Part shown: one piece after another, positions 1 through 50,776 of the stretch
Position numbering within the stretch: position 1 is the first letter of the stretch
Layout of the letters: each line of letters starts with the position of its first letter
Source of the DNA: a virus
Length of the DNA stretch: 50,776 nt
Reading direction: 5' to 3' (one strand)
Virus record (IMG/VR): IMGVR_UViG_3300021373_001563
Span: 1-50,776 of that record
The notes under the pieces: model-generated
Told to the model about the DNA's origin: nothing
The model's database searches: none
What the model saw: only the letters and a program-made list of their open reading frames with translations
Made by a program: the position numbers and the translations under genes

Positions 1-1779
1 CGTATGGACGGTATGTTCCTTTCATTAAGATCATTAACAGAAATGCCACAAATTGATACAAGTTCGTGTACCAATGCATATCGTCTAATGGAGTCGTGTA
101 CTAAAGTTAAGTATACAAGATTTATTGGTTCAAATAACTTGATTACACGTATGGACAGAATGTTCTTAGCATGTTATAGACTAGAATACTTGCCATCACT
201 AGATACTAGCGGTGTAACACGTATGGATAACATGTTTAATGGTTGTATTAATATTAAACGTCTAACACAAGATACATTTGATCTAAGCGCATGTACACGG
301 ATTAACGGTATGTTTGCTGGTATGAACCAACTACGTGTTGCACCTACACTATCTAATTCAAGTCAAGTAGTTGACTTAGATAACCTGTTTACTAGTTGTT
401 ACTACTTGAGCGAGATTGGTTATATTGACACACAGAGCGTTACTGACTTCTATCGTATGTTTATTAACTGTTTTTCACTGACAGGTCTTGACTGGGAACT
501 TGACTGTAGAAGTGCTACACGACTACGTGGTATTTTCCATAGTTGTATTTCGCTCATTAAAGCACCAGCACTGCGTAACATTAACCAAGTTAATCAGGCT
601 ACAGAATTCCGTGATTTATTTTATAACTGTAACTCACTATCAGAGTTTACTAACATTACACTAGACACACAATACGCTACTAGCTTCTACTACATGTTCT
701 ATAACTGCTTGAGTTTAACAGAAATACCATTCCACTTAGATACAAGTTCAGCAACAGACATGCGTGGTATGTTTAGATACTGTCGAGTATTAGAGAAGTT
801 TAATCAAATTAATGACGAGTTTATTACTACAGAATTGCGTAACTATGATGCTATTTTCTGGGATTGTCACAACTTACCTAGTGTGCCAAATTTTGAAATT
901 TTTGCACACACTGACAGCCAAAACACAAACCTTGATTACATATTCTACGGTTGCTATAACCTAGCAGAGATTCCAACAAACTTCTTTAACAAAACATATT
1001 TAGACATTGATGGTAATCCAAGAAGCTTTGACGGATATAGGCTGTTTACTAACTGTTTTGCTCTAAACACAATACCGCCTATGAGCTTTGGACAGATTTT
1101 TAGATTTTATCAGTTTTTACAAAGTTGCCGTAATATTGAATATCTACCAACAATGGATACTTCACAGGGCGGCGATATGAGATATGCCTTTGCATATATG
1201 TATGCTCTTAGAGAATTCCCAGCAGGTGTTGATCTATCGAGCTGCACAAATGCTTATGCATTTGCAATTAACCCAAGAGCTATGCATTATATTCCAGACC
1301 TAAATGGCCCTGGCAGTTCGTGTTCAGACTTCCGTTATATGTTCTATGGTAGTGAAACTCTTACAGTTGTAGATGCTACATTTGATACTAGTAACGCAAC
1401 AAACGTTGCACGTATGTGGGGTTATTGTAGAGCACTTACAAAACTACCAGGCACATATAATTTACAAAATGTTACTACTGAATCAACAAGTGCAACAGCA
1501 GGAATTAATCAGTTTATTATAGATTGTAGTTCTCTGCAAGAAATTAATGTTACTAATGTACGTAGACAGATGTATTTTAGAAACTGTAGTTTTGATAGAG
1601 CTCAGATTGTAAACATGTTTAATAACTTATGGGACAACAGTGTTGCAGAAACTAAGCCAGACGGAAGAGTCGAAGCTACAGCGTATACGTTGTTTATAGG
1701 CGGTAACTTAGGATTACAAACACTAACACAAACTGATAGAGATATAGCTCTAAATAAAAATTGGATTCTAAACGGATAA
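1..1779 (+). CDS. BspA-like leucine-rich-repeat protein, 5' partial
   Basis: The reading frame is open from the first base and the first visible residues are already mid-repeat, so the gene starts left of the window. It is built of about twenty repeats of roughly 23-30 residues with the pattern MF..C..L...P.LDTS..T.M, for example around residues 1-30, 54-75 and 225-262. This is the BspA/DUF285 type of leucine-rich repeat known from bacterial surface adhesins and from some phage virion proteins. The C-terminal 90 residues are less repetitive and end in a compact region after NMFNNLW. It is followed 9 bases later by a small gene on the same strand. A role as a virion adhesin or fibre is inference from the fold and its place in a phage; no catalytic motif is visible. 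Confidence 0.75.
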   Translation, partial: RMDGMFLSLRSLTEMPQIDTSSCTNAYRLMESCTKVKYTRFIGSNNLITRMDRMFLACYRLEYLPSLDTSGVTRMDNMFNGCINIKRLTQDTFDLSACTRINGMFAGMNQLRVAPTLSNSSQVVDLDNLFTSCYYLSEIGYIDTQSVTDFYRMFINCFSLTGLDWELDCRSATRLRGIFHSCISLIKAPALRNINQVNQATEFRDLFYNCNSLSEFTNITLDTQYATSFYYMFYNCLSLTEIPFHLDTSSATDMRGMFRYCRVLEKFNQINDEFITTELRNYDAIFWDCHNLPSVPNFEIFAHTDSQNTNLDYIFYGCYNLAEIPTNFFNKTYLDIDGNPRSFDGYRLFTNCFALNTIPPMSFGQIFRFYQFLQSCRNIEYLPTMDTSQGGDMRYAFAYMYALREFPAGVDLSSCTNAYAFAINPRAMHYIPDLNGPGSSCSDFRYMFYGSETLTVVDATFDTSNATNVARMWGYCRALTKLPGTYNLQNVTTESTSATAGINQFIIDCSSLQEINVTNVRRQMYFRNCSFDRAQIVNMFNNLWDNSVAETKPDGRVEATAYTLFIGGNLGLQTLTQTDRDIALNKNWILNG

Positions 1780-1788
1780 GGTAAAATA

Positions 1789-2292
1789 ATGGCAGAAATA
1801 AAAACATTTTCAACAAATTTAAACGAAGAGTCGGGATTTTATTCAAAAGTTGGAGGAGACGAAGATCTAGCGTTTGCGCCAAACTTTGTACAGTGGCCAG
1901 GCGGCGAAATGATTCAACGTGCAGACAAAGATACATATGATTATCCTGTAAATGGATATTATTGGTTTAATTCAAAAGCAGAAGCAATTAGATTTTTTAG
2001 CCTACGTTCAGATCCACACACTGATGATACTTTAGCAGATGCTGATGATGTACAATTTGGAACATCTGCAAACACGGGAATTTTAGGACCAATTCCACCA
2101 GATAATGATCCAAACGACGACGATCAGGGCATATTAGAAAAACCAGATCCTTACATTCCAGATGGAGCGGTACCTAGTAACGAAGGTATGGCATACGAGC
2201 CAGATTGGCCCCCAGCATATGCAGACGATGCACACTTAGCTGATCCATATGTATATGATCCAACATTGGAACAAGATGTACCACATCAATAA
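1789..2292 (+). CDS. Small acidic hypothetical protein, possibly virion-associated
   Basis: This 167-residue protein starts 9 bases after the LRR gene and so is probably co-transcribed with it. It is very acidic and the C-terminal half is rich in Pro, Asp and Tyr (PPDNDPNDDDQG near residue 105), which suggests an extended or disordered tail. The N-terminal half contains aromatic runs such as YPVNGYYWFNSKAEAIRFF (about residues 46-64). I do not recognise the family. The gene ends immediately before a strong bidirectional terminator. Confidence 0.55.
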   Translation: MAEIKTFSTNLNEESGFYSKVGGDEDLAFAPNFVQWPGGEMIQRADKDTYDYPVNGYYWFNSKAEAIRFFSLRSDPHTDDTLADADDVQFGTSANTGILGPIPPDNDPNDDDQGILEKPDPYIPDGAVPSNEGMAYEPDWPPAYADDAHLADPYVYDPTLEQDVPHQ

Positions 2293-2319
2293 AAAAAAGG
2301 ACCTTAATGGTCCTTTTTT
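2293..2319. terminator. Bidirectional intrinsic terminator
   Basis: An 11-base perfect stem (AAAAAAGGACC paired with GGTCCTTTTTT) closes a TTAAT loop. It has an A-run on one side and a T-run on the other, so it can end transcription from both the small plus-strand gene and the converging Nudix gene, whose stop codon lies in the T-run. Confidence 0.85.
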
Positions 2320-2749
2320 ATATTAAATCCATTACTTCAAATACTGTTTGTAACTTATTGACTATAATCTTAGTTGAAAGGCTTCTTCGTAAACCTTGAT
2401 GCAAAGGTTTTGGAGTTTCTCTAATTTCACTCCATGCCCATCCTTTGTGTTCGTGACTTAAAATAGGTATAAATTCATCTTCAACTACACACAAAAAAGT
2501 ATGGAAGTTAAATTTTTCATCACTTGATATAAATGTTTCTAAAGGAATTGTTTTTATAATATTAGGAAGAAACCCAATTTCTTCTTCAATTTCTCGTTGA
2601 AGTCCTTGCCATGCACTTTCTTCTCTAAAGTTAGTGCCACCGACTAGGCCCCAAGTACCCCTGTTTTTTCCTTCTGCTTTTTGTAATAAAAATATTCTTT
2701 TGGTTTGCTTTGAATAAAAAAGCGCACCACTACAAACTATCTCTGTCAT
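2318..2749 (-). CDS. Nudix hydrolase
   Basis: A 143-residue protein with a complete Nudix box (GX5EX7REUXEEXGU) at residues 38-60, ending in REIEEEIGF, with the glutamates that bind the metal present. Nudix enzymes hydrolyse nucleoside diphosphates linked to another group; phage members often clean up damaged or regulatory nucleotides such as ADP-ribose or dinucleoside polyphosphates. The substrate cannot be told from the sequence. The gene follows gp15 with an 8-base gap and has no promoter of its own in view, so it appears to be the third gene of the minus-strand gp14-gp15-Nudix operon, which would make it a late gene. Confidence 0.85.
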   Translation of the reverse strand: MTEIVCSGALFYSKQTKRIFLLQKAEGKNRGTWGLVGGTNFREESAWQGLQREIEEEIGFLPNIIKTIPLETFISSDEKFNFHTFLCVVEDEFIPILSHEHKGWAWSEIRETPKPLHQGLRRSLSTKIIVNKLQTVFEVMDLI

Positions 2750-2757
2750 ACTAATAG

Positions 2758-4227
2758 TTAGCCGTCGAGCTGAAGACCCCAGGTCCCTCCTGAGTATTCG
2801 CCTTCATAGGAACGTATCCAAAATTCACCATTCCATTTATATTGATGATTTTTATTGAGGTTAGTAACATATGTAATTGTTTCTGTTTCACTAGCATCAA
2901 AGACTATATTCCAAGTTGTGCCGTCCCATTCAACTATATCATTTTCACTTGCAATAAAGTCTGTACCGTTATCATTTTTCCAAGCATCAGCGCCGTCTGT
3001 GTTTGATTCATCTCCAATGTTACCAAGTAACATTAATCGTATGCCAGGTGCTTTATCTTGTGTAGGATCAAATCTTAAAGGATCAATAATGTAATCAACT
3101 GATGTGCGTACACCTGCAGGACCAGTAATAGCAGTATCGTCTCTTAATTCGTCATATGTTATAACTATTGTAGTTTTGTCTAGAGGATTAATGGTAAATG
3201 TTCCTGCGATATAATTATCACTATCGTCTGTTTTTAAATATAATCTACTAACACCTGCTCTATATGATCCTGGTATTGCTTCTACTAATTCTTCCCAAGA
3301 CACTTCTCCTACTACATTTTTGCTTATAAGTTGTGCTTCGTTACCAAGTACCATCAATCCGTAATTTTGATATGTACTTGCAGCAACAATACTTTCCCAT
3401 CTAAACTTAGTATCAATATCCATAGTACCATCGCCACTATTAGGAAACTCTCCAGAGTCAACAACATTTCCTTTATTGCCTAAGCTGGCTGCAAATTGCG
3501 GCTCTGCACCGTCTTGAACACCTACTGATAAATTAAGGCCGAGCTCAATAGAACCCGAATCTTCGTTAAACATATTTGAAATAATATTTGTAACAACACC
3601 AAGTCTTTTAACTTTTGTCGGCGGAGATATGTATATTGGAGTACTGAATTGAATTTGTCCTACATCAATATCACTATCAACACCTACAGGAATACTTTTA
3701 CTACTAAATGTAATACCTTCTAAATTAACTACACTTAAACTAGTCCAGTCAATATAATTATCTGTAGTTTGTATTTCAAAACTTGGATTAAACAAAACTA
3801 ATATTTGTTCCATTATTTGTAACTTTTGTTCTGTATTACTTGCCCAAATATCTACATTTAACCGTAATATATATGGACTAGGCATAGCACGTTCAACAGT
3901 ATAATTTTTACCTTGAGTATTTAGATATTCGTTATTTTGATCGTCATATGCACGTTCTCTAATATGAACTTTACTAATTAGACTAGCATCAGCAGTCCTA
4001 GTTCTATCCATTTCTAATCCAGTAACATATACTGACATTCTAGGAGCACTTGGTAATTTATTTTCTGAGTTATCTCTAATAATGTTTGCAACTTGGCGTG
4101 TTAAGTCTCCGTACATAACAGGTACTTGTGTTAAGTTTCCGTGTGCATCTGAAACACTAAAGTTACTCATAAGTCTTATCATTTGAGTAATATAACGTCT
4201 AATTTGTCCGTCGTAAAAGAAATCCAT
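2758..4227 (-). CDS. gp15: Tail sheath stabiliser/terminator gp15-like, with long C-terminal extension
   Basis: The N-terminal 210 residues match the T4 gp15 pattern: FFYDGQIRRYITQMIRLMSN at residues 3-22, then a PSPYILRLNVDIW stretch and a QIMEQILVLFNPSF motif. In T4, gp15 caps the last ring of the contractile tail and joins it to the head neck. T4 gp15 is 272 residues; this one is 489, the surplus being C-terminal. The extension contains short aromatic modules (VEWDGTTWNIVF near residue 430 and YKWNGEFWIR near 465) like those seen in fibres of this phage. Its stop and start codons abut those of gp14 upstream (shared base 4227), so the two are translated together. Confidence 0.75.
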   Translation of the reverse strand: MDFFYDGQIRRYITQMIRLMSNFSVSDAHGNLTQVPVMYGDLTRQVANIIRDNSENKLPSAPRMSVYVTGLEMDRTRTADASLISKVHIRERAYDDQNNEYLNTQGKNYTVERAMPSPYILRLNVDIWASNTEQKLQIMEQILVLFNPSFEIQTTDNYIDWTSLSVVNLEGITFSSKSIPVGVDSDIDVGQIQFSTPIYISPPTKVKRLGVVTNIISNMFNEDSGSIELGLNLSVGVQDGAEPQFAASLGNKGNVVDSGEFPNSGDGTMDIDTKFRWESIVAASTYQNYGLMVLGNEAQLISKNVVGEVSWEELVEAIPGSYRAGVSRLYLKTDDSDNYIAGTFTINPLDKTTIVITYDELRDDTAITGPAGVRTSVDYIIDPLRFDPTQDKAPGIRLMLLGNIGDESNTDGADAWKNDNGTDFIASENDIVEWDGTTWNIVFDASETETITYVTNLNKNHQYKWNGEFWIRSYEGEYSGGTWGLQLDG

Positions 4228-5450
4228 TATGTATCATCCGCCTTTGGTCGTAATGCTTTAGAAAGTGCTTGCTTTTCTGTAACTTGCTCACCGCCAATTT
4301 CACTAACTGTATTATTATTAATAAATGATGTGAGTTGAGTTTTACGTTCACTGGTGTTAGTCATTGTCATTCTAACATCATCGTACATACGCAACCATCG
4401 TTGCCCGTCAAATTTAAATAGTCTATTTGGCAAATAATCAGTACGTAAAAAATAATCTCCAGCATCATTTTCTGCAGGAAATTTAATGCCGCTACCAAAT
4501 GCAGCACCATTGGGCGGTTCTCCGTTACTTACTAAGTAACCTGCATATCCCATTTTCTCCGGCGCACTTGCTGTAGGATCTTCAACTGTATTAACAGTTG
4601 CATTGCCACGATCATCAACATCAACTGTATAATAATGACTTACATCGTAACCACTTTTTGGTGCGTCAGCTTCTGCTTCAGAAAGTACAGCGTTATTAAT
4701 TTGCATTTCTTTTTCATATGTTGAAAGCAAATCTCTTAAAGTATTGTCTTGATATTCTTGCCAAAAATTTGTATCTGTAGGTAAATTTCCTGTTGTTTCT
4801 TGTATTACTTCGTACAATACTCCTTGATATTTTACAGTTTCTCCTACAGCATACGTAACAGTTTCATCATAATCGCCCATAAACAAATCGTCATTTTCAG
4901 GACGTTCTAGTATATCACGATACTCTTGGCTGTCTACTATTGATTTTAATTTTAGTCTATACAAATGAGGATACCAAGTTGGAGAAAATCCTTCTGCTGC
5001 ACGATTAACATCTTCTACTACATAGTATCTTTTAAGACTTGTAGCAAAATCATTTTCTGCATATTCATCTTTTAAGTGCGGAAGTTCTAGTACATCTCCA
5101 CTCATAATTTTACGTCCAACTGCTTCAACACTACTGTTTATATGTACAGTCATAAACAATGTGTCATTACTTAAGAATAATCCAAATTGACTTAGATCAA
5201 AATCTATGTCTTGAACATTGTAAATACCTCTAATAGTGTATATGTCAGGATCGTATTTTCTGTCTCTATTTTCTAAAAATAGTAAGTCCTGTATTTGTGT
5301 ATGATCCTTTGCTGTTTCGCCGTCATCAGTACCTATATACTTGTGTATATTAATATCAGTACCGCCAACAGTAAACATTTCATAGATGCGCTGATCCATA
5401 AATTTGTAATCATTACCCTTTTGTGGTTTGTATAAACTTAGTCTTGGCAT
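4227..5450 (-). CDS. gp14: Neck protein gp14-like, with carbohydrate-binding-like insert
   Basis: I place the start at 5450 (MPRLSLYKPQ), not at the longer in-frame ATG at 5495, because a late promoter motif on this strand ends 5 bases before it. The result is 407 residues against about 256 in T4. Residues 17-185 carry the neck-protein core (MDQRIYEMF, GTDINIHKYIG, FGLFLSNDTLFMTVHI). Residues 194-232 (YDETVTYAVGETVKYQG through PTDTNFW) resemble a CBM5/12 chitin-binding-type module, and residues 331-355 form a second aromatic module (LFKFDGQRWLRM). In T4, gp14 with gp13 completes the neck so that head and tail can join. The added modules may let the neck touch glycans; that is inference. Confidence 0.7.
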   Translation of the reverse strand: MPRLSLYKPQKGNDYKFMDQRIYEMFTVGGTDINIHKYIGTDDGETAKDHTQIQDLLFLENRDRKYDPDIYTIRGIYNVQDIDFDLSQFGLFLSNDTLFMTVHINSSVEAVGRKIMSGDVLELPHLKDEYAENDFATSLKRYYVVEDVNRAAEGFSPTWYPHLYRLKLKSIVDSQEYRDILERPENDDLFMGDYDETVTYAVGETVKYQGVLYEVIQETTGNLPTDTNFWQEYQDNTLRDLLSTYEKEMQINNAVLSEAEADAPKSGYDVSHYYTVDVDDRGNATVNTVEDPTASAPEKMGYAGYLVSNGEPPNGAAFGSGIKFPAENDAGDYFLRTDYLPNRLFKFDGQRWLRMYDDVRMTMTNTSERKTQLTSFINNNTVSEIGGEQVTEKQALSKALRPKADDT

Positions 5451-5455
5451 ATACA

Positions 5456-5463
5456 TATTTATC
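5456..5463 (-). promoter_or_regulatory. Late promoter of gp14 (leaderless)
   Basis: GATAAATA on the minus strand, followed by 5 bases and then the ATG at 5450. By T4 late-promoter geometry the transcript would start on the A of the ATG. Confidence 0.75.
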
Positions 5464-5468
5464 GAAAC

Positions 5469-5476
5469 GATAAATA
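5469..5476 (+). promoter_or_regulatory. Late promoter of gp13
   Basis: GATAAATA on the plus strand. The predicted transcript has a short leader with an ACGGAG ribosome site before the gp13 ATG at 5496, unlike the leaderless minus-strand partner. Confidence 0.75.
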
Positions 5477-5495
5477 CTAGTACGGAGAACTTCAT

Positions 5496-6257
5496 ATGGC
5501 AGAATTAATCAAACAAAAACAAGAAGTATATGACTATGTTTACAGCCTCTTAGGCGGCGGAATGGTCGATGTTGAGCTTGATCCAGAGCACTACGAAACA
5601 GCGTTAGGTAAAGCTCTATCAAAATATAGACAAAGAAGCGACCACAGTGTAGAAGAGTCGTATATCTTTTTACCTTTGCTAGAAGATACAAACGATTATA
5701 TTTTACCAAGCGAAGTTATTGAAGTTAGAAAAATTTTCCGTAGGTCAATTGGTTCGAGAACAGGCAACGGCGGTGGAGGAACGGTATTTGAACCGTTTAA
5801 TCTTGCATATACAAACACTTATTTGTTAAGTGGTAGTACACAAATGGGCGGACTTGCAACATACGATATGTTTGCACAGTATCAAGAACTAGTAGGTAGA
5901 ATGTTTGGTTCGTTTATTGAATTTAAATGGAATACTACAACGAAAAAACTTACACTATTTCAACGCCCAAGAGCAAACGAAGAAGTATTATTAATGTGCT
6001 ATAATTATAGACCAGACAGTCAGCTATTAGAAGATTATCTTGCTAAACAGTGGATTAAAGATTATACACTTGCAAGTTGTAAGTATATGCTTGGCGAAGC
6101 ACGTAGTAAGTTTGCAACTATTGCCGGACCTCAAGGCGGCACTAGTCTTAATGGTGATACACTAAAAGCAGAAGCTGTTCAAGAGATGGAAAAACTAGAA
6201 GCAGATGTAAGTAGTGCAGTTGCTGGCGGCACAGGATATGGATTCTTAATAGGCTAA
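5496..6257 (+). CDS. gp13: Neck protein gp13-like
   Basis: A 253-residue protein that resembles gp13 of T4-like phages (309 residues in T4), which sits between portal and tail and works with gp14. Visible family features are the N-terminal helical LDPEHYETALGKALSKYRQR region at about residues 27-46, a YILPSEVIEVRKIF strand at about 68-81, and the C-terminal WIKDYTLASCKYMLGEARSK helix at about 187-206. The start is supported by an ACGGAG ribosome site 8 bases upstream. It is divergent from gp14 and its late promoter is one half of the palindrome at 5456-5476. Confidence 0.75.
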   Translation: MAELIKQKQEVYDYVYSLLGGGMVDVELDPEHYETALGKALSKYRQRSDHSVEESYIFLPLLEDTNDYILPSEVIEVRKIFRRSIGSRTGNGGGGTVFEPFNLAYTNTYLLSGSTQMGGLATYDMFAQYQELVGRMFGSFIEFKWNTTTKKLTLFQRPRANEEVLLMCYNYRPDSQLLEDYLAKQWIKDYTLASCKYMLGEARSKFATIAGPQGGTSLNGDTLKAEAVQEMEKLEADVSSAVAGGTGYGFLIG

Positions 6258-6261
6258 TAGG

Positions 6262-6290
6262 TTGACATAACCAATATTATATTGTATAAT
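6262..6290 (+). promoter_or_regulatory. Consensus sigma70-type promoter of iscU
   Basis: TTGACA, a 17-base spacer and TATAAT: both hexamers match consensus. The ATG is 11 bases beyond the -10, leaving a leader of about 5 bases and no ribosome site. Confidence 0.8.
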
Positions 6291-6301
6291 TAAAAAATAT
6301 T

Positions 6302-6748
6302 ATGGCATATTCAAAAAAAGTAATCGACAGATTCGAACAAGTTACTAATAATCCAGGTGCACATGGCGTAGGTCGCTTTGATCCAAACGATCCTAATGTT
6401 GCAGTTGGTATGACTGGCGCTCCGGCATGTGGAGATGTGATGAAATTGGATCTTAAACTAGATCCTGAAACAGATACAATTTTAGATGTAAAATTTAAAA
6501 CTTACGGCTGCGGCAGTGCTATTGCATCTAGCAGTATGTTTGTAGAAATGCTAAAAGGCAAAACTATTAGCGAAGCAAAAGAAATTAAAGATAAAGAAAT
6601 TGCTGAAGCACTAGAATTACCTCCTATCAAAATACACTGTTCAGTGTTAGCAGAAGATTCTATCAAACGTGCTATCCAAGATTGGGAAGAAAAGAAAGCA
6701 GGCAGAAATGAATCTTGGATTCAAACAATAACTAAAAAAAATAGTTGA
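6302..6748 (+). CDS. iscU: IscU-like iron-sulfur cluster scaffold
   Basis: A 148-residue, full-length IscU. The three cluster-ligand cysteines are present in their usual contexts: C43 in GAPACGD, C70 in KTYGCGSAIASSS and C113 in KIHCSVLAEDSI, with D45 beside the first. The LPPIK motif at residues 106-110 matches the LPPVK site read by the chaperone HscA in bacteria. IscU builds [2Fe-2S] clusters from IscS-derived sulfur and passes them to target proteins. No iscS, hscA or other isc gene is in the window, so the protein would have to plug into the host pathway. It has its own consensus promoter, hence is probably early or middle. Iron-sulfur scaffold genes have been reported in marine viral metagenomes. 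Confidence 0.92.
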   Translation: MAYSKKVIDRFEQVTNNPGAHGVGRFDPNDPNVAVGMTGAPACGDVMKLDLKLDPETDTILDVKFKTYGCGSAIASSSMFVEMLKGKTISEAKEIKDKEIAEALELPPIKIHCSVLAEDSIKRAIQDWEEKKAGRNESWIQTITKKNS

Positions 6749-6773
6749 CAAACACTTAATTTTCTTATATAAT
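6745..6773 (+). promoter_or_regulatory. Consensus sigma70-type promoter of the dNMP-kinase-like gene
   Basis: TTGACA (overlapping the iscU stop), 17-base spacer, TATAAT. Here a normal leader follows with an ACGGAG ribosome site before the ATG at 6803. Confidence 0.8.
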
Positions 6774-6802
6774 GTAAATTATATTGTACGGAGAATCATT
6801 TA

Positions 6803-7363
6803 ATGCTACCTAAATTGCTTGTTGTCGGACACGGCAGACATGGAAAAGATACTGTCTGCGAAATGTTAGAAAAGTACGGTTACACATTTCAATCTAGTTC
6901 AAAATTTTGTTCAGAGCTTTTTATCTACAACGAACTTAAAGACAAATACGGTTACGCTAACGAAGACAAATGCTACGAAGATAGGCATAATCATCGAGCC
7001 GAATGGTACGACATGATTCATAACTATTGTAAAAATGACTTAGCACGTTTGGGTAGAAATTTATTTGCTCAAAATAATATTTATTGTGGACTTCGTAATA
7101 AACGAGAATTTTTTGCTATGCAAAATGAAGAAATTTTTGATTATGCTATTTGGGTAGATCGTACAGATCATTTACCTACAGAAGATCCAAGCTCTATGAG
7201 TATCGAACAATGGATGTGCGATTATACTATAGATAACAATGGTGATTTAGAAAGATTACAACTTAATGTTGATACGCTTATTCGTACTATTTTTAGAAAT
7301 CGGGGATTAGGTCACCTTGTTTCCAACGGACCCCGTCCTTTTGAATTAGTCTCTGGCAGTTAG
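6803..7363 (+). CDS. P-loop deoxynucleoside monophosphate kinase-like protein
   Basis: A 186-residue protein with a P-loop at residues 9-17 (GHGRHGKDT), a form with Asp after Lys that is typical of phage dNMP kinases (T4 gp1 type). Such enzymes phosphorylate dNMPs to supply DNA synthesis. A conserved IWVDRTDHLP stretch lies near residues 120-129. The start has an ACGGAG ribosome site. The last 23 codons lie opposite the end of the HNH gene on the other strand, so the C-terminus (PRPFELVSGS) may have been altered when that gene arrived. The kinase assignment is by P-loop type and context; another P-loop nucleotide kinase is possible. Confidence 0.65.
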   Translation: MLPKLLVVGHGRHGKDTVCEMLEKYGYTFQSSSKFCSELFIYNELKDKYGYANEDKCYEDRHNHRAEWYDMIHNYCKNDLARLGRNLFAQNNIYCGLRNKREFFAMQNEEIFDYAIWVDRTDHLPTEDPSSMSIEQWMCDYTIDNNGDLERLQLNVDTLIRTIFRNRGLGHLVSNGPRPFELVSGS

Positions 7364-7634
7364 CACAAATAGTTTTTAAATTGGTAGGTCTGCAATTTGT
7401 TAGATCTCCATCTATATGATATACATCAAACTGCTCACTGTGTTTACTTTCAAAACCACATTTTTCACACTGACTCTTTTTCTCATATCCGTGACGAGCC
7501 CATCGAGGAATGCCTTTACCGGTGCCATTATACCTAGCACAACTTTCGCACTTTGATCTATAAAATACTTTATTACCTTTGTAATAGTTTATAGCAGCTG
7601 GTTTTTTCTTACAATTTTTACATAAAGGTCGCAT
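7293..7634 (-). CDS. HNH endonuclease-like zinc protein
   Basis: A 113-residue protein of the small phage HNH type. It has an N-terminal pair of CxxC knuckles (C5/C8 and C29/C32), a second pair (C56/C59 and C90/C93), and an HNH-like core VYHIDGDLTNCRPTNL at residues 71-86. Such proteins are free-standing homing-type nucleases or, in some phages, packaging-associated nickases. It converges on and overlaps the dNMP-kinase-like gene by 71 bases. A late motif on the minus strand ends 5 bases before its ATG, so it is predicted to be late and leaderless. Confidence 0.8.
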   Translation of the reverse strand: MRPLCKNCKKKPAAINYYKGNKVFYRSKCESCARYNGTGKGIPRWARHGYEKKSQCEKCGFESKHSEQFDVYHIDGDLTNCRPTNLKTICANCQRLIQKDGVRWKQGDLIPDF

Positions 7635-7639
7635 ACATT

Positions 7640-7647
7640 TATTTAGC
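7640..7647 (-). promoter_or_regulatory. Late promoter of the HNH gene (leaderless)
   Basis: GCTAAATA on the minus strand, then AATGT and the ATG at 7634. Confidence 0.65.
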
Positions 7648-7702
7648 TGCCCTTTTCGGCCCCTTTTATTGGTGATTTAATAGGGTGATTTTTATATTAT
7701 CT

Positions 7703-7710
7703 GCTAAATA
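7703..7710 (+). promoter_or_regulatory. Late promoter of the tail sheath gene
   Basis: GCTAAATA, 36 bases before the gp18 ATG. The leader carries an AGGAG ribosome site. Confidence 0.65.
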
Positions 7711-7746
7711 ATAGTAATATACAGCTCATTCGATAGGAGATCAAAA

Positions 7747-10700
7747 ATGGCATTAACATCACCAGGCGTAGAGGTCAAGGTAATTGACGAGAGTTTTTAC
7801 ACTCCGGCAGAACCAGGAACTGTACCAATGATATTCGTTGCTACCGCAGAAAATAAAACAAACGGTAGCGGAACAGCAACAGCAGAAGCAACAACAAAAG
7901 CTAATGCTGAAAAACCAGTATTACTAACATCGCAAAGAGATCTTGCAGATAAGTTCGGCGATCCAATTTTTTATACTGATGCAAACAATAACCCAGTACA
8001 CGGCGGAGAACTAAACGAGTACGGCTTACAAGCAGCATACTCACTTTTAGGCGTAAGCAATGCAGTATATGTTACAAGAGCAGACGTTGACTTAGGTCAA
8101 CTACAGCCTACAGCAGAAGCACCAAGTGCAAATCCAGCAGGCGGAACTAACTGGCTTGATACACAAAATACAGCATGGGGCATATTTGAATGGAATGGTG
8201 CATCAGCAGCACAAACAGACGGGCAAACATTCCAAGTTAAAACACCTATTGTTATTACTGATACTACAAAAATTGCACCAAACGGATCTCCAAAAACATC
8301 AGTTGGACAAAAAGGCGAATATGCTATTAAAGCAACAACAAACGTAATTAAAGTTTTCTACAAGAATTATTTAGGCGAATGGGTAGAAGTAGGAAGCAAT
8401 GATTGGGTTGATAGTCATCCAACAATAGTTGCTGATTCATCAGCAAACGAAGCAAGTTTTGTAGGCGGTTCGGCTACATTTACGTTATCAGTTGGAGCAG
8501 CTGATTATAGCATTGCAGAAGATGCAACACTAGACGCAACTATTTCAGCAGCAAATATTCAACTAGCTAATGCAAACACAGGCGTAAGATTAGAAAAAAT
8601 TGACGGCAAAGTTCATATTTTTAATGATGGTTCAGCAGACTCAACTATTTCATTAGCAGCTGGCGCCGGCGTAGGCGGTGACTTACTTCCTTTACTAGGA
8701 CTTTCAGTACAGACAAAACTTTGTCCTGCACTACAAGTTAGCCCACATACAAGTGTTCCAGAATTTAAAATGAACGACACAAGCCCACGTCCAACAGGAT
8801 CTGTTTGGGTTAAGACTACAGAACCAAATCAAGGTGCCCGTTGGAGATACAAGCGTTGGAATTCAGAAACAGAACTTTTTGATGCTGTTGAATTACCAAT
8901 TTATGCATCAGCAGCAGGCGCATTATTTGATTTAGATCGCTCAAGTGGCGGCCTTGGTCTTGCAGCAGGTGATTCTTATGTACTATCAAATGCACAAGGC
9001 ACATCACCAGCAAGAGCAGCATTTACTGTATACGAAAGAGTAGGCACAGGAACTACAAGAATCGAAGGCGGCGTAATTGGAGCAACATTTACTCCTGGTA
9101 ATGAATCATTTACTATTGCAGAATCTGCACCAGGCGTACAAGGTGTTGGTGATCCTGTAACAGTTTCATTTGCAGTAGCAGGAAACTCAGATGATGCTGA
9201 CGTTATGGCAGGTGCTATCAACTCAGCAGGACTAAACTATGTTGTTGCAAGTGTAGTTGGTGATAGAGTTGTTATTGAACATACCGCTGGCGGCGAAATG
9301 GAATTTGTTGATACTTCAGCAGCACTATCAGGCGCAGGCTTTACAGCATACGATTATGCAGACGGTTCAGGAACAGCAAACCTTTATGTTAAAGTAGGAA
9401 CTTCGGGTTCAGATGACCCGCTTACATTAACAGCAAGTAACTGGAAAAAAGCAACACTAACAGCAAGCGATGATGCACCATCAAGTTTAGCAGCAGACGG
9501 CCAACTATGGTATAACTCAGTTGTTGACGAAGTTGACATTATGGTACATGACGGTAATAGCTGGAGAGGTTATCGTGTAGCATATCCTGATTCAGATCCA
9601 ATGGGTCCAATAGTTAGTGCAACAGAACCAGAAAAGCAAAGCGACGGTTCACCACTAGTTGAAGGCGACCTTTGGGTAAGCACTGCTGATATTGAAAACT
9701 ATCCATTAATTTATCGCTATAATGGCGTTACTCTAAAGTGGGTATTACTAGATAGCTCAGATCAAACTACAGAAAACGGTGTACTATTTGCAGATGCACG
9801 TTACAACACAGCAGGCGCAAACAGTGGAACAGCAGGTGATATTGTAGACTTGCTAAGTTCAGATTATGTAGACGGCGATGCTCCACAAGCAGCACTATAT
9901 CCAAGAGGTATGTTGTTATGGAACCTACGTAGAAGTGGATTTAATGTTAAGCGTTTTGTACGTAATTATGTTGACATTAACGCAGACAATGCAGTTAGCG
10001 GCGAAAGCCAAGCAAATTACTATCCACACCGTTGGGTAACAGCATCAGCTAACCAAGCAGATGGATCAGGTAGTTTTGGCCGTAAAGCACAGCGTCAAAT
10101 TGTTATTACTGGACTACAAGCAATGGTTAGCGGAGTTGACGAATTAAGAGATGACGAAACTAGACTATTCAATGTAATGGCAACACCAGGTTATCCAGAA
10201 CTAATTGGAGAAATGGTAAGTCTAAACTATGACAGAGGTTTAAGTGCATTTATTGTAGGCGACAGTCCAATGAGATTGAAGCCAGATGCAACTTCACTTA
10301 ATGAGTGGGGTACTAACGTTCGTCTAGCAGTTGAAGATAACGACGACGGCTTAGTTAGTAGAGACGAGTACATGGGTGTTTATTATCCAGCAGGATTTAC
10401 AAGTGATAACGTAGGTAACAACATTGTTGTTCCACCAAGTCATATGGCACTTCGCACTATTGCACTAAGTGATCAAGTTTCTTATCCATGGTTTGCACCC
10501 GCAGGTACAAGACGTGGCGGTGTAACTAATGCAACAGCAACAGGTTATATTAGTGACGAAGGAGAATTTGTAAGTGTTGCACTTAACGAAGGTCAACGCG
10601 ATACATTGTATTCAAACGCAGTTAACCCAATTACAACACTAGCAGGCGCAGGCCTTGTTGTATTTGGACAAAAAACTCGTGCAAGAAATGCAAGCTCACT

Positions 10701-11019
10701 TGATAGAGTGAACGTAGCACGTTTAGTTGTTTACTTAAGAAGCCAGCTAAACAAACTAGCAAAACCTTACTTGTTTGAACCAAATGATAAGATTACTAGA
10801 GATCAAATCAAAGCAGCAGCAGAGAGCTTATGTTTAGAGCTAGTAGGACAAAGAGCACTTTATGACTTCTTAGTTGTTTGTGATGAATCAAACAATACTC
10901 CAGGAAGAATAGATCGTAATGAGCTATACTTAGACATTGCAATTGAACCAGTTAAAGCAGTAGAATTTATTTACATTCCACTAAGACTTAAGAATACAGG
11001 AGAAATTGCAGGACTTTAA
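7747..11019 (+). CDS. gp18: Tail sheath protein gp18, greatly enlarged
   Basis: Start MALTSPGVEVKVIDES and end IPLRLKNTGEIAGL are the two conserved ends of T4-like tail sheath proteins, the contractile outer tube. At 1,090 residues it is far longer than T4 gp18 (659). The extra mass is in the middle and includes three aromatic modules: about residues 345-388 (GSVWVKTTEP, RWRYKRWN), 577-611 (DGQLWYNSV, HDGNSWRGYR) and 627-672 (GDLWVSTAD, YRYNGVTLKW). These resemble the GDLW...YW.G..W units of fibre proteins and probably sit on the outside of the sheath. It has an AGGAG ribosome site and a late promoter and ends at a hairpin terminator. Confidence 0.9.
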   Translation: MALTSPGVEVKVIDESFYTPAEPGTVPMIFVATAENKTNGSGTATAEATTKANAEKPVLLTSQRDLADKFGDPIFYTDANNNPVHGGELNEYGLQAAYSLLGVSNAVYVTRADVDLGQLQPTAEAPSANPAGGTNWLDTQNTAWGIFEWNGASAAQTDGQTFQVKTPIVITDTTKIAPNGSPKTSVGQKGEYAIKATTNVIKVFYKNYLGEWVEVGSNDWVDSHPTIVADSSANEASFVGGSATFTLSVGAADYSIAEDATLDATISAANIQLANANTGVRLEKIDGKVHIFNDGSADSTISLAAGAGVGGDLLPLLGLSVQTKLCPALQVSPHTSVPEFKMNDTSPRPTGSVWVKTTEPNQGARWRYKRWNSETELFDAVELPIYASAAGALFDLDRSSGGLGLAAGDSYVLSNAQGTSPARAAFTVYERVGTGTTRIEGGVIGATFTPGNESFTIAESAPGVQGVGDPVTVSFAVAGNSDDADVMAGAINSAGLNYVVASVVGDRVVIEHTAGGEMEFVDTSAALSGAGFTAYDYADGSGTANLYVKVGTSGSDDPLTLTASNWKKATLTASDDAPSSLAADGQLWYNSVVDEVDIMVHDGNSWRGYRVAYPDSDPMGPIVSATEPEKQSDGSPLVEGDLWVSTADIENYPLIYRYNGVTLKWVLLDSSDQTTENGVLFADARYNTAGANSGTAGDIVDLLSSDYVDGDAPQAALYPRGMLLWNLRRSGFNVKRFVRNYVDINADNAVSGESQANYYPHRWVTASANQADGSGSFGRKAQRQIVITGLQAMVSGVDELRDDETRLFNVMATPGYPELIGEMVSLNYDRGLSAFIVGDSPMRLKPDATSLNEWGTNVRLAVEDNDDGLVSRDEYMGVYYPAGFTSDNVGNNIVVPPSHMALRTIALSDQVSYPWFAPAGTRRGGVTNATATGYISDEGEFVSVALNEGQRDTLYSNAVNPITTLAGAGLVVFGQKTRARNASSLDRVNVARLVVYLRSQLNKLAKPYLFEPNDKITRDQIKAAAESLCLELVGQRALYDFLVVCDESNNTPGRIDRNELYLDIAIEPVKAVEFIYIPLRLKNTGEIAGL

Positions 11020-11028
11020 ATGAGGGCT

Positions 11029-11052
11029 AGGACCCCTGAAAAAAGGGGTCCT
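11029..11052 (+). terminator. Hairpin terminator after gp18
   Basis: A 9-base perfect stem (AGGACCCCT with AGGGGTCCT) around a short A-rich loop. The following T-run is weak, so read-through into gp19 is likely. Confidence 0.65.
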
Positions 11053-11058
11053 TACTTT

Positions 11059-11066
11059 GATAAATA
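11059..11066 (+). promoter_or_regulatory. Late promoter of gp19
   Basis: GATAAATA, 7 bases after the gp18 hairpin. The leader carries a CAGGAG ribosome site before the ATG at 11089. Confidence 0.75.
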
Positions 11067-11088
11067 CTAGCAACAGGAGAAAATATAA

Positions 11089-11721
11089 ATGGCAATCTCA
11101 ACATTATCAAAAATTACAGTACCACTAGCTAGTGATTCTAGTGCAAGTAACCAAGGCTTGTTAATGCCTAAGTTACAGTATCGCTTTAGAGTGACACTAG
11201 AAAACTTTGGCGTAAGTGGTAATACAACAGAACTAACAAAACAAGTAGTAGACGTAACTCGTCCTAACTTAACTTTTGAAGAAATTACTTTAGATGTTTA
11301 CAACTCAAGAAGTTACCTAGCAGGTAAGCACACTTGGGAACCAATTACTCTTAACGTAAGAGACGATGTAAGCAACAACGTTACTAAGCAAGTTGGCGAG
11401 CAACTTCAGAAGCAATTTGACTTCTTTGAACAGTCAAGTGCAGCATCAGGTATTGATTACAAGTTCTTAACTCGTATTGAAATGCTTGACGGTGGCAACG
11501 GTGCAAACGAAGTCGGTGTATTAGAGACTTGGGAGTGCTATGGTTGCTTCTTAACTAATGCAAACTATAACACAATGGCATATGCTACCAATGATCCAGC
11601 AACTATCGCACTATCAATTAGATACGATAATGCTATTCAAACACCACAAGGTACTGGTATTGGTACAGCAGTTGGTCGTACAGTTAACACTCTAGTAACT
11701 GGCGGCGGCGGCGCACAGTAA
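11089..11721 (+). CDS. gp19: Tail tube protein gp19
   Basis: A 210-residue protein directly after the sheath gene, as in T4 where gp19 (163 residues) forms the inner tube of the tail. Characteristic stretches are LQYRFRVTLENFG at about residues 29-41, VVDVTRPNLTFEEI at 52-65 and the WEPITLNVRDD strand at about 83-93. The C-terminal 25 residues are Gly/Thr-rich and probably flexible. It has its own late promoter and ribosome site and is followed by a strong terminator, which suits a protein needed in many copies. Confidence 0.85.
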   Translation: MAISTLSKITVPLASDSSASNQGLLMPKLQYRFRVTLENFGVSGNTTELTKQVVDVTRPNLTFEEITLDVYNSRSYLAGKHTWEPITLNVRDDVSNNVTKQVGEQLQKQFDFFEQSSAASGIDYKFLTRIEMLDGGNGANEVGVLETWECYGCFLTNANYNTMAYATNDPATIALSIRYDNAIQTPQGTGIGTAVGRTVNTLVTGGGGAQ

Positions 11722-11745
11722 ACTTAAAAAGTAGATTGTCAAACG

Positions 11746-11774
11746 AAAAAGGAGGCTTCGGTCTCCTTTTTTAT
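11746..11774 (+). terminator. Intrinsic terminator after gp19
   Basis: Stem AAAAAGGAG / CTCCTTTTT with an 8-base loop containing TTCG, followed by further Ts. Confidence 0.85.
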
Positions 11775-11796
11775 TATCTGCGTGGTTTTTCTTATG

Positions 11797-11804
11797 GATA
11801 AATA
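11797..11804 (+). promoter_or_regulatory. Late promoter, leaderless, for the tube-like gene
   Basis: GATAAATA, spacer TATGT, then the ATG at 11810. Confidence 0.75.
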
Positions 11805-11809
11805 TATGT

Positions 11810-12949
11810 ATGGCAAACAAGTTAAACGGATTCTTAGATAATTTTTTCGGTGGAGTTACTAATCCAAAAGGAATAGTAGGCGACTTCCAACATGCTCAGC
11901 GTTTATATGTTGACAATGCATTTCGTCTTGCACCTAAGGTAAAATTCCTTTACTTTGTAAATTTTAATTTTACAGATTCAGTAATTAGGGCTTTTCCAAA
12001 GATGGCACAAAGGCATAGAGCAGAAATGAATATGCTTTGTAAGCAAATTGATTTGCCACAATATACTGCTACTGTAGATACAAAAAATCAATATAATAGA
12101 AAAAAGAATATACAAACTAGAATTGATTATTCTCCGGTTAACATTCTTATGCACGACGATAATTTGGGAATTACTAATTCTTTAATGCAAGCATACTATA
12201 GATATTACTATAGAGACGGCAATATTTCAGATATTAGTGCAACATATGATCCTCGAAGTACATATAAAGAAAGTAACGGAAGAGGTTATAGGTTTGGTTT
12301 AGACAACGATAAACTTGAACCATTCTTTAAGAATATAAAATTATATCAATTTAGTAGACATCAATATCAAGAATATACATTAATTAATCCAATAATTACA
12401 GCATGGGGCCATGATACTATGGACCAAACAGACGGCGCCGGCATAGTAGAAAATAAAATGGCTTTAAATTACGAAGCAGTTTTATATTCAGACGGTGTAG
12501 TAGGCGAAGACGATCCAGCAACTTTTGCATCTAGTCACTATGATAAAACACCAAGTCCTTTAAGTGTACAAGGCGGCGGCGTTGCTAATCTTTTCGGCGG
12601 TGGCGGCATATTAGACGGTGCTTCTAGTGTATTAGGTGATATTACTAGTGGTAATGTTGGTCTAGGAACATTACTTACTGCGGCAAATACAGTACGCAAT
12701 GCAGGAGATTTATCAAAAGACAGTCTTAAAAGAGAAGGTTTTAGTATACTAACTAATGCAATAGTAAGTGCTGGACAAGATCCTTCACCAGGCGGAATTA
12801 CAGGTACATTCTTTGGCAAGAATAGTGGCAAAGGTACTGAAACAACACAAGCAGTAAGTAAGAATGATAATACCTCGCAAGAAGCTAAAGCACAAAAAAT
12901 AGGACAAGCACAAGAAGCTAATGGCTTACCAAATACAACAGGAACTTAA
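11810..12949 (+). CDS. Tail-tube-like virion protein (baseplate or tube-completion)
   Basis: A 379-residue protein. Residues 40-240 resemble the tube-fold proteins of marine T4-like phages: VKFLYFVNFNFTD at about 44-56, MLCKQIDLPQYTATVDTKNQ at about 75-94 (the conserved strand that faces the next subunit), then NRKKNIQTRIDYSPVNILMH. T4 has three tube-fold proteins: gp19, and the baseplate proteins gp48 and gp54. Which of these this one matches cannot be decided by eye. The C-terminal third is Gly/Ser-rich (LFGGGGILDGASSVLGD). It is predicted to be translated from a leaderless late mRNA and runs straight into the next two genes with gaps of 2 bases. Confidence 0.5.
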   Translation: MANKLNGFLDNFFGGVTNPKGIVGDFQHAQRLYVDNAFRLAPKVKFLYFVNFNFTDSVIRAFPKMAQRHRAEMNMLCKQIDLPQYTATVDTKNQYNRKKNIQTRIDYSPVNILMHDDNLGITNSLMQAYYRYYYRDGNISDISATYDPRSTYKESNGRGYRFGLDNDKLEPFFKNIKLYQFSRHQYQEYTLINPIITAWGHDTMDQTDGAGIVENKMALNYEAVLYSDGVVGEDDPATFASSHYDKTPSPLSVQGGGVANLFGGGGILDGASSVLGDITSGNVGLGTLLTAANTVRNAGDLSKDSLKREGFSILTNAIVSAGQDPSPGGITGTFFGKNSGKGTETTQAVSKNDNTSQEAKAQKIGQAQEANGLPNTTGT

Positions 12950-12951
12950 AA

Positions 12952-13410
12952 ATGGCAGTTACAGGAAATATACCGCAAACAAAATTTACATCAAGTGACG
13001 AATCAGTTAGAGAATTTTTTGATAATTTTTATACAGCAAAATTAGAATTTTCATCTAACGAAGTAGATGCAGTAATTGCTTTTTTTGAAAAAAGAGGTTT
13101 TGAAAAGACAGCCGCTTATAGTGTTTCCACTATCTTAATGCAGCAAGCAAAGATCGACAACGTACCTATTTTTAAATTGTTAGATAGCTTAAAAGGATTT
13201 AACGAACTACAACTTAGTACGTTAGTAACAGAAATTTTAAACTATAATAGATCTAAAACTAGTACATTGGGTTTTAGATTAGAAAGTCAACAAACTTTAT
13301 TAGAATCAAGAAATGTAGAAGTTTTTGAAACACCAGAAGAAACAATTATATCAAATCAAGAAAATTATGTAACTCTTGGATATGTAGAGCCGGGATACGT
13401 GGGAGAATAA
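12952..13410 (+). CDS. Conserved virion protein of T4-like marine phages
   Basis: A 152-residue protein, 2 bases after the tube-like gene and 2 bases before the fibre-like gene, hence part of a late operon. It is largely helical, with FFDNFYTAKLEFSSNEVDAV and a C-terminal TLGFRLESQQTLLESRNVEV region. Cyanophage structural proteins with a similar helical body and an LG...-R-N ending sit in the same kind of position, but the function is unknown to me. A structural role is inferred from position. Confidence 0.45.
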   Translation: MAVTGNIPQTKFTSSDESVREFFDNFYTAKLEFSSNEVDAVIAFFEKRGFEKTAAYSVSTILMQQAKIDNVPIFKLLDSLKGFNELQLSTLVTEILNYNRSKTSTLGFRLESQQTLLESRNVEVFETPEETIISNQENYVTLGYVEPGYVGE

Positions 13411-13412
13411 CA

Positions 13413-14942
13413 ATGGCAATAATTTTAAGAACAGACAAAGGTTCTCAGTTAACTTATGCAGAATTAGATGGAAACTTTACCGACTTAGATGTTAGAGTTA
13501 CAAATGCAACAACGATTGCAGAAACACCTGTTGTTTGGAATAATATACAAGGTAAACCAGAATTGTTTGATGGTGATTATTCGTCTTTAGAAAATGCTCC
13601 AGCTGTTCCTGTTAACATAGGCGACTTAAATAATGTTTCAAGTAATGTTCCGAGTATTGGACAAGTTTTAGAATGGTCTGGTACAGAATGGTTTCCAGCA
13701 ACAGTGTCTGACAGTGCATTTAGTGGTAGTTATGATGATCTAACCGACAAGCCAGTATTGTTTAGTGGCAGTTATAATGATTTAACACAACAACCTACAA
13801 TACCTACAGATATTAATCAACTTACAGACATCGACAGTTTACTTTCTAGTGGCGGTGGCGGATCTTATACTAATTCCGATGTTGATACTCATCTAAATGT
13901 TAGTGAAGCACAAGCATCTGAAGTGTTAAGTTGGGATGGGGCAAACTATACGTGGGTAGCAAACGCTGGCTCAGGCACATCGTATACAGACTCTGACGCC
14001 ATTAGTGCTGTAACTAGCTCTGATTTAGACATGGGCGGTAATAAAGTATTATTTGGAAACGTGTATAGTGAAGTAGGCGATTTACCTAATGCTACGAATT
14101 ATCACGGTATGTTTGCCCATGTTCATGCCACTGGCGCAGCATATTTTGCACATGGCGGCAATTGGGTACAACTTGCTAACAGTTCTGACTTAGGCGGCGG
14201 CGATGTATCTGATATTAATGACTTAACAGATGTAGATACATCAACAACACCGCCTACTGCTAATCAAGTTTTAAAATGGAATGATAGTGAAAGCAAATGG
14301 CTTCCTGCAGATGATAACGGACCTGTAGACTACGGTAGTCGTTTAGTGTGGAACTTAGCAGATCCTAGTGCCAGTGAAGTTTTAAATGCAGGCATAGAAG
14401 CTGATACAGCATGGTACTACGGTGATGTAGTATCAGATCCTGCCAATCCTACTACAAGTGTAGTATTAGATATAGGCGCCGAAACTCCTACCTTTACAGG
14501 TAATGTAATGGGCGAAGTACATGGCGATGTAAAAACAGCAGATGGTGGATCAGTTATCCTTGATGTAGATGCCGGCGGCAGCGGCACAGCAATGTACACT
14601 GGTGATGTAACTGGTGATGTAACTGGTGATATCACAAGTTCAGGAACAAGTACATTTACAGGTACACTTGAAATTGCAAATTTAGCAAGTGTAGGCACAG
14701 GAAACTTAGGATTTACTAGTGCAGCCAGCGTAAATATCACAGCAGCAGATGATGTAAACATCAATGGCACAGCAAATTTTGATAGCATATTTAAATTAAC
14801 ACCATTAAGTGCTGCACCTTTAAATCCTGTAGCCGGAACGTTTGCTGTTGCGGATTATAATAACTGGGATCCAGCATCATCATCTACACCAAGACCGTAT
14901 CCGGTATTTTATGACGGTGCTGTTTGGCAGCCTCTATATTAA
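13413..14942 (+). CDS. Fibre-like structural protein
   Basis: A 509-residue protein beginning MAIILRTDKGSQLTYAELDG, the N-terminal plug (G..LT..ELD.NF) that starts many fibre proteins of marine myoviruses. It has tandem SGSYDDLTDKPVLF / SGSYNDLTQQPTIP units at about residues 103-131, and a YHGMFAHVHATGAAYFAHGG segment at about residues 230-249. A close relative of this last segment is in the protein at 45733-47658. Repeats of TGDVTGDVTGDI near residue 395 suggest beta-helical or trimeric fibre structure. It is immediately upstream of a subtilase, as is its relative at the right end. Confidence 0.6.
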   Translation: MAIILRTDKGSQLTYAELDGNFTDLDVRVTNATTIAETPVVWNNIQGKPELFDGDYSSLENAPAVPVNIGDLNNVSSNVPSIGQVLEWSGTEWFPATVSDSAFSGSYDDLTDKPVLFSGSYNDLTQQPTIPTDINQLTDIDSLLSSGGGGSYTNSDVDTHLNVSEAQASEVLSWDGANYTWVANAGSGTSYTDSDAISAVTSSDLDMGGNKVLFGNVYSEVGDLPNATNYHGMFAHVHATGAAYFAHGGNWVQLANSSDLGGGDVSDINDLTDVDTSTTPPTANQVLKWNDSESKWLPADDNGPVDYGSRLVWNLADPSASEVLNAGIEADTAWYYGDVVSDPANPTTSVVLDIGAETPTFTGNVMGEVHGDVKTADGGSVILDVDAGGSGTAMYTGDVTGDVTGDITSSGTSTFTGTLEIANLASVGTGNLGFTSAASVNITAADDVNINGTANFDSIFKLTPLSAAPLNPVAGTFAVADYNNWDPASSSTPRPYPVFYDGAVWQPLY

Positions 14943-14953
14943 GGTAGAAATGA

Positions 14954-16861
14954 ATGGAAAAAGAATACACCGTAATAGCAACAGCAAGGGAACACTTATC
15001 TGATCTTGAAGCAGAAATTACTGCTAGTAGCGGTGCAGGTCCTATTCCTAATAGAGCTGTAGACGTTGCTAATGCTAGGCCTGGATCTAAAATACAAACA
15101 CACTTTATGCTTACTGACGAAGAAGCAGAAGCACTACGTAATGACCCAAGAGTACGTGCTGTAGAAATTCCTCCAGATCAAAGAGATGATATTAAAATAG
15201 GTCTAAACGCAGAACAAAGTGAAGGTGTGGTGTTTAGAAGAGGAGAAGATGGATCTTCGGTAAATGTTAATTGGGGACTAAGACGTTGTATTGAAGAAAC
15301 TAATATTTACGGTTCGAGTGAACTTGCTCCTGGTGGTTATTTGTATGCACTTGATGGCACAGGGGTAGACGTAGTTATTCAAGATAGTGGAGTTGATCAA
15401 GATCATCCTGAATGGGAAGATGCAGAAGGCACTAGCAGATTTCAAGCCATTGATTGGTATACAGAATCAGGTATTTCGGGAACACAAGATGCATTCTTCT
15501 ACAACGATTATGATGGACACGGTACACATTGTGCAGGTATTGCCGCAGGTAAAACTTATGGATGGGCCAAAGGTGCCCGCATATATGCACAGAAGTTAGC
15601 AGGTCTAGAAGGAACAGCTGATCCCGGAAATGGAATATCTATTTCAGACTCTTTTGATGCAATCCGACTTTGGCATAATGCAAAAACAGACAGTAGGCCA
15701 ACTATAGTAAATATGAGTTGGGGATATAGTGCAGTTTATACACAAGATCCTGATAACGGAACTTATCGAGGTACACCGTGGACATTCGCAGCTCAAACAG
15801 ATACCGAACTTTGGGACGATTATGGCATAGTGTCAAAATTTAGTGGCGGTGATGATCCAGACTTTAGAAGAATACCTTCACAAGTAGCATTCGTTGATGC
15901 TGAAGTAGAAGATATGATTGCAGATGGAATACACATCTGCATTGCCGCAGGTAATGATTATTATAAAGCAGATATACCAAGCGGAACAGATTATGATAAT
16001 GCAGTAGTTTTTGGCGGTATTACAAGATATTATCATAGACCAAGCTCACCTTATAGTTCAAATGCATTTATAGTTGGAAATATAGATTCTACACCTACAA
16101 CGGTAACTGACAGAACTGCTGGTTCTAGTAAAAAAGGACCAGCAGTAAATATGTGGGCACCCGGAACAGATATAATGAGTACTTGTAGTTTGAACTATAA
16201 TACTAACAGTTACACACCATTAGACTATCCTTCTAATACAGATTATAAAATAATGAGTATTGGCGGTACATCAATGGCATCACCGCAAGTAGCAGGCGTT
16301 GCGGCATTATATTTACAATCTCGCCCATACCTAACACCAGCACAATTAAAAGACATTATGAATGCTGATTCAAAATCAGTTATCAATCAAACTGCAAACA
16401 ATGATTCAGATTATAGGTCTTTTACACTTAGTATAATGGGATCTCCTAACAGGCATTTATATAGTAAGTACGGTGTATTAAATCCATTTACAATTACTAC
16501 AGAGTCTGTAGCACCTGTAGTTACAACATATAATATATCAGTTACTAGTAGCGGCTCGTCGTCTTACGTTTTATCAGGCTCAGATAGAAATGGAGCAGTT
16601 TCAGGAAATGATCCTACTATAGAAATTTTAGTAGGTGATATAATTGAATTTAACTTGTCAGTTAGTGGACATCCGTTTTGGATTAAAACAGCCGCAGTAA
16701 CAGGAACTGGAAGTACAGTTTCAACTGGTGTTACTAATAACGGACAACAGTCTGGAACATGCACATGGAATACGGCAGGTGTTACTCCTGGCACTTATTA
16801 TTATATTTGTCAATTCCACGGATCAATGGTAGGGCAAATTATCATCGGCACGGAAGAATAA
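14954..16861 (+). CDS. Subtilisin-like serine protease with C-terminal cupredoxin-like domain (copy 1)
   Basis: A 635-residue S8 family protease with an intact catalytic set: D144 in VIQDSG, H189 in DGHGTHCAG, S440 in GGTSMASP, and oxyanion-hole N334 in AAGN. Residues 1-75 look like an I9-type propeptide (HFMLTDEEAEALRNDPRVRAVE). Residues 525-632 form a cupredoxin-like domain with the type-1 copper pattern H573, C619, H622, M625 (SGHPFWIK and YYYICQFHGSM). There is no signal peptide, so it most likely acts on the virion or after lysis, for example trimming fibres or digesting host surface proteins; this is inference. It sits 11 bases after a fibre-like gene. A second homologous gene is at 47669. 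Confidence 0.9.
   Translation: MEKEYTVIATAREHLSDLEAEITASSGAGPIPNRAVDVANARPGSKIQTHFMLTDEEAEALRNDPRVRAVEIPPDQRDDIKIGLNAEQSEGVVFRRGEDGSSVNVNWGLRRCIEETNIYGSSELAPGGYLYALDGTGVDVVIQDSGVDQDHPEWEDAEGTSRFQAIDWYTESGISGTQDAFFYNDYDGHGTHCAGIAAGKTYGWAKGARIYAQKLAGLEGTADPGNGISISDSFDAIRLWHNAKTDSRPTIVNMSWGYSAVYTQDPDNGTYRGTPWTFAAQTDTELWDDYGIVSKFSGGDDPDFRRIPSQVAFVDAEVEDMIADGIHICIAAGNDYYKADIPSGTDYDNAVVFGGITRYYHRPSSPYSSNAFIVGNIDSTPTTVTDRTAGSSKKGPAVNMWAPGTDIMSTCSLNYNTNSYTPLDYPSNTDYKIMSIGGTSMASPQVAGVAALYLQSRPYLTPAQLKDIMNADSKSVINQTANNDSDYRSFTLSIMGSPNRHLYSKYGVLNPFTITTESVAPVVTTYNISVTSSGSSSYVLSGSDRNGAVSGNDPTIEILVGDIIEFNLSVSGHPFWIKTAAVTGTGSTVSTGVTNNGQQSGTCTWNTAGVTPGTYYYICQFHGSMVGQIIIGTEE
15455..15490 (+). repeat. 36-base exact direct repeat, copy A
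   Basis: Identical to 48164-48199, the same place in the second subtilase gene. A second identical run of 33 bases is at 15581-15613 and 48290-48322. Confidence 0.9.
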
Positions 16862-16865
16862 TGCC

Positions 16866-17303
16866 ATGCCAAAATTTGCTCAAGGTAAATTTAAACTAAA
16901 AAATCCTGATAAGTATCTAGGAAATACAACACCAACTTATAGAAGCAGCTGGGAATTTGCCTTTATGAGATTCTGTGATGAACATCCTAGCGTCAGTCAA
17001 TGGGCAAGTGAGGCAGTAAAAATACCTTATAGACATCCATTTACAGGAAAACATACTGTATATGTTCCTGACTTTTTTATTGCATATGCAAGTAAAACAG
17101 GAAAGCAAAAAGTTGAACTTATAGAAGTTAAACCAGAAAATCAATCATTAAAAGAAAAAACAGGACGCAGTCGTGCAAACCAAGCTCATTGGATTATTAA
17201 TCAAGCAAAATGGGAAGCAGCAAGAGCTTGGTGTAAACAAAAAGGCATTTATTTTAGAATTGTTACAGAGAATGATATTTTTCACAATGGTAAAAGAAGA
17301 TAA
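16866..17303 (+). CDS. gp4: Head completion protein gp4-like
   Basis: A 145-residue protein closely following T4 gp4 (150 residues) in layout: GKFKLKNPDKYLGNTTPTYR at residues 7-26, then SSWEFAFMRFCD, a YVPDFFIAY strand at about 59-67, and ELIEVKPENQ at about 78-87. In T4-like phages this protein completes DNA-filled heads. The PDF...ELIEVKP arrangement is the D...E-x-K pattern of TnsA/PD-(D/E)XK nucleases, so an endonuclease activity on packaged DNA ends is plausible. It starts 4 bases after the subtilase stop, so it is probably read from the same late transcript. Its 3' end contains the late promoter for gp16. Confidence 0.8.
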   Translation: MPKFAQGKFKLKNPDKYLGNTTPTYRSSWEFAFMRFCDEHPSVSQWASEAVKIPYRHPFTGKHTVYVPDFFIAYASKTGKQKVELIEVKPENQSLKEKTGRSRANQAHWIINQAKWEAARAWCKQKGIYFRIVTENDIFHNGKRR

Positions 17304-17306
17304 ATA
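17299..17306 (+). promoter_or_regulatory. Late promoter of gp16
   Basis: GATAAATA overlapping the gp4 stop codon; the gp16 ATG is at 17334. Confidence 0.65.
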
Positions 17307-17333
17307 ATAGTAGCAGTTAATGGTTGGAAAATT

Positions 17334-17837
17334 ATGACAAAAAAATTAGAAGAATTATTAGACTTGCCTGAATCAAAAGAAATTATTGAAAAGGCTGAGT
17401 CACAAGAACAAGATCAAAAAGCTCACGAAATAGAGCGTCAAAAAGACACATTTCGAGATATAGCAGAATTTGATAAAATTAGTGCTGCACTACCTGCTGT
17501 AAAAGGACTAGGAGATTTAGCAGATAAAGAGCTAAACGAAGTTGCAGATAAAGCAATGCAAGCATATGATGATCTAATGGACTTAGGAATGAATGTAGAA
17601 AGTCGGTATAGTGGCAGAGTTTTTGAAGTAGCAGGTAATATGCTCAAGACTAGTTTAGATGCTAAAACGCAAAAGTTAGATAAAAAACTAAAAATGATTG
17701 AATTACAGCTCAAAAAACAGAAGCTAGATAATGATTCTAATGTAAACGATGGTGATATTATTAACGGCGAAAACTATGTAGTCACTGACAGAAATAGCCT
17801 ACTAGAGAAGCTAAAAGGACTTGATAAAGATAAATAA
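17334..17837 (+). CDS. gp16: Small terminase subunit gp16
   Basis: A 167-residue protein, almost the same length as T4 gp16 (164), with the same plan: a short acidic N-terminus, a central pair of long helices (about residues 55-135, including AMQAYDDLMDLGMNVESRY and GNMLKTSLDAKTQKLDKKLK) and a charged C-terminal tail. The small terminase forms a ring that recognises DNA and regulates the large terminase gp17, which lies two genes downstream. The stop codon is inside the next late promoter. Confidence 0.75.
   Translation: MTKKLEELLDLPESKEIIEKAESQEQDQKAHEIERQKDTFRDIAEFDKISAALPAVKGLGDLADKELNEVADKAMQAYDDLMDLGMNVESRYSGRVFEVAGNMLKTSLDAKTQKLDKKLKMIELQLKKQKLDNDSNVNDGDIINGENYVVTDRNSLLEKLKGLDKDK
17829..17836 (+). 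promoter_or_regulatory. Late promoter of the head-internal gene
   Basis: GATAAATA overlapping the gp16 stop; the next ATG is at 17859. Confidence 0.65.
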
Positions 17838-17858
17838 TATATAATAGGATATTGCGCA

Positions 17859-18416
17859 ATGAAATCTTTTAAAGAATATTTAACAGAGTCTAAAAAGACT
17901 TACCCATTTAAAATAGCAATCGCTGGCGAGTTGCCAGACGGTTTTAACGATTATCTAAAAACTTGTTTAGAACGATTTAAAGTATCAGAATTGTCAAGTG
18001 GTAAAAAGACACCAATACAAGAACGTCCTTTAGATTTTCCTAATTTACACAATATGGAAGTTACGCATTTTGAAGCAGATCTATTATATCCAACAACTGC
18101 ACAAGTATTGGGTGAATATTTAGATGCTTGTTGCGATTGCCCAGCAGGCCATATTGTTGTGCGTAATGCTGCTGATCCACTTGAACTTTATCAAGAAGAA
18201 GCAGCCGATGATGCATACGAAGTAAAACTTACTCAAGAAGAGATGGGCGGAGAAAGTGCGCAAGACTCCGTAGCAGGCAACAGAGTAATGGACCTATTAA
18301 AAGAACTAGAAGTTGCTCGCAAAGAAAGAGAACACGATCCAGCTGCCGCTGCACCTGTTGGTGAAAGCAGTGATATTGATAACACAGAAAATGCTACATC
18401 GGTAGTAGGAGGATAA
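17859..18416 (+). CDS. Putative internal head protein with capsid-targeting N-terminus
   Basis: A 185-residue protein I cannot assign to a named family. Its N-terminus MKSFKEYLTES resembles the capsid-targeting sequence of T4 internal proteins (MKTYQEFIAE), which directs proteins into the prohead and is removed by the gp21 protease after an L/I-x-E motif. Here L8-T9-E10 would be the cut site. The rest is acidic, with a CCDCPAG cluster near residues 91-97 and an Ala-rich C-terminus. Its place between gp16 and gp17, with a late promoter, fits a head component. Confidence 0.5.
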   Translation: MKSFKEYLTESKKTYPFKIAIAGELPDGFNDYLKTCLERFKVSELSSGKKTPIQERPLDFPNLHNMEVTHFEADLLYPTTAQVLGEYLDACCDCPAGHIVVRNAADPLELYQEEAADDAYEVKLTQEEMGGESAQDSVAGNRVMDLLKELEVARKEREHDPAAAAPVGESSDIDNTENATSVVGG

Positions 18417-18420
18417 TAAA

Positions 18421-19044
18421 ATGGAAATGAAAAAATTATTAGAATCATTAGACGAGTGTGGCATGAACGAGATGCCAGGTATGCCACCAGCAATGCCACC
18501 ACAAGAAGTAGATAAAGGAAATCCTGTATCTATGAACGTGTCAATTAATGCTAGTGGTAAAGACCATGTCGAAGATTTACTTAACATGATGAAAAATGCA
18601 GGACTAGGTGATGCAAAACCTGTAGACGCTAAAATGCTTGCACCACGTTTAGACATGGAAAGGTTACGTGACATTGTTGATTCACCGATGGACGATCCAG
18701 AGATTCCAGGCAAAGACGATGTTGACGGCGACAAAGACATTACAGCGATGGGCTGCAACGACGACATTGAATACGAAGAAGGCTATGAAAATGAACCAGA
18801 GCCTAGAGTTGGTGATATCGAAGATGTAACACCGGACGGTGATGATCTACATCGTTCAAAGGATCGTAAAGCAATTCGCACTAATGATCCAGCATTAGAA
18901 AATATTAAAGCAGACCTTTATGCTGCACTAAGCGAAAAGAAAGCAAAGCCAGATTATATTGACATTGACGGTGATGGCGACAAAAAAGAGCCAATGAAAA
19001 AGGCAGTCAAAGACAAAGAAGAGAAAAAAGTTAAAGAAAAGTAA
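18421..19044 (+). CDS. Acidic head-associated protein with EF-hand-like loop
   Basis: A 207-residue, strongly acidic protein, 4 bases after the preceding gene. It starts MEMKKLLESLDE, again resembling a short head-targeting helix with an L-x-E. A Met/Pro-rich stretch (MPGMPPAMPP) follows at about residues 19-28. Near residues 179-190 the sequence DYIDIDGDGDKK has the D-x-D-x-D-G spacing of a calcium-binding loop, and the last 20 residues are Lys/Glu repeats. Similar acidic proteins with this loop are common next to terminase genes in marine T4-like phages, where a scaffold or internal head role is suspected. It ends at a strong terminator. Confidence 0.5.
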   Translation: MEMKKLLESLDECGMNEMPGMPPAMPPQEVDKGNPVSMNVSINASGKDHVEDLLNMMKNAGLGDAKPVDAKMLAPRLDMERLRDIVDSPMDDPEIPGKDDVDGDKDITAMGCNDDIEYEEGYENEPEPRVGDIEDVTPDGDDLHRSKDRKAIRTNDPALENIKADLYAALSEKKAKPDYIDIDGDGDKKEPMKKAVKDKEEKKVKEK

Positions 19045-19064
19045 CACACTTCCCTAGACTACTC

Positions 19065-19091
19065 AATAGGCACTTCGGTGCCTATTTTTTT
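19065..19091 (+). terminator. Intrinsic terminator with TTCG tetraloop
   Basis: A 9-base perfect stem (AATAGGCAC / GTGCCTATT) closed by TTCG, followed by a T-run to 19091. It separates the head genes from terL. Confidence 0.9.
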
Positions 19092-19092
19092 G

Positions 19093-19100
19093 GTTAAATA
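19093..19100 (+). promoter_or_regulatory. Late promoter of the large terminase (leaderless)
   Basis: GTTAAATA directly after the terminator T-run, then CAGT and the ATG at 19105. Confidence 0.7.
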
Positions 19101-19104
19101 CAGT

Positions 19105-20691
19105 ATGGCAAGTAAAAGTTTAGATGGTGTCTTAACTAAAAAGGCAAATACAAAAGAAACATATACTAATGCACAAATTGAAGATCTTGCAAAGTGCATG
19201 GATCCTGACGAGGGTTACTTACACTTCGCAAGAAGTTTTGCATATATCCAACATCCTGTAAAAGGCAAACTATTGTTTGATCCTTTTGAGTATCAATTGC
19301 GATTGATGCACAGTTATCATAGTTATAGATTTAATATTAACATGATGCCTAGACAAACAGGTAAAACAACCTGTGCTGCTATCTATCTTGCATGGTATGC
19401 AATGTTTAATTCAGATCAAACAATTCTTATTGCTGCACACAAGTACACAGGCGCACAAGAGATTATGGCACGTATACGATATGTGTATGAAACATGTCCA
19501 GACCATATTAGAGCCGGTGTTACAAGTTACAACAAAGGTAGCATAGAGTTTGAAAATGGTTCACGTATTGTAAGCCAAACAACAACGGGCAACACAGGAC
19601 GTGGTATGTCTATATCATTACTATACTGTGACGAGTTTGCATTTGTGCAACCTAACATTGCAGAAGAGTTTTGGACTTCAATATCACCTACACTAGCAAC
19701 AGGTGGTCGTGCTATTATTACAAGCACACCAAACTCGGACGAAGATACATTTGCTACTATTTGGAAACAAGCTGAAGACAAGTTTGATGCACACGGTAAT
19801 GAACAAGAAGTTGGAATAAATGGATTCCATAGTTTTAGAGCAGAGTGGGAAGAACATCCTGATAGAGATGAAGAATGGAAAGAAGCTGAAATTGGTCGTA
19901 TAGGCGAGGAAAAGTTTAGACGTGAATATGGTTGTGAATTTTTAGTATTTGACGAAACACTTATTAACAGTATAAAACTGGCAGCAATGGAAGGCGAAAG
20001 TCCAATTCTTAATATGGGTCAAACACGTTGGTATAAAAAACCTACAAGTGAATTTACGTATGCAGTTGGTTTAGATCCTAGCATGGGTACTGGTGGTGAT
20101 AATGCAGCTATACAAGTTTTTGAATTACCAAGCTACGAGCAAGTAGCAGAATGGCAACATAATCAAACAGGTATACCTGGACAGGTTAGAGTACTTGCTG
20201 ACATATGTAAGTATATCGCAGATCAAACAAAAAACGATAATAGTATATATTGGAGTGTAGAAAATAACGGCATTGGAGAAGCAGCACTAATCGTTATAAA
20301 CGATTTTGGGGAAGAGAATATACCAGGACTATTTGTGTCTGAACCTATTCGAAAAGGACATGTGCGCAAGTTCCGTAAAGGGTTTAATACTACACACAGC
20401 ACTAAAATTACAGCATGTAGTCGATTAAAAACTATGGTTGAAAATGATAAAATGATAGTTAGAAGTAAACCATTGCTATCTGAATTAAAAGGTTTTGTTG
20501 CAACTGGATCAAGTTTTCAAGCAAAGTCGGGTATGAGTGACGATCTAGTTAGTGCTACACTATTATGTATTAGAATGATGAGTGTTCTCAAAGATTGGGA
20601 TCCTAGAATTTATAATTCTTTTAATCAGGCAGAACAAGATGAAGATTATGAAGCACCTATGCCAATCTTCATATCTAGCAACTTTGGATAA
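19105..20691 (+). CDS. gp17: Large terminase subunit gp17
   Basis: The start is taken as MASKSLDG at 19105, because the in-frame ATG at 19078 lies inside the terminator stem and upstream of the promoter. The protein is 528 residues (T4 gp17 is 610). Walker A is at about residues 82-89 (PRQTGKTT), Walker B with the catalytic Glu at about 172-180 (LLYCDEFAF), and the RNase H-like nuclease domain starts at about 321 (VGLDPSMGTGGD). It is the ATP-driven motor and headful nuclease of DNA packaging, working with gp16. A leaderless late mRNA is predicted. Confidence 0.95.
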   Translation: MASKSLDGVLTKKANTKETYTNAQIEDLAKCMDPDEGYLHFARSFAYIQHPVKGKLLFDPFEYQLRLMHSYHSYRFNINMMPRQTGKTTCAAIYLAWYAMFNSDQTILIAAHKYTGAQEIMARIRYVYETCPDHIRAGVTSYNKGSIEFENGSRIVSQTTTGNTGRGMSISLLYCDEFAFVQPNIAEEFWTSISPTLATGGRAIITSTPNSDEDTFATIWKQAEDKFDAHGNEQEVGINGFHSFRAEWEEHPDRDEEWKEAEIGRIGEEKFRREYGCEFLVFDETLINSIKLAAMEGESPILNMGQTRWYKKPTSEFTYAVGLDPSMGTGGDNAAIQVFELPSYEQVAEWQHNQTGIPGQVRVLADICKYIADQTKNDNSIYWSVENNGIGEAALIVINDFGEENIPGLFVSEPIRKGHVRKFRKGFNTTHSTKITACSRLKTMVENDKMIVRSKPLLSELKGFVATGSSFQAKSGMSDDLVSATLLCIRMMSVLKDWDPRIYNSFNQAEQDEDYEAPMPIFISSNFG

Positions 20692-20694
20692 ATA
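20687..20694 (+). promoter_or_regulatory. Late promoter, leaderless, for the 646-residue protein
   Basis: GATAAATA overlapping the terL stop codon, then TTAGT and the ATG at 20700. Confidence 0.75.
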
Positions 20695-20699
20695 TTAGT

Positions 20700-22640
20700 A
20701 TGGATAAACTTGATCAAACAGCAGAAGAACTATTTTCAAAAATACGTGGACGTTTTTCCAATGTAACTATTGGCGACGGCGAAGGAAACGTAGTTAACGA
20801 TCCAAAAGAAGCAAGATTTTTTGAATTTGCATATAATGATAAAAATCAAGATTTTGGAAATGTAAGTATATCATTGTCAGCTGATGATGGTGTTGTTGTA
20901 ATGTTTAATAAAGAAGTAGTAGAAAATGCTGTATCAAAAAGTTTATGGTTTGAGTTTTTAAAAGAATTAAGAACATTTTCTAAAAAAAGAATGTTAGGAT
21001 TTAATACTAGAGATATTACAAAATCAAATTTAGAAAAAAGAGACTATAAATACCTTGCAACAAAAACTGGGGACGATAAAATGAATGAATCAAAACTATA
21101 CGGCACATCACGTATAAGTTATCAAGACGTTGATAATGCAAGACTTGTAATTAAACACACTGAAAGTGTTAATCAAGAACTTGCATCGGGTCGTACACAA
21201 AAGATTGGTACGATTTATATTGAAAGTGCAGACGGAGAAAGATTTAGATATCCGTATAAGCATTTAACTGGCGCAAGAGCAATGGCACGTCATGTTGCTG
21301 AAGGTGGCAAACCTTACGATGACTTTGGCAAGCATATTACCGGACTAAGCGAAGAATTATCAAAACTACGTAAGTTTAAAACTTATATGGGTCGTTCAGC
21401 AGTAATGGCAGAAAGTCTTAGCGAGTATATGGACATTGTTAAAGAGCGTATACAAACAGTTAAGAAAACAGTCGAAAGTCTCCAAAAACCAAGTTTTTAC
21501 AAGCAAACATTTGAAGCATTTGAAACCCCAGTACTAGAAGATGTTCCAAGTGATGTTGCAGAAAACTGGATTGATCAACTAACTATTAGACAGTTTAACG
21601 AAGAACTTAAAGACGTATTTCCTTATATCTATAATCTAGTTTCAGAGGCTACTAAAGCAAAAGAATTAGGACCAGATGATTTATTAGGAGAAGCAAAAAA
21701 CGATTGTGACGAAACTTGTCCTAAAAGTTGTCCAGATTGCGGCGGCACTGGTGATCCAGAAGAATACAAAAAAACAAACGAAGGCGAAAGACACGGCAAC
21801 GATAAAATGTATGACAAATGCTGGGACGGTTACAAAAAAGTACCAGGCAAGAAGCGTGGCGAAAAAGGATCATGCGTTAAGGCCGAAGCAGAAATAGAAA
21901 GAGGCTTTGAAGAAATGATGGGTCAGTTTAGCGAAAAACCAGAAAGCGAAGCAGGCGCAGAAGTATTCCACGATGGTACAACTATCTATCCTAAAGTAGG
22001 CGACAAAGTTGAAGTGTTCTATACTTCAACTGATGAAAAGCCTGACAATGCAGTAGGTGTTATTGTTGGTCAAGGCGAAGGCAGACAACAGTGGAAAGTA
22101 AAATTCAAAGACAACGAAACTGGCGAAGTTGTAACAAATACATATAGTTCACACGATGAATTTATGATTCTTGACAAAGATAGAGACAACCCAGATCGTA
22201 TTAAAGATCGTGAGCAAGGCGAACTACCTATGCCAGGCGGACAAACAAACCGTCGTAATGTAAAAAACCCAGCAGGTGAAAAAGAAGGCAATGCATATGC
22301 TAACGCTGTACGTCAGGCAAAGAAAGACGGTAAGAAAAAAGGCGATAAGATTCAAGGCCCAGACGGTGATGAAATTACATTAGAAAAAGACAAAAAGACA
22401 CCACTAGGCGAGTTTATTTTATCTTATTACGATAGAGAAATAGGCGAGTTCCCAAAAGGCGAAACCGCTGTACTTACCATGGTAGAGAAAGATTACGGCG
22501 AGCAGTTCATAGAACCTGCTAAGGCGTTTATCGAACAAGTTAATGCTCTATTCGACGATTTCCAAATGAAAACACAACCACAACAAATGGAAGTTGATAC
22601 AGAGTATGAAAGAATGCGTGAATTAGCTGGTTTAAGATAA
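20700..22640 (+). CDS. Large conserved protein of marine T4-like phages, probably virion-associated
   Basis: A 646-residue protein. The N-terminal 330 residues hold well-conserved stretches such as WFEFLKELRTFSKKRMLGFN at about 81-100, MNESKLYGTSRISYQ at about 128-142 and ARHVAEGGKPYDDFGKHI. A Cys-rich segment follows at about residues 340-396: CDETCPKSCPDCGGTG resembles a DnaJ-type zinc knuckle, and CWDGYKKVPGKKRGEKGSC is a second Cys motif seen in head-gene neighbours of cyanophages. The C-terminus is charged and partly low-complexity. Function is unknown to me; the late promoter and its place after terL suggest a virion or assembly role. Confidence 0.5.
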   Translation: MDKLDQTAEELFSKIRGRFSNVTIGDGEGNVVNDPKEARFFEFAYNDKNQDFGNVSISLSADDGVVVMFNKEVVENAVSKSLWFEFLKELRTFSKKRMLGFNTRDITKSNLEKRDYKYLATKTGDDKMNESKLYGTSRISYQDVDNARLVIKHTESVNQELASGRTQKIGTIYIESADGERFRYPYKHLTGARAMARHVAEGGKPYDDFGKHITGLSEELSKLRKFKTYMGRSAVMAESLSEYMDIVKERIQTVKKTVESLQKPSFYKQTFEAFETPVLEDVPSDVAENWIDQLTIRQFNEELKDVFPYIYNLVSEATKAKELGPDDLLGEAKNDCDETCPKSCPDCGGTGDPEEYKKTNEGERHGNDKMYDKCWDGYKKVPGKKRGEKGSCVKAEAEIERGFEEMMGQFSEKPESEAGAEVFHDGTTIYPKVGDKVEVFYTSTDEKPDNAVGVIVGQGEGRQQWKVKFKDNETGEVVTNTYSSHDEFMILDKDRDNPDRIKDREQGELPMPGGQTNRRNVKNPAGEKEGNAYANAVRQAKKDGKKKGDKIQGPDGDEITLEKDKKTPLGEFILSYYDREIGEFPKGETAVLTMVEKDYGEQFIEPAKAFIEQVNALFDDFQMKTQPQQMEVDTEYERMRELAGLR

Positions 22641-22651
22641 TCAGCTAATTC
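22620..22651 (+). terminator. Perfect 10-base hairpin at the end of the 646-residue gene
   Basis: GAATTAGCTG and CAGCTAATTC are exact complements around a 12-base loop that contains the stop codon. There is no proper T-run, so it is a weak terminator or an RNA-stability hairpin. Confidence 0.45.
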
Positions 22652-22675
22652 ATTCATATTTCTGTCAAAAAAGAC

Positions 22676-22704
22676 TTGACAGGATAAATAATAGAGTGTA
22701 GTAT
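22676..22704 (+). promoter_or_regulatory. sigma70-type promoter of gp32
   Basis: TTGACA, 17-base spacer, TAGTAT. The leader to the ATG at 22768 is about 57 bases with an AGGAGG ribosome site. Confidence 0.75.
22683..22690 (+). promoter_or_regulatory. Late motif nested inside the gp32 promoter
   Basis: GATAAATA lies in the spacer of the sigma70-type promoter. A transcript from here would include the hairpin AGTGTAG/CTACACT at 22695-22721; the early transcript would not. Confidence 0.5.
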
Positions 22705-22767
22705 ATACAATGTGCTACACTTAATTTAGGCACAAAGCTATAAGGCAAAAATATAGGAGGCATAATT

Positions 22768-23748
22768 ATGGCATCATTAGCAGAAATTCGAGCAAAGCTC
22801 AAAGAACAAGAAAACCGCACTTCAGGCGGTTCAAATGGCCCAAGCGGTCCAAACCCAATTTACCCATTTTGGAATATGAAAGAAGGCGAGAGTTCAACTC
22901 TACGTTTCCTTCCTGACGGTAATCCAGATAATACTTTTTTCTGGGCAGAACGTTTGATGATCAAACTTCCGTTTTCGGGTATTAAAGGACAAACTGATTC
23001 ACGTCCAGTACAAGTACAAGTTCCATGTATGGAAATGTATGGTGAATCATGCCCTATCTTACAAGAGGTACGTGGCTGGTTCAAAGATCCAAGTCTAGAA
23101 GATATGGGTCGTAAGTATTGGAAAAAGCGTTCATACTTGTTCCAAGGTTTTGTAACCGATAATCCACTATCCGATGACGAAGCACCTGAAAATCCAATTA
23201 GACGCTTTATCATTGGTCCACAAATCTTCCAGATCATTAAGCAAGCATTAATGGATCCAGACATGGAAGAGTTGCCAACAGATTATACTGCTGGTGTAGA
23301 CTTCCGTTTGAACAAGAGTTCAAAAGGCGGCTATGCAGACTACTCAACATCAAATTGGGCTCGTAGAGAGCGTCCATTAAGTGATGCAGAGATGAATGCA
23401 ATTAATACACACGGCTTGTTTAATCTAAATGACTTCCTACCTAAGAAGCCAGACGAAACAGCAGTTAAAGTATTGACTGAAATGTTTGAAGCAAGTGTTG
23501 ACGGAGAAGCATACGATCCAAATCGTTGGAGCAACTACTTCCGTCCAGCAGGCATGTCAGCAGCAACAGGAGATCCTGTAGCACCTGCGGCAAGTACTCC
23601 TGCTCCTACACCTACTCCAGCACCAACTGCTCCAGTAGCAGAAGCAGCACCAGAGCCAACACCAGCGCCAGCAGCTGAAGCGGCTCCTGCAGAAGGTGGC
23701 AATGCTCAAGACATTCTAGCAATGATTAGAGCACGTCAAGGACAGTAA
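22768..23748 (+). CDS. gp32: Single-stranded DNA-binding protein gp32
   Basis: A 326-residue protein with the gp32 plan. The N-terminus is basic and binds the neighbouring subunit. The OB-fold core contains PFWNMKEGESSTLRFLPDGN (about residues 33-52) and the YWKKRSYLFQGFV region. The C-terminal tail is Ala/Pro/Glu-rich (about residues 265-315) and would contact replication partners. T4 gp32 holds a zinc ion through H64, C77, C87 and C90; here only C87 and C95 remain in the matching region, so that zinc site looks absent. It has an exact AGGAGG ribosome site, an early-type promoter with a nested late motif, and a strong terminator after it, suiting a very abundant protein. Confidence 0.92.
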   Translation: MASLAEIRAKLKEQENRTSGGSNGPSGPNPIYPFWNMKEGESSTLRFLPDGNPDNTFFWAERLMIKLPFSGIKGQTDSRPVQVQVPCMEMYGESCPILQEVRGWFKDPSLEDMGRKYWKKRSYLFQGFVTDNPLSDDEAPENPIRRFIIGPQIFQIIKQALMDPDMEELPTDYTAGVDFRLNKSSKGGYADYSTSNWARRERPLSDAEMNAINTHGLFNLNDFLPKKPDETAVKVLTEMFEASVDGEAYDPNRWSNYFRPAGMSAATGDPVAPAASTPAPTPTPAPTAPVAEAAPEPTPAPAAEAAPAEGGNAQDILAMIRARQGQ

Positions 23749-23755
23749 TAACATT

Positions 23756-23782
23756 ATGGGGGAGCAATCCCCCATGCTTTTT
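23756..23782 (+). terminator. Intrinsic terminator after gp32 with GCAA tetraloop
   Basis: ATGGGGGA / TCCCCCAT stem closed by a GCAA loop, then GC and five Ts. Confidence 0.9.
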
Positions 23783-23797
23783 AGATAGGAGATATAT

Positions 23798-24898
23798 ATG
23801 GCGAATAAAGCATTCGATCCAACGAAGTTTCGAAACTCGTTGACAAAATCCATTCAAGGTATGAGTGCAGGATTTAACGATCCTACAGATTGGGTTAGTA
23901 CAGGCAACTTTGCACTTAACTATCTTATCAGCGGCGACTTTAACCGAGGCGTTCCGATGGGTAAGGTAACTGTATTTGCAGGTGAATCTGGCGCAGGTAA
24001 ATCATATATCTGTGCAGGTAACATTGTAAAATACGCTCAAGAACAAGGAATCTTTGTAGTTCTTATTGACTCAGAGAATGCACTTGACGAATCGTGGCTA
24101 CATGCATTAGACGTAGACACGTCAGAAGAAAAACTACTTAAACTTAATATGTCAATGATTGACGATGTTGCTAAAACTATTAGTACATTTATGACAGATT
24201 ATAAAGCAATGCCAGAGGAAGATCGTCCTAAAGTAATGTTTGTAATTGATAGTTTAGGTATGTTGTTAACACCTACAGATGTAGATCAGTTTAACAAAGG
24301 TGATATGAAAGGTGATATGGGTCGTAAGCCTAAGGCACTAACTTCACTTGTTCGTAACACTGTAAACATGATTGGTTCACATAATGTAGGTCTTGTATGT
24401 ACTAATCACACTTACGCATCACAAGATATGTTTGATCCAGATGATAAAATCTCAGGCGGTCAAGGATTTATCTATGCATCGTCTATTGTAGTTGCAATGA
24501 AGAAGTTGAAACTAAAAGAAGATGAAGACGGTAATAAGATTAGTGAAGTGCGTGGCATTCGTGCAGGTTGTAAAGTGATGAAAACACGTTACGCAAAACC
24601 TTTCGAAGGCGTACAAGTTAAAATTCCTTATGAAACAGGAATGAATCCATATAGCGGATTACTAGAACTTTTTGAAGCAAAAGGTGTTATTGAAAAAAGT
24701 GGTAACAGACTCAAGTACGTAACTAATGCAGGTGAAGAGATTTTAGAATATCGTAAAAAATGGACGGGTGAATTACTCGATACGGTTATGTCAGATTATC
24801 TTGAAAAAGAGGCAAATATGGTAAATACCTCTGACGACGATGTCAACGAAGATGTTGATAACGTGCAACCAATCGAGGAACTTACCACAAATGAATGA
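23798..24898 (+). CDS. uvsX: RecA-like recombinase UvsX
   Basis: A 366-residue protein with Walker A GESGAGKS at residues 62-69, a Walker B-type strand VMFVIDSLGMLL at about 147-158 and the L2-region KISGGQGFIYASS. UvsX coats single-stranded DNA displaced from gp32 and carries out strand exchange in recombination-dependent replication. The ribosome site is TAGGAG. It is the first gene of a tightly overlapping run (uvsX, a 76-residue protein, UvsY-like, methyltransferase), each start overlapping the previous stop. Confidence 0.95.
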   Translation: MANKAFDPTKFRNSLTKSIQGMSAGFNDPTDWVSTGNFALNYLISGDFNRGVPMGKVTVFAGESGAGKSYICAGNIVKYAQEQGIFVVLIDSENALDESWLHALDVDTSEEKLLKLNMSMIDDVAKTISTFMTDYKAMPEEDRPKVMFVIDSLGMLLTPTDVDQFNKGDMKGDMGRKPKALTSLVRNTVNMIGSHNVGLVCTNHTYASQDMFDPDDKISGGQGFIYASSIVVAMKKLKLKEDEDGNKISEVRGIRAGCKVMKTRYAKPFEGVQVKIPYETGMNPYSGLLELFEAKGVIEKSGNRLKYVTNAGEEILEYRKKWTGELLDTVMSDYLEKEANMVNTSDDDVNEDVDNVQPIEELTTNE

Positions 24899-25121
24899 AG
24901 AACAAATTGCTGATATTTGGATTTTATTTAAAGAATATTTAGATAAAAAACAAATTGAAATAGTTGCTGAAAAGTTTGTTGATCACTTAGCCGATTACGG
25001 CGTCGAAGATCATCAACTTAAAGATTTATTTGGAATTGACAGCGCACTTGATGAAGCGATAGGTTATTATTTAGATATTGATTCAGAAGATTATGTTGAT
25101 GAAGAAGATGAGTGGGATTAA
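24891..25121 (+). CDS. Small acidic protein between uvsX and uvsY
   Basis: A 76-residue acidic protein starting MNEEQIADIWILF. I chose 24891, which overlaps the uvsX stop by 8 bases, over the upstream ATG at 24840, which would lie wholly inside uvsX. It is helical in the first half (IWILFKEYLDKKQIEIVAEKF region) and ends in a run of Asp/Glu. Its stop codon shares bases with the next start (TAATG). The function is not recognised; tight coupling to uvsX and the UvsY-like gene suggests a part in recombination. Confidence 0.6.
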   Translation: MNEEQIADIWILFKEYLDKKQIEIVAEKFVDHLADYGVEDHQLKDLFGIDSALDEAIGYYLDIDSEDYVDEEDEWD

Positions 25122-25576
25122 TGGGTTGGTATAGCGAAATATCTCGTGATGTAGGTAGAATACCAGACGCAGTAGCACATTTTGAACGTGAACTGAATGA
25201 TGCAAAAATTGAATGTAAACTTTCAGGTAATGTTGAAAAGGCAGCGGCTGCTATGCCTGGTATAGTGGAACACCGTTTTAATCAGTTACAAGAAATCGAA
25301 GCTATACTTAACTACCTTAATATTGAATTACGTAGATTGCGTAGCTCATACTTTAAAAAATATCTTGAAAACTATCAAAGAGCTTTATCAAGTCGTGATG
25401 TTGAAAAATATGTTGACGGTGAGAGTGATGTAGTTGATTATGAAAAAATTATTAATGAATTTGCTCTCATGCGTAACAAATGGTTGGGTGTTTTAAAAGC
25501 ACTTGATCAAAAACAGTGGCAAATTACAAACGTAGTCAAATTACGTGTAGCAGGTATGGAAGACGCAACGTTGTAA
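25121..25576 (+). CDS. uvsY: UvsY-like recombination mediator
   Basis: A 151-residue helical protein. The start is taken at the ATG at 25121 (MGWYSEIS), which overlaps the previous stop; a GTG three codons earlier is also in frame. UvsY of T4 (137 residues) loads UvsX on gp32-coated DNA. The resemblance is in the middle and end: LNYLNIELRRLRSSYFKKYL, then a DYEKIINEFALMRNKWLGVL helix and a KQWQITNVVKLRVAGMED ending, corresponding to the AIKHIQDMRAFEAG end of T4 UvsY. Position two genes after uvsX adds weight. Confidence 0.6.
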   Translation: MGWYSEISRDVGRIPDAVAHFERELNDAKIECKLSGNVEKAAAAMPGIVEHRFNQLQEIEAILNYLNIELRRLRSSYFKKYLENYQRALSSRDVEKYVDGESDVVDYEKIINEFALMRNKWLGVLKALDQKQWQITNVVKLRVAGMEDATL

Positions 25577-26130
25577 TGTCTCATTCAAATGATTATCTAG
25601 AAGAATTAAAACTTTTACACAACAAAAAAACATTTGGAACTGCATCAAATATTCCAAACGAAGTAAAAGAGCTTATAGAAAATCAATCAGTTAATAGTAT
25701 ATTAGACTTTGGTGCAGGAAAAGGACTAACTTCTTCTGCATTAAAGTCTAATTACAATATTAATGTATACACATACGATCCAGTAACATTCCCAATAAAA
25801 CTTCCAGATCAAGTTGACTTAGTATACAGCAGTGATGTACTAGAACATGTTGAACCTAATCTTATTGATAACACATTAAAAGACCTTTCACATAGAGCGC
25901 AACTATATCAGTATCATTTAATAGCGTGTCATCCTGCAAAAAAATCACTAAGTGACGGACGTAATGCTCATTTAATTATTAAGCCGCCTAAGTGGTGGAA
26001 AGAAAAAATATCTAAATTATCAAATTGGGAAATAGTACACGAAGAAGTTAGAGAATGGACAGCAAAAGTAAAAAAAGGTCCGCTTCGAGATATTGTAAAG
26101 TATGTTGTATTACTTAAAAAATGTACTTAA
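25576..26130 (+). CDS. SAM-dependent methyltransferase
   Basis: A 184-residue class I methyltransferase. The start at 25576 overlaps the previous stop (TAATG). Motif I is ILDFGAGKGLTSSAL (about residues 43-57), followed by an acidic residue at the end of strand 2 (VYTYDP) and a motif-IV-like DLVYSSDVLEHVEP. The domain resembles methyltransferases of small molecules and sugars rather than DNA methyltransferases, since no DPPY or PCQ motif is visible. It is the first gene of the sugar island and converges on the sulfotransferase with a 17-base overlap. The target is unknown. Confidence 0.75.
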   Translation: MSHSNDYLEELKLLHNKKTFGTASNIPNEVKELIENQSVNSILDFGAGKGLTSSALKSNYNINVYTYDPVTFPIKLPDQVDLVYSSDVLEHVEPNLIDNTLKDLSHRAQLYQYHLIACHPAKKSLSDGRNAHLIIKPPKWWKEKISKLSNWEIVHEEVREWTAKVKKGPLRDIVKYVVLLKKCT

Positions 26131-26731
26131 AGGTATCTAAATCTTTTTCAAAATATTTTTGTACAACTAATTTCATTTCAAAATCGTATTGTTCTCTGTA
26201 GTCACCGTGATTGCTTTTATTAAGATGACCTAACGGTACATGGCAATCGAGCCAATCTTGAACCTGTACAAAATCTTTATCTAATGTTTCTGTCTTTAAA
26301 ACAAAATCTACTGTTTCTGTATTATACCAGTCAACTTGATTTTGTAAGATATTAAAAGACCATATTCTATCTGCTGGCTCATGAATTGCTTCTCTAACCC
26401 AAGTTTTAAATCCTCTTTTGTAAGCTCTATATGCATACTTGTCCCAAGGCTGAGGTTTGTCAAGTGTTCCTTGTTGGACAGCATATAGTCTAGCATTTGC
26501 CTGTTCGCCCATATAGTGAAACCAACTTAATAATCTTGCATACGGATTTCTAACACATGCAAAGTGGTGTGTTGGATCTCCAAATTTCTTTTTATACATT
26601 TTATAGTCAAAATGTTTTTCACCTCTTTTTTCATGTTCAAAGTTTTCTTGCATCCAGTGTAGTATACTTGTTCCACCTGTTTTAGGTATATGTATAAAAA
26701 CTGTGTCATTGTGCGGTAGATATATGCTCAT
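26114..26731 (-). CDS. PAPS-dependent sulfotransferase
   Basis: A 205-residue protein with both signatures of the Sulfotransfer_2-type family. The 5'-phosphosulfate loop FIHIPKTGGTSI is at residues 12-23, and the 3'-phosphate-binding RNPYARLLSWF is at residues 61-71. Such enzymes move sulfate from PAPS to a sugar hydroxyl or similar acceptor. The start at 26731 (MSIYLPHND) is chosen over 26761 because a late promoter motif ends 5 bases before it, predicting a leaderless late mRNA. It diverges from the nucleotidyltransferase-cupin gene. The acceptor is unknown; a glycan made by the neighbouring genes is the natural guess. Confidence 0.82.
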   Translation of the reverse strand: MSIYLPHNDTVFIHIPKTGGTSILHWMQENFEHEKRGEKHFDYKMYKKKFGDPTHHFACVRNPYARLLSWFHYMGEQANARLYAVQQGTLDKPQPWDKYAYRAYKRGFKTWVREAIHEPADRIWSFNILQNQVDWYNTETVDFVLKTETLDKDFVQVQDWLDCHVPLGHLNKSNHGDYREQYDFEMKLVVQKYFEKDLDTFKYIF

Positions 26732-26736
26732 GATAG

Positions 26737-26744
26737 TATTTATG
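26737..26744 (-). promoter_or_regulatory. Late promoter of the sulfotransferase (leaderless)
   Basis: CATAAATA on the minus strand, then CTATC and the ATG at 26731. It forms one arm of an inverted repeat with the promoter at 26759. Confidence 0.75.
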
Positions 26745-26758
26745 TAGTTAACTGCGCA

Positions 26759-26766
26759 CATAAATA
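26759..26766 (+). promoter_or_regulatory. Late promoter of the nucleotidyltransferase-cupin gene (leaderless)
   Basis: CATAAATA, then TCTAT and the ATG at 26772. The arms TATTTATGT (26737-26745) and ACATAAATA (26758-26766) are exact complements 12 bases apart. Confidence 0.75.
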
Positions 26767-26771
26767 TCTAT

Positions 26772-27533
26772 ATGGAAATAGTAATAGTTACTGGAGGGTT
26801 TGATCCTCTTCATTCTGGTCATATTGAATATTTTAAAGCAGCAAAGGCATTGGGACAATACTTAATAGTAGGTGTTAATTCTGACGAATGGTTAATGCGT
26901 AAAAAAGGCAAACCGTTTATGAATTTGCAAGAGCGTGTAAAAATAATCGAAATGTTAGAAGTAGTCAACGAAGTTATTACTTTTAATGATAATGATAACA
27001 CAGCAATAGATGCTATTAATAAAGTAAAAAGTTATTGGGGCAATGATCATAAAATTATATTTGCCAACGGTGGCGATCGGACAAAACATAACATACCAGA
27101 AATGCTATCACACAGTGATGTAAATTATGTATTTGGTGTTGGCGGAGAAGACAAAAAGAATAGTTCTAGTTGGATACTACAAGAGTGGAAAGCACCAAAA
27201 ACAAATCGCACGTGGGGATACTACCGTGTATTGCACGAATCAGGAAAGGAAGTTAAAGTGAAAGAATTAACCGTTGAGCCTGGGCAGAAATTATCTATGC
27301 AACGGCACAAAGATAGATCAGAACACTGGTTTGTTGATCAAGGAACTGCTACTGTTTATACTTTAAACGTATCTACAGACTTTGAATTATATGGAAAATT
27401 TACCAAACATCAATCATTACATATTCCAGTAGGTATGTGGCATCAACTAGCAAACGAAACAACAGAGTCACTAAAACTTATTGAAATTCAATATGGTGAA
27501 AATTGTATAGAAGAAGATATCGAACGACTATGA
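26772..27533 (+). CDS. Sugar-phosphate nucleotidyltransferase fused to a mannose-6-phosphate-isomerase-type cupin
   Basis: A 253-residue two-domain protein. Residues 1-135 are a cytidylyltransferase-like domain of the HldE/TagD kind, with GGFDPLHSGH at residues 8-17 and FANGGDR at 97-103; it would join a nucleotide to a sugar or polyol phosphate. Residues 145-253 are a type II PMI-like cupin, as found at the end of ManC/AlgA (RTWGYYRVL, then KLSMQRHKDRSEHW with ligand-like H179, E184, H185 and later H224 in GMWHQL). This pairing suggests the making of an activated sugar, but the sugar cannot be told. A leaderless late mRNA is predicted, and the next gene overlaps by 4 bases. Confidence 0.8.
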   Translation: MEIVIVTGGFDPLHSGHIEYFKAAKALGQYLIVGVNSDEWLMRKKGKPFMNLQERVKIIEMLEVVNEVITFNDNDNTAIDAINKVKSYWGNDHKIIFANGGDRTKHNIPEMLSHSDVNYVFGVGGEDKKNSSSWILQEWKAPKTNRTWGYYRVLHESGKEVKVKELTVEPGQKLSMQRHKDRSEHWFVDQGTATVYTLNVSTDFELYGKFTKHQSLHIPVGMWHQLANETTESLKLIEIQYGENCIEEDIERL

Positions 27534-28327
27534 TAATACTTGACGAAGATGATGCTATATTAACACTGTGGAGATACGGAACTGAAGCAGGTATTTCAGA
27601 CCCTGATTCTTTTAAAGACTTGCCACTTGATAACCCTGTAGCATTTAGAGGAATGACCAAATTTAGAGTAGTAAACGAGTGTAGAATATCAGGACGTGAT
27701 TTTTATTATATTGATACTGGTTATTTAGGTAATTGCGGTAAGAGAAAAAATTATCATAGAGTTGTTAAAAACGATGTACAACACACATCACCTATATTAG
27801 TCCCTTCAGATAGATTTGAAAAAATATTAAAAGTATCAACAAAATCTTTTTATAAACGACAGTGGAATAAACAAGGTTCAAATATTTTATTAGTTACTCC
27901 ATCAGAAAAACCGTGTAAATTTTATGGAATAACAAGAGACAACTGGGTCAAAAATACATTAGAAAAATTAAAAAATCATACTGATAGAAAAATTATTGTG
28001 AGAGATAAACCAATAAGAAGAGAACGTATCGGTAATAAAAGTATATTCAATCAGTTAGATGAAGATGATATATATGCAGTTGTAACATACAATAGTATTG
28101 CTGCAACTGAAGCAGTGTCTTACGGAATACCTGCTTTTGCAGATGCTCCTATAAATGCAGCAAAGAGTGTATGCTCAAATGATTTTACAAAAATAGAAGA
28201 TCCATATTATCCTGATAGAACACAAGTAGACAACTGGCTACATTGGTTAGCATATTGTCAATACACTACGTCAGAATTGAAGGACGGCACAGCATATAAG
28301 ATACAAGAAGAATTTAATTTATGTTAG
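27530..28327 (+). CDS. Capsule-polysaccharide-transferase-like protein, paralogue 1
   Basis: A 265-residue protein; start at 27530 (MIILDEDD) in an ATGA overlap with the fusion gene. It shares a layout with the two other paralogues at 28321 and 30141: a middle strand-loop (NILLVTPSE, then KIIVRDKP), the signature AVVTYNSIAATEAVSYGIPAF at about residues 181-201, and a C-terminal YPDRTQVDNWLHWLAYCQYT. This resembles the C-terminal halves of KpsC/KpsS-type capsule (Kdo) transferases and related phage proteins. A glycosyltransferase role is likely but unproven; donor and acceptor are unknown. Confidence 0.6.
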   Translation: MIILDEDDAILTLWRYGTEAGISDPDSFKDLPLDNPVAFRGMTKFRVVNECRISGRDFYYIDTGYLGNCGKRKNYHRVVKNDVQHTSPILVPSDRFEKILKVSTKSFYKRQWNKQGSNILLVTPSEKPCKFYGITRDNWVKNTLEKLKNHTDRKIIVRDKPIRRERIGNKSIFNQLDEDDIYAVVTYNSIAATEAVSYGIPAFADAPINAAKSVCSNDFTKIEDPYYPDRTQVDNWLHWLAYCQYTTSELKDGTAYKIQEEFNLC

Positions 28328-29256
28328 TAGTAAGTTATTTAAACGGCATCCCTCCGGGTAATAAAAATCCAGAAAAACCTGCAATACTAAAAAAGTTTAT
28401 AGCAGGAGTAAATCGTGTTGGATTAGATACAGGACAGGTTTCTCGTCAATGGCAACCTATGGCTTGTGACGTTGCTATACTGCAAGGCTTTGTTCATAAA
28501 AATAGTAAAAATACAAAACATCTAAGATTAAGAAAAGATGTTTTAAATTTACAAAAATTTAACAATAAAAGAACTATAATAATTGATAGCAATTTATTTT
28601 TATATAGAGATCCAGGAAATACTCAAAAATATTTACGTTATAGTTATGATGGTGTTTTTCCAACTACTGGAGAATATTGTAATAAGACTGTTGATCCTTC
28701 AAGGTGGGAAAAAATTAAAAGTGATTTAAATTTTGATCTACAACCATGGAAACTGAATAAAGGTAGTTATATATTAATATGTGCTCAAAGAGATGGCGGC
28801 TGGAGCATGAATGGCAAAAGTGTTGTAGACTGGGTAACACAAACAGTACAAAAAATAAGAGGCGTTACACCGATGCCTATTAGAGTAAGATTACATCCAG
28901 GCGACGGACAGTCTTATAGATATGAAAGTAAAATACGAAGATTAAATGTTGATGTAGCTGACTCTAAAAAGATATCTTTATTAGAAGACTTACAAGACGC
29001 ACATAGTTTAGTTGTATATAATTCAAGCCCAGCAGTTGCAGGAGTAATAGAAGGAGTACCAACTTTTATAACAGATCCTGAACCACAAAACTGTCAAGCA
29101 TACGGAGTTGCACATACTGATTTAAGAAGAATCACAATGCCGGCTGACTACGATAGATCACAGTGGATATTAAAGATGTCCCAAATGCATTGGAATCAAG
29201 ATGATTTGTTTAACGGTAATTGCTGGCGTTGGATGAGAAAGTGGGCATCTAACTAG
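28321..29256 (+). CDS. Capsule-polysaccharide-transferase-like protein, paralogue 2
   Basis: A 311-residue relative of paralogue 1, overlapping its end by 7 bases. Conserved points are SYILICAQRDGGWSMNGKS (about residues 150-168), PIRVRLHPGD (about 190-199), SLVVYNSSPAVAGVIEGVPT (about 237-256) and DRSQWILKMSQMHW near 280. The R-x-H-P-x motif, which is missing in paralogue 1 (RDKP), matches the sugar-nucleotide pocket of KpsS-like enzymes. It converges with the GT-A gene, overlapping by 8 bases. Confidence 0.6.
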   Translation: MLVVSYLNGIPPGNKNPEKPAILKKFIAGVNRVGLDTGQVSRQWQPMACDVAILQGFVHKNSKNTKHLRLRKDVLNLQKFNNKRTIIIDSNLFLYRDPGNTQKYLRYSYDGVFPTTGEYCNKTVDPSRWEKIKSDLNFDLQPWKLNKGSYILICAQRDGGWSMNGKSVVDWVTQTVQKIRGVTPMPIRVRLHPGDGQSYRYESKIRRLNVDVADSKKISLLEDLQDAHSLVVYNSSPAVAGVIEGVPTFITDPEPQNCQAYGVAHTDLRRITMPADYDRSQWILKMSQMHWNQDDLFNGNCWRWMRKWASN

Positions 29257-30094
29257 ACCAATAACTTTCTGTTCTTGAATGAATTAAATCTTTTTGTAAA
29301 CTTTTGCCGTAATTTTTTCGATCACCTTTTAAATGATCTATCCATTTACCTAACTCGGTATTAATAAGCGGATGTCCTCCGCCACCTGTTTTAGCAGTGC
29401 GTAATGTTACAGCAGCAGTATAGTCTAATACTTTAGGAAAATCTTTTCTATATTTGTTTAGAATATGACCAAACACATAACTGTCGTGCCATTCCTCTAA
29501 TTTAAATATTCCGTTTTCTGCATCTTCGTACATGCGTTCAAATTCTTTTAAAAATTCATGACACACTGGATGATTCAAGTTCATACCATAAAATCCGCAC
29601 TCGGGCCAAGTTTGTGATCCTTTACCTCTACCTACATATGTTATCCAAACATTCTTTGGTAATAACTTAATAAAATCTTCGTAACTCCAGTGACTGTGAA
29701 ATATTGTATCCGCATCTATCCATACTAACCACCCCTTAGAGCGCATATAAGCGTCATACACAGCATATGTTTTATTAGCAAAGCGTATAGCGTCCCATTT
29801 AAAAGATTTGTGCCAATCGCGCGGTCTACGTGCTTTTATTTCAGGAGGAGGTGTACCATTTGCTTTAGGAACATTTTTCCAACGTTGTTTGAATTTTTGT
29901 AATTTAGGTAGCTCTTGATCTGCATCTAAAATTTCAATTCTAGATGGATCAGGGTTTCTTGGCTTGCATTTTTCTGCATATACTATTAACTTAATTCTTT
30001 GGTCTACATTCCTTGAAAACGTGTCTAAAAAGTTTTGCCCATATTTGGTTAGTCCAGGTGCATGAAATGTAGTTACCACAGTTATTGCTGACAT
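29249..30094 (-). CDS. GT-A glycosyltransferase with DXD motif
   Basis: A 281-residue protein with a GT-A type plan: N-terminal ITVVTTFHAPGL strand-loop, then WLVWIDADTIF with D127-x-D129 as the metal and nucleotide-sugar site, ECGFYGMNLNHP acceptor-side loop at about 166-177, and a WHDSYVFGHIL segment at about 202-212. These features are typical of enzymes that use UDP- or GDP-sugars. A minus-strand late promoter lies about 37 bases upstream, and the leader has an AAAGGAT ribosome site, so this gene is late but not leaderless. It lies between two capsule-transferase-like genes. Confidence 0.75.
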   Translation of the reverse strand: MSAITVVTTFHAPGLTKYGQNFLDTFSRNVDQRIKLIVYAEKCKPRNPDPSRIEILDADQELPKLQKFKQRWKNVPKANGTPPPEIKARRPRDWHKSFKWDAIRFANKTYAVYDAYMRSKGWLVWIDADTIFHSHWSYEDFIKLLPKNVWITYVGRGKGSQTWPECGFYGMNLNHPVCHEFLKEFERMYEDAENGIFKLEEWHDSYVFGHILNKYRKDFPKVLDYTAAVTLRTAKTGGGGHPLINTELGKWIDHLKGDRKNYGKSLQKDLIHSRTESYWSS

Positions 30095-30105
30095 TTTAAA
30101 TCCTT

Positions 30106-30113
30106 TGTAAATA
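30106..30113 (+). promoter_or_regulatory. Candidate late promoter of paralogue 3
   Basis: TGTAAATA on the plus strand, 27 bases before the ATG at 30141. It lies inside the leader of the divergent GT-A gene. Confidence 0.4.
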
Positions 30114-30130
30114 CAGATAGTGTATGGTAG

Positions 30131-30138
30131 TATTTAAC
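30131..30138 (-). promoter_or_regulatory. Late promoter of the GT-A gene
   Basis: GTTAAATA on the minus strand. The two divergent transcripts of this region would overlap at their 5' ends. Confidence 0.55.
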
Positions 30139-30140
30139 GT

Positions 30141-31013
30141 ATGAAATTTAGTTTATGGACAAATAATGGCGCACTCAATAGCCAACCTGTTTTTGATGCC
30201 TTTGCTAACAGTTGCATGGCTGCTGGCCATGACGTTGTTTATAATGACCTTAATTCTGATATCGATGTTATATGGAGCGTACTGTGGTATGGCAGAATGG
30301 CTAAAAACAAAAGTATATGGGACAACAATAACAAAAAATCAAAACCAACTATAGTTTTAGAAGTCGGCGGCATCAAAAGAAATAATACATGGAAAGTAGG
30401 ACTCAATGGCATTAATAGAGATGCATATTTTGGAGATCTTGGCAATGATGATAGGCGTGCTAATTTTCTTAGACTTAAATTAAAAGATTGGCGCGAAGAC
30501 GGTGAATATATTTTAATCTGCGGACAACATGAAAGAAGTTGGCAATGGCATGATATGCCTCGTATGAGTAATTGGGCAATGAATACTATCGAAACAATCC
30601 AAAAATATTCATCTCGTCCTATAATTTTTAGACCTCATCCTCGCTGTCCTTTACCGTCAATAGAACATCAATACAAAAATGTTTTTAGACAAGAGCCTCG
30701 AAGACTATCAACAGATCGCAACAATGATAACTATGACTTGGATTTTAAAAACATTTGGGCAACAGTTAGTTATAATTCAAATCCAGGCATACACAGTATA
30801 CTAGAAGGTGTTCCTGCTTTTGTAGGATCTAGTTCTCTTGCATACGAAGTTGGTAATGACATAGACTTTCTTCATAATATTGAAAACCCACTGAAACCTG
30901 ATAGAACACAATGGCTCAATGACTATGCATGGACAGAGTTTTCAATCAAAGAAATTAAGGCAGGCTTGCCGTTAAAAAGATTGACAAAGGTGCTTAATCA
31001 TGCTATATTATAA
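30141..31013 (+). CDS. Capsule-polysaccharide-transferase-like protein, paralogue 3
   Basis: A 290-residue third member of the family. Shared points are YILICGQHERSWQWHDMPRM at about residues 128-147, RPIIFRPHPRCP at about 160-171, IWATVSYNSNPGIHSILEGV (about 210-229) and the C-terminal LKPDRTQWLNDYAWTEFS. The RPHPR motif is the clearest form of the R-x-H-P pocket in the three. It is separated from the other two by the reverse-strand GT-A gene. The last codons contain the -35 and -10 of the following gene's promoter. Confidence 0.62.
   Translation: MKFSLWTNNGALNSQPVFDAFANSCMAAGHDVVYNDLNSDIDVIWSVLWYGRMAKNKSIWDNNNKKSKPTIVLEVGGIKRNNTWKVGLNGINRDAYFGDLGNDDRRANFLRLKLKDWREDGEYILICGQHERSWQWHDMPRMSNWAMNTIETIQKYSSRPIIFRPHPRCPLPSIEHQYKNVFRQEPRRLSTDRNNDNYDLDFKNIWATVSYNSNPGIHSILEGVPAFVGSSSLAYEVGNDIDFLHNIENPLKPDRTQWLNDYAWTEFSIKEIKAGLPLKRLTKVLNHAIL
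30981..31009 (+). promoter_or_regulatory. sigma70-type promoter, leaderless, inside the end of paralogue 3
   Basis: TTGACA, 17-base spacer, TATATT, then ATAAGC and the ATG at 31016. The expected start of transcription is the A of the ATG. Confidence 0.7.
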
Positions 31014-31015
31014 GC

Positions 31016-32266
31016 ATGAACAATATAATTCTTACCATTGAAGATCTTTTAGAAGTAACCGCTGGCATGAGAGCTGACGTGCCACAGATAAAAATTGATT
31101 CTAGTGATATGAGTATTATGTACAGTATTGCTAGACAAGTGTTTAAAGGTGTTCCATTAACTGATAGACAGTATTCACTTATGCAAGAAAAATTGTCATC
31201 TTATCAAGATCAATTTATAGACATTTGTGATTTTAATAAGGCTGTTAATACTTTAAGACACCCACTAAGAAAAATCGATCGTTCTAAATATATTAAAATT
31301 GTATCTGCAGAAGAAGCAATTGGACATAAACAACACGAACGTCCTAATCACGAGTATCTTAAAATTAGATTTCCGTTTAGTAAAAAAAGTATTTTAAAAC
31401 TACAAGGTATTACAAATAAGAGAGATGAGTATGTTCATCACAAAGGAACTCATGAACACTTTTTCTTGCTAACTGAAAAGTCTGTTATTAGGTTAGTTAA
31501 TTCATTCGAAGGTTGCGGTTTTGAAGTAGCAGATGACGTAATGTCATTATATAACGAGATTAGAAAAATTGATGTTAATAATTATACTATTAGGGTAGAA
31601 AACAATCAATTATTAAATATGCATCCAAACGGAAAAAAAGTTATTGAAGAACAACTTGGAAAATTAGATTCCGATAATGTTATTTGTTATAAAGATAGAA
31701 GTTTGTTATACGGAATTTCTTCTTTTGATAACAAAGCTGAGTTGGATATTGAAAAGCATGATATACTTTCAAAAAATATTGCAAATAGAAAAAGTAACGA
31801 AATACATATTAGCTCAAAAGAATGGACTTTAGATAGACTTTTTAATTCTTTTTTTGTTTTAAAAAGATTTCCATTATTAATACTTTTAGATGAAAACGAT
31901 CCCTATAGTACATTAGCTACTACATATCACCATATGTGTCATCTTATACCTACAGAAGAAATATCTGTTTTATATAGACTACCAAACGATGTTAGTAATG
32001 GTTATAATGAATTTATTAGAGATAAAAATTTAAATAATCCTCTTGACAAAAATACTAAAGTAGTGTATACTAGTAAAAATAAAGTAAATAAACCCCTGTT
32101 ACAGAGTAAATGTAAACCTGTAACTGCTTTAATGCTTAAAAATCTTAGAACCTCGTCGCAGCTTTCTAGTTGGGTTAAGAACTTTGATTTAATAGTTGAT
32201 TATTCTGAAGAACCTAATATAGTACCAAGGTTTAGTAGCAATAATAGATGGAAATTATATGCCTAG
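31016..32266 (+). CDS. Unknown protein upstream of UvsW
   Basis: A 416-residue protein I do not recognise. It begins MNNIILTIEDLLEVTAG. There is an IKIVSAEEAIGHKQHERPNH stretch near residues 92-111 and a C-terminal part (about residues 270-410) with alternating strands and helices: FPLLILLDENDPYSTLATT, NTKVVYTSKNK, FDLIVDYSEEP. That arrangement recalls a nucleotide-binding or helicase-like domain that has lost its motifs; this is a weak impression. It overlaps uvsW by 8 bases, so the two are translated together, and it has a leaderless consensus promoter, so it is probably early or middle. A role with UvsW in recombination or branch migration is inferred from position only. Confidence 0.6.
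   Translation: MNNIILTIEDLLEVTAGMRADVPQIKIDSSDMSIMYSIARQVFKGVPLTDRQYSLMQEKLSSYQDQFIDICDFNKAVNTLRHPLRKIDRSKYIKIVSAEEAIGHKQHERPNHEYLKIRFPFSKKSILKLQGITNKRDEYVHHKGTHEHFFLLTEKSVIRLVNSFEGCGFEVADDVMSLYNEIRKIDVNNYTIRVENNQLLNMHPNGKKVIEEQLGKLDSDNVICYKDRSLLYGISSFDNKAELDIEKHDILSKNIANRKSNEIHISSKEWTLDRLFNSFFVLKRFPLLILLDENDPYSTLATTYHHMCHLIPTEEISVLYRLPNDVSNGYNEFIRDKNLNNPLDKNTKVVYTSKNKVNKPLLQSKCKPVTALMLKNLRTSSQLSSWVKNFDLIVDYSEEPNIVPRFSSNNRWKLYA
32043..32071 (+). promoter_or_regulatory. Candidate internal promoter for uvsW
   Basis: TTGACA, 17-base spacer, TATACT, within the preceding gene and 190 bases before the uvsW start. The exact match to the spacing used elsewhere makes chance less likely, but it is inside coding sequence. 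Confidence 0.45.
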
Positions 32267-33722
32267 TTGCAAATTAATAATTGAAGATGAAGTAAACATA
32301 AAGTTAGAAGGATTAGAAGTTGACGTCAGACGTAAACTTAGCAATGCACTCAAATTCGAAGTGCCTTACGCACGATATATGCCTCAGTATAAGCTCGGGC
32401 GTTGGGATGGCAAAGTTGCTTTTTTTGGCATCGGCGGCACTGGTTACGTTAACCATCTTGATACTGTTGTGGACGTACTTACAAAAAACAATGTACAAAT
32501 AGTAGATATTGAAGATCGTAGACACCCAATACAGTTAGACTTTCAGCCAATAAATGAACGCTACTGGGCAGATCAAGGAGTACATTGGCCTAAAGGACAT
32601 CCAGCAGAAGGCGAAGAGATCATTCTCCGAGACTATCAAGTTACAGCAATTAATAACTTTTTACAAAACCCACAGAGCTTGCAAGAGATTGCAACAGGTG
32701 CAGGTAAGACAATTACAACTGCAACACTGTCGCATATAAGTGAGCCGTACGGACGTAGTCTTATTATTGTGCCTAACAAATCGTTAGTTACACAGACAGA
32801 AGAAGACTATATCAATTGTGGGTTAGACGTAGGGGTGTACTTCGGCGACAGAAAAGAGTTAGGTAAGACTCACACTATCTGTACATGGCAGAGTTTGAAT
32901 ATTCTAGATAAGAAGTTCAAAGACGGCAGTGCAGTACTAAGCCTTGCAGAGTTCTTAGACGGTGTCAGCACTATTATTGTTGACGAAGTACACCAAGCAA
33001 AAGCAGAAGTTCTTAAGAACTTGCTTACACGCAACCTACGCAATGCTCCTATCCGTTGGGGACTAACAGGCACAGTGCCTAAAGAAAAGTTTGAATTTGA
33101 AAGTATACACGCAAGTTTAGGTCCAGTAATAGGTAGTATTACTGCAAAAGAATTACAAGATAAAGGCGTACTATCTAATTGTCATGTTAATATAGTACAA
33201 TTAATGGATACACAAGCATTTTCAGACTATCAGTCTGAATTAAAGTATCTAGTTACAAATGAGGCTAGAATAGATTACATAGGCAAATTATTAAACACAG
33301 TAAAACAAGACGGAAACACTCTTATACTTGTTGACAGAATTAGCGCAGGCGAAATGTTACAAGAACGGATACCAGGTAGTGTTTTTGTTAAAGGCGATGT
33401 TAAATTAAAAGATCGCAAGGAGGCATATGATGAAATCAATGAAGGAACTAACCACGTGGTTATCGCAACATACGGGGTCGCGGCTGTGGGTATTAATATA
33501 CCGCGTATTTTTAATCTTGTTCTCATTGAGCCTGGCAAAAGTTTTGTCAGGGTAATTCAGTCTATAGGCAGAGGCGTAAGAAAGGCAAAAGATAAAGACT
33601 TCGTTCAAATATGGGATTTAACTTCTACGTGTAAGTTTGCGAAGCGACACTTGACACAGCGTAAGAAGTTCTATAAGGAGGCAGAATACCCCTTCACCAT
33701 AGAAAAGGTAGATTGGAATTAA
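32259..33722 (+). CDS. uvsW: UvsW-like SF2 DNA/RNA helicase
   Basis: A 487-residue protein (T4 UvsW is 503). The N-terminal 110 residues are the UvsW DNA-binding domain (RYMPQYKLGRWDGKVAFF). The helicase core has a Q-motif-like ILRDYQVTAINNF, Walker A ATGAGKT at about residues 145-151, DEVH at about 242-245, a TGTV motif III, and C-terminal IGRGVRK (motif VI). UvsW rewinds R-loops and migrates recombination branches, switching T4 from origin to recombination-primed replication. It overlaps the preceding unknown gene. Confidence 0.93.
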   Translation: MPSCKLIIEDEVNIKLEGLEVDVRRKLSNALKFEVPYARYMPQYKLGRWDGKVAFFGIGGTGYVNHLDTVVDVLTKNNVQIVDIEDRRHPIQLDFQPINERYWADQGVHWPKGHPAEGEEIILRDYQVTAINNFLQNPQSLQEIATGAGKTITTATLSHISEPYGRSLIIVPNKSLVTQTEEDYINCGLDVGVYFGDRKELGKTHTICTWQSLNILDKKFKDGSAVLSLAEFLDGVSTIIVDEVHQAKAEVLKNLLTRNLRNAPIRWGLTGTVPKEKFEFESIHASLGPVIGSITAKELQDKGVLSNCHVNIVQLMDTQAFSDYQSELKYLVTNEARIDYIGKLLNTVKQDGNTLILVDRISAGEMLQERIPGSVFVKGDVKLKDRKEAYDEINEGTNHVVIATYGVAAVGINIPRIFNLVLIEPGKSFVRVIQSIGRGVRKAKDKDFVQIWDLTSTCKFAKRHLTQRKKFYKEAEYPFTIEKVDWN

Positions 33723-33727
33723 TAATA

Positions 33728-34234
33728 ATGAGAATATTAACATTAGAAAACAGGTGCTTTCATTTAGATAAGTTACCTGATGAAATCGAAGAAGATATAC
33801 GCTTTAGTGTTCTTGATAACTCGAACCCTAAAGAGCCTGACTTTTATTGGATACCATTAATTTTTTTAGAGTCATTTAACTCTCCTGCAATGGTATTAGA
33901 TATTGGCGGAAACGAAATTACAGTGCCAGTTGATTGGCATATTGCAGTTGGCGATTCTGAAACAGGAATGGATTTAGAAGTACTACCTTTAACAAGTTTA
34001 AATAATAGAGGCTTTGAAGCATTTTTGTTCAATCCTTTAAGTAGTTTTAAAATGGACTTTGCTGAAATAAAAATTACAAATTTTTATAATGACGTAAAAT
34101 GGTATTTTCCTAAAATGAAAACAGGACAATTACTAACAATGCCTATTAATGATGACCCGCAACCGCAATGTGCTTATTTTGTAAAAGACATTAGTAGACA
34201 AAGTGAAATAATAGATTATGGGCTACTGATATAA
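33728..34234 (+). CDS. Conserved protein after uvsW
   Basis: A 168-residue protein. I start it at the ATG at 33728; a TTG at 33713 in the same frame would overlap uvsW. It is mainly beta: FYWIPLIFLESFNSPAMVLD, EITVPVDWHIAVGDSETGMD, then a NDVKWYFPKMKTGQLLTMP stretch and a CAYFVKDISRQSEIIDYG end. I do not recognise the family. Its stop overlaps the next start (TAATG), so the pair is co-translated. Confidence 0.55.
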   Translation: MRILTLENRCFHLDKLPDEIEEDIRFSVLDNSNPKEPDFYWIPLIFLESFNSPAMVLDIGGNEITVPVDWHIAVGDSETGMDLEVLPLTSLNNRGFEAFLFNPLSSFKMDFAEIKITNFYNDVKWYFPKMKTGQLLTMPINDDPQPQCAYFVKDISRQSEIIDYGLLI

Positions 34235-34503
34235 TGGGAAAACTGGTTCCTGGACAACCGTTAATATACGAACGTGCAGACGGAGTAGTATATGCAAGAT
34301 ATAGAGATCCACCATATAATTCACAACCACGTTGGATAATAGGCGGAGATCCTGCAGGTGTTGCTAGAGCACAGGGAGAACTGTTAGACTACGGTGAATG
34401 GCAACTACTATGCAAGCTGTCACAAGAAAATATAACACTTAAAAAGTTAATGGATCAATTAGTAACAACATACTATATTATAAGAGATGAAGTTAAAAAT
34501 TAA
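34234..34503 (+). CDS. Small conserved hypothetical protein
   Basis: An 89-residue protein beginning MGKLVPGQPLIYERADGVVY, coupled to the previous gene by a TAATG overlap. The first half is beta-like with an RYRDPPY motif; the second half is a helix ending IIRDEVKN. The function is unknown. Its stop is directly followed by the -35 of the next promoter. Confidence 0.55.
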   Translation: MGKLVPGQPLIYERADGVVYARYRDPPYNSQPRWIIGGDPAGVARAQGELLDYGEWQLLCKLSQENITLKKLMDQLVTTYYIIRDEVKN

Positions 34504-34532
34504 TTGCATTATAAGAAAATATAGTGTATACT
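34504..34532 (+). promoter_or_regulatory. sigma70-type promoter for the 34556 gene cluster
   Basis: TTGCAT, 17-base spacer, TATACT; the leader has an AAGGAG ribosome site before a TTG start. Confidence 0.65.
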
Positions 34533-34555
34533 ATTAAGTATAAGGAGTCAAAAAG

Positions 34556-35011
34556 TTGTCATATCAAGAATTTCCAGTAAAAGAAGTACTAGCATGTATA
34601 GATTCAAATGCTAAATCACTATGGAAAGAACTTACAGACGAGCAAAAAAAATGTGTAAACTTTTGGTTACTTAATAGATATGCAAGTTCGGTATCGGGTA
34701 ACAGAGATGCACAAGAACTTGCAGTAGTAATGACTAATGAAATTTATAATAAAAATTGGAACGAACTAGGAACAAGACATCCTCAGTTACAATGGCAGTT
34801 ACTTTGTTCTACACATAACGCTGACAGCAGTATTAGAAAGCATGTTTGGATAGGTTTTAAAAAGAAAACAGGTAATAACAATGCTATAAAATTATTACAA
34901 CAAATTTATCCAAACATGAAACAAGACGAGGTAGAATTACTTGCTAGATTATCTACAAAAAAAGAACTCAAAGAATTGGCTAAAGAACATGACATCGATG
35001 CCAAACTCTGA
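34556..35011 (+). CDS. Conserved replication-region protein, possibly gp62-like clamp-loader subunit
   Basis: A 151-residue helical protein with a TTG start supported by an AAGGAG site. It contains VNFWLLNRYASSVSG (about residues 34-48), ELAVVMTNEIYNKNW, HPQLQWQLLC and a C-terminal KKELKELAKEHDID helix. The order of these stretches recalls T4 gp62, the small clamp-loader subunit (a FM.N..LS..P motif, then a K.W segment and a QKQLKKLALEW end), but T4 gp62 is 187 residues and no gp44 is in the window. I give gp62 only as a possibility. Confidence 0.45.
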   Translation: MSYQEFPVKEVLACIDSNAKSLWKELTDEQKKCVNFWLLNRYASSVSGNRDAQELAVVMTNEIYNKNWNELGTRHPQLQWQLLCSTHNADSSIRKHVWIGFKKKTGNNNAIKLLQQIYPNMKQDEVELLARLSTKKELKELAKEHDIDAKL

Positions 35012-35687
35012 TAAACCATATAAGTGCGAATATTGCGGTAACGGATACATGCGAGAAAAAACTCTTGCAGCTCATATGTGCGAAAAAAAGAGACGTTGGT
35101 TACAAAAAGATGAAAAACGAGTTAGATATGGCATGTACGCATTTCAAAGATTTTATAAATTAAGTGCAGGTGCTAAGAAAGAAAAAACATATGCTGACTT
35201 TGTAGACAGCCAGTATTATAATGCGTTTGTTAAGTTTGGTAGTTTTATTTCTAATGTAAAGCCACTATATCCTGAAAAATATATAGATTATGTTGTTACT
35301 AGTGGTGTTAAGTTAGATCATTGGGCACGAGATGAATTGTATGAAAAGTATGCATTAGAATTTATTCTTAAGGAAGATGTTACTACGGCACTAGAACGTA
35401 GTGTACAAAATATGATGGAATGGGCTGAAGATAAAAGTGCGCCATGGAATCATTATTTTAATTACGTAAGTTTAAACAAAGCAGTATGGGATATTAAAGA
35501 TGGTAAGGTAAGTCCTTGGCTCATTTTGAACTGTAAAGCAGGAAAAGAAATGTTAAATAAGTTTAACGATGAACAGTTGGAAATGGTTTATCATGTTATT
35601 AATCCTCAGCACTGGGCAATGAGATTTCAAAGGCAACCATCAGATGTCCAACTGGTCAAAGATGTAGCAAAGGAATCAAACTTATGA
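34989..35687 (+). CDS. Conserved protein with N-terminal zinc finger
   Basis: A protein of about 232 residues; the start may be at 34989 (MTSMPNSDK) or three codons later. Near its N-terminus a C2H2/C2HC-like finger (YKCEYCGNGYMREKTLAAHM, then C) is clear. The rest is helical, with FQRFYKLSAGAKKEKTYADF and AFVKFGSFISNVKPLYPEKY stretches and a WNHYFNYVSLNKAVW segment. Proteins with this finger and body occur in marine T4-like phages without known function. It overlaps its neighbours on both sides (14-23 bases upstream, ATGA downstream). Confidence 0.6.
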   Translation: MTSMPNSDKPYKCEYCGNGYMREKTLAAHMCEKKRRWLQKDEKRVRYGMYAFQRFYKLSAGAKKEKTYADFVDSQYYNAFVKFGSFISNVKPLYPEKYIDYVVTSGVKLDHWARDELYEKYALEFILKEDVTTALERSVQNMMEWAEDKSAPWNHYFNYVSLNKAVWDIKDGKVSPWLILNCKAGKEMLNKFNDEQLEMVYHVINPQHWAMRFQRQPSDVQLVKDVAKESNL

Positions 35688-36112
35688 AAATTTTAATTTG
35701 TGGATTACCGGGTAGCGGTAAGACCACATTAGCAGCACCGTTTGCCAAATTGATCGGTGCTATTCATCTAAATGCAGACGAAATACGTGAAGAATATAAC
35801 GACTGGGATTTCTCAGATCAAGGTAGATTAAGACAGGCGCAACGTATGCGTCATTTAGCAGACGGCGTAGTCAAAGCAGGTAAAGTTGTAGTAGCAGATT
35901 TTATTGCACCAACTAAAGAAGCTCGTAAACAATTCGATGCTGATTATATTGTATGGATGGATACAATAAAAGAAGGAAGATTTGCAGACACAAATGCAAT
36001 GTATCAGCCACTAACAAAAAACGAATTTAATTACCACGTTAGTGAATGGTTTGATGACACACACGTTCAATTAATGCAAGTAGTATCAAAGTTTTTAGAA
36101 GATGGAAAATAA
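35684..36112 (+). CDS. Adenylylsulfate (APS) kinase-like P-loop kinase
   Basis: A 142-residue protein with Walker A GLPGSGKTT at residues 7-15, then HLNADEIREEYNDWDFSDQG where APS kinases have HLDGDNVR...LGFS, then an ADFIAPTKEARKQF strand-loop and IVWMDTIKEGRFADTN, matching the APS-kinase order. APS kinase makes PAPS, the sulfate donor used by sulfotransferases, and this phage encodes one at 26114. The DGDN signature is changed to NADE, so a different small-molecule kinase is possible. It is coupled to the previous gene by ATGA and overlaps the DUF2061 gene by 11 bases. Confidence 0.65.
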   Translation: MKILICGLPGSGKTTLAAPFAKLIGAIHLNADEIREEYNDWDFSDQGRLRQAQRMRHLADGVVKAGKVVVADFIAPTKEARKQFDADYIVWMDTIKEGRFADTNAMYQPLTKNEFNYHVSEWFDDTHVQLMQVVSKFLEDGK

Positions 36113-36320
36113 AGTATCACCAAAGCGTCATTTAGCTAAAGCAGTTACTTGGCGTATTATTGCAAGCATAACTACAGCAGCGATTGCGTATATGTTTGGC
36201 CTACCACCAAAAGCAGTAGGTGCTGTTTTTGTAGCTGATTTAATAATTAAATTTGTGTTATACTACCTACACGAAAGAGTATGGTATAAACACATAAGAT
36301 ACGGAGTTAAAGATGTTTGA
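36102..36320 (+). CDS. DUF2061 small membrane protein
   Basis: A 72-residue protein with two hydrophobic segments (about residues 17-35, IIASITTAAIAYMFGL, and 37-55, AVGAVFVADLIIKFVLYYL) and the family ending YLHERVWYKHIRYG. DUF2061 proteins are small inner-membrane proteins of unknown function that in bacteria are often found next to sulfate-activation genes. Here too it sits between an APS-kinase-like gene and an adenylyltransferase-like gene, overlapping both. A role tied to sulfate activation is inference from this repeated context. Confidence 0.75.
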   Translation: MENKVSPKRHLAKAVTWRIIASITTAAIAYMFGLPPKAVGAVFVADLIIKFVLYYLHERVWYKHIRYGVKDV

Positions 36321-36717
36321 TTTTGATAAACCAACAGCACAACTATTAGGCCGCTGGCAACCGTGGCATCCTGGCCATACTGCATTGTTTAAAAAAGCAT
36401 ATGCGGAAATTGGACAGGTATGTATTATGATTCGTCAGGTACCAAAAGATACCGAAGCTAATGCAAGAGTTCCTGGACAAGATGATAATCCTTGGACTGT
36501 TAAACAAGTAATGAATAATATTAAAATTGAGTTAGAAAAAGAAGGCTTTACTCTTTATAAAGAATATGTTATAATTAAAGTTCCTAATATTGTTGATATT
36601 AGCTATGGTCGAGGAGTAGGTTATACGTTTACAGAACACGATCTCGGCGAAGAAGTACACAATATTAGTGCTACAAAAATTAGAAAAGAATTAAGAGAGA
36701 AAGGTAAATTAGGTTGA
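36313..36717 (+). CDS. Nucleotidyltransferase of the HxGH superfamily (adenylyltransferase-like)
   Basis: A 134-residue protein with GRWQPWHPGH at residues 13-22, the nucleotide-binding HxGH signature, and a C-terminal ISATKIRKELR at about 117-127, matching the IS.T.iR end of this superfamily. Such small enzymes include NMN adenylyltransferases, while the larger ATP sulfurylases use the same fold. Directly after an APS-kinase-like and a DUF2061 gene, an ATP-sulfurylase-like role is tempting, but the protein is much shorter than ATP sulfurylase. Substrate left open. Confidence 0.65.
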   Translation: MFDFDKPTAQLLGRWQPWHPGHTALFKKAYAEIGQVCIMIRQVPKDTEANARVPGQDDNPWTVKQVMNNIKIELEKEGFTLYKEYVIIKVPNIVDISYGRGVGYTFTEHDLGEEVHNISATKIRKELREKGKLG

Positions 36718-37232
36718 ATCTTGAAGTAATTGACAATTTTTTAGATGACGAGCAATTTAAATTCTTTCAGTTTTCTATCATGGATGAAGCATTTCCTTGG
36801 TATTATTCTGAAGCAATAAATTTAGATAAAGATCTTGCACCTGAACCTAAATACGATTATCAACTATACAATACTGTATATGCAGCACCTGCTCATCAAT
36901 CGGAACAGTTTCGATTAATTAATCCTATTATTAATAAAATTAATCCAAGGATATTGCTAAGAGCAAAATTTAATTTTGCTCCTGCTAATGATAGAATAAT
37001 AGAGCAAGGTATGCATCAAGATATTCAAGTAGGAGAAGATTTACTTGACATCTGTACTACGGCTGTGTTATACTTAAATACAAATAATGGATATACTAAA
37101 TTTGATAATGGAGACACTGTTGCTAGTGTTGAAAACAGATTTGTAAGTTTTCCATCTAAAACTTTTCACACAGGTACAACATGTACAGATCAAAAATGTA
37201 GAGTTGTACTAAACTTAAATTATATAAAATAA
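36714..37232 (+). CDS. 2OG-Fe(II) oxygenase, copy 1
   Basis: A 172-residue protein with a TTG start in a TTGA overlap with the preceding stop. The iron site is H101-x-D103 in GMHQDI and H152 in KTFHTG, with R163 nine to eleven residues later to hold 2-oxoglutarate, as in prolyl-hydroxylase-like enzymes. Similar short oxygenases are common in marine T4-like phages; their targets are unknown. Its stop and the start of the DnaE-like gene overlap by one base. Confidence 0.8.
   Translation: MNLEVIDNFLDDEQFKFFQFSIMDEAFPWYYSEAINLDKDLAPEPKYDYQLYNTVYAAPAHQSEQFRLINPIINKINPRILLRAKFNFAPANDRIIEQGMHQDIQVGEDLLDICTTAVLYLNTNNGYTKFDNGDTVASVENRFVSFPSKTFHTGTTCTDQKCRVVLNLNYIK
37045..37074 (+). promoter_or_regulatory. 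Possible internal promoter
   Basis: TTGACA, 18-base spacer, TATACT, inside the oxygenase gene about 160 bases before the DnaE-like gene. Weak evidence because it is in coding sequence. Confidence 0.3.
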
Positions 37233-37792
37233 TGCCTGATATTGATATAGACTTTGCAGATAGAGATATTATCTTAAGTAAGATACAACACCGTGTAGCT
37301 AAATTAGATAGCGATAAAAAGCACAACACAGGTGTTTACGTTACAGAAATACCTCATAATCCAATAGATAAGTTATCTACAATTGAACATAAGACAGCAG
37401 AAGAACGCGGATACTTTAAACTTGATTTTTTAAATGTTTCGATATATAAAGATGTAAGAGACGAACAACATTTACAAGAACTATTAGAAAGGACTCCCGA
37501 ATGGACACTTTTACAGCACAAAGAATTTTCGGATCTTCTATTCCACGTAAACGGACACGAGAATATATTGCAGACATTAAAGCCCTCCAGTGTGGAACAA
37601 CTGGCAGCAGTTTTAGCAATTATTCGACCAGCCAAGAGACACCTAGCGAACGAACCTTGGGAAAAGATAATGCAGGAAGTTTGGGTCAAACCAGATAACG
37701 GAGAGTACTACTTTAAAAAGGCGCATGCCATGAGCTACGCTTTTGCAGTAGTTGTTCATATGAATCTGTTATGTGAACAAATTAATTCTTAA
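37232..37792 (+). CDS. Miniature DnaE-like (DNA polymerase III alpha-like) protein
   Basis: A 186-residue protein in which consecutive pieces match bacterial DnaE out of a context of over 1,000 residues. PDIDIDF is at residues 2-8 (DnaE PDFDIDF, catalytic Asp401/403 in E. coli) and KLDFLNVS at 63-70 (FDFLGL, Asp555). SSVEQLAAVLAIIRPAK is at 119-135, and KKAHAMSYAF at 162-171 (KSHAAAYA). Candidate catalytic residues D5, D7 and D65 are all kept. PHP, thumb, most of the fingers and OB domains are missing. It is not obviously decayed: the frame is clean and it is coupled to its neighbour. Similar short proteins occur in other marine T4-like phages, to my knowledge without a defined role. Confidence 0.7.
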   Translation: MPDIDIDFADRDIILSKIQHRVAKLDSDKKHNTGVYVTEIPHNPIDKLSTIEHKTAEERGYFKLDFLNVSIYKDVRDEQHLQELLERTPEWTLLQHKEFSDLLFHVNGHENILQTLKPSSVEQLAAVLAIIRPAKRHLANEPWEKIMQEVWVKPDNGEYYFKKAHAMSYAFAVVVHMNLLCEQINS

Positions 37793-38153
37793 GTTTTCTT
37801 ACTAACTGTACGTTTTTTCTCTTAACACGTTTTACGTTTAAATTGCCTATGTTTACACATGGTCCGTCAACAATTCTTACATCTTTAGAATTCATTGTTA
37901 TAATGCAATATGCAAACGCCTCCATTTCTTGACGTAAAAAGATACTGATTGGTATTGTTCGATTTGATTCCCACCACCATACTTCTCCAAGTTCAAGAAA
38001 TAATTCTTTTTCGTTATCTGATTTAATATCAGTATAAACATACATACTGGTGACAACATTGTCTTGATTGATAATAATCCCGACATATTCCGTACCGCCA
38101 TAAGAAACAATACTTATGAATGGGAAATTTTCTTTAAATTCTTTTAGGATCAT
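37782..38153 (-). CDS. Conserved hypothetical protein of marine T4-like phages
   Basis: A 123-residue protein on the minus strand, overlapping the end of the DnaE-like gene by 11 bases. Its most striking part is FLELGEVWWWESNRTIPISI at about residues 52-71, after an IVSYGGTEYVGIIINQD beta hairpin; the last 20 residues are basic (VKRVKRKNVQLVRKLK). Aromatic and basic features suggest nucleic-acid or regulatory binding, but I cannot name a function. Confidence 0.55.
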   Translation of the reverse strand: MILKEFKENFPFISIVSYGGTEYVGIIINQDNVVTSMYVYTDIKSDNEKELFLELGEVWWWESNRTIPISIFLRQEMEAFAYCIITMNSKDVRIVDGPCVNIGNLNVKRVKRKNVQLVRKLKN

Positions 38154-38172
38154 GTTTTTATTAATTAATTCC

Positions 38173-38180
38173 TATAAATA
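38173..38180 (+). promoter_or_regulatory. Exact T4 late promoter (leaderless)
   Basis: TATAAATA, the exact T4 consensus, then CAGT and the ATG at 38185. Confidence 0.8.
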
Positions 38181-38184
38181 CAGT

Positions 38185-38958
38185 ATGTCACTTATATCTA
38201 GATATTTAGTCAACAACAGAACCAAACTTGTAGCCAATGTGGCAGGATTCGTAACGGAGTATAGACCAGTGTATCAAAAAACAATTTCAATTTACAAAGG
38301 TATTGATAATACCTTAGAGTTTCAGATTTTAAATCCTGATCAAAAACCTATTCCATTAACAAACCAAACTGCACACTTTGTTGCTTTTGATTCTGAAAAC
38401 AATCAAGTAATAGAGCATACTGGTGAAGTAGTTATTTCAAATAAAGGGTTATTTAAAATTGTTATCACTGAAAACGATACTTTAAATGTTGATTCACAAT
38501 ATTTGTCCTACAGTGTTTATTTAACTGATACAGCAGCAACAAAAACACTAACTTATGCAGACGAACAACTAGGTGCAAAAGGTACACTACATCTTTCAGG
38601 TGAAGCATTTCCTGGTCCAAAGAACTCGTATACTATTACAACATTCTTACAAGCTGGTGTCGATAGTGACGAATACGTAAGCGAAGCAGTAACAGCTCAA
38701 CCTGCACTTAACGGAAATGATGCACTACACACTGCGGTTTTTTATACAAATAATTATGACGGCGACATTTTAATTCAAGCAACATTAGATAATAGTTTAA
38801 ATGAAGCTACAAACTGGGCAACTATTGAATCAGTCAATTTTGATGGATCTGAATCTCAACCTATACCGTTTAACTTTAATGGTGTATACAGTTATCTAAG
38901 ATTTAAAACATCAGCAAATCCAGAAAATAAAATCACAAAAATATTAGTCAGAAACTGA
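38185..38958 (+). CDS. Virion structural protein, late
   Basis: A 257-residue protein; the start at 38185 (MSLISRYLVNN) is set by the late promoter, and an earlier in-frame ATG at 38116 is rejected. It looks all-beta: YQKTISIYKGIDNTLEFQIL, then ISNKGLFKIVITENDTLNV and a C-terminal YNYDGDILIQATLDNSLN-like strand pair typical of tail or baseplate accessory proteins. I do not recognise a named family. It is isolated among replication genes, and its stop touches the primase promoter. Confidence 0.6.
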   Translation: MSLISRYLVNNRTKLVANVAGFVTEYRPVYQKTISIYKGIDNTLEFQILNPDQKPIPLTNQTAHFVAFDSENNQVIEHTGEVVISNKGLFKIVITENDTLNVDSQYLSYSVYLTDTAATKTLTYADEQLGAKGTLHLSGEAFPGPKNSYTITTFLQAGVDSDEYVSEAVTAQPALNGNDALHTAVFYTNNYDGDILIQATLDNSLNEATNWATIESVNFDGSESQPIPFNFNGVYSYLRFKTSANPENKITKILVRN

Positions 38959-38987
38959 TTGACATTACACTGTACTGACGCTATAAT
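38959..38987 (+). promoter_or_regulatory. Perfect sigma70 consensus promoter, leaderless, for primase
   Basis: TTGACA, 17-base spacer, TATAAT, then AATAGT and the ATG at 38994. Both hexamers and spacing are perfect. Confidence 0.8.
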
Positions 38988-38993
38988 AATAGT

Positions 38994-39992
38994 ATGAGTG
39001 TAGTAAGCGATACAGTTCTGACATACTTGCCTGCTAAAAGGAAAACAACTCCTAGTGGCTGGCTATCCTTTAACGCACCGTGTTGCCATCACAATGGTCA
39101 CAGTGCAGACACTCGCGGCCGTGGTGGCCTTATAAGTAACCCAGATGGAGGCGTTAGTTATCATTGCTTTAACTGCGGCTTCAAAGCAAGCTGGCAACCG
39201 GGCAGAAATTTCTCACACAAGTTACGAAAACTTCTACAATGGACAGGAGCGCCTGACGATATAATCAACAAGGTGGCGTTGGAAGTGATGAGAGAGAATG
39301 AAGGTGTAGAGGCAAAAACACGCATAGCTGAACTGCCCTCATTCAACACTGTCCCGTTGCCAGACGATGCTGTTAGACTAGCAGATCATCAATGGGCCGA
39401 AGCGGGCACTATACCAGAACGTATGGTAAATGTTTTTGCCTATATGCTAGAACGTAATCTATGCATAGATGATATCGACTATCACTGGAGTCCAAGCCTA
39501 GGGTACCGTGATAGATTGATCATACCTTTCTACTACGAAGGTAGGGTAGTGGGTTGGACTGCTAGAGCTATTACACCAGATAAGAAGCCCAAGTACTTAA
39601 CAGAGGTACAACCTGGATACATATTCAACTTAGATGAGCAACGTCATACCAAAGTGTTTGCTATTGTGTGCGAGGGTCAGCTCGATGCACTACACGTAGA
39701 AGGTTGCGCACTAGGAGGGTCGGAGATTTCAGATCAACAGGCTATGTTACTCAACAGACTGCAGAAGCAGATCATTGTAGTACCCGACAGAGACAAAGCA
39801 GGGTCTAAGCTAGTAGAGCGAGCAATTGAGCTAGGATATTCAGTAAGCATGCCACCCTGGGCAGAAGATATTAACGATATTGGCGATGCTGTTGCACGTT
39901 ACGGAAGGCTATACACACTACACTCAATAGCTGTACATGCAACAGAGTCGCCCCTTAAAATAAGATTGATGGCAAAGAAATGGTTCGATTGA
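38994..39992 (+). CDS. gp61: DNA primase gp61
   Basis: A 332-residue primase (T4 gp61 is 342). A zinc-binding domain lies at residues 30-61 (C30/C31, H32/H33, H36, with CFNC at 58-61). The TOPRIM domain follows, with VCEGQLDAL at about 224-232 and the metal-binding VVPDRDKAG at about 260-268. It makes RNA primers with helicase gp41, encoded just downstream. Predicted leaderless translation from a perfect early-type promoter. The base composition is more GC-rich than its neighbours. Confidence 0.92.
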   Translation: MSVVSDTVLTYLPAKRKTTPSGWLSFNAPCCHHNGHSADTRGRGGLISNPDGGVSYHCFNCGFKASWQPGRNFSHKLRKLLQWTGAPDDIINKVALEVMRENEGVEAKTRIAELPSFNTVPLPDDAVRLADHQWAEAGTIPERMVNVFAYMLERNLCIDDIDYHWSPSLGYRDRLIIPFYYEGRVVGWTARAITPDKKPKYLTEVQPGYIFNLDEQRHTKVFAIVCEGQLDALHVEGCALGGSEISDQQAMLLNRLQKQIIVVPDRDKAGSKLVERAIELGYSVSMPPWAEDINDIGDAVARYGRLYTLHSIAVHATESPLKIRLMAKKWFD

Positions 39993-40129
39993 TTTCTTTA
40001 CTTTTTGTGCTGTTTGTGTTATACTTGAGTATCAAAGCACAGCAAACAACAGAGTCAGATAAGGCCTTTACGTATGAAGTGCCAAGCATAATTACAGTAG
40101 AAGAACTTCCGCCGATAGGAAAAGAATGA
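39980..40129 (+). CDS. 49-residue single-pass membrane protein between primase and helicase
   Basis: A short gene overlapping the primase end by 13 bases and the helicase start by 4 (ATGA), so it is well coupled to both. Residues 2-18 (VRLISLLFVLFVLYLSI) are one hydrophobic helix after a short basic start, followed by a 30-residue polar tail ending ELPPIGKE. It has no cleavage site or lipobox. Tight overlap on both sides and the clean hydrophobic profile argue that it is real. Possible roles are membrane anchoring of replication or interference with a host membrane protein; neither is shown. Confidence 0.6.
   Translation: MVRLISLLFVLFVLYLSIKAQQTTESDKAFTYEVPSIITVEELPPIGKE
39997..40025 (+). 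promoter_or_regulatory. Possible promoter for helicase
   Basis: TTTACT, 17-base spacer, TATACT, inside the small membrane protein gene and 100 bases before gp41. Confidence 0.35.
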
Positions 40130-41541
40130 GCAGACAAAATACAGATTACGGATATGATATACAAAAGGTATATCTAGAAATGTTTATGACAGACGCTGAG
40201 AGCTTTGTACGCTGTCAGGGTGTGTTTGATCCAAACACATTTGATAGACGTTTACAGGCGCCAGCGACGTTTCTAAAAGATTATGTAGAAGAGCATAATG
40301 CTATTCCTACATTTGACATGATTAATGCAGCAACAGATGCACAACTTAAAGATCCAGGACAACTACAGGAGAACCATTATGACTGGTTACTTCAAGAATT
40401 CGAAACCTTCTCCAGACACAAGGCTTTGGAAAAGGCCATCCTTGATAGCGCAGATCTGTTGGAGAAAGGGGAGTATGGCCCGGTTGAGGATTTGGTTAAG
40501 AAAGCAGTACAGATTGGCTTGCAAAAAGATCTAGGCACAGACTACTTTGCAGATCCGAGAGCTAGACTAGAAGCAATCAAAGACAAGAACGGACAAGTAA
40601 GTACAGGCTGGCCTACACTAGACAAAAAACTGTTTGGTGGATTCAACAGAGGTGAGCTAAACATTTTTGCAGGTGGTTCAGGTTCAGGTAAGAGTTTGTT
40701 CATGGCTAACCTAGGTGTTAACTGGTGTTTGCAGGGCATGAACGTTATGTACTTGACGTTTGAGCTTTCAGAGAATCTAGTTAGTATGCGTCTTGATAGT
40801 ATGACATCAGAGATTCCAAGTCGTGAAGTGTTTAAGAGTATTGACGATGTTGAAATGAAAGTTAAAATGATCGGTAAGAAGTCAGGCGCCTTCCAAGTCA
40901 AGTATATGCCTACAGGTAAAAATGCAAACGACATTAGAGCATATTTAAAAGAGTATGAAATTAAAACAGGACGCAAAGTAGACGTACTACTAATTGACTA
41001 TCTAGACTTGATGCATCCAATTGGACAAAAGATATCAGCAGAAAACTTATTTGTCAAAGACAAGTATGTATCGGAAGAGTTGCGTAACTTGGCTATGGAA
41101 CTAAACTGTATTTTTGTTACAGCATCGCAGTTGAATAGAAGTTCTGTAGAAGAAATTGAATTTGATCACTCGCATATTTCAGGCGGTATTAGTAAGATTA
41201 ATACAGCAGACAACTTGATTGGTATCTTTACAAGTAGAGCAATGCGTGAACGTGGACGCTATCAGATACAATTAATGAAGACTAGAAGTTCAAGCGGCGT
41301 TGGACAAAAAATTGATTTAGCATTTAATATAGATACATTGCGTATTGAAGACTTAGGTGAAGAAGACGAACAAGCTGCAACAGCAGGTGCAGGCGGCGCA
41401 AGTGCAATCGCTCAAGCACTTAAACGATCTAATGTGACTCCTAATGAGACACCTGATGAAGGAACACCTGTTAAAAAAATTAAAGCAGAAACAGATTCAA
41501 CTAAACTAAGAGACTTTTTAAACAACCTGGGAGACGAATGA
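40126..41541 (+). CDS. gp41: Replicative DNA helicase gp41 (DnaB family)
   Basis: A 471-residue protein (T4 gp41 is 475). The N-terminal 150 residues are a helical primase-binding domain. The RecA-like domain begins with GGFNRGELNIFAGGSGSGKS (Walker A, about residues 170-190), a Walker B strand VDVLLIDYLDLM near 285-296, and ITASQLNRSS with motif H3. It unwinds the fork and moves with primase gp61. The C-terminal 45 residues are Ala/Gly-rich and charged. Confidence 0.93.
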   Translation: MSRQNTDYGYDIQKVYLEMFMTDAESFVRCQGVFDPNTFDRRLQAPATFLKDYVEEHNAIPTFDMINAATDAQLKDPGQLQENHYDWLLQEFETFSRHKALEKAILDSADLLEKGEYGPVEDLVKKAVQIGLQKDLGTDYFADPRARLEAIKDKNGQVSTGWPTLDKKLFGGFNRGELNIFAGGSGSGKSLFMANLGVNWCLQGMNVMYLTFELSENLVSMRLDSMTSEIPSREVFKSIDDVEMKVKMIGKKSGAFQVKYMPTGKNANDIRAYLKEYEIKTGRKVDVLLIDYLDLMHPIGQKISAENLFVKDKYVSEELRNLAMELNCIFVTASQLNRSSVEEIEFDHSHISGGISKINTADNLIGIFTSRAMRERGRYQIQLMKTRSSSGVGQKIDLAFNIDTLRIEDLGEEDEQAATAGAGGASAIAQALKRSNVTPNETPDEGTPVKKIKAETDSTKLRDFLNNLGDE

Positions 41542-41542
41542 G

Positions 41543-41968
41543 TTGCTTCGACTTTTACAAGACTATGAACTTGATATTATTAAGGACGATCCAGTCCGAC
41601 CACACATAGAAGCCGAATGGAGAATACGGTCAGGCAGAGAAGTATATGTATTAGAAGACGATGATACAGGAAAAATTAATGCTGTATTGTGTGTTGCATA
41701 TATGGATGAAGTTCCAACTCGAGAACTAGATATGAGTTGGCCGGGCGTTGATGTTGCTGTATTTTATACTGTATGGAGTTATACAAAAGGCGCAGGCAGA
41801 GAAATTATATTTGCTACACAAAAACAAATTAAACGCAATAATCCATATATTAAAAGATATGTTACACTAAGTCCTCTAACACAAATGGCTGAAAAATTTC
41901 ATTTGCGTAACGGAGCAAAGTTTATTGCTAAACACAGCGATTGTCAAAACTTTGAATACCCAGCATGA
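41543..41968 (+). CDS. GNAT-like acetyltransferase
   Basis: A 141-residue protein with a TTG start just after the helicase stop. A GNAT-like order can be seen: NAVLCVAYMDEVP (beta 4 region, about residues 45-57), FYTVWSYTKGAGREIIFATQ where the acetyl-CoA loop and helix would be (about 73-92), and KRYVTLSPLTQMAEKFHLRNGAKFI at the end. The pyrophosphate loop (Q/RxxGxG/A) is only partly recognisable as KGAGRE. Substrate unknown. Confidence 0.55.
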   Translation: MLRLLQDYELDIIKDDPVRPHIEAEWRIRSGREVYVLEDDDTGKINAVLCVAYMDEVPTRELDMSWPGVDVAVFYTVWSYTKGAGREIIFATQKQIKRNNPYIKRYVTLSPLTQMAEKFHLRNGAKFIAKHSDCQNFEYPA

Positions 41969-42234
41969 GATATTATTTAAGTTCTTGTGAGTATAAATGG
42001 ACACATGCAGATACAAAAACAGAACAACTTTGGATTATGCGTGAGCTAGGAGAAGAGATTTACAAAACTATAGAATCTAACGACTGGGAGTGGAAGTTAC
42101 TAAGAAGTGAAAGTCAAACACTGCCAGGAGATATTTACTGTCGTTGTGATATCTATGTTGAAATACCTGATACAAAAGAAGGAACACATTTTGTATTAAA
42201 GTATCCGGAGGCAACACCAATTAAAAAATATTAA
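41965..42234 (+). CDS. Small hypothetical protein
   Basis: An 89-residue protein in ATGA overlap with the previous gene. It starts MRYYLSSCEYKWTHADTKTE, with an alpha/beta pattern and several aromatic residues (WEWKLLRSE) and a GDIYCRCDIYVEIPD strand. I do not recognise the family. It ends just before a late promoter. Confidence 0.5.
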   Translation: MRYYLSSCEYKWTHADTKTEQLWIMRELGEEIYKTIESNDWEWKLLRSESQTLPGDIYCRCDIYVEIPDTKEGTHFVLKYPEATPIKKY

Positions 42235-42237
42235 ATA
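42230..42237 (+). promoter_or_regulatory. Late promoter of oxygenase copy 2 (leaderless)
   Basis: ATTAAATA over the preceding stop codon, then CTAT and the ATG at 42242. Confidence 0.65.
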
Positions 42238-42241
42238 CTAT

Positions 42242-42787
42242 ATGTTAATAAAACCAGATAGTATTGAATTATGCAAACCCTTTCAGCTATTTAAGCCTGA
42301 AGATTGTACAAAAATAATAGACGAAGCATCAAAATTTCCTGGTAAACGATCCGGAGTCGCAGGAAATTATACTGGTGTAGGACGCACCAGTACAACACAT
42401 TGGTGGACACCATCATTTTTTGATATACAAGATCTACTACCATACTTTCAACCTTTTTATGATATAGGGTATCCTGTTGATGTAGTAGCTAGACCTATTC
42501 AAATTGCTAAGTATGAACCAGGGCAGTTTTTTGGTTGGCACTACGATCAATTTACCGGTAAAAAGAAATCAGGAAGACTGTTAGGTTTAACTTGCACATT
42601 ACAAAGAGCTCCAGGCGCATATTTAGAATCTAAAGAACACAAATGGGACCTAGGCGTCGGCCAAGCAGTTATTTTTCCGTCTAATATATTACATAGAGCA
42701 ACTGCGCCAATAGACGGCGAAAGATGGGCGTTTACTACATGGGGCCACGGAAAAATTACAAAAATTGCTAAACGCAAAGGTAAGTAG
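42242..42787 (+). CDS. 2OG-Fe(II) oxygenase, copy 2
   Basis: A 181-residue oxygenase of the prolyl-4-hydroxylase type: H100-x-D102 in FFGWHYDQF, H151 in SNILHRAT and R161 in GERWAF. The strand RLLGLTCTLQ and GVGQAVIFPS fit the double-stranded beta-helix core. It is not close to copy 1 at 36714 outside the core. Expressed late from a leaderless transcript, and next to the tail-fibre genes, it could hydroxylate a fibre protein, but this is inference. Confidence 0.85.
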   Translation: MLIKPDSIELCKPFQLFKPEDCTKIIDEASKFPGKRSGVAGNYTGVGRTSTTHWWTPSFFDIQDLLPYFQPFYDIGYPVDVVARPIQIAKYEPGQFFGWHYDQFTGKKKSGRLLGLTCTLQRAPGAYLESKEHKWDLGVGQAVIFPSNILHRATAPIDGERWAFTTWGHGKITKIAKRKGK

Positions 42788-42792
42788 TATTG

Positions 42793-42800
42793 GATAAATA
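42793..42800 (+). promoter_or_regulatory. Late promoter of the tail-fibre operon
   Basis: GATAAATA, 25 bases before the ATG at 42826; the leader has a GAGAG ribosome site. Confidence 0.7.
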
Positions 42801-42825
42801 CATAAAATACTTGAGAGATTAATAA

Positions 42826-45729
42826 ATGTCAAAGACCCTTACATTAAGATCGATAAGATTACTTCCTGCATCGTATGGTATAGAAAATTTATCATACGAA
42901 AGAGGTGAAGTATTCTTTGACACAAATACAGCAAAACTTCGTGTCATGGATGGAGCAACCAAGGGCGGCTTCCCTATTGCTACAGAAGAATTTGTAAATA
43001 CTGAACTACAAGCAGTTGAAAGTGACTTACAAGGTCAAATTAATGCAGCTATTGCAGCAATACCAGAAGTTGATCTAACTCCTTATTACACAAAAACTGA
43101 AACTGATGTACTACTAGCAAATGTATCTGTAGACCTCACAGGCTATGCAACAGAGACATACGTTAACAATAAAATTGCAGCAATACCAAGTGTTGACTTA
43201 ACTGGATATGCTACTGAAGTATATGTTGACGATGCTATTACTGATCTTATCGACGGTGCACCAGGAGCATTAGATACTCTAAATGAACTATCTGCTGCAC
43301 TAGGTGATGACGAAAACTTTGCAACCACAATAACAAACGGACTTGCACTAAAAGCAAATATTGCTGATCTAGGAACAGCAGCATACGAAGATACAACATT
43401 CTTTGCAACTGCATTTCAAGGTTCACTAGCAGATTCTGCATTGCAGCCACTAGATAATGTAAGCACACTAGTTAATGATGCTGGCTATCTTGTAAGTACA
43501 GATCTTACAGGATTAGCAAGCGAAACATATGTTGATACAGCAATTACTAATTTAATTGACGGCGCACCCGAATCTTTAGATACACTAAACGAACTAGCAG
43601 CAGCACTTAATGATAATGCTAACATAGGTAGTGAAGTACTTGCTGCTATTGCACTAAAGGCAAATACAGCAGACTTAGGTGCGGTAGCATTTTCAAACGA
43701 TTATACAGATTTAGATAATGCAGAAGACTGGGCCAATTATGGTCAAAAATACAGAGGTAGATTTACTGCATCAACAGCACTTGGACCTAGAGAACCTGTA
43801 GTTCTTAATCTTGATAAAACAGTTTCGTCAATATCACAAACACAGTCTTATGTTTTTGATACATTTACAACATATCAAAATATCAACGGAAATACTCTTA
43901 GTATACCAAACAACCGAGGATTTAGTCCTACATCAGACAGCTATGGATCTTTGCGTAATGGACCACAATCGCATCAATATGCACGTTTAGGAAATTACAT
44001 TTTTACACTTACTCCAACTAATAATGATGCGTATCTAAGTGCTTTTACAGAAGATCCAACTACAGGAGAACTGCAACATATACGTTCTGATCTTTTTGAA
44101 AACTACTGGGCTTTCCACACTGGCGGCATAGTTACTTGTAGTTTAGCAGCAGATACTGTAAACGATCAGTTAGTAATATGTGCAATTAATTCGGGCGCCA
44201 ATGACGGAATGTACTATCGAATTGTAGGATGGAATTCAACAGACAATCTTTTTACTAGCGGAGCATTTGGCAGTGTAGACGTAACAGTTGATGGACAATT
44301 ACTAGGAAATAATCAATGTCAAAAAATTGCTGCATTCTTTAATAGTAATCACAATAAATTGTATGTTGGATTTGATTATGGTAATAAAGCATACTTTGCA
44401 TCTTATATGGTTTCAGGCACTGGAGCAGGTGTAACAGCAGACACATATATTAATACACCAACATCAACGCAAGGCGCAGCAGTATTATTCCAGGCCTACG
44501 AACCGATGACGTATATGCCAACTGTAGATAATTATCTTATAGTTTGGGGTTATAATACAACTAGTATGGTAAGTGTTGTATTGGACAATGTAGGAGATCC
44601 CAGCTGGGGCACAGAAGTACAACTAGATAACATGGTACAAGATGTTATGGTTAATACTAGTATCAGTAGATTGGGTGTCCTAACTCAACCTTCAAATCAA
44701 GCAGCACCTGAAGTATATATGTTTACATTTCAAGCAGACGGAACATTTAGTTCACAAGAAGCTAGTGTTACAGTAGACGACGGTACTGCAAGTGCCTTTA
44801 ATAACACATCTAGAGGACACTATGATTCCAGAACCGATCAATATCTAGTATACAGTTACTTTAATAACGGCAGTACAAACAGACAACGTCCTGCACACAG
44901 CAAGGACGGCAAAACATGGACATTTGAATCTGATCAACAAGCAGGTGATGCTAGAGTTGTTGACGGACACTTTAGTGGCGATGTAGCTGTGCATCAATTG
45001 CTTTTCCAAAACAATCGAGATTTAAGAAAAAACTTATATACTACAACTACAGGTCCTATTGTTTCAAACTTAACAGCTGATAATCTTATAGGTGTATCTG
45101 GCGGAAACTTTACACAAGGTCAAACTAATGCAGAAATATTTGTACAAGGCGATACAATTGACGGCTTTACTAATCTTAGTCCGGGAGAAATTTACTATGT
45201 AAGTACTTCCGGCGGCATAACAAATACATCAGCAGTTGGATCAGTTATACTAGGAACAGCTGTCGACCAAACACAAATCAATATAACACTAGATGATGGT
45301 GGTAGTGGAGCAAGCGTTAGTGTAAGCGATAATCCGCCTGTGACTGCAACCGATGGCGATCTTTGGTGGGAAAGTGATTCGGGTAGATTAAAAGTTTATT
45401 ATGAAGATGCAGATACTGCACAATGGGTTGATGCAAGTCCACCTATAACACAACCAAACGTTCCTTATATCGTAGGAAGTATCACAGGTGCAATTGGCAA
45501 CGGCGCAGGCTATTCGCATGTTAATTCTGCTGTAGGTGTTTATGATATTACATTTGATACATCACTATCATATATAGATTATGCACTCTTTATTAGTTTG
45601 GAGGACAGTACAAATAACTATGCTGTTAGTTCAAAAGGCACTGCTGGGTTCACTGTAACTACAACTAATTCCGGCGGAACAAATACAACAATGACTGTAC
45701 ATTTTACAGTTTATAACCAAGGACCTTAA
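42826..45729 (+). CDS. Long tail-fibre protein
   Basis: A 967-residue fibre. The N-terminus (about residues 1-60, ending in GFPIATEEFVNTELQ) and two copies of an IDGAPxxLDTLNELxAAL unit (about residues 141-160 and 244-264) are standard in marine T4-like fibres. A repeated TYV...ITDLIDGAP region suggests coiled-coil/beta trimer segments. The middle 400 residues look like a beta-propeller or beta-solenoid (repeats of YLVYSYFNNG, TSQGAAVL). Near residues 836-872 there is a GDLWWESDSGRLKVYYEDAD module shared with the sheath. The C-terminus is a small beta domain. Confidence 0.75.
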   Translation: MSKTLTLRSIRLLPASYGIENLSYERGEVFFDTNTAKLRVMDGATKGGFPIATEEFVNTELQAVESDLQGQINAAIAAIPEVDLTPYYTKTETDVLLANVSVDLTGYATETYVNNKIAAIPSVDLTGYATEVYVDDAITDLIDGAPGALDTLNELSAALGDDENFATTITNGLALKANIADLGTAAYEDTTFFATAFQGSLADSALQPLDNVSTLVNDAGYLVSTDLTGLASETYVDTAITNLIDGAPESLDTLNELAAALNDNANIGSEVLAAIALKANTADLGAVAFSNDYTDLDNAEDWANYGQKYRGRFTASTALGPREPVVLNLDKTVSSISQTQSYVFDTFTTYQNINGNTLSIPNNRGFSPTSDSYGSLRNGPQSHQYARLGNYIFTLTPTNNDAYLSAFTEDPTTGELQHIRSDLFENYWAFHTGGIVTCSLAADTVNDQLVICAINSGANDGMYYRIVGWNSTDNLFTSGAFGSVDVTVDGQLLGNNQCQKIAAFFNSNHNKLYVGFDYGNKAYFASYMVSGTGAGVTADTYINTPTSTQGAAVLFQAYEPMTYMPTVDNYLIVWGYNTTSMVSVVLDNVGDPSWGTEVQLDNMVQDVMVNTSISRLGVLTQPSNQAAPEVYMFTFQADGTFSSQEASVTVDDGTASAFNNTSRGHYDSRTDQYLVYSYFNNGSTNRQRPAHSKDGKTWTFESDQQAGDARVVDGHFSGDVAVHQLLFQNNRDLRKNLYTTTTGPIVSNLTADNLIGVSGGNFTQGQTNAEIFVQGDTIDGFTNLSPGEIYYVSTSGGITNTSAVGSVILGTAVDQTQINITLDDGGSGASVSVSDNPPVTATDGDLWWESDSGRLKVYYEDADTAQWVDASPPITQPNVPYIVGSITGAIGNGAGYSHVNSAVGVYDITFDTSLSYIDYALFISLEDSTNNYAVSSKGTAGFTVTTTNSGGTNTTMTVHFTVYNQGP

Positions 45730-45732
45730 CAG

Positions 45733-47658
45733 ATGGCAATTAATTTTCCAAATACAGCAGGACAAGCAACAGACGGATCGTTTACACACACCAATCTGAC
45801 TACTGGTGTTACTTGGGCATGGAACGGAACAAGTTGGGAAGCACTAGGTGTAGATGCTACTACAGCAGTTACAGTAGTAAGCGGAATTAGTTTAGTTAAT
45901 CTTAGTGTAGGTCCAGTTTCGAGTGCATCTGGTGTTGGTAATATTAGTTATGATAATACTAGTGGTGTGTTTAACTTTGTACCACCTGATCTAAGCACCT
46001 ATGCTCAAACAAGCAGTTTAGCAACAGTTGCTACAAGCGGCAGCTTTAACGACCTGTCGAATCAACCAACACTGCCTACAGTTACATCAGCAGCAACAAA
46101 CAGTTATGGCATTGTTAATGAATACAACTTTGGATCTAGTAGACTACTATATGAAAACGTATGGGACACAGTAAACGATCTTCCTAGTGCAGCAGACTAT
46201 CACGGATTGTTTGCTCACGTACACACCACAGGCGGCGCATACTATGCTCATGCTGGTAACTGGATAGAGCTTAGTACAGCACAAACATTACTCGACCTTG
46301 GAATATCAGACGGACTTCCTAATCAAGTACTAACCACAGATGGCGCAGGCAATTTTACATTTGCTGATGCAAGTGGCGGTGGCCAAGCATATGATCAAAC
46401 TTTAAATACTACCGATGATGTTACTTTTGCAAAAGTAACAGCAGATGATTATGTACTAGGAGGTACAGGACCATATGTTATAAGCGCAGCAAGTTATATA
46501 CAACTTGATGCACAAGACGGGACTAGGGTTACAGGTGGTCCTTTCCGTTTACCAAATTTAACTTCTGCAGAACGTGATGTACTAATAGCACAAAACGGTG
46601 ATATGATATACAATGTTGTAGATAATAGAATACAAGCATATCAGAACGGCGCATGGATAAACTTAGATGACGGAAGCACTCCTGCTGCACCAACTACATA
46701 CAATGCTACACCTGCTTCTAGTAGCGTTAACGAAGGTAGTTCGTTAACTATAAATGTTTCTACTTCCAATGTAGCAGACGCAACTACACTATACTGGACA
46801 GCAACCAACAGTGGAGATTTTGCAACATCGTCAGGTAGCTTTACTATTACTAGTGATGCAGGTAGCTTTAGTGTTACACCAACAGCCGACAGTACAACTG
46901 AAGGCAATGAAACCTTTAAAGTAGAAATACGTACAGATAGTATTAGTGGACCAGTTGTTGCAGAAACAACGAACATAACAATAGTAGATACAAGCACAGC
47001 ACCTGTACCATCAGTGGATAGTGTAACAGGACCTGCAAACGTAGATGAAGGTTCATCAGCAACTATCAATGTAACTACATCTAATATTCCTAATGGTACA
47101 ACATTAAATTGGAGTGTAAGCAGAGCAAGCGACTTTAGTGTATCTTCAGGAACAGTAACAATTAACAGTGATGCAGGTAGCTTTAGTGTTACACCAACAG
47201 CTGACGTTACAACAGAAGGTTCAGAAACATTTACAGTTACAGTTTCAGGAACTGTAAGCAGCACGTCAGTGTCGGCGACAAGTTCAAATATTACAATTAA
47301 TGATACAAGTGTAGCACCAGCATTTAATCCAGATTATACTATTACAGTAACCAACAGTGGTAATAACTATCTACTCAGCGGAACAGACAGAAACGGTTCA
47401 TTTAGTAATTCGTCACAACCTACACTAGAATTTAACAGTGGCGATAACGTAAGATTTAATGTTGATCCAGGTACTGCTAGTTCTCATCCGGTGTATATAC
47501 AAACAGCACAAGGTACTGGCGGAGTCAATCAAGTTAGTGGAGCAACCGGCCAAGGAAGTACGCAAATTGATTGGACTACAGCAACAGATGGTTCAGGAAC
47601 ATATGGATATCAATGTACAATACACTTTGGTATGTGGAATACAATAACGATTAACTAG
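45733..47658 (+). CDS. Fibre-like protein with two Calx-beta-like domains and a cupredoxin-like domain
   Basis: A 641-residue protein, 3 bases after the fibre. Residues 1-310 resemble the fibre-like protein at 13413, including the YHGLFAHVHTTGGAYYAHAG stretch. Residues about 322-415 and 422-530 are two Calx-beta-like domains (SSVNEGSSLTINVS, and TTEGNETFKV / TTEGSETFTV near their ends). Residues about 535-641 are a cupredoxin-like domain with H585, C628, H631 and M634 in the type-1 copper order. Directly followed by a subtilase, it repeats the order fibre then subtilase of the 13-17 kb region. Confidence 0.75.
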   Translation: MAINFPNTAGQATDGSFTHTNLTTGVTWAWNGTSWEALGVDATTAVTVVSGISLVNLSVGPVSSASGVGNISYDNTSGVFNFVPPDLSTYAQTSSLATVATSGSFNDLSNQPTLPTVTSAATNSYGIVNEYNFGSSRLLYENVWDTVNDLPSAADYHGLFAHVHTTGGAYYAHAGNWIELSTAQTLLDLGISDGLPNQVLTTDGAGNFTFADASGGGQAYDQTLNTTDDVTFAKVTADDYVLGGTGPYVISAASYIQLDAQDGTRVTGGPFRLPNLTSAERDVLIAQNGDMIYNVVDNRIQAYQNGAWINLDDGSTPAAPTTYNATPASSSVNEGSSLTINVSTSNVADATTLYWTATNSGDFATSSGSFTITSDAGSFSVTPTADSTTEGNETFKVEIRTDSISGPVVAETTNITIVDTSTAPVPSVDSVTGPANVDEGSSATINVTTSNIPNGTTLNWSVSRASDFSVSSGTVTINSDAGSFSVTPTADVTTEGSETFTVTVSGTVSSTSVSATSSNITINDTSVAPAFNPDYTITVTNSGNNYLLSGTDRNGSFSNSSQPTLEFNSGDNVRFNVDPGTASSHPVYIQTAQGTGGVNQVSGATGQGSTQIDWTTATDGSGTYGYQCTIHFGMWNTITIN

Positions 47659-47668
47659 GAAAGACCTA

Positions 47669-49855
47669 ATGGAAAAAGAATATACAGTAATTGTAAACAA
47701 CAGAGAAGATCTTGCAACAGTTGAAGCAGAGCTAACTGCATCAAGCGGCGCAGGTCCTATTCCAACACGTAGTGTAGGTATTGCTAATCCGCGCCTTGGT
47801 TCTCGAGTACAAACACACTTTATGCTTACCGACGAAGAAGCAGAAGCACTACGCAGTGATGCAAGAATACGTGCTGTAGAAATTCCACCAGAGAACAGAA
47901 CAGATGTGCAGATTGGCAAAAACGCATCACAAACAGCAGAATATCTAAGAGACGAAACTAATCAAGATCAAAAAGTAAATTGGGGCTTGTTGAGATCAAA
48001 CTATAAAACAAACGTGTACGGAGCATTAGACAATGCAGGTACAGTATTTGAATATGCACTTGATGGTACAGGCGTAGATGTAGTTATTCAAGATTCAGGT
48101 ATAGAAGCAAATCATCCTGAGTGGGAAGATGCAGACGGTGTGTCAAGACTACAGCAAATTAACTGGTATACAGAATCAGGTATTTCGGGAACACAAGATC
48201 CTGGCTTCTATTCAGATTACGACGGCCATGGCACACACTGTGCAGGGATTGCAGCAGGTAAAACCTACGGTTGGGCCAAAGGTGCTCATATATATGCACA
48301 GAAGTTAGCAGGTCTAGAAGGACCAACTGATCCTGGAAATGGTATTAGTATTTCAAATGCATTTGATACAATACGTCTTTGGCACAATGCAAAAACAAAC
48401 AATAGACCTACAGTTGTAAACATGAGTTGGGGATATTCATTTACTACTAACCAAGATCCTAGTAATGGCGTATACAGAGGAACAAGTTGGACTTGGCCTG
48501 CAGACTATAACAACGATAGCGCACTATGGTCAGCTACAGGTGTAGTAAATCCATATGGCAATGGCGACAGAGTAATACCAAGTCGCTTGGTTTCAATTGA
48601 TGCTGAAGTAGAAGACATGATCACAGACGGCATACACGTCTGTATAGCCGCAGGCAACAACTACTACAAAGCAGATGTTGTTGGCGGATTGGACTACAAT
48701 AACACAGTAACATTTTCAGGCCTTGTTCAAAATTATGCTAGAGGCAGCAGTCCTTACAGTGACAACGCATTCATGGTTGGCAACATAACTGCTATACCAA
48801 AACAAGACGGCGCTGTTTATCTAGACAAAAAGAGTGCCAGCAGTACCAGTGGACCAGGCGTGGGCATTTGGGCACCAGGTGATGGTATTATGAGCGCAGG
48901 CTCAAACACTAGTATATACACTACTGTTGATTATCCTGCAGACACAAATTACAAGATCATGTCAATAGGCGGCACAAGTATGGCAGCACCGCAGGTAGCA
49001 GGAGTTGCAGCACTGCACCTACAGGTGTTCCCCGACGCTACACCAGCACAACTACAAGCAAGAATACAAGCAGACGCACAAGCAGTGATCTACAGCACAG
49101 GATCAAGCACAGACTACACTAACCAAGAAAGTATTATTGGTTCAGAAAATAGAATGCTGTGGAATAGATATGGACGTCAACCAGGACAGATCAGTCTAAG
49201 TGACACAGTGATACCTGCACCTACACCAACATATAACCTAAGCACAACAGCAACCACAGTCAACGAAGGTGCTACAGTTAGAGTAACATTGAACACACAG
49301 TATGTACCAAACGGCACAGAGGTTGACTACACCATCACAGGCATCAACTCAAACGATCTAAGCGCAGGTCTTTTGTCAGGTAGTTTCACTATACAAAACA
49401 ACACAGACTTCGTAGAGTTTACACTGGCCAATGACACTAGTACAGAAGGCACAGAAACTCTTACGTTTGCACTGGATAACTCAGCAGACAGTCTAGACAT
49501 TACCATAACAGACAGTTCAACTACGCCACCACCTGAGACATTTAATATCAATGTCACAGCAGCAGGCAACACAGCATACACACTCAACGGCACAGATCGC
49601 AACGGATCAATCAGCAGTGACAACGCAACTGTTAGACTGCAAACAGGTGATACTGTGAACTTTAATGTTAGTGCTAGTGGTCATCCGTTTTGGATTAAAA
49701 CCAGTCAAAGCACAGGCACAGGCGATGCTGTAGCAGGAGTAACCAACAACGGTTCAGAAGAAGATACTGTGACTTGGCAACCAAACACCACAGGCACTTT
49801 CTATTACATCTGTGAAGTACACAGCTCAATGACAGGTGAAATTATAGTATCATAA
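47669..49855 (+). CDS. Subtilisin-like serine protease with Calx-beta-like and cupredoxin-like domains (copy 2)
   Basis: A 728-residue paralogue of the subtilase at 14954. Catalytic D142, H187 and S437, oxyanion N330. Propeptide-like residues 1-75 are nearly the same as in copy 1 (FMLTDEEAEALR). A Calx-beta-like domain at about 520-615, lacking in copy 1, separates the protease from the cupredoxin-like domain at about 620-728 with H672, C715, H718 and M721. There is no signal peptide. Exact 36- and 33-base runs are shared with copy 1. Late expression is expected, since it is 10 bases after the fibre-like gene of the late operon. Confidence 0.9.
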   Translation: MEKEYTVIVNNREDLATVEAELTASSGAGPIPTRSVGIANPRLGSRVQTHFMLTDEEAEALRSDARIRAVEIPPENRTDVQIGKNASQTAEYLRDETNQDQKVNWGLLRSNYKTNVYGALDNAGTVFEYALDGTGVDVVIQDSGIEANHPEWEDADGVSRLQQINWYTESGISGTQDPGFYSDYDGHGTHCAGIAAGKTYGWAKGAHIYAQKLAGLEGPTDPGNGISISNAFDTIRLWHNAKTNNRPTVVNMSWGYSFTTNQDPSNGVYRGTSWTWPADYNNDSALWSATGVVNPYGNGDRVIPSRLVSIDAEVEDMITDGIHVCIAAGNNYYKADVVGGLDYNNTVTFSGLVQNYARGSSPYSDNAFMVGNITAIPKQDGAVYLDKKSASSTSGPGVGIWAPGDGIMSAGSNTSIYTTVDYPADTNYKIMSIGGTSMAAPQVAGVAALHLQVFPDATPAQLQARIQADAQAVIYSTGSSTDYTNQESIIGSENRMLWNRYGRQPGQISLSDTVIPAPTPTYNLSTTATTVNEGATVRVTLNTQYVPNGTEVDYTITGINSNDLSAGLLSGSFTIQNNTDFVEFTLANDTSTEGTETLTFALDNSADSLDITITDSSTTPPPETFNINVTAAGNTAYTLNGTDRNGSISSDNATVRLQTGDTVNFNVSASGHPFWIKTSQSTGTGDAVAGVTNNGSEEDTVTWQPNTTGTFYYICEVHSSMTGEIIVS
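48164..48199 (+). repeat. 36-base exact direct repeat, copy B
   Basis: Identical to 15455-15490; the partner 33-base run is at 48290-48322. Both lie in the same frame and position of the two subtilase genes. Confidence 0.9.
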
Positions 49856-49967
49856 CCAAACATACTAGTGTGCATGTGTAACACTCGAAACGTGAGTATC
49901 GCCATTTAACGCCGAAACTATAGCCCTAAAACACCCCTAGCGTACAGGTTGTTCAAAAGATGAGCCT

Positions 49968-50369
49968 TTAGAACGCACGGGTGAAACTAATACCCAGTTG
50001 ATCATTGTTTATGACCACAGCCACTTGCACAACTGTAGCTGCTTTGAATCCCCAACGAAAGTTCTCGCGTTCAAAACCCAAACGACCCATACTATAATAC
50101 TGAGCAGCAAGTACACCCAGTTTTAGAGCGGCTGTGCTGTCTGAACTAGGTCTACGTCCCAGTATAGGATTTGCTTCACTGTAGAGATATCGGCCTGAAG
50201 GTCCAGTCTGTCGTAGAGCCCATGCAGTTTGTCGGTAGTCTATGTAGCTGGCAACTGCATAGGTTGTGAACCATGCTCGCTCTTCATCTGTCCACTGTGA
50301 ATAGTGTCTAAACTCGTCTCCTATGGCAGGAGACCCTACTAATAGCAGTAGCAGTATGATTGCCCTCAT
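49968..50369 (-). CDS. Small exported or membrane protein
   Basis: A 133-residue protein. The start at 50369 (MRAIILLLLLVGSPAIGDEF) is set by a late promoter motif ending 5 bases upstream; an ATG five codons earlier is rejected. The N-terminus is a textbook signal peptide with likely cleavage after AIG. Two later hydrophobic stretches (TAALKLGVLAAQYYSM and ATVVQVAVVI) may be membrane segments. The motif YIDYRQTAWAL...NPILG recalls a small membrane-protein family, but I cannot name a function. A spanin-like or envelope-acting role late in infection would suit the signal peptide. Confidence 0.65.
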   Translation of the reverse strand: MRAIILLLLLVGSPAIGDEFRHYSQWTDEERAWFTTYAVASYIDYRQTAWALRQTGPSGRYLYSEANPILGRRPSSDSTAALKLGVLAAQYYSMGRLGFERENFRWGFKAATVVQVAVVINNDQLGISFTRAF

Positions 50370-50374
50370 ATGTA

Positions 50375-50382
50375 TATTTAGC
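50375..50382 (-). promoter_or_regulatory. Late promoter of the exported protein (leaderless)
   Basis: GCTAAATA on the minus strand, then TACAT and the ATG at 50369. Confidence 0.7.
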
Positions 50383-50410
50383 ACCAGGTGTTAAAATTTT
50401 AACTCAGCAG

Positions 50411-50504
50411 CCCGAAGGGTTTAAGCCCAAAAAGCGCGAAGCGCCTGCGCAAGTACACCAGCCGCGAAGCGGTAAACGCTTTTCGCTAGAATCCAGCGTT
50501 TACC
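50411..50504. repeat. Cluster of GAA-loop mini-hairpins plus a larger stem
   Basis: Three tiny perfect hairpins share a GAA loop: CCC-GAA-GGG (50411-50419), GCGC-GAA-GCGC (50434-50444) and CCGC-GAA-GCGG (50462-50472). The last two contain GCGAAGC, known to form an unusually stable DNA hairpin. A fourth stem pairs GGTAAACGC (50471-50479) with GCGTTTACC (50496-50504) around a 16-base loop; it covers the stop codon of the right-hand gene and may act as its terminator. The patch is far more GC-rich than its surroundings. Confidence 0.7.
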
Positions 50505-50712
50505 TTAGCACAATCTCATACTCACCGGGATTGGCTAGTACAAGCTGAGCCAACATGCAATCTCTTGACCGCTCAAAGGTTAACGATCGATAGTCTGACT
50601 GATAACTGTCTATTGAGTGTTTCAACCAAAGAGTAACACTGTGTGCGTACACAAGTGCATCAATGGCTTGTTCACTAGTAATAGTATGAAAGTTGAATTC
50701 TAGCGTGTGCAT
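50500..50712 (-). CDS. Small hypothetical protein, 70 residues
   Basis: Start at 50712 (MHTLEFNFHTITSEQAIDAL) chosen because a near-late motif on the same strand ends 5 bases upstream; a longer form from 50748 is possible. It appears to be one alpha/beta unit with a helix (ITSEQAIDALVYAHSVTLWL) and an ending YEIVLR. I do not recognise it. The stop lies within the hairpin cluster. Confidence 0.45.
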   Translation of the reverse strand: MHTLEFNFHTITSEQAIDALVYAHSVTLWLKHSIDSYQSDYRSLTFERSRDCMLAQLVLANPGEYEIVLR

Positions 50713-50717
50713 ACACT

Positions 50718-50725
50718 TACTTATA
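50718..50725 (-). promoter_or_regulatory. Variant late motif for the last gene (leaderless)
   Basis: TATAAGTA on the minus strand (one mismatch to TATAAATA), then AGTGT and the ATG. Confidence 0.45.
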
Positions 50726-50776
50726 GTAGAACACACAGTGGTTAGCACAGTTAAGAGGAACCGTTATAAGCACATA

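Follow-up and report, generated by a model that had tools for sequence, protein, structure and literature searches.

Late transcription of bacteriophage T4 is a model system, in which late promoters use gp55, gp33 and gp45. In the literature searched, T4 late promoters are described for leadered genes only. According to the available part of PMC1524935, the T4 late promoter carries TATAAATA at positions -13 to -6, and among other T4-like phages the T at -13 shows little conservation. As for leaderless mRNAs, lambda cI is named in the accessible portion of PMC9031893, and an extract of PMC5312081 states that phage transcripts 'are often leaderless', though AR9 leaders measure 26-491 nt. Prediction of late promoters in pelagimyophage genomes is called 'unsuccessful' in the available part of PMC7029224.

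Here we analyzed a viral DNA stretch of 50,776 nt (IMG/VR record IMGVR_UViG_3300021373_001563, positions 1 to 50,776; hereafter the window). The phage is of a jumbo T4-type and its nearest named phage is PA5oct; this corrects an earlier reading of the sequence alone (the sequence-only reading): the phage is no close relative of T4 or of cyanophages.

Results

TAAATA motifs precede start codons in the window

The sequence-only reading had proposed that at eleven late genes a late promoter motif ends 4 or 5 nt before the ATG. Taking TATAAATA or a weakened (N)TAAATA as the -10 element of a T4-type promoter, we located all eleven motif-ATG pairs; ten carry an exact TAAATA (seven at 5 nt, three at 4 nt), while the one at 50712 is an imperfect TAAGTA at 5 nt. 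On the plus strand, TAAATA ends 5 nt before the ATG of a tail-tube-like gene (motif 11799..11804, gene 11810-12949, product with a PHROG tail tube match), of a 646-aa virion protein gene (20689..20694, ATG 20700, the motif overlapping the gp17 stop codon) and of a nucleotidyltransferase-cupin gene (26761..26766, gene 26772-27533). It ends 4 nt before the ATG of the terminase large subunit gp17 (19095..19100, gene 19105-20691), of a virion protein gene (38175..38180, gene 38185-38958) and of a 2OG-Fe(II) oxygenase gene (42232..42237, gene 42242-42787, Pfam PF13640). On the minus strand, where each gene starts at its higher coordinate, the spacing is 5 nt throughout: for the gp14-like gene (5456..5461, gene 4227-5450), a small HNH-type gene (7640..7645, gene 7293-7634), a sulfotransferase-like gene (26737..26742, gene 26114-26731), a putative exported protein (50375..50380, gene 49968-50369) and, with the one-mismatch TAAGTA (50718..50723), the last gene (50500-50712). 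Among these sites the full TATAAATA is found only at 38173-38180, around the TAAATA at 38175..38180. The divergent ATGs at 26731 (-) and 26772 (+) are separated by 40 bp.

At six of the eleven genes (5450, 19105, 26731, 38185, 50369 and 50712) the ORF lister opens further upstream, and therefore these six starts are the choice of the sequence-only reading. Homologues back the choice at 5450, 19105 and 38185; the 26731 gene has few close homologues, and none were found for the 50369 and 50712 genes in the related loci searched. In relatives TAAGTA occurs in 18 contexts at 5 nt, in 16 at 11 nt and in 15 at 41 nt (ORFs running off the contig left out); since it is frequent at 11 and 41 nt too, the TAAGTA motif at 50712 is weak by itself.

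Four plus-strand genes served as leadered controls. TAAATA lies 19 nt before gp13 (5471..5476, gene 5496-6257, with GGAG), 36 nt before the tail sheath gene gp18 (7705..7710, gene 7747-11019, with AGGAG), 22 nt before the tail tube gene gp19 (11061..11066, gene 11089-11721, with AGGAG) and likewise 22 nt before the virion protein gene 17859-18416 (17831..17836).

The spacing is kept in related genomes

We looked for TAAATA upstream of ORFs of 80 or more aa in related IMG/VR sequences, a set of 217 loci and contig pieces with partial overlap. The 5-nt distance gave 196 distinct contexts and the 4-nt distance 94, compared with 0 at 3 nt, 3 at 6 nt and 21 at 7-8 nt; the spacing is fixed while the flanking sequence varies. 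Loss of the spacing in close relatives, which the sequence-only reading had named as grounds for refutation, did not occur, as the gene families described below show. An unbiased 6-mer screen of a 275-kb relative ranked TAAATA at 5 nt first (p = 5e-9); in the 335-kb and 200-kb relatives it was outranked by Shine-Dalgarno (SD) 6-mers. The 335-kb contig shows the 4-5 nt spacing at 20 of its 340 genes. Counted as a raw pattern without a gene filter, the arrangement stands out against the reversed control in contig G002 (23 vs. 11) and is barely above it in the 200-kb relative (17 vs. 12). For some spacing screens all sequences but the window were cut into 20-kb pieces, and genes cut at piece ends were thereby lost. 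In genome_contigs the clade has only three matches, all of them MAG contigs; two were assigned by binning to Neomarinimicrobiota and one to Spirochaetaceae, and they are perhaps phage contigs that were co-binned.

No 4-5 nt peak was found in T4, Syn9, S-PM2 or PA5oct. In T4 most TAAATA-to-ATG distances fall around 22-29 nt, and SD sites lead among the positional 6-mers, which agrees with the earlier statement that T4 late genes normally have leaders. Among other large T4-type phages the raw pattern was not conspicuous against the reversed control in T4 (10 vs. 12), PA5oct (20 vs. 30), Phosso (4 vs. 2), Atu_ph07 (17 vs. 26), Syn9 (3 vs. 7), S-PM2 (6 vs. 3), Vibrio 2.275.O (6 vs. 5), 121Q (6 vs. 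25) and P-SSM2 (6 vs. 10). Alphaproteobacterial hosts were rejected as the cause, as Caulobacter phage Cr30 and Sinorhizobium phage phiM12 gave 0 matches of the TAAATA pattern form.

The spacing does occur in HTVC008M, a cultured Pelagibacter phage, at 13 of 198 deposited starts. By distance, its deposited starts comprise 12 at 5 nt, 1 at 4 nt, 0 at 3 nt and 1 at 6 nt; the unbiased screen places TAAATA at 5 nt at the top (p = 5e-10), and the raw pattern stands out against the reversed control (16 vs. 7). An ORF of 40 or more aa opens at 13 of these 16 matches, each of the 13 being a deposited start. The HTVC008M terminase itself falls outside the 4-5 nt class. Mosig (5 of 158 genes) and Melnitz (3 of 161), the latter an OM43 phage, are weak cases; all three are T4-type marine phages.

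The two arrangements are divided by gene family

For homologue comparisons we dropped rows with an alignment start after residue 12, those less than 70 nt from a contig end and those repeating a 45-nt context. Nine of the claimed genes have homologues in the related loci, and for eight of these the 4-5 nt spacing is present in the majority of the homologues. The claim did not hold for the sulfotransferase-like gene, with 2 of 10 homologues, which are mainly distant ones. The spacing is largely retained in seven gene families: the tube-like family of 11810 (5 nt in 32/32), terminase gp17 (52/53, with 23 contexts at 4 nt and 29 at 5 nt), HNH (40/41), the 646-aa protein (48/54, the other 6 at 7-8 nt), gp14 (5 nt in 22/27, 8 nt in 2 more), the 38185 virion protein (13/18, with 8 nt in 1 and a leader in 4) and the nucleotidyltransferase-cupin (19/30). 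The eighth gene, the 42242 oxygenase, keeps it in its single homologue context (1/1).

The control families behave otherwise. Leader and SD site were found in 40/40 homologues of gp18 and 42/42 of gp19, a leader in 27/28 of gp13 (26 of those with SD) and in 45/47 of the 17859-18416 family (35 with SD); in the sheath, tube and gp13 families the motif lies 10-54 nt upstream and an SD site is nearly always present. The early-type genes gp32 (37 contexts) and uvsX (45) never show the 4-5 nt spacing, and an SD-like site is present in every case. Both the coexistence of leadered and predicted leaderless modes and the use of leaders by abundant-type proteins, as read from the window, were borne out: the modes split by gene family, and sheath, tube and capsid are SD-led.

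Sequence context of the motif

We profiled eight bases upstream of the core. A preferred G lies two bases before it in 66-67% of predicted leaderless and in 54% of leadered contexts. The 5-nt and leadered classes have in common an A just before the core and T-A at the second and third base after it; the bases after the core are C-A in the 4-nt class vs. T-T-A in the 5-nt class. An SD-like tetramer was found in 25 of 288 predicted leaderless vs. 229 of 377 leadered contexts, 148 of the latter failing the test. Operon-internal genes such as 14954 also lack SD in 9 of 14 cases, and SD absence is not special to motif-proximal genes. Start codons at 4-5 nt were ATG in 290, GTG in 2 and TTG in 3 cases; as leadered starts are mostly ATG too, AUG-only starts were discarded as a non-discriminating test of leaderlessness. 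Predicted RNA structure over the first 40 nt did not differ, at -2.84 kcal/mol for 11 genes and -2.79 kcal/mol for 53.

Directly upstream of the putative terminase promoter lies an intrinsic terminator-like hairpin with a T-run (19065..19091, plus strand), a layout visible in many gp17 homologues. The 70 nt upstream contain such a hairpin in 92 of 304 predicted leaderless contexts, 5 of 436 leadered ones and 2 of 400 random places; terminase copies probably weigh heavily in the first count. The 45-bp region 5451..5495 is a candidate divergent promoter region, with predicted leaderless gp14 leftward and leadered gp13 rightward. Of the 30 distinct homologue regions, 22 show a recognizable divergent pair, and the two motifs are 2-18 bp apart among the 24 regions listed; some of the 8 uncounted regions show the motifs by eye, as the gp13 start was misplaced.

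Late sigma factor, co-activators and bS21

A gp55-like gene (PHROG 12791 late sigma, E 1e-78 to 3e-80) was found in two clade members, records G001 and G006, the 335-kb contig being among them. None was found in the window or in G002-G005, a group that consists of the 275-kb relative and three shorter contigs; these sequences may be fragments. HTVC008M is annotated with gp55-, gp33- and gp45-type proteins. A search for gp45 (PF09116) found none in G001, G002 and PA5oct, and BLAST with Syn9 gp33 matched T4, S-PM2 and HTVC008M, with no match in the window, G001-G005 or PA5oct.

Ribosomal protein bS21 is encoded in five of six spacing-bearing records above 140 kb (G002, the G006 phage contig, HTVC008M, Mosig and Melnitz, not G001) and is absent from T4, Syn9, S-PM2 and P-SSM2. 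HTVC008M, Mosig and Melnitz are related, so these co-occurrences are not independent, and PA5oct has bS21 without the spacing, which counts against a link. One promoter type serving two translational classes of late mRNA, possibly tuned by phage-encoded bS21, is a speculative idea that we regard as rather doubtful. Under it, the leadered class comprises abundant tail and head proteins, and the leaderless class terminase, neck, HNH and accessory genes.

Discussion

We consider it very likely, judging from sequence comparison, that a conserved part of the late genes is transcribed from T4-type late promoters into leaderless mRNAs and that a leadered class exists alongside. TAAATA would represent positions -11 to -6, the core element of such a promoter, presumably read by a gp55-like late sigma factor, and in a conserved late-gene subset of this jumbo clade the promoter would be placed such that the A of the start codon is the first base transcribed. 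The products would be 5′-AUG leaderless mRNAs devoid of an SD site, whose terminal AUG ribosomes would bind directly. Other late genes, including those for abundant tail proteins, have the same core some 16-36 nt upstream, a leader and usually an SD site. By analogy with T4, from which the +1 position is borrowed, the 5-nt spacing would put +1 on the A of AUG because TATAAATA occupies -13 to -6 there. Several observations count against this reading. The 4-nt class (about one-third) needs a start one base nearer, as otherwise the mRNA loses its A, and it differs from the 5-nt class in the bases after the core; the contexts at 7-8 nt imply leaders of 2-3 nt or chance. To these are added the SD-less leadered and operon-internal genes, the higher rank of SD 6-mers in the 335-kb and 200-kb relatives, the barely raised raw count in the latter, the HTVC008M terminase outside the class and the negative gp45 and gp55 searches.

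A rival explanation is chance or AT-richness, under which TAAATA would often precede ATG wherever the DNA is AT-rich. At 4-5 nt before any ATG of the window, no 6-mer is more strongly enriched than TAAATA (10 vs. 2.25 expected, p = 1.2e-4), which is overall rarer than expected (64 vs. 87). The count of 10 just equals the maximum in 300 first-order Markov sequences (mean 3.4) and exceeds that in 300 fourth-order ones (mean 2.5, maximum 8), so the any-ATG test is moderate and the case rests on the relatives. At gene starts the contrast is sharper, with TAAATA 4-5 nt before the ATG of 9 of 53 called genes vs. a null mean of 0.26 (maximum 3 in 1000). T4, S-PM2 and PA5oct have a GC content near that of the window, yet no peak, and the spacing is kept across gene families. 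In view of the relatives' peak, the unbiased 6-mer screen and the gene-start test, we rejected chance and AT-richness, to which we assign a negligible probability.

A real promoter with scattered starts, giving near-leaderless mRNAs with leaders of 1-5 nt rather than an exact 5′-AUG, would accommodate both the coexistence of 4 and 5 nt within single families such as gp17 and the contexts at 7-8 nt. We judge it improbable, as a peak of 290 contexts at 4-5 nt, flanked by 0 at 3 nt and only 3 at 6 nt, is too sharp unless the exact end matters, and T at -1 in 88-96% indicates one fixed base. The motif also occupies the SD position at these genes, as would be expected of an AU-rich element on which ribosomes land where an SD is missing, with mRNAs that begin further upstream. 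Such a translation signal is disfavored and very improbable: the core recurs with similar neighbors upstream of SD-leadered late genes, terminator-like hairpins stand just 5′ of many terminase copies, two motifs lie back to back in the gp14-gp13 region, and the motif matches the T4 late core in the available text of PMC1524935. The six upstream ORF openings would suit true starts further upstream, with the ATG after the motif being internal, but 196 of 304 predicted leaderless contexts (64%) have no possible in-frame start upstream before a stop, the DNA 5′ of gp17 homologues often holds a terminator-like hairpin, and in HTVC008M the ORF-opening matches coincide with deposited starts in 13 of 13 cases; internal ATGs thus appear extremely improbable.

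If leaderless late expression is true, a conserved class of such genes would exist in two separate lineages, one being the jumbo clade and the other the marine phage HTVC008M, and essential proteins such as the jumbo-clade terminase would depend on 5′-AUG initiation. As a cultured SAR11 phage, HTVC008M offers 13 genes on which the prediction can be tested. The 4-5 nt spacing may be one reason why the search for late promoters in pelagimyophages failed, and gene finders would gain a start signal that SD models miss.

The arrangement is new, while its parts are already known. The clade resembles T4 in the TAAATA core, the late structural genes, a gp55-like sigma factor and T4-like leadered late genes, but differs in that a whole gene class here seems to be leaderless. 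With the leaderless mRNAs of bacteria and phages it shares a predicted 5′-terminal AUG and few SD sites; it differs from them in forming a putative genome-wide class, which would be expressed from promoters of a phage sigma type and is for the most part constant within each gene family.

Motif spacing at gene starts in the window

The sequence-only reading had listed eleven late genes in which a TAAATA-type motif ends 4–5 nt before the start codon. All eleven (11/11) motif-ATG pairs are present, with TAAATA at 5 nt in seven and at 4 nt in three; the pair at 50712 is likewise of the 5-nt type, but its motif is TAAGTA and not TAAATA. Counted over gene starts, the spacing occurs in 9 of the 53 window genes, well beyond chance (null mean 0.26, maximum 3 in 1000). 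Across the whole window TAAATA is rarer than expected (64 vs. 87 copies), and it is the most enriched 6-mer 4–5 nt before ATG (10 vs. 2.25 expected). Distances to the start are bimodal, with three genes at 4 nt, six at 5 nt, and nine at 19–36 nt; no window gene in this histogram has TAAATA at 0–3 or 6–18 nt. The observation of the motif-ATG pairs is thus confirmed, and the leaderless reading of these late genes is supported as a prediction from sequence.

Between the ATGs of two divergent genes, 26732–26771 comprises only 40 bp and contains two opposed TAAATA motifs, which leaves no room for leaders. A 45-bp stretch separates the divergent genes for gp14 and gp13 and contains two back-to-back motifs, the left one 5 nt from the gp14 ATG and the right one 19 nt from the gp13 ATG, together with GGAG. 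Of 30 distinct homologous regions, 22 were recognized as having this divergent pair; in the 24 gp14/gp13 regions listed, the gap between motifs ranges from 2 to 18 bp and each arm retains its own form. The region serves as a built-in control for the two modes.

Identity of the window and sampling of relatives

The IMG/VR class of the record (50,776 bases) is linear, a class that often represents a fragment. Among its genes are structural and DNA genes of the T4 type (neck, tail sheath, tail tube, terminase, gp32, and UvsX). The terminase shares 55% identity with its counterparts in the PA5oct group of Pseudomonas jumbo phages, 48% with that of Sinorhizobium phage Phosso, and 29% with that of T4. 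Also encoded are a 591-aa DUF285/BspA-like leucine-rich repeat protein (4–1779; PF03382, E 8e-33) and a 728-aa protein (47669–49855) that contains a subtilase domain (PF00082) and weakly matches FlgD-Ig; protease and tail fibre families are among its PHROG matches.

The first scan for relatives yielded at least 597 related stretches, of which the best 80 were retained (terminase 87–100% identical); 78 loci were added by a gp14 scan and 23 by a scan with the structural protein encoded at 38185. The clade sample comprised 217 partly overlapping loci and pieces of contigs, 2.77 Mb in total, with each context counted once. Contigs in this clade are as long as 200, 275, and 335 kb. A Neomarinimicrobiota MAG holds L378 and L379 (PBPT01000016 and PBPT01000082), contigs of 335 and 153 kb with clade terminases; gp55-like and gp23 matches were found on two contigs of this MAG, one being the 335-kb contig. 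L378 and L379 are probably phage contigs within a Neomarinimicrobiota bin.

Conservation of the two modes among relatives

We counted distinct TAAATA contexts preceding an ATG that opens at least 80 codons. Of these, 94 and 196 lay at 4 and 5 nt, respectively; none lay at 3 nt, 3 at 6 nt, 11 at 7 nt, and 10 at 8 nt, and a second, broad hump spanned about 16–32 nt. The 308 ORFs with TAAATA or TAAGTA at 4–5 nt formed 53 families, ten of them with at least three members; some of the single-member families will be due to chance.

Judged from these contexts, each gene family is mostly fixed in one mode. The 4–5-nt spacing was found in 52/53 terminase, 32/32 tube-like, 40/41 HNH, and 48/54 646-aa protein homologues (the remaining six at 7–8 nt), as well as in 22/27 for gp14, 19/30 for the nucleotidyltransferase-cupin, and 13/18 for the 38185 protein. 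The sulfotransferase (2/10) and the oxygenase (1/1) add small weight, and the exported protein and the last gene carry little, since no homologues were found among the clade loci. That both modes coexist also held true, leaders being kept in the sheath (40/40), tube (42/42), and gp13 (27/28) genes. The terminase spacing is constant among relatives although the DNA upstream varies, often being a terminator-like hairpin. Mode can nevertheless switch, because in L378 (terminase 83%; around 681 and 2001) it is the terminase that is leadered (TAAGTA, with AAGG), while another gene, positioned after a terminator-like hairpin, has the 5-nt spacing.

Probable promoter features of the motif

The 5-nt and leadered classes have in common an A directly before the core and, after it, T-A in positions two and three; the 4-nt class has C-A in those two positions. 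A G two bases before the core is preferred in 66–67% of leaderless and 54% of leadered copies. The base preceding the ATG is T in 88% of 5-nt and 96% of 4-nt contexts. The published T4 late element TATAAATA occupies −13 to −6, and most other T4-likes studied conserve its first T poorly (PMC1524935); the 5-nt spacing would therefore place +1 on the A of the ATG. With families pooled, a terminator-like hairpin lies within 70 nt upstream in 92/304 leaderless contexts vs. 5/436 leadered ones and 2/400 random places, the terminase probably weighing heavily in the leaderless count. In PA5oct (L082, NC_071039), the deposited terminase start at 1347 sits in the loop of such a hairpin; translation may really begin 27 nt downstream, at an in-frame ATG shortly past the T-run.

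Two clade records encode a late sigma factor of the gp55 type; in each, the sigma gene itself shows an SD site along with TTGACA and TATAAT elements, features that would suit an early gene.

Proposed mechanism and its users

The sharp 4–5-nt limits suggest that the 5′ end would have to be the AUG itself. Most likely, the late polymerase would start on the A of the AUG, and the resulting mRNA would most likely be translated as a leaderless message. The spacing is used by packaging, neck, and some virion proteins, a small HNH gene, and accessory enzymes. As had been proposed, proteins of the abundant type are leadered, the sheath, tube, and capsid genes having SD sites; we infer that the choice of mode may set protein amounts or timing. 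A phage-encoded gene for the ribosomal protein bS21 accompanies the spacing in five genomes, lying at 91228–91431 in the cultured Pelagibacter phage HTVC008M, at 181826–181981 (minus strand) in clade record G002, and at 47250–47396 of contig C57 in clade record G006; it was not found in T4, Syn9, S-PM2, P-SSM2, or clade record G001. It is only a lead, because PA5oct has bS21 without the spacing.

Comparison with other phages

Spacing at 4–5 nt was found in 18/281 genes of the 275-kb relative, 9/171 of the 200-kb relative (plus two at 6 nt), and 20/340 of the 335-kb contig (plus one each at 3 and 6 nt). The peak is missing from T4 (0/198), Syn9 (0/149), S-PM2 (0/170), and PA5oct (1/317). HTVC008M has it at 13 of 198 deposited starts, 12 of these at 5 nt, including the tape measure, DNA end protector, head closure, tube cap, two baseplate, and tail completion proteins; judged by deposited starts its terminase lies outside the class, and SD sites accompany its genes for capsid, sheath, and tube. 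Smaller peaks occur in Mosig (5/158) and Melnitz (3/161). When all 6-mers were screened without bias according to distance, TAAATA at 5 nt came out on top in both HTVC008M and the 275-kb relative, whereas in T4 the SD did. SD 6-mers lead in the 335-kb relative, with TAAATA fourth; in the 200-kb relative TAAATA is outside the eight 6-mers listed.

Among the full-text matches listed, which mostly do not cover subscription papers, we recognized no report of leaderless late genes in T4-type phages, cyanophages, or pelagiphages. Late-promoter prediction in pelagimyophages is reported to have been unsuccessful (PMC7029224), and leaderless phage transcripts as such are already known (PMC5312081), lambda cI being named (PMC9031893). 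The reading supported here brings together T4-type late promoters and predicted leaderless mRNAs, each of a kind already known.
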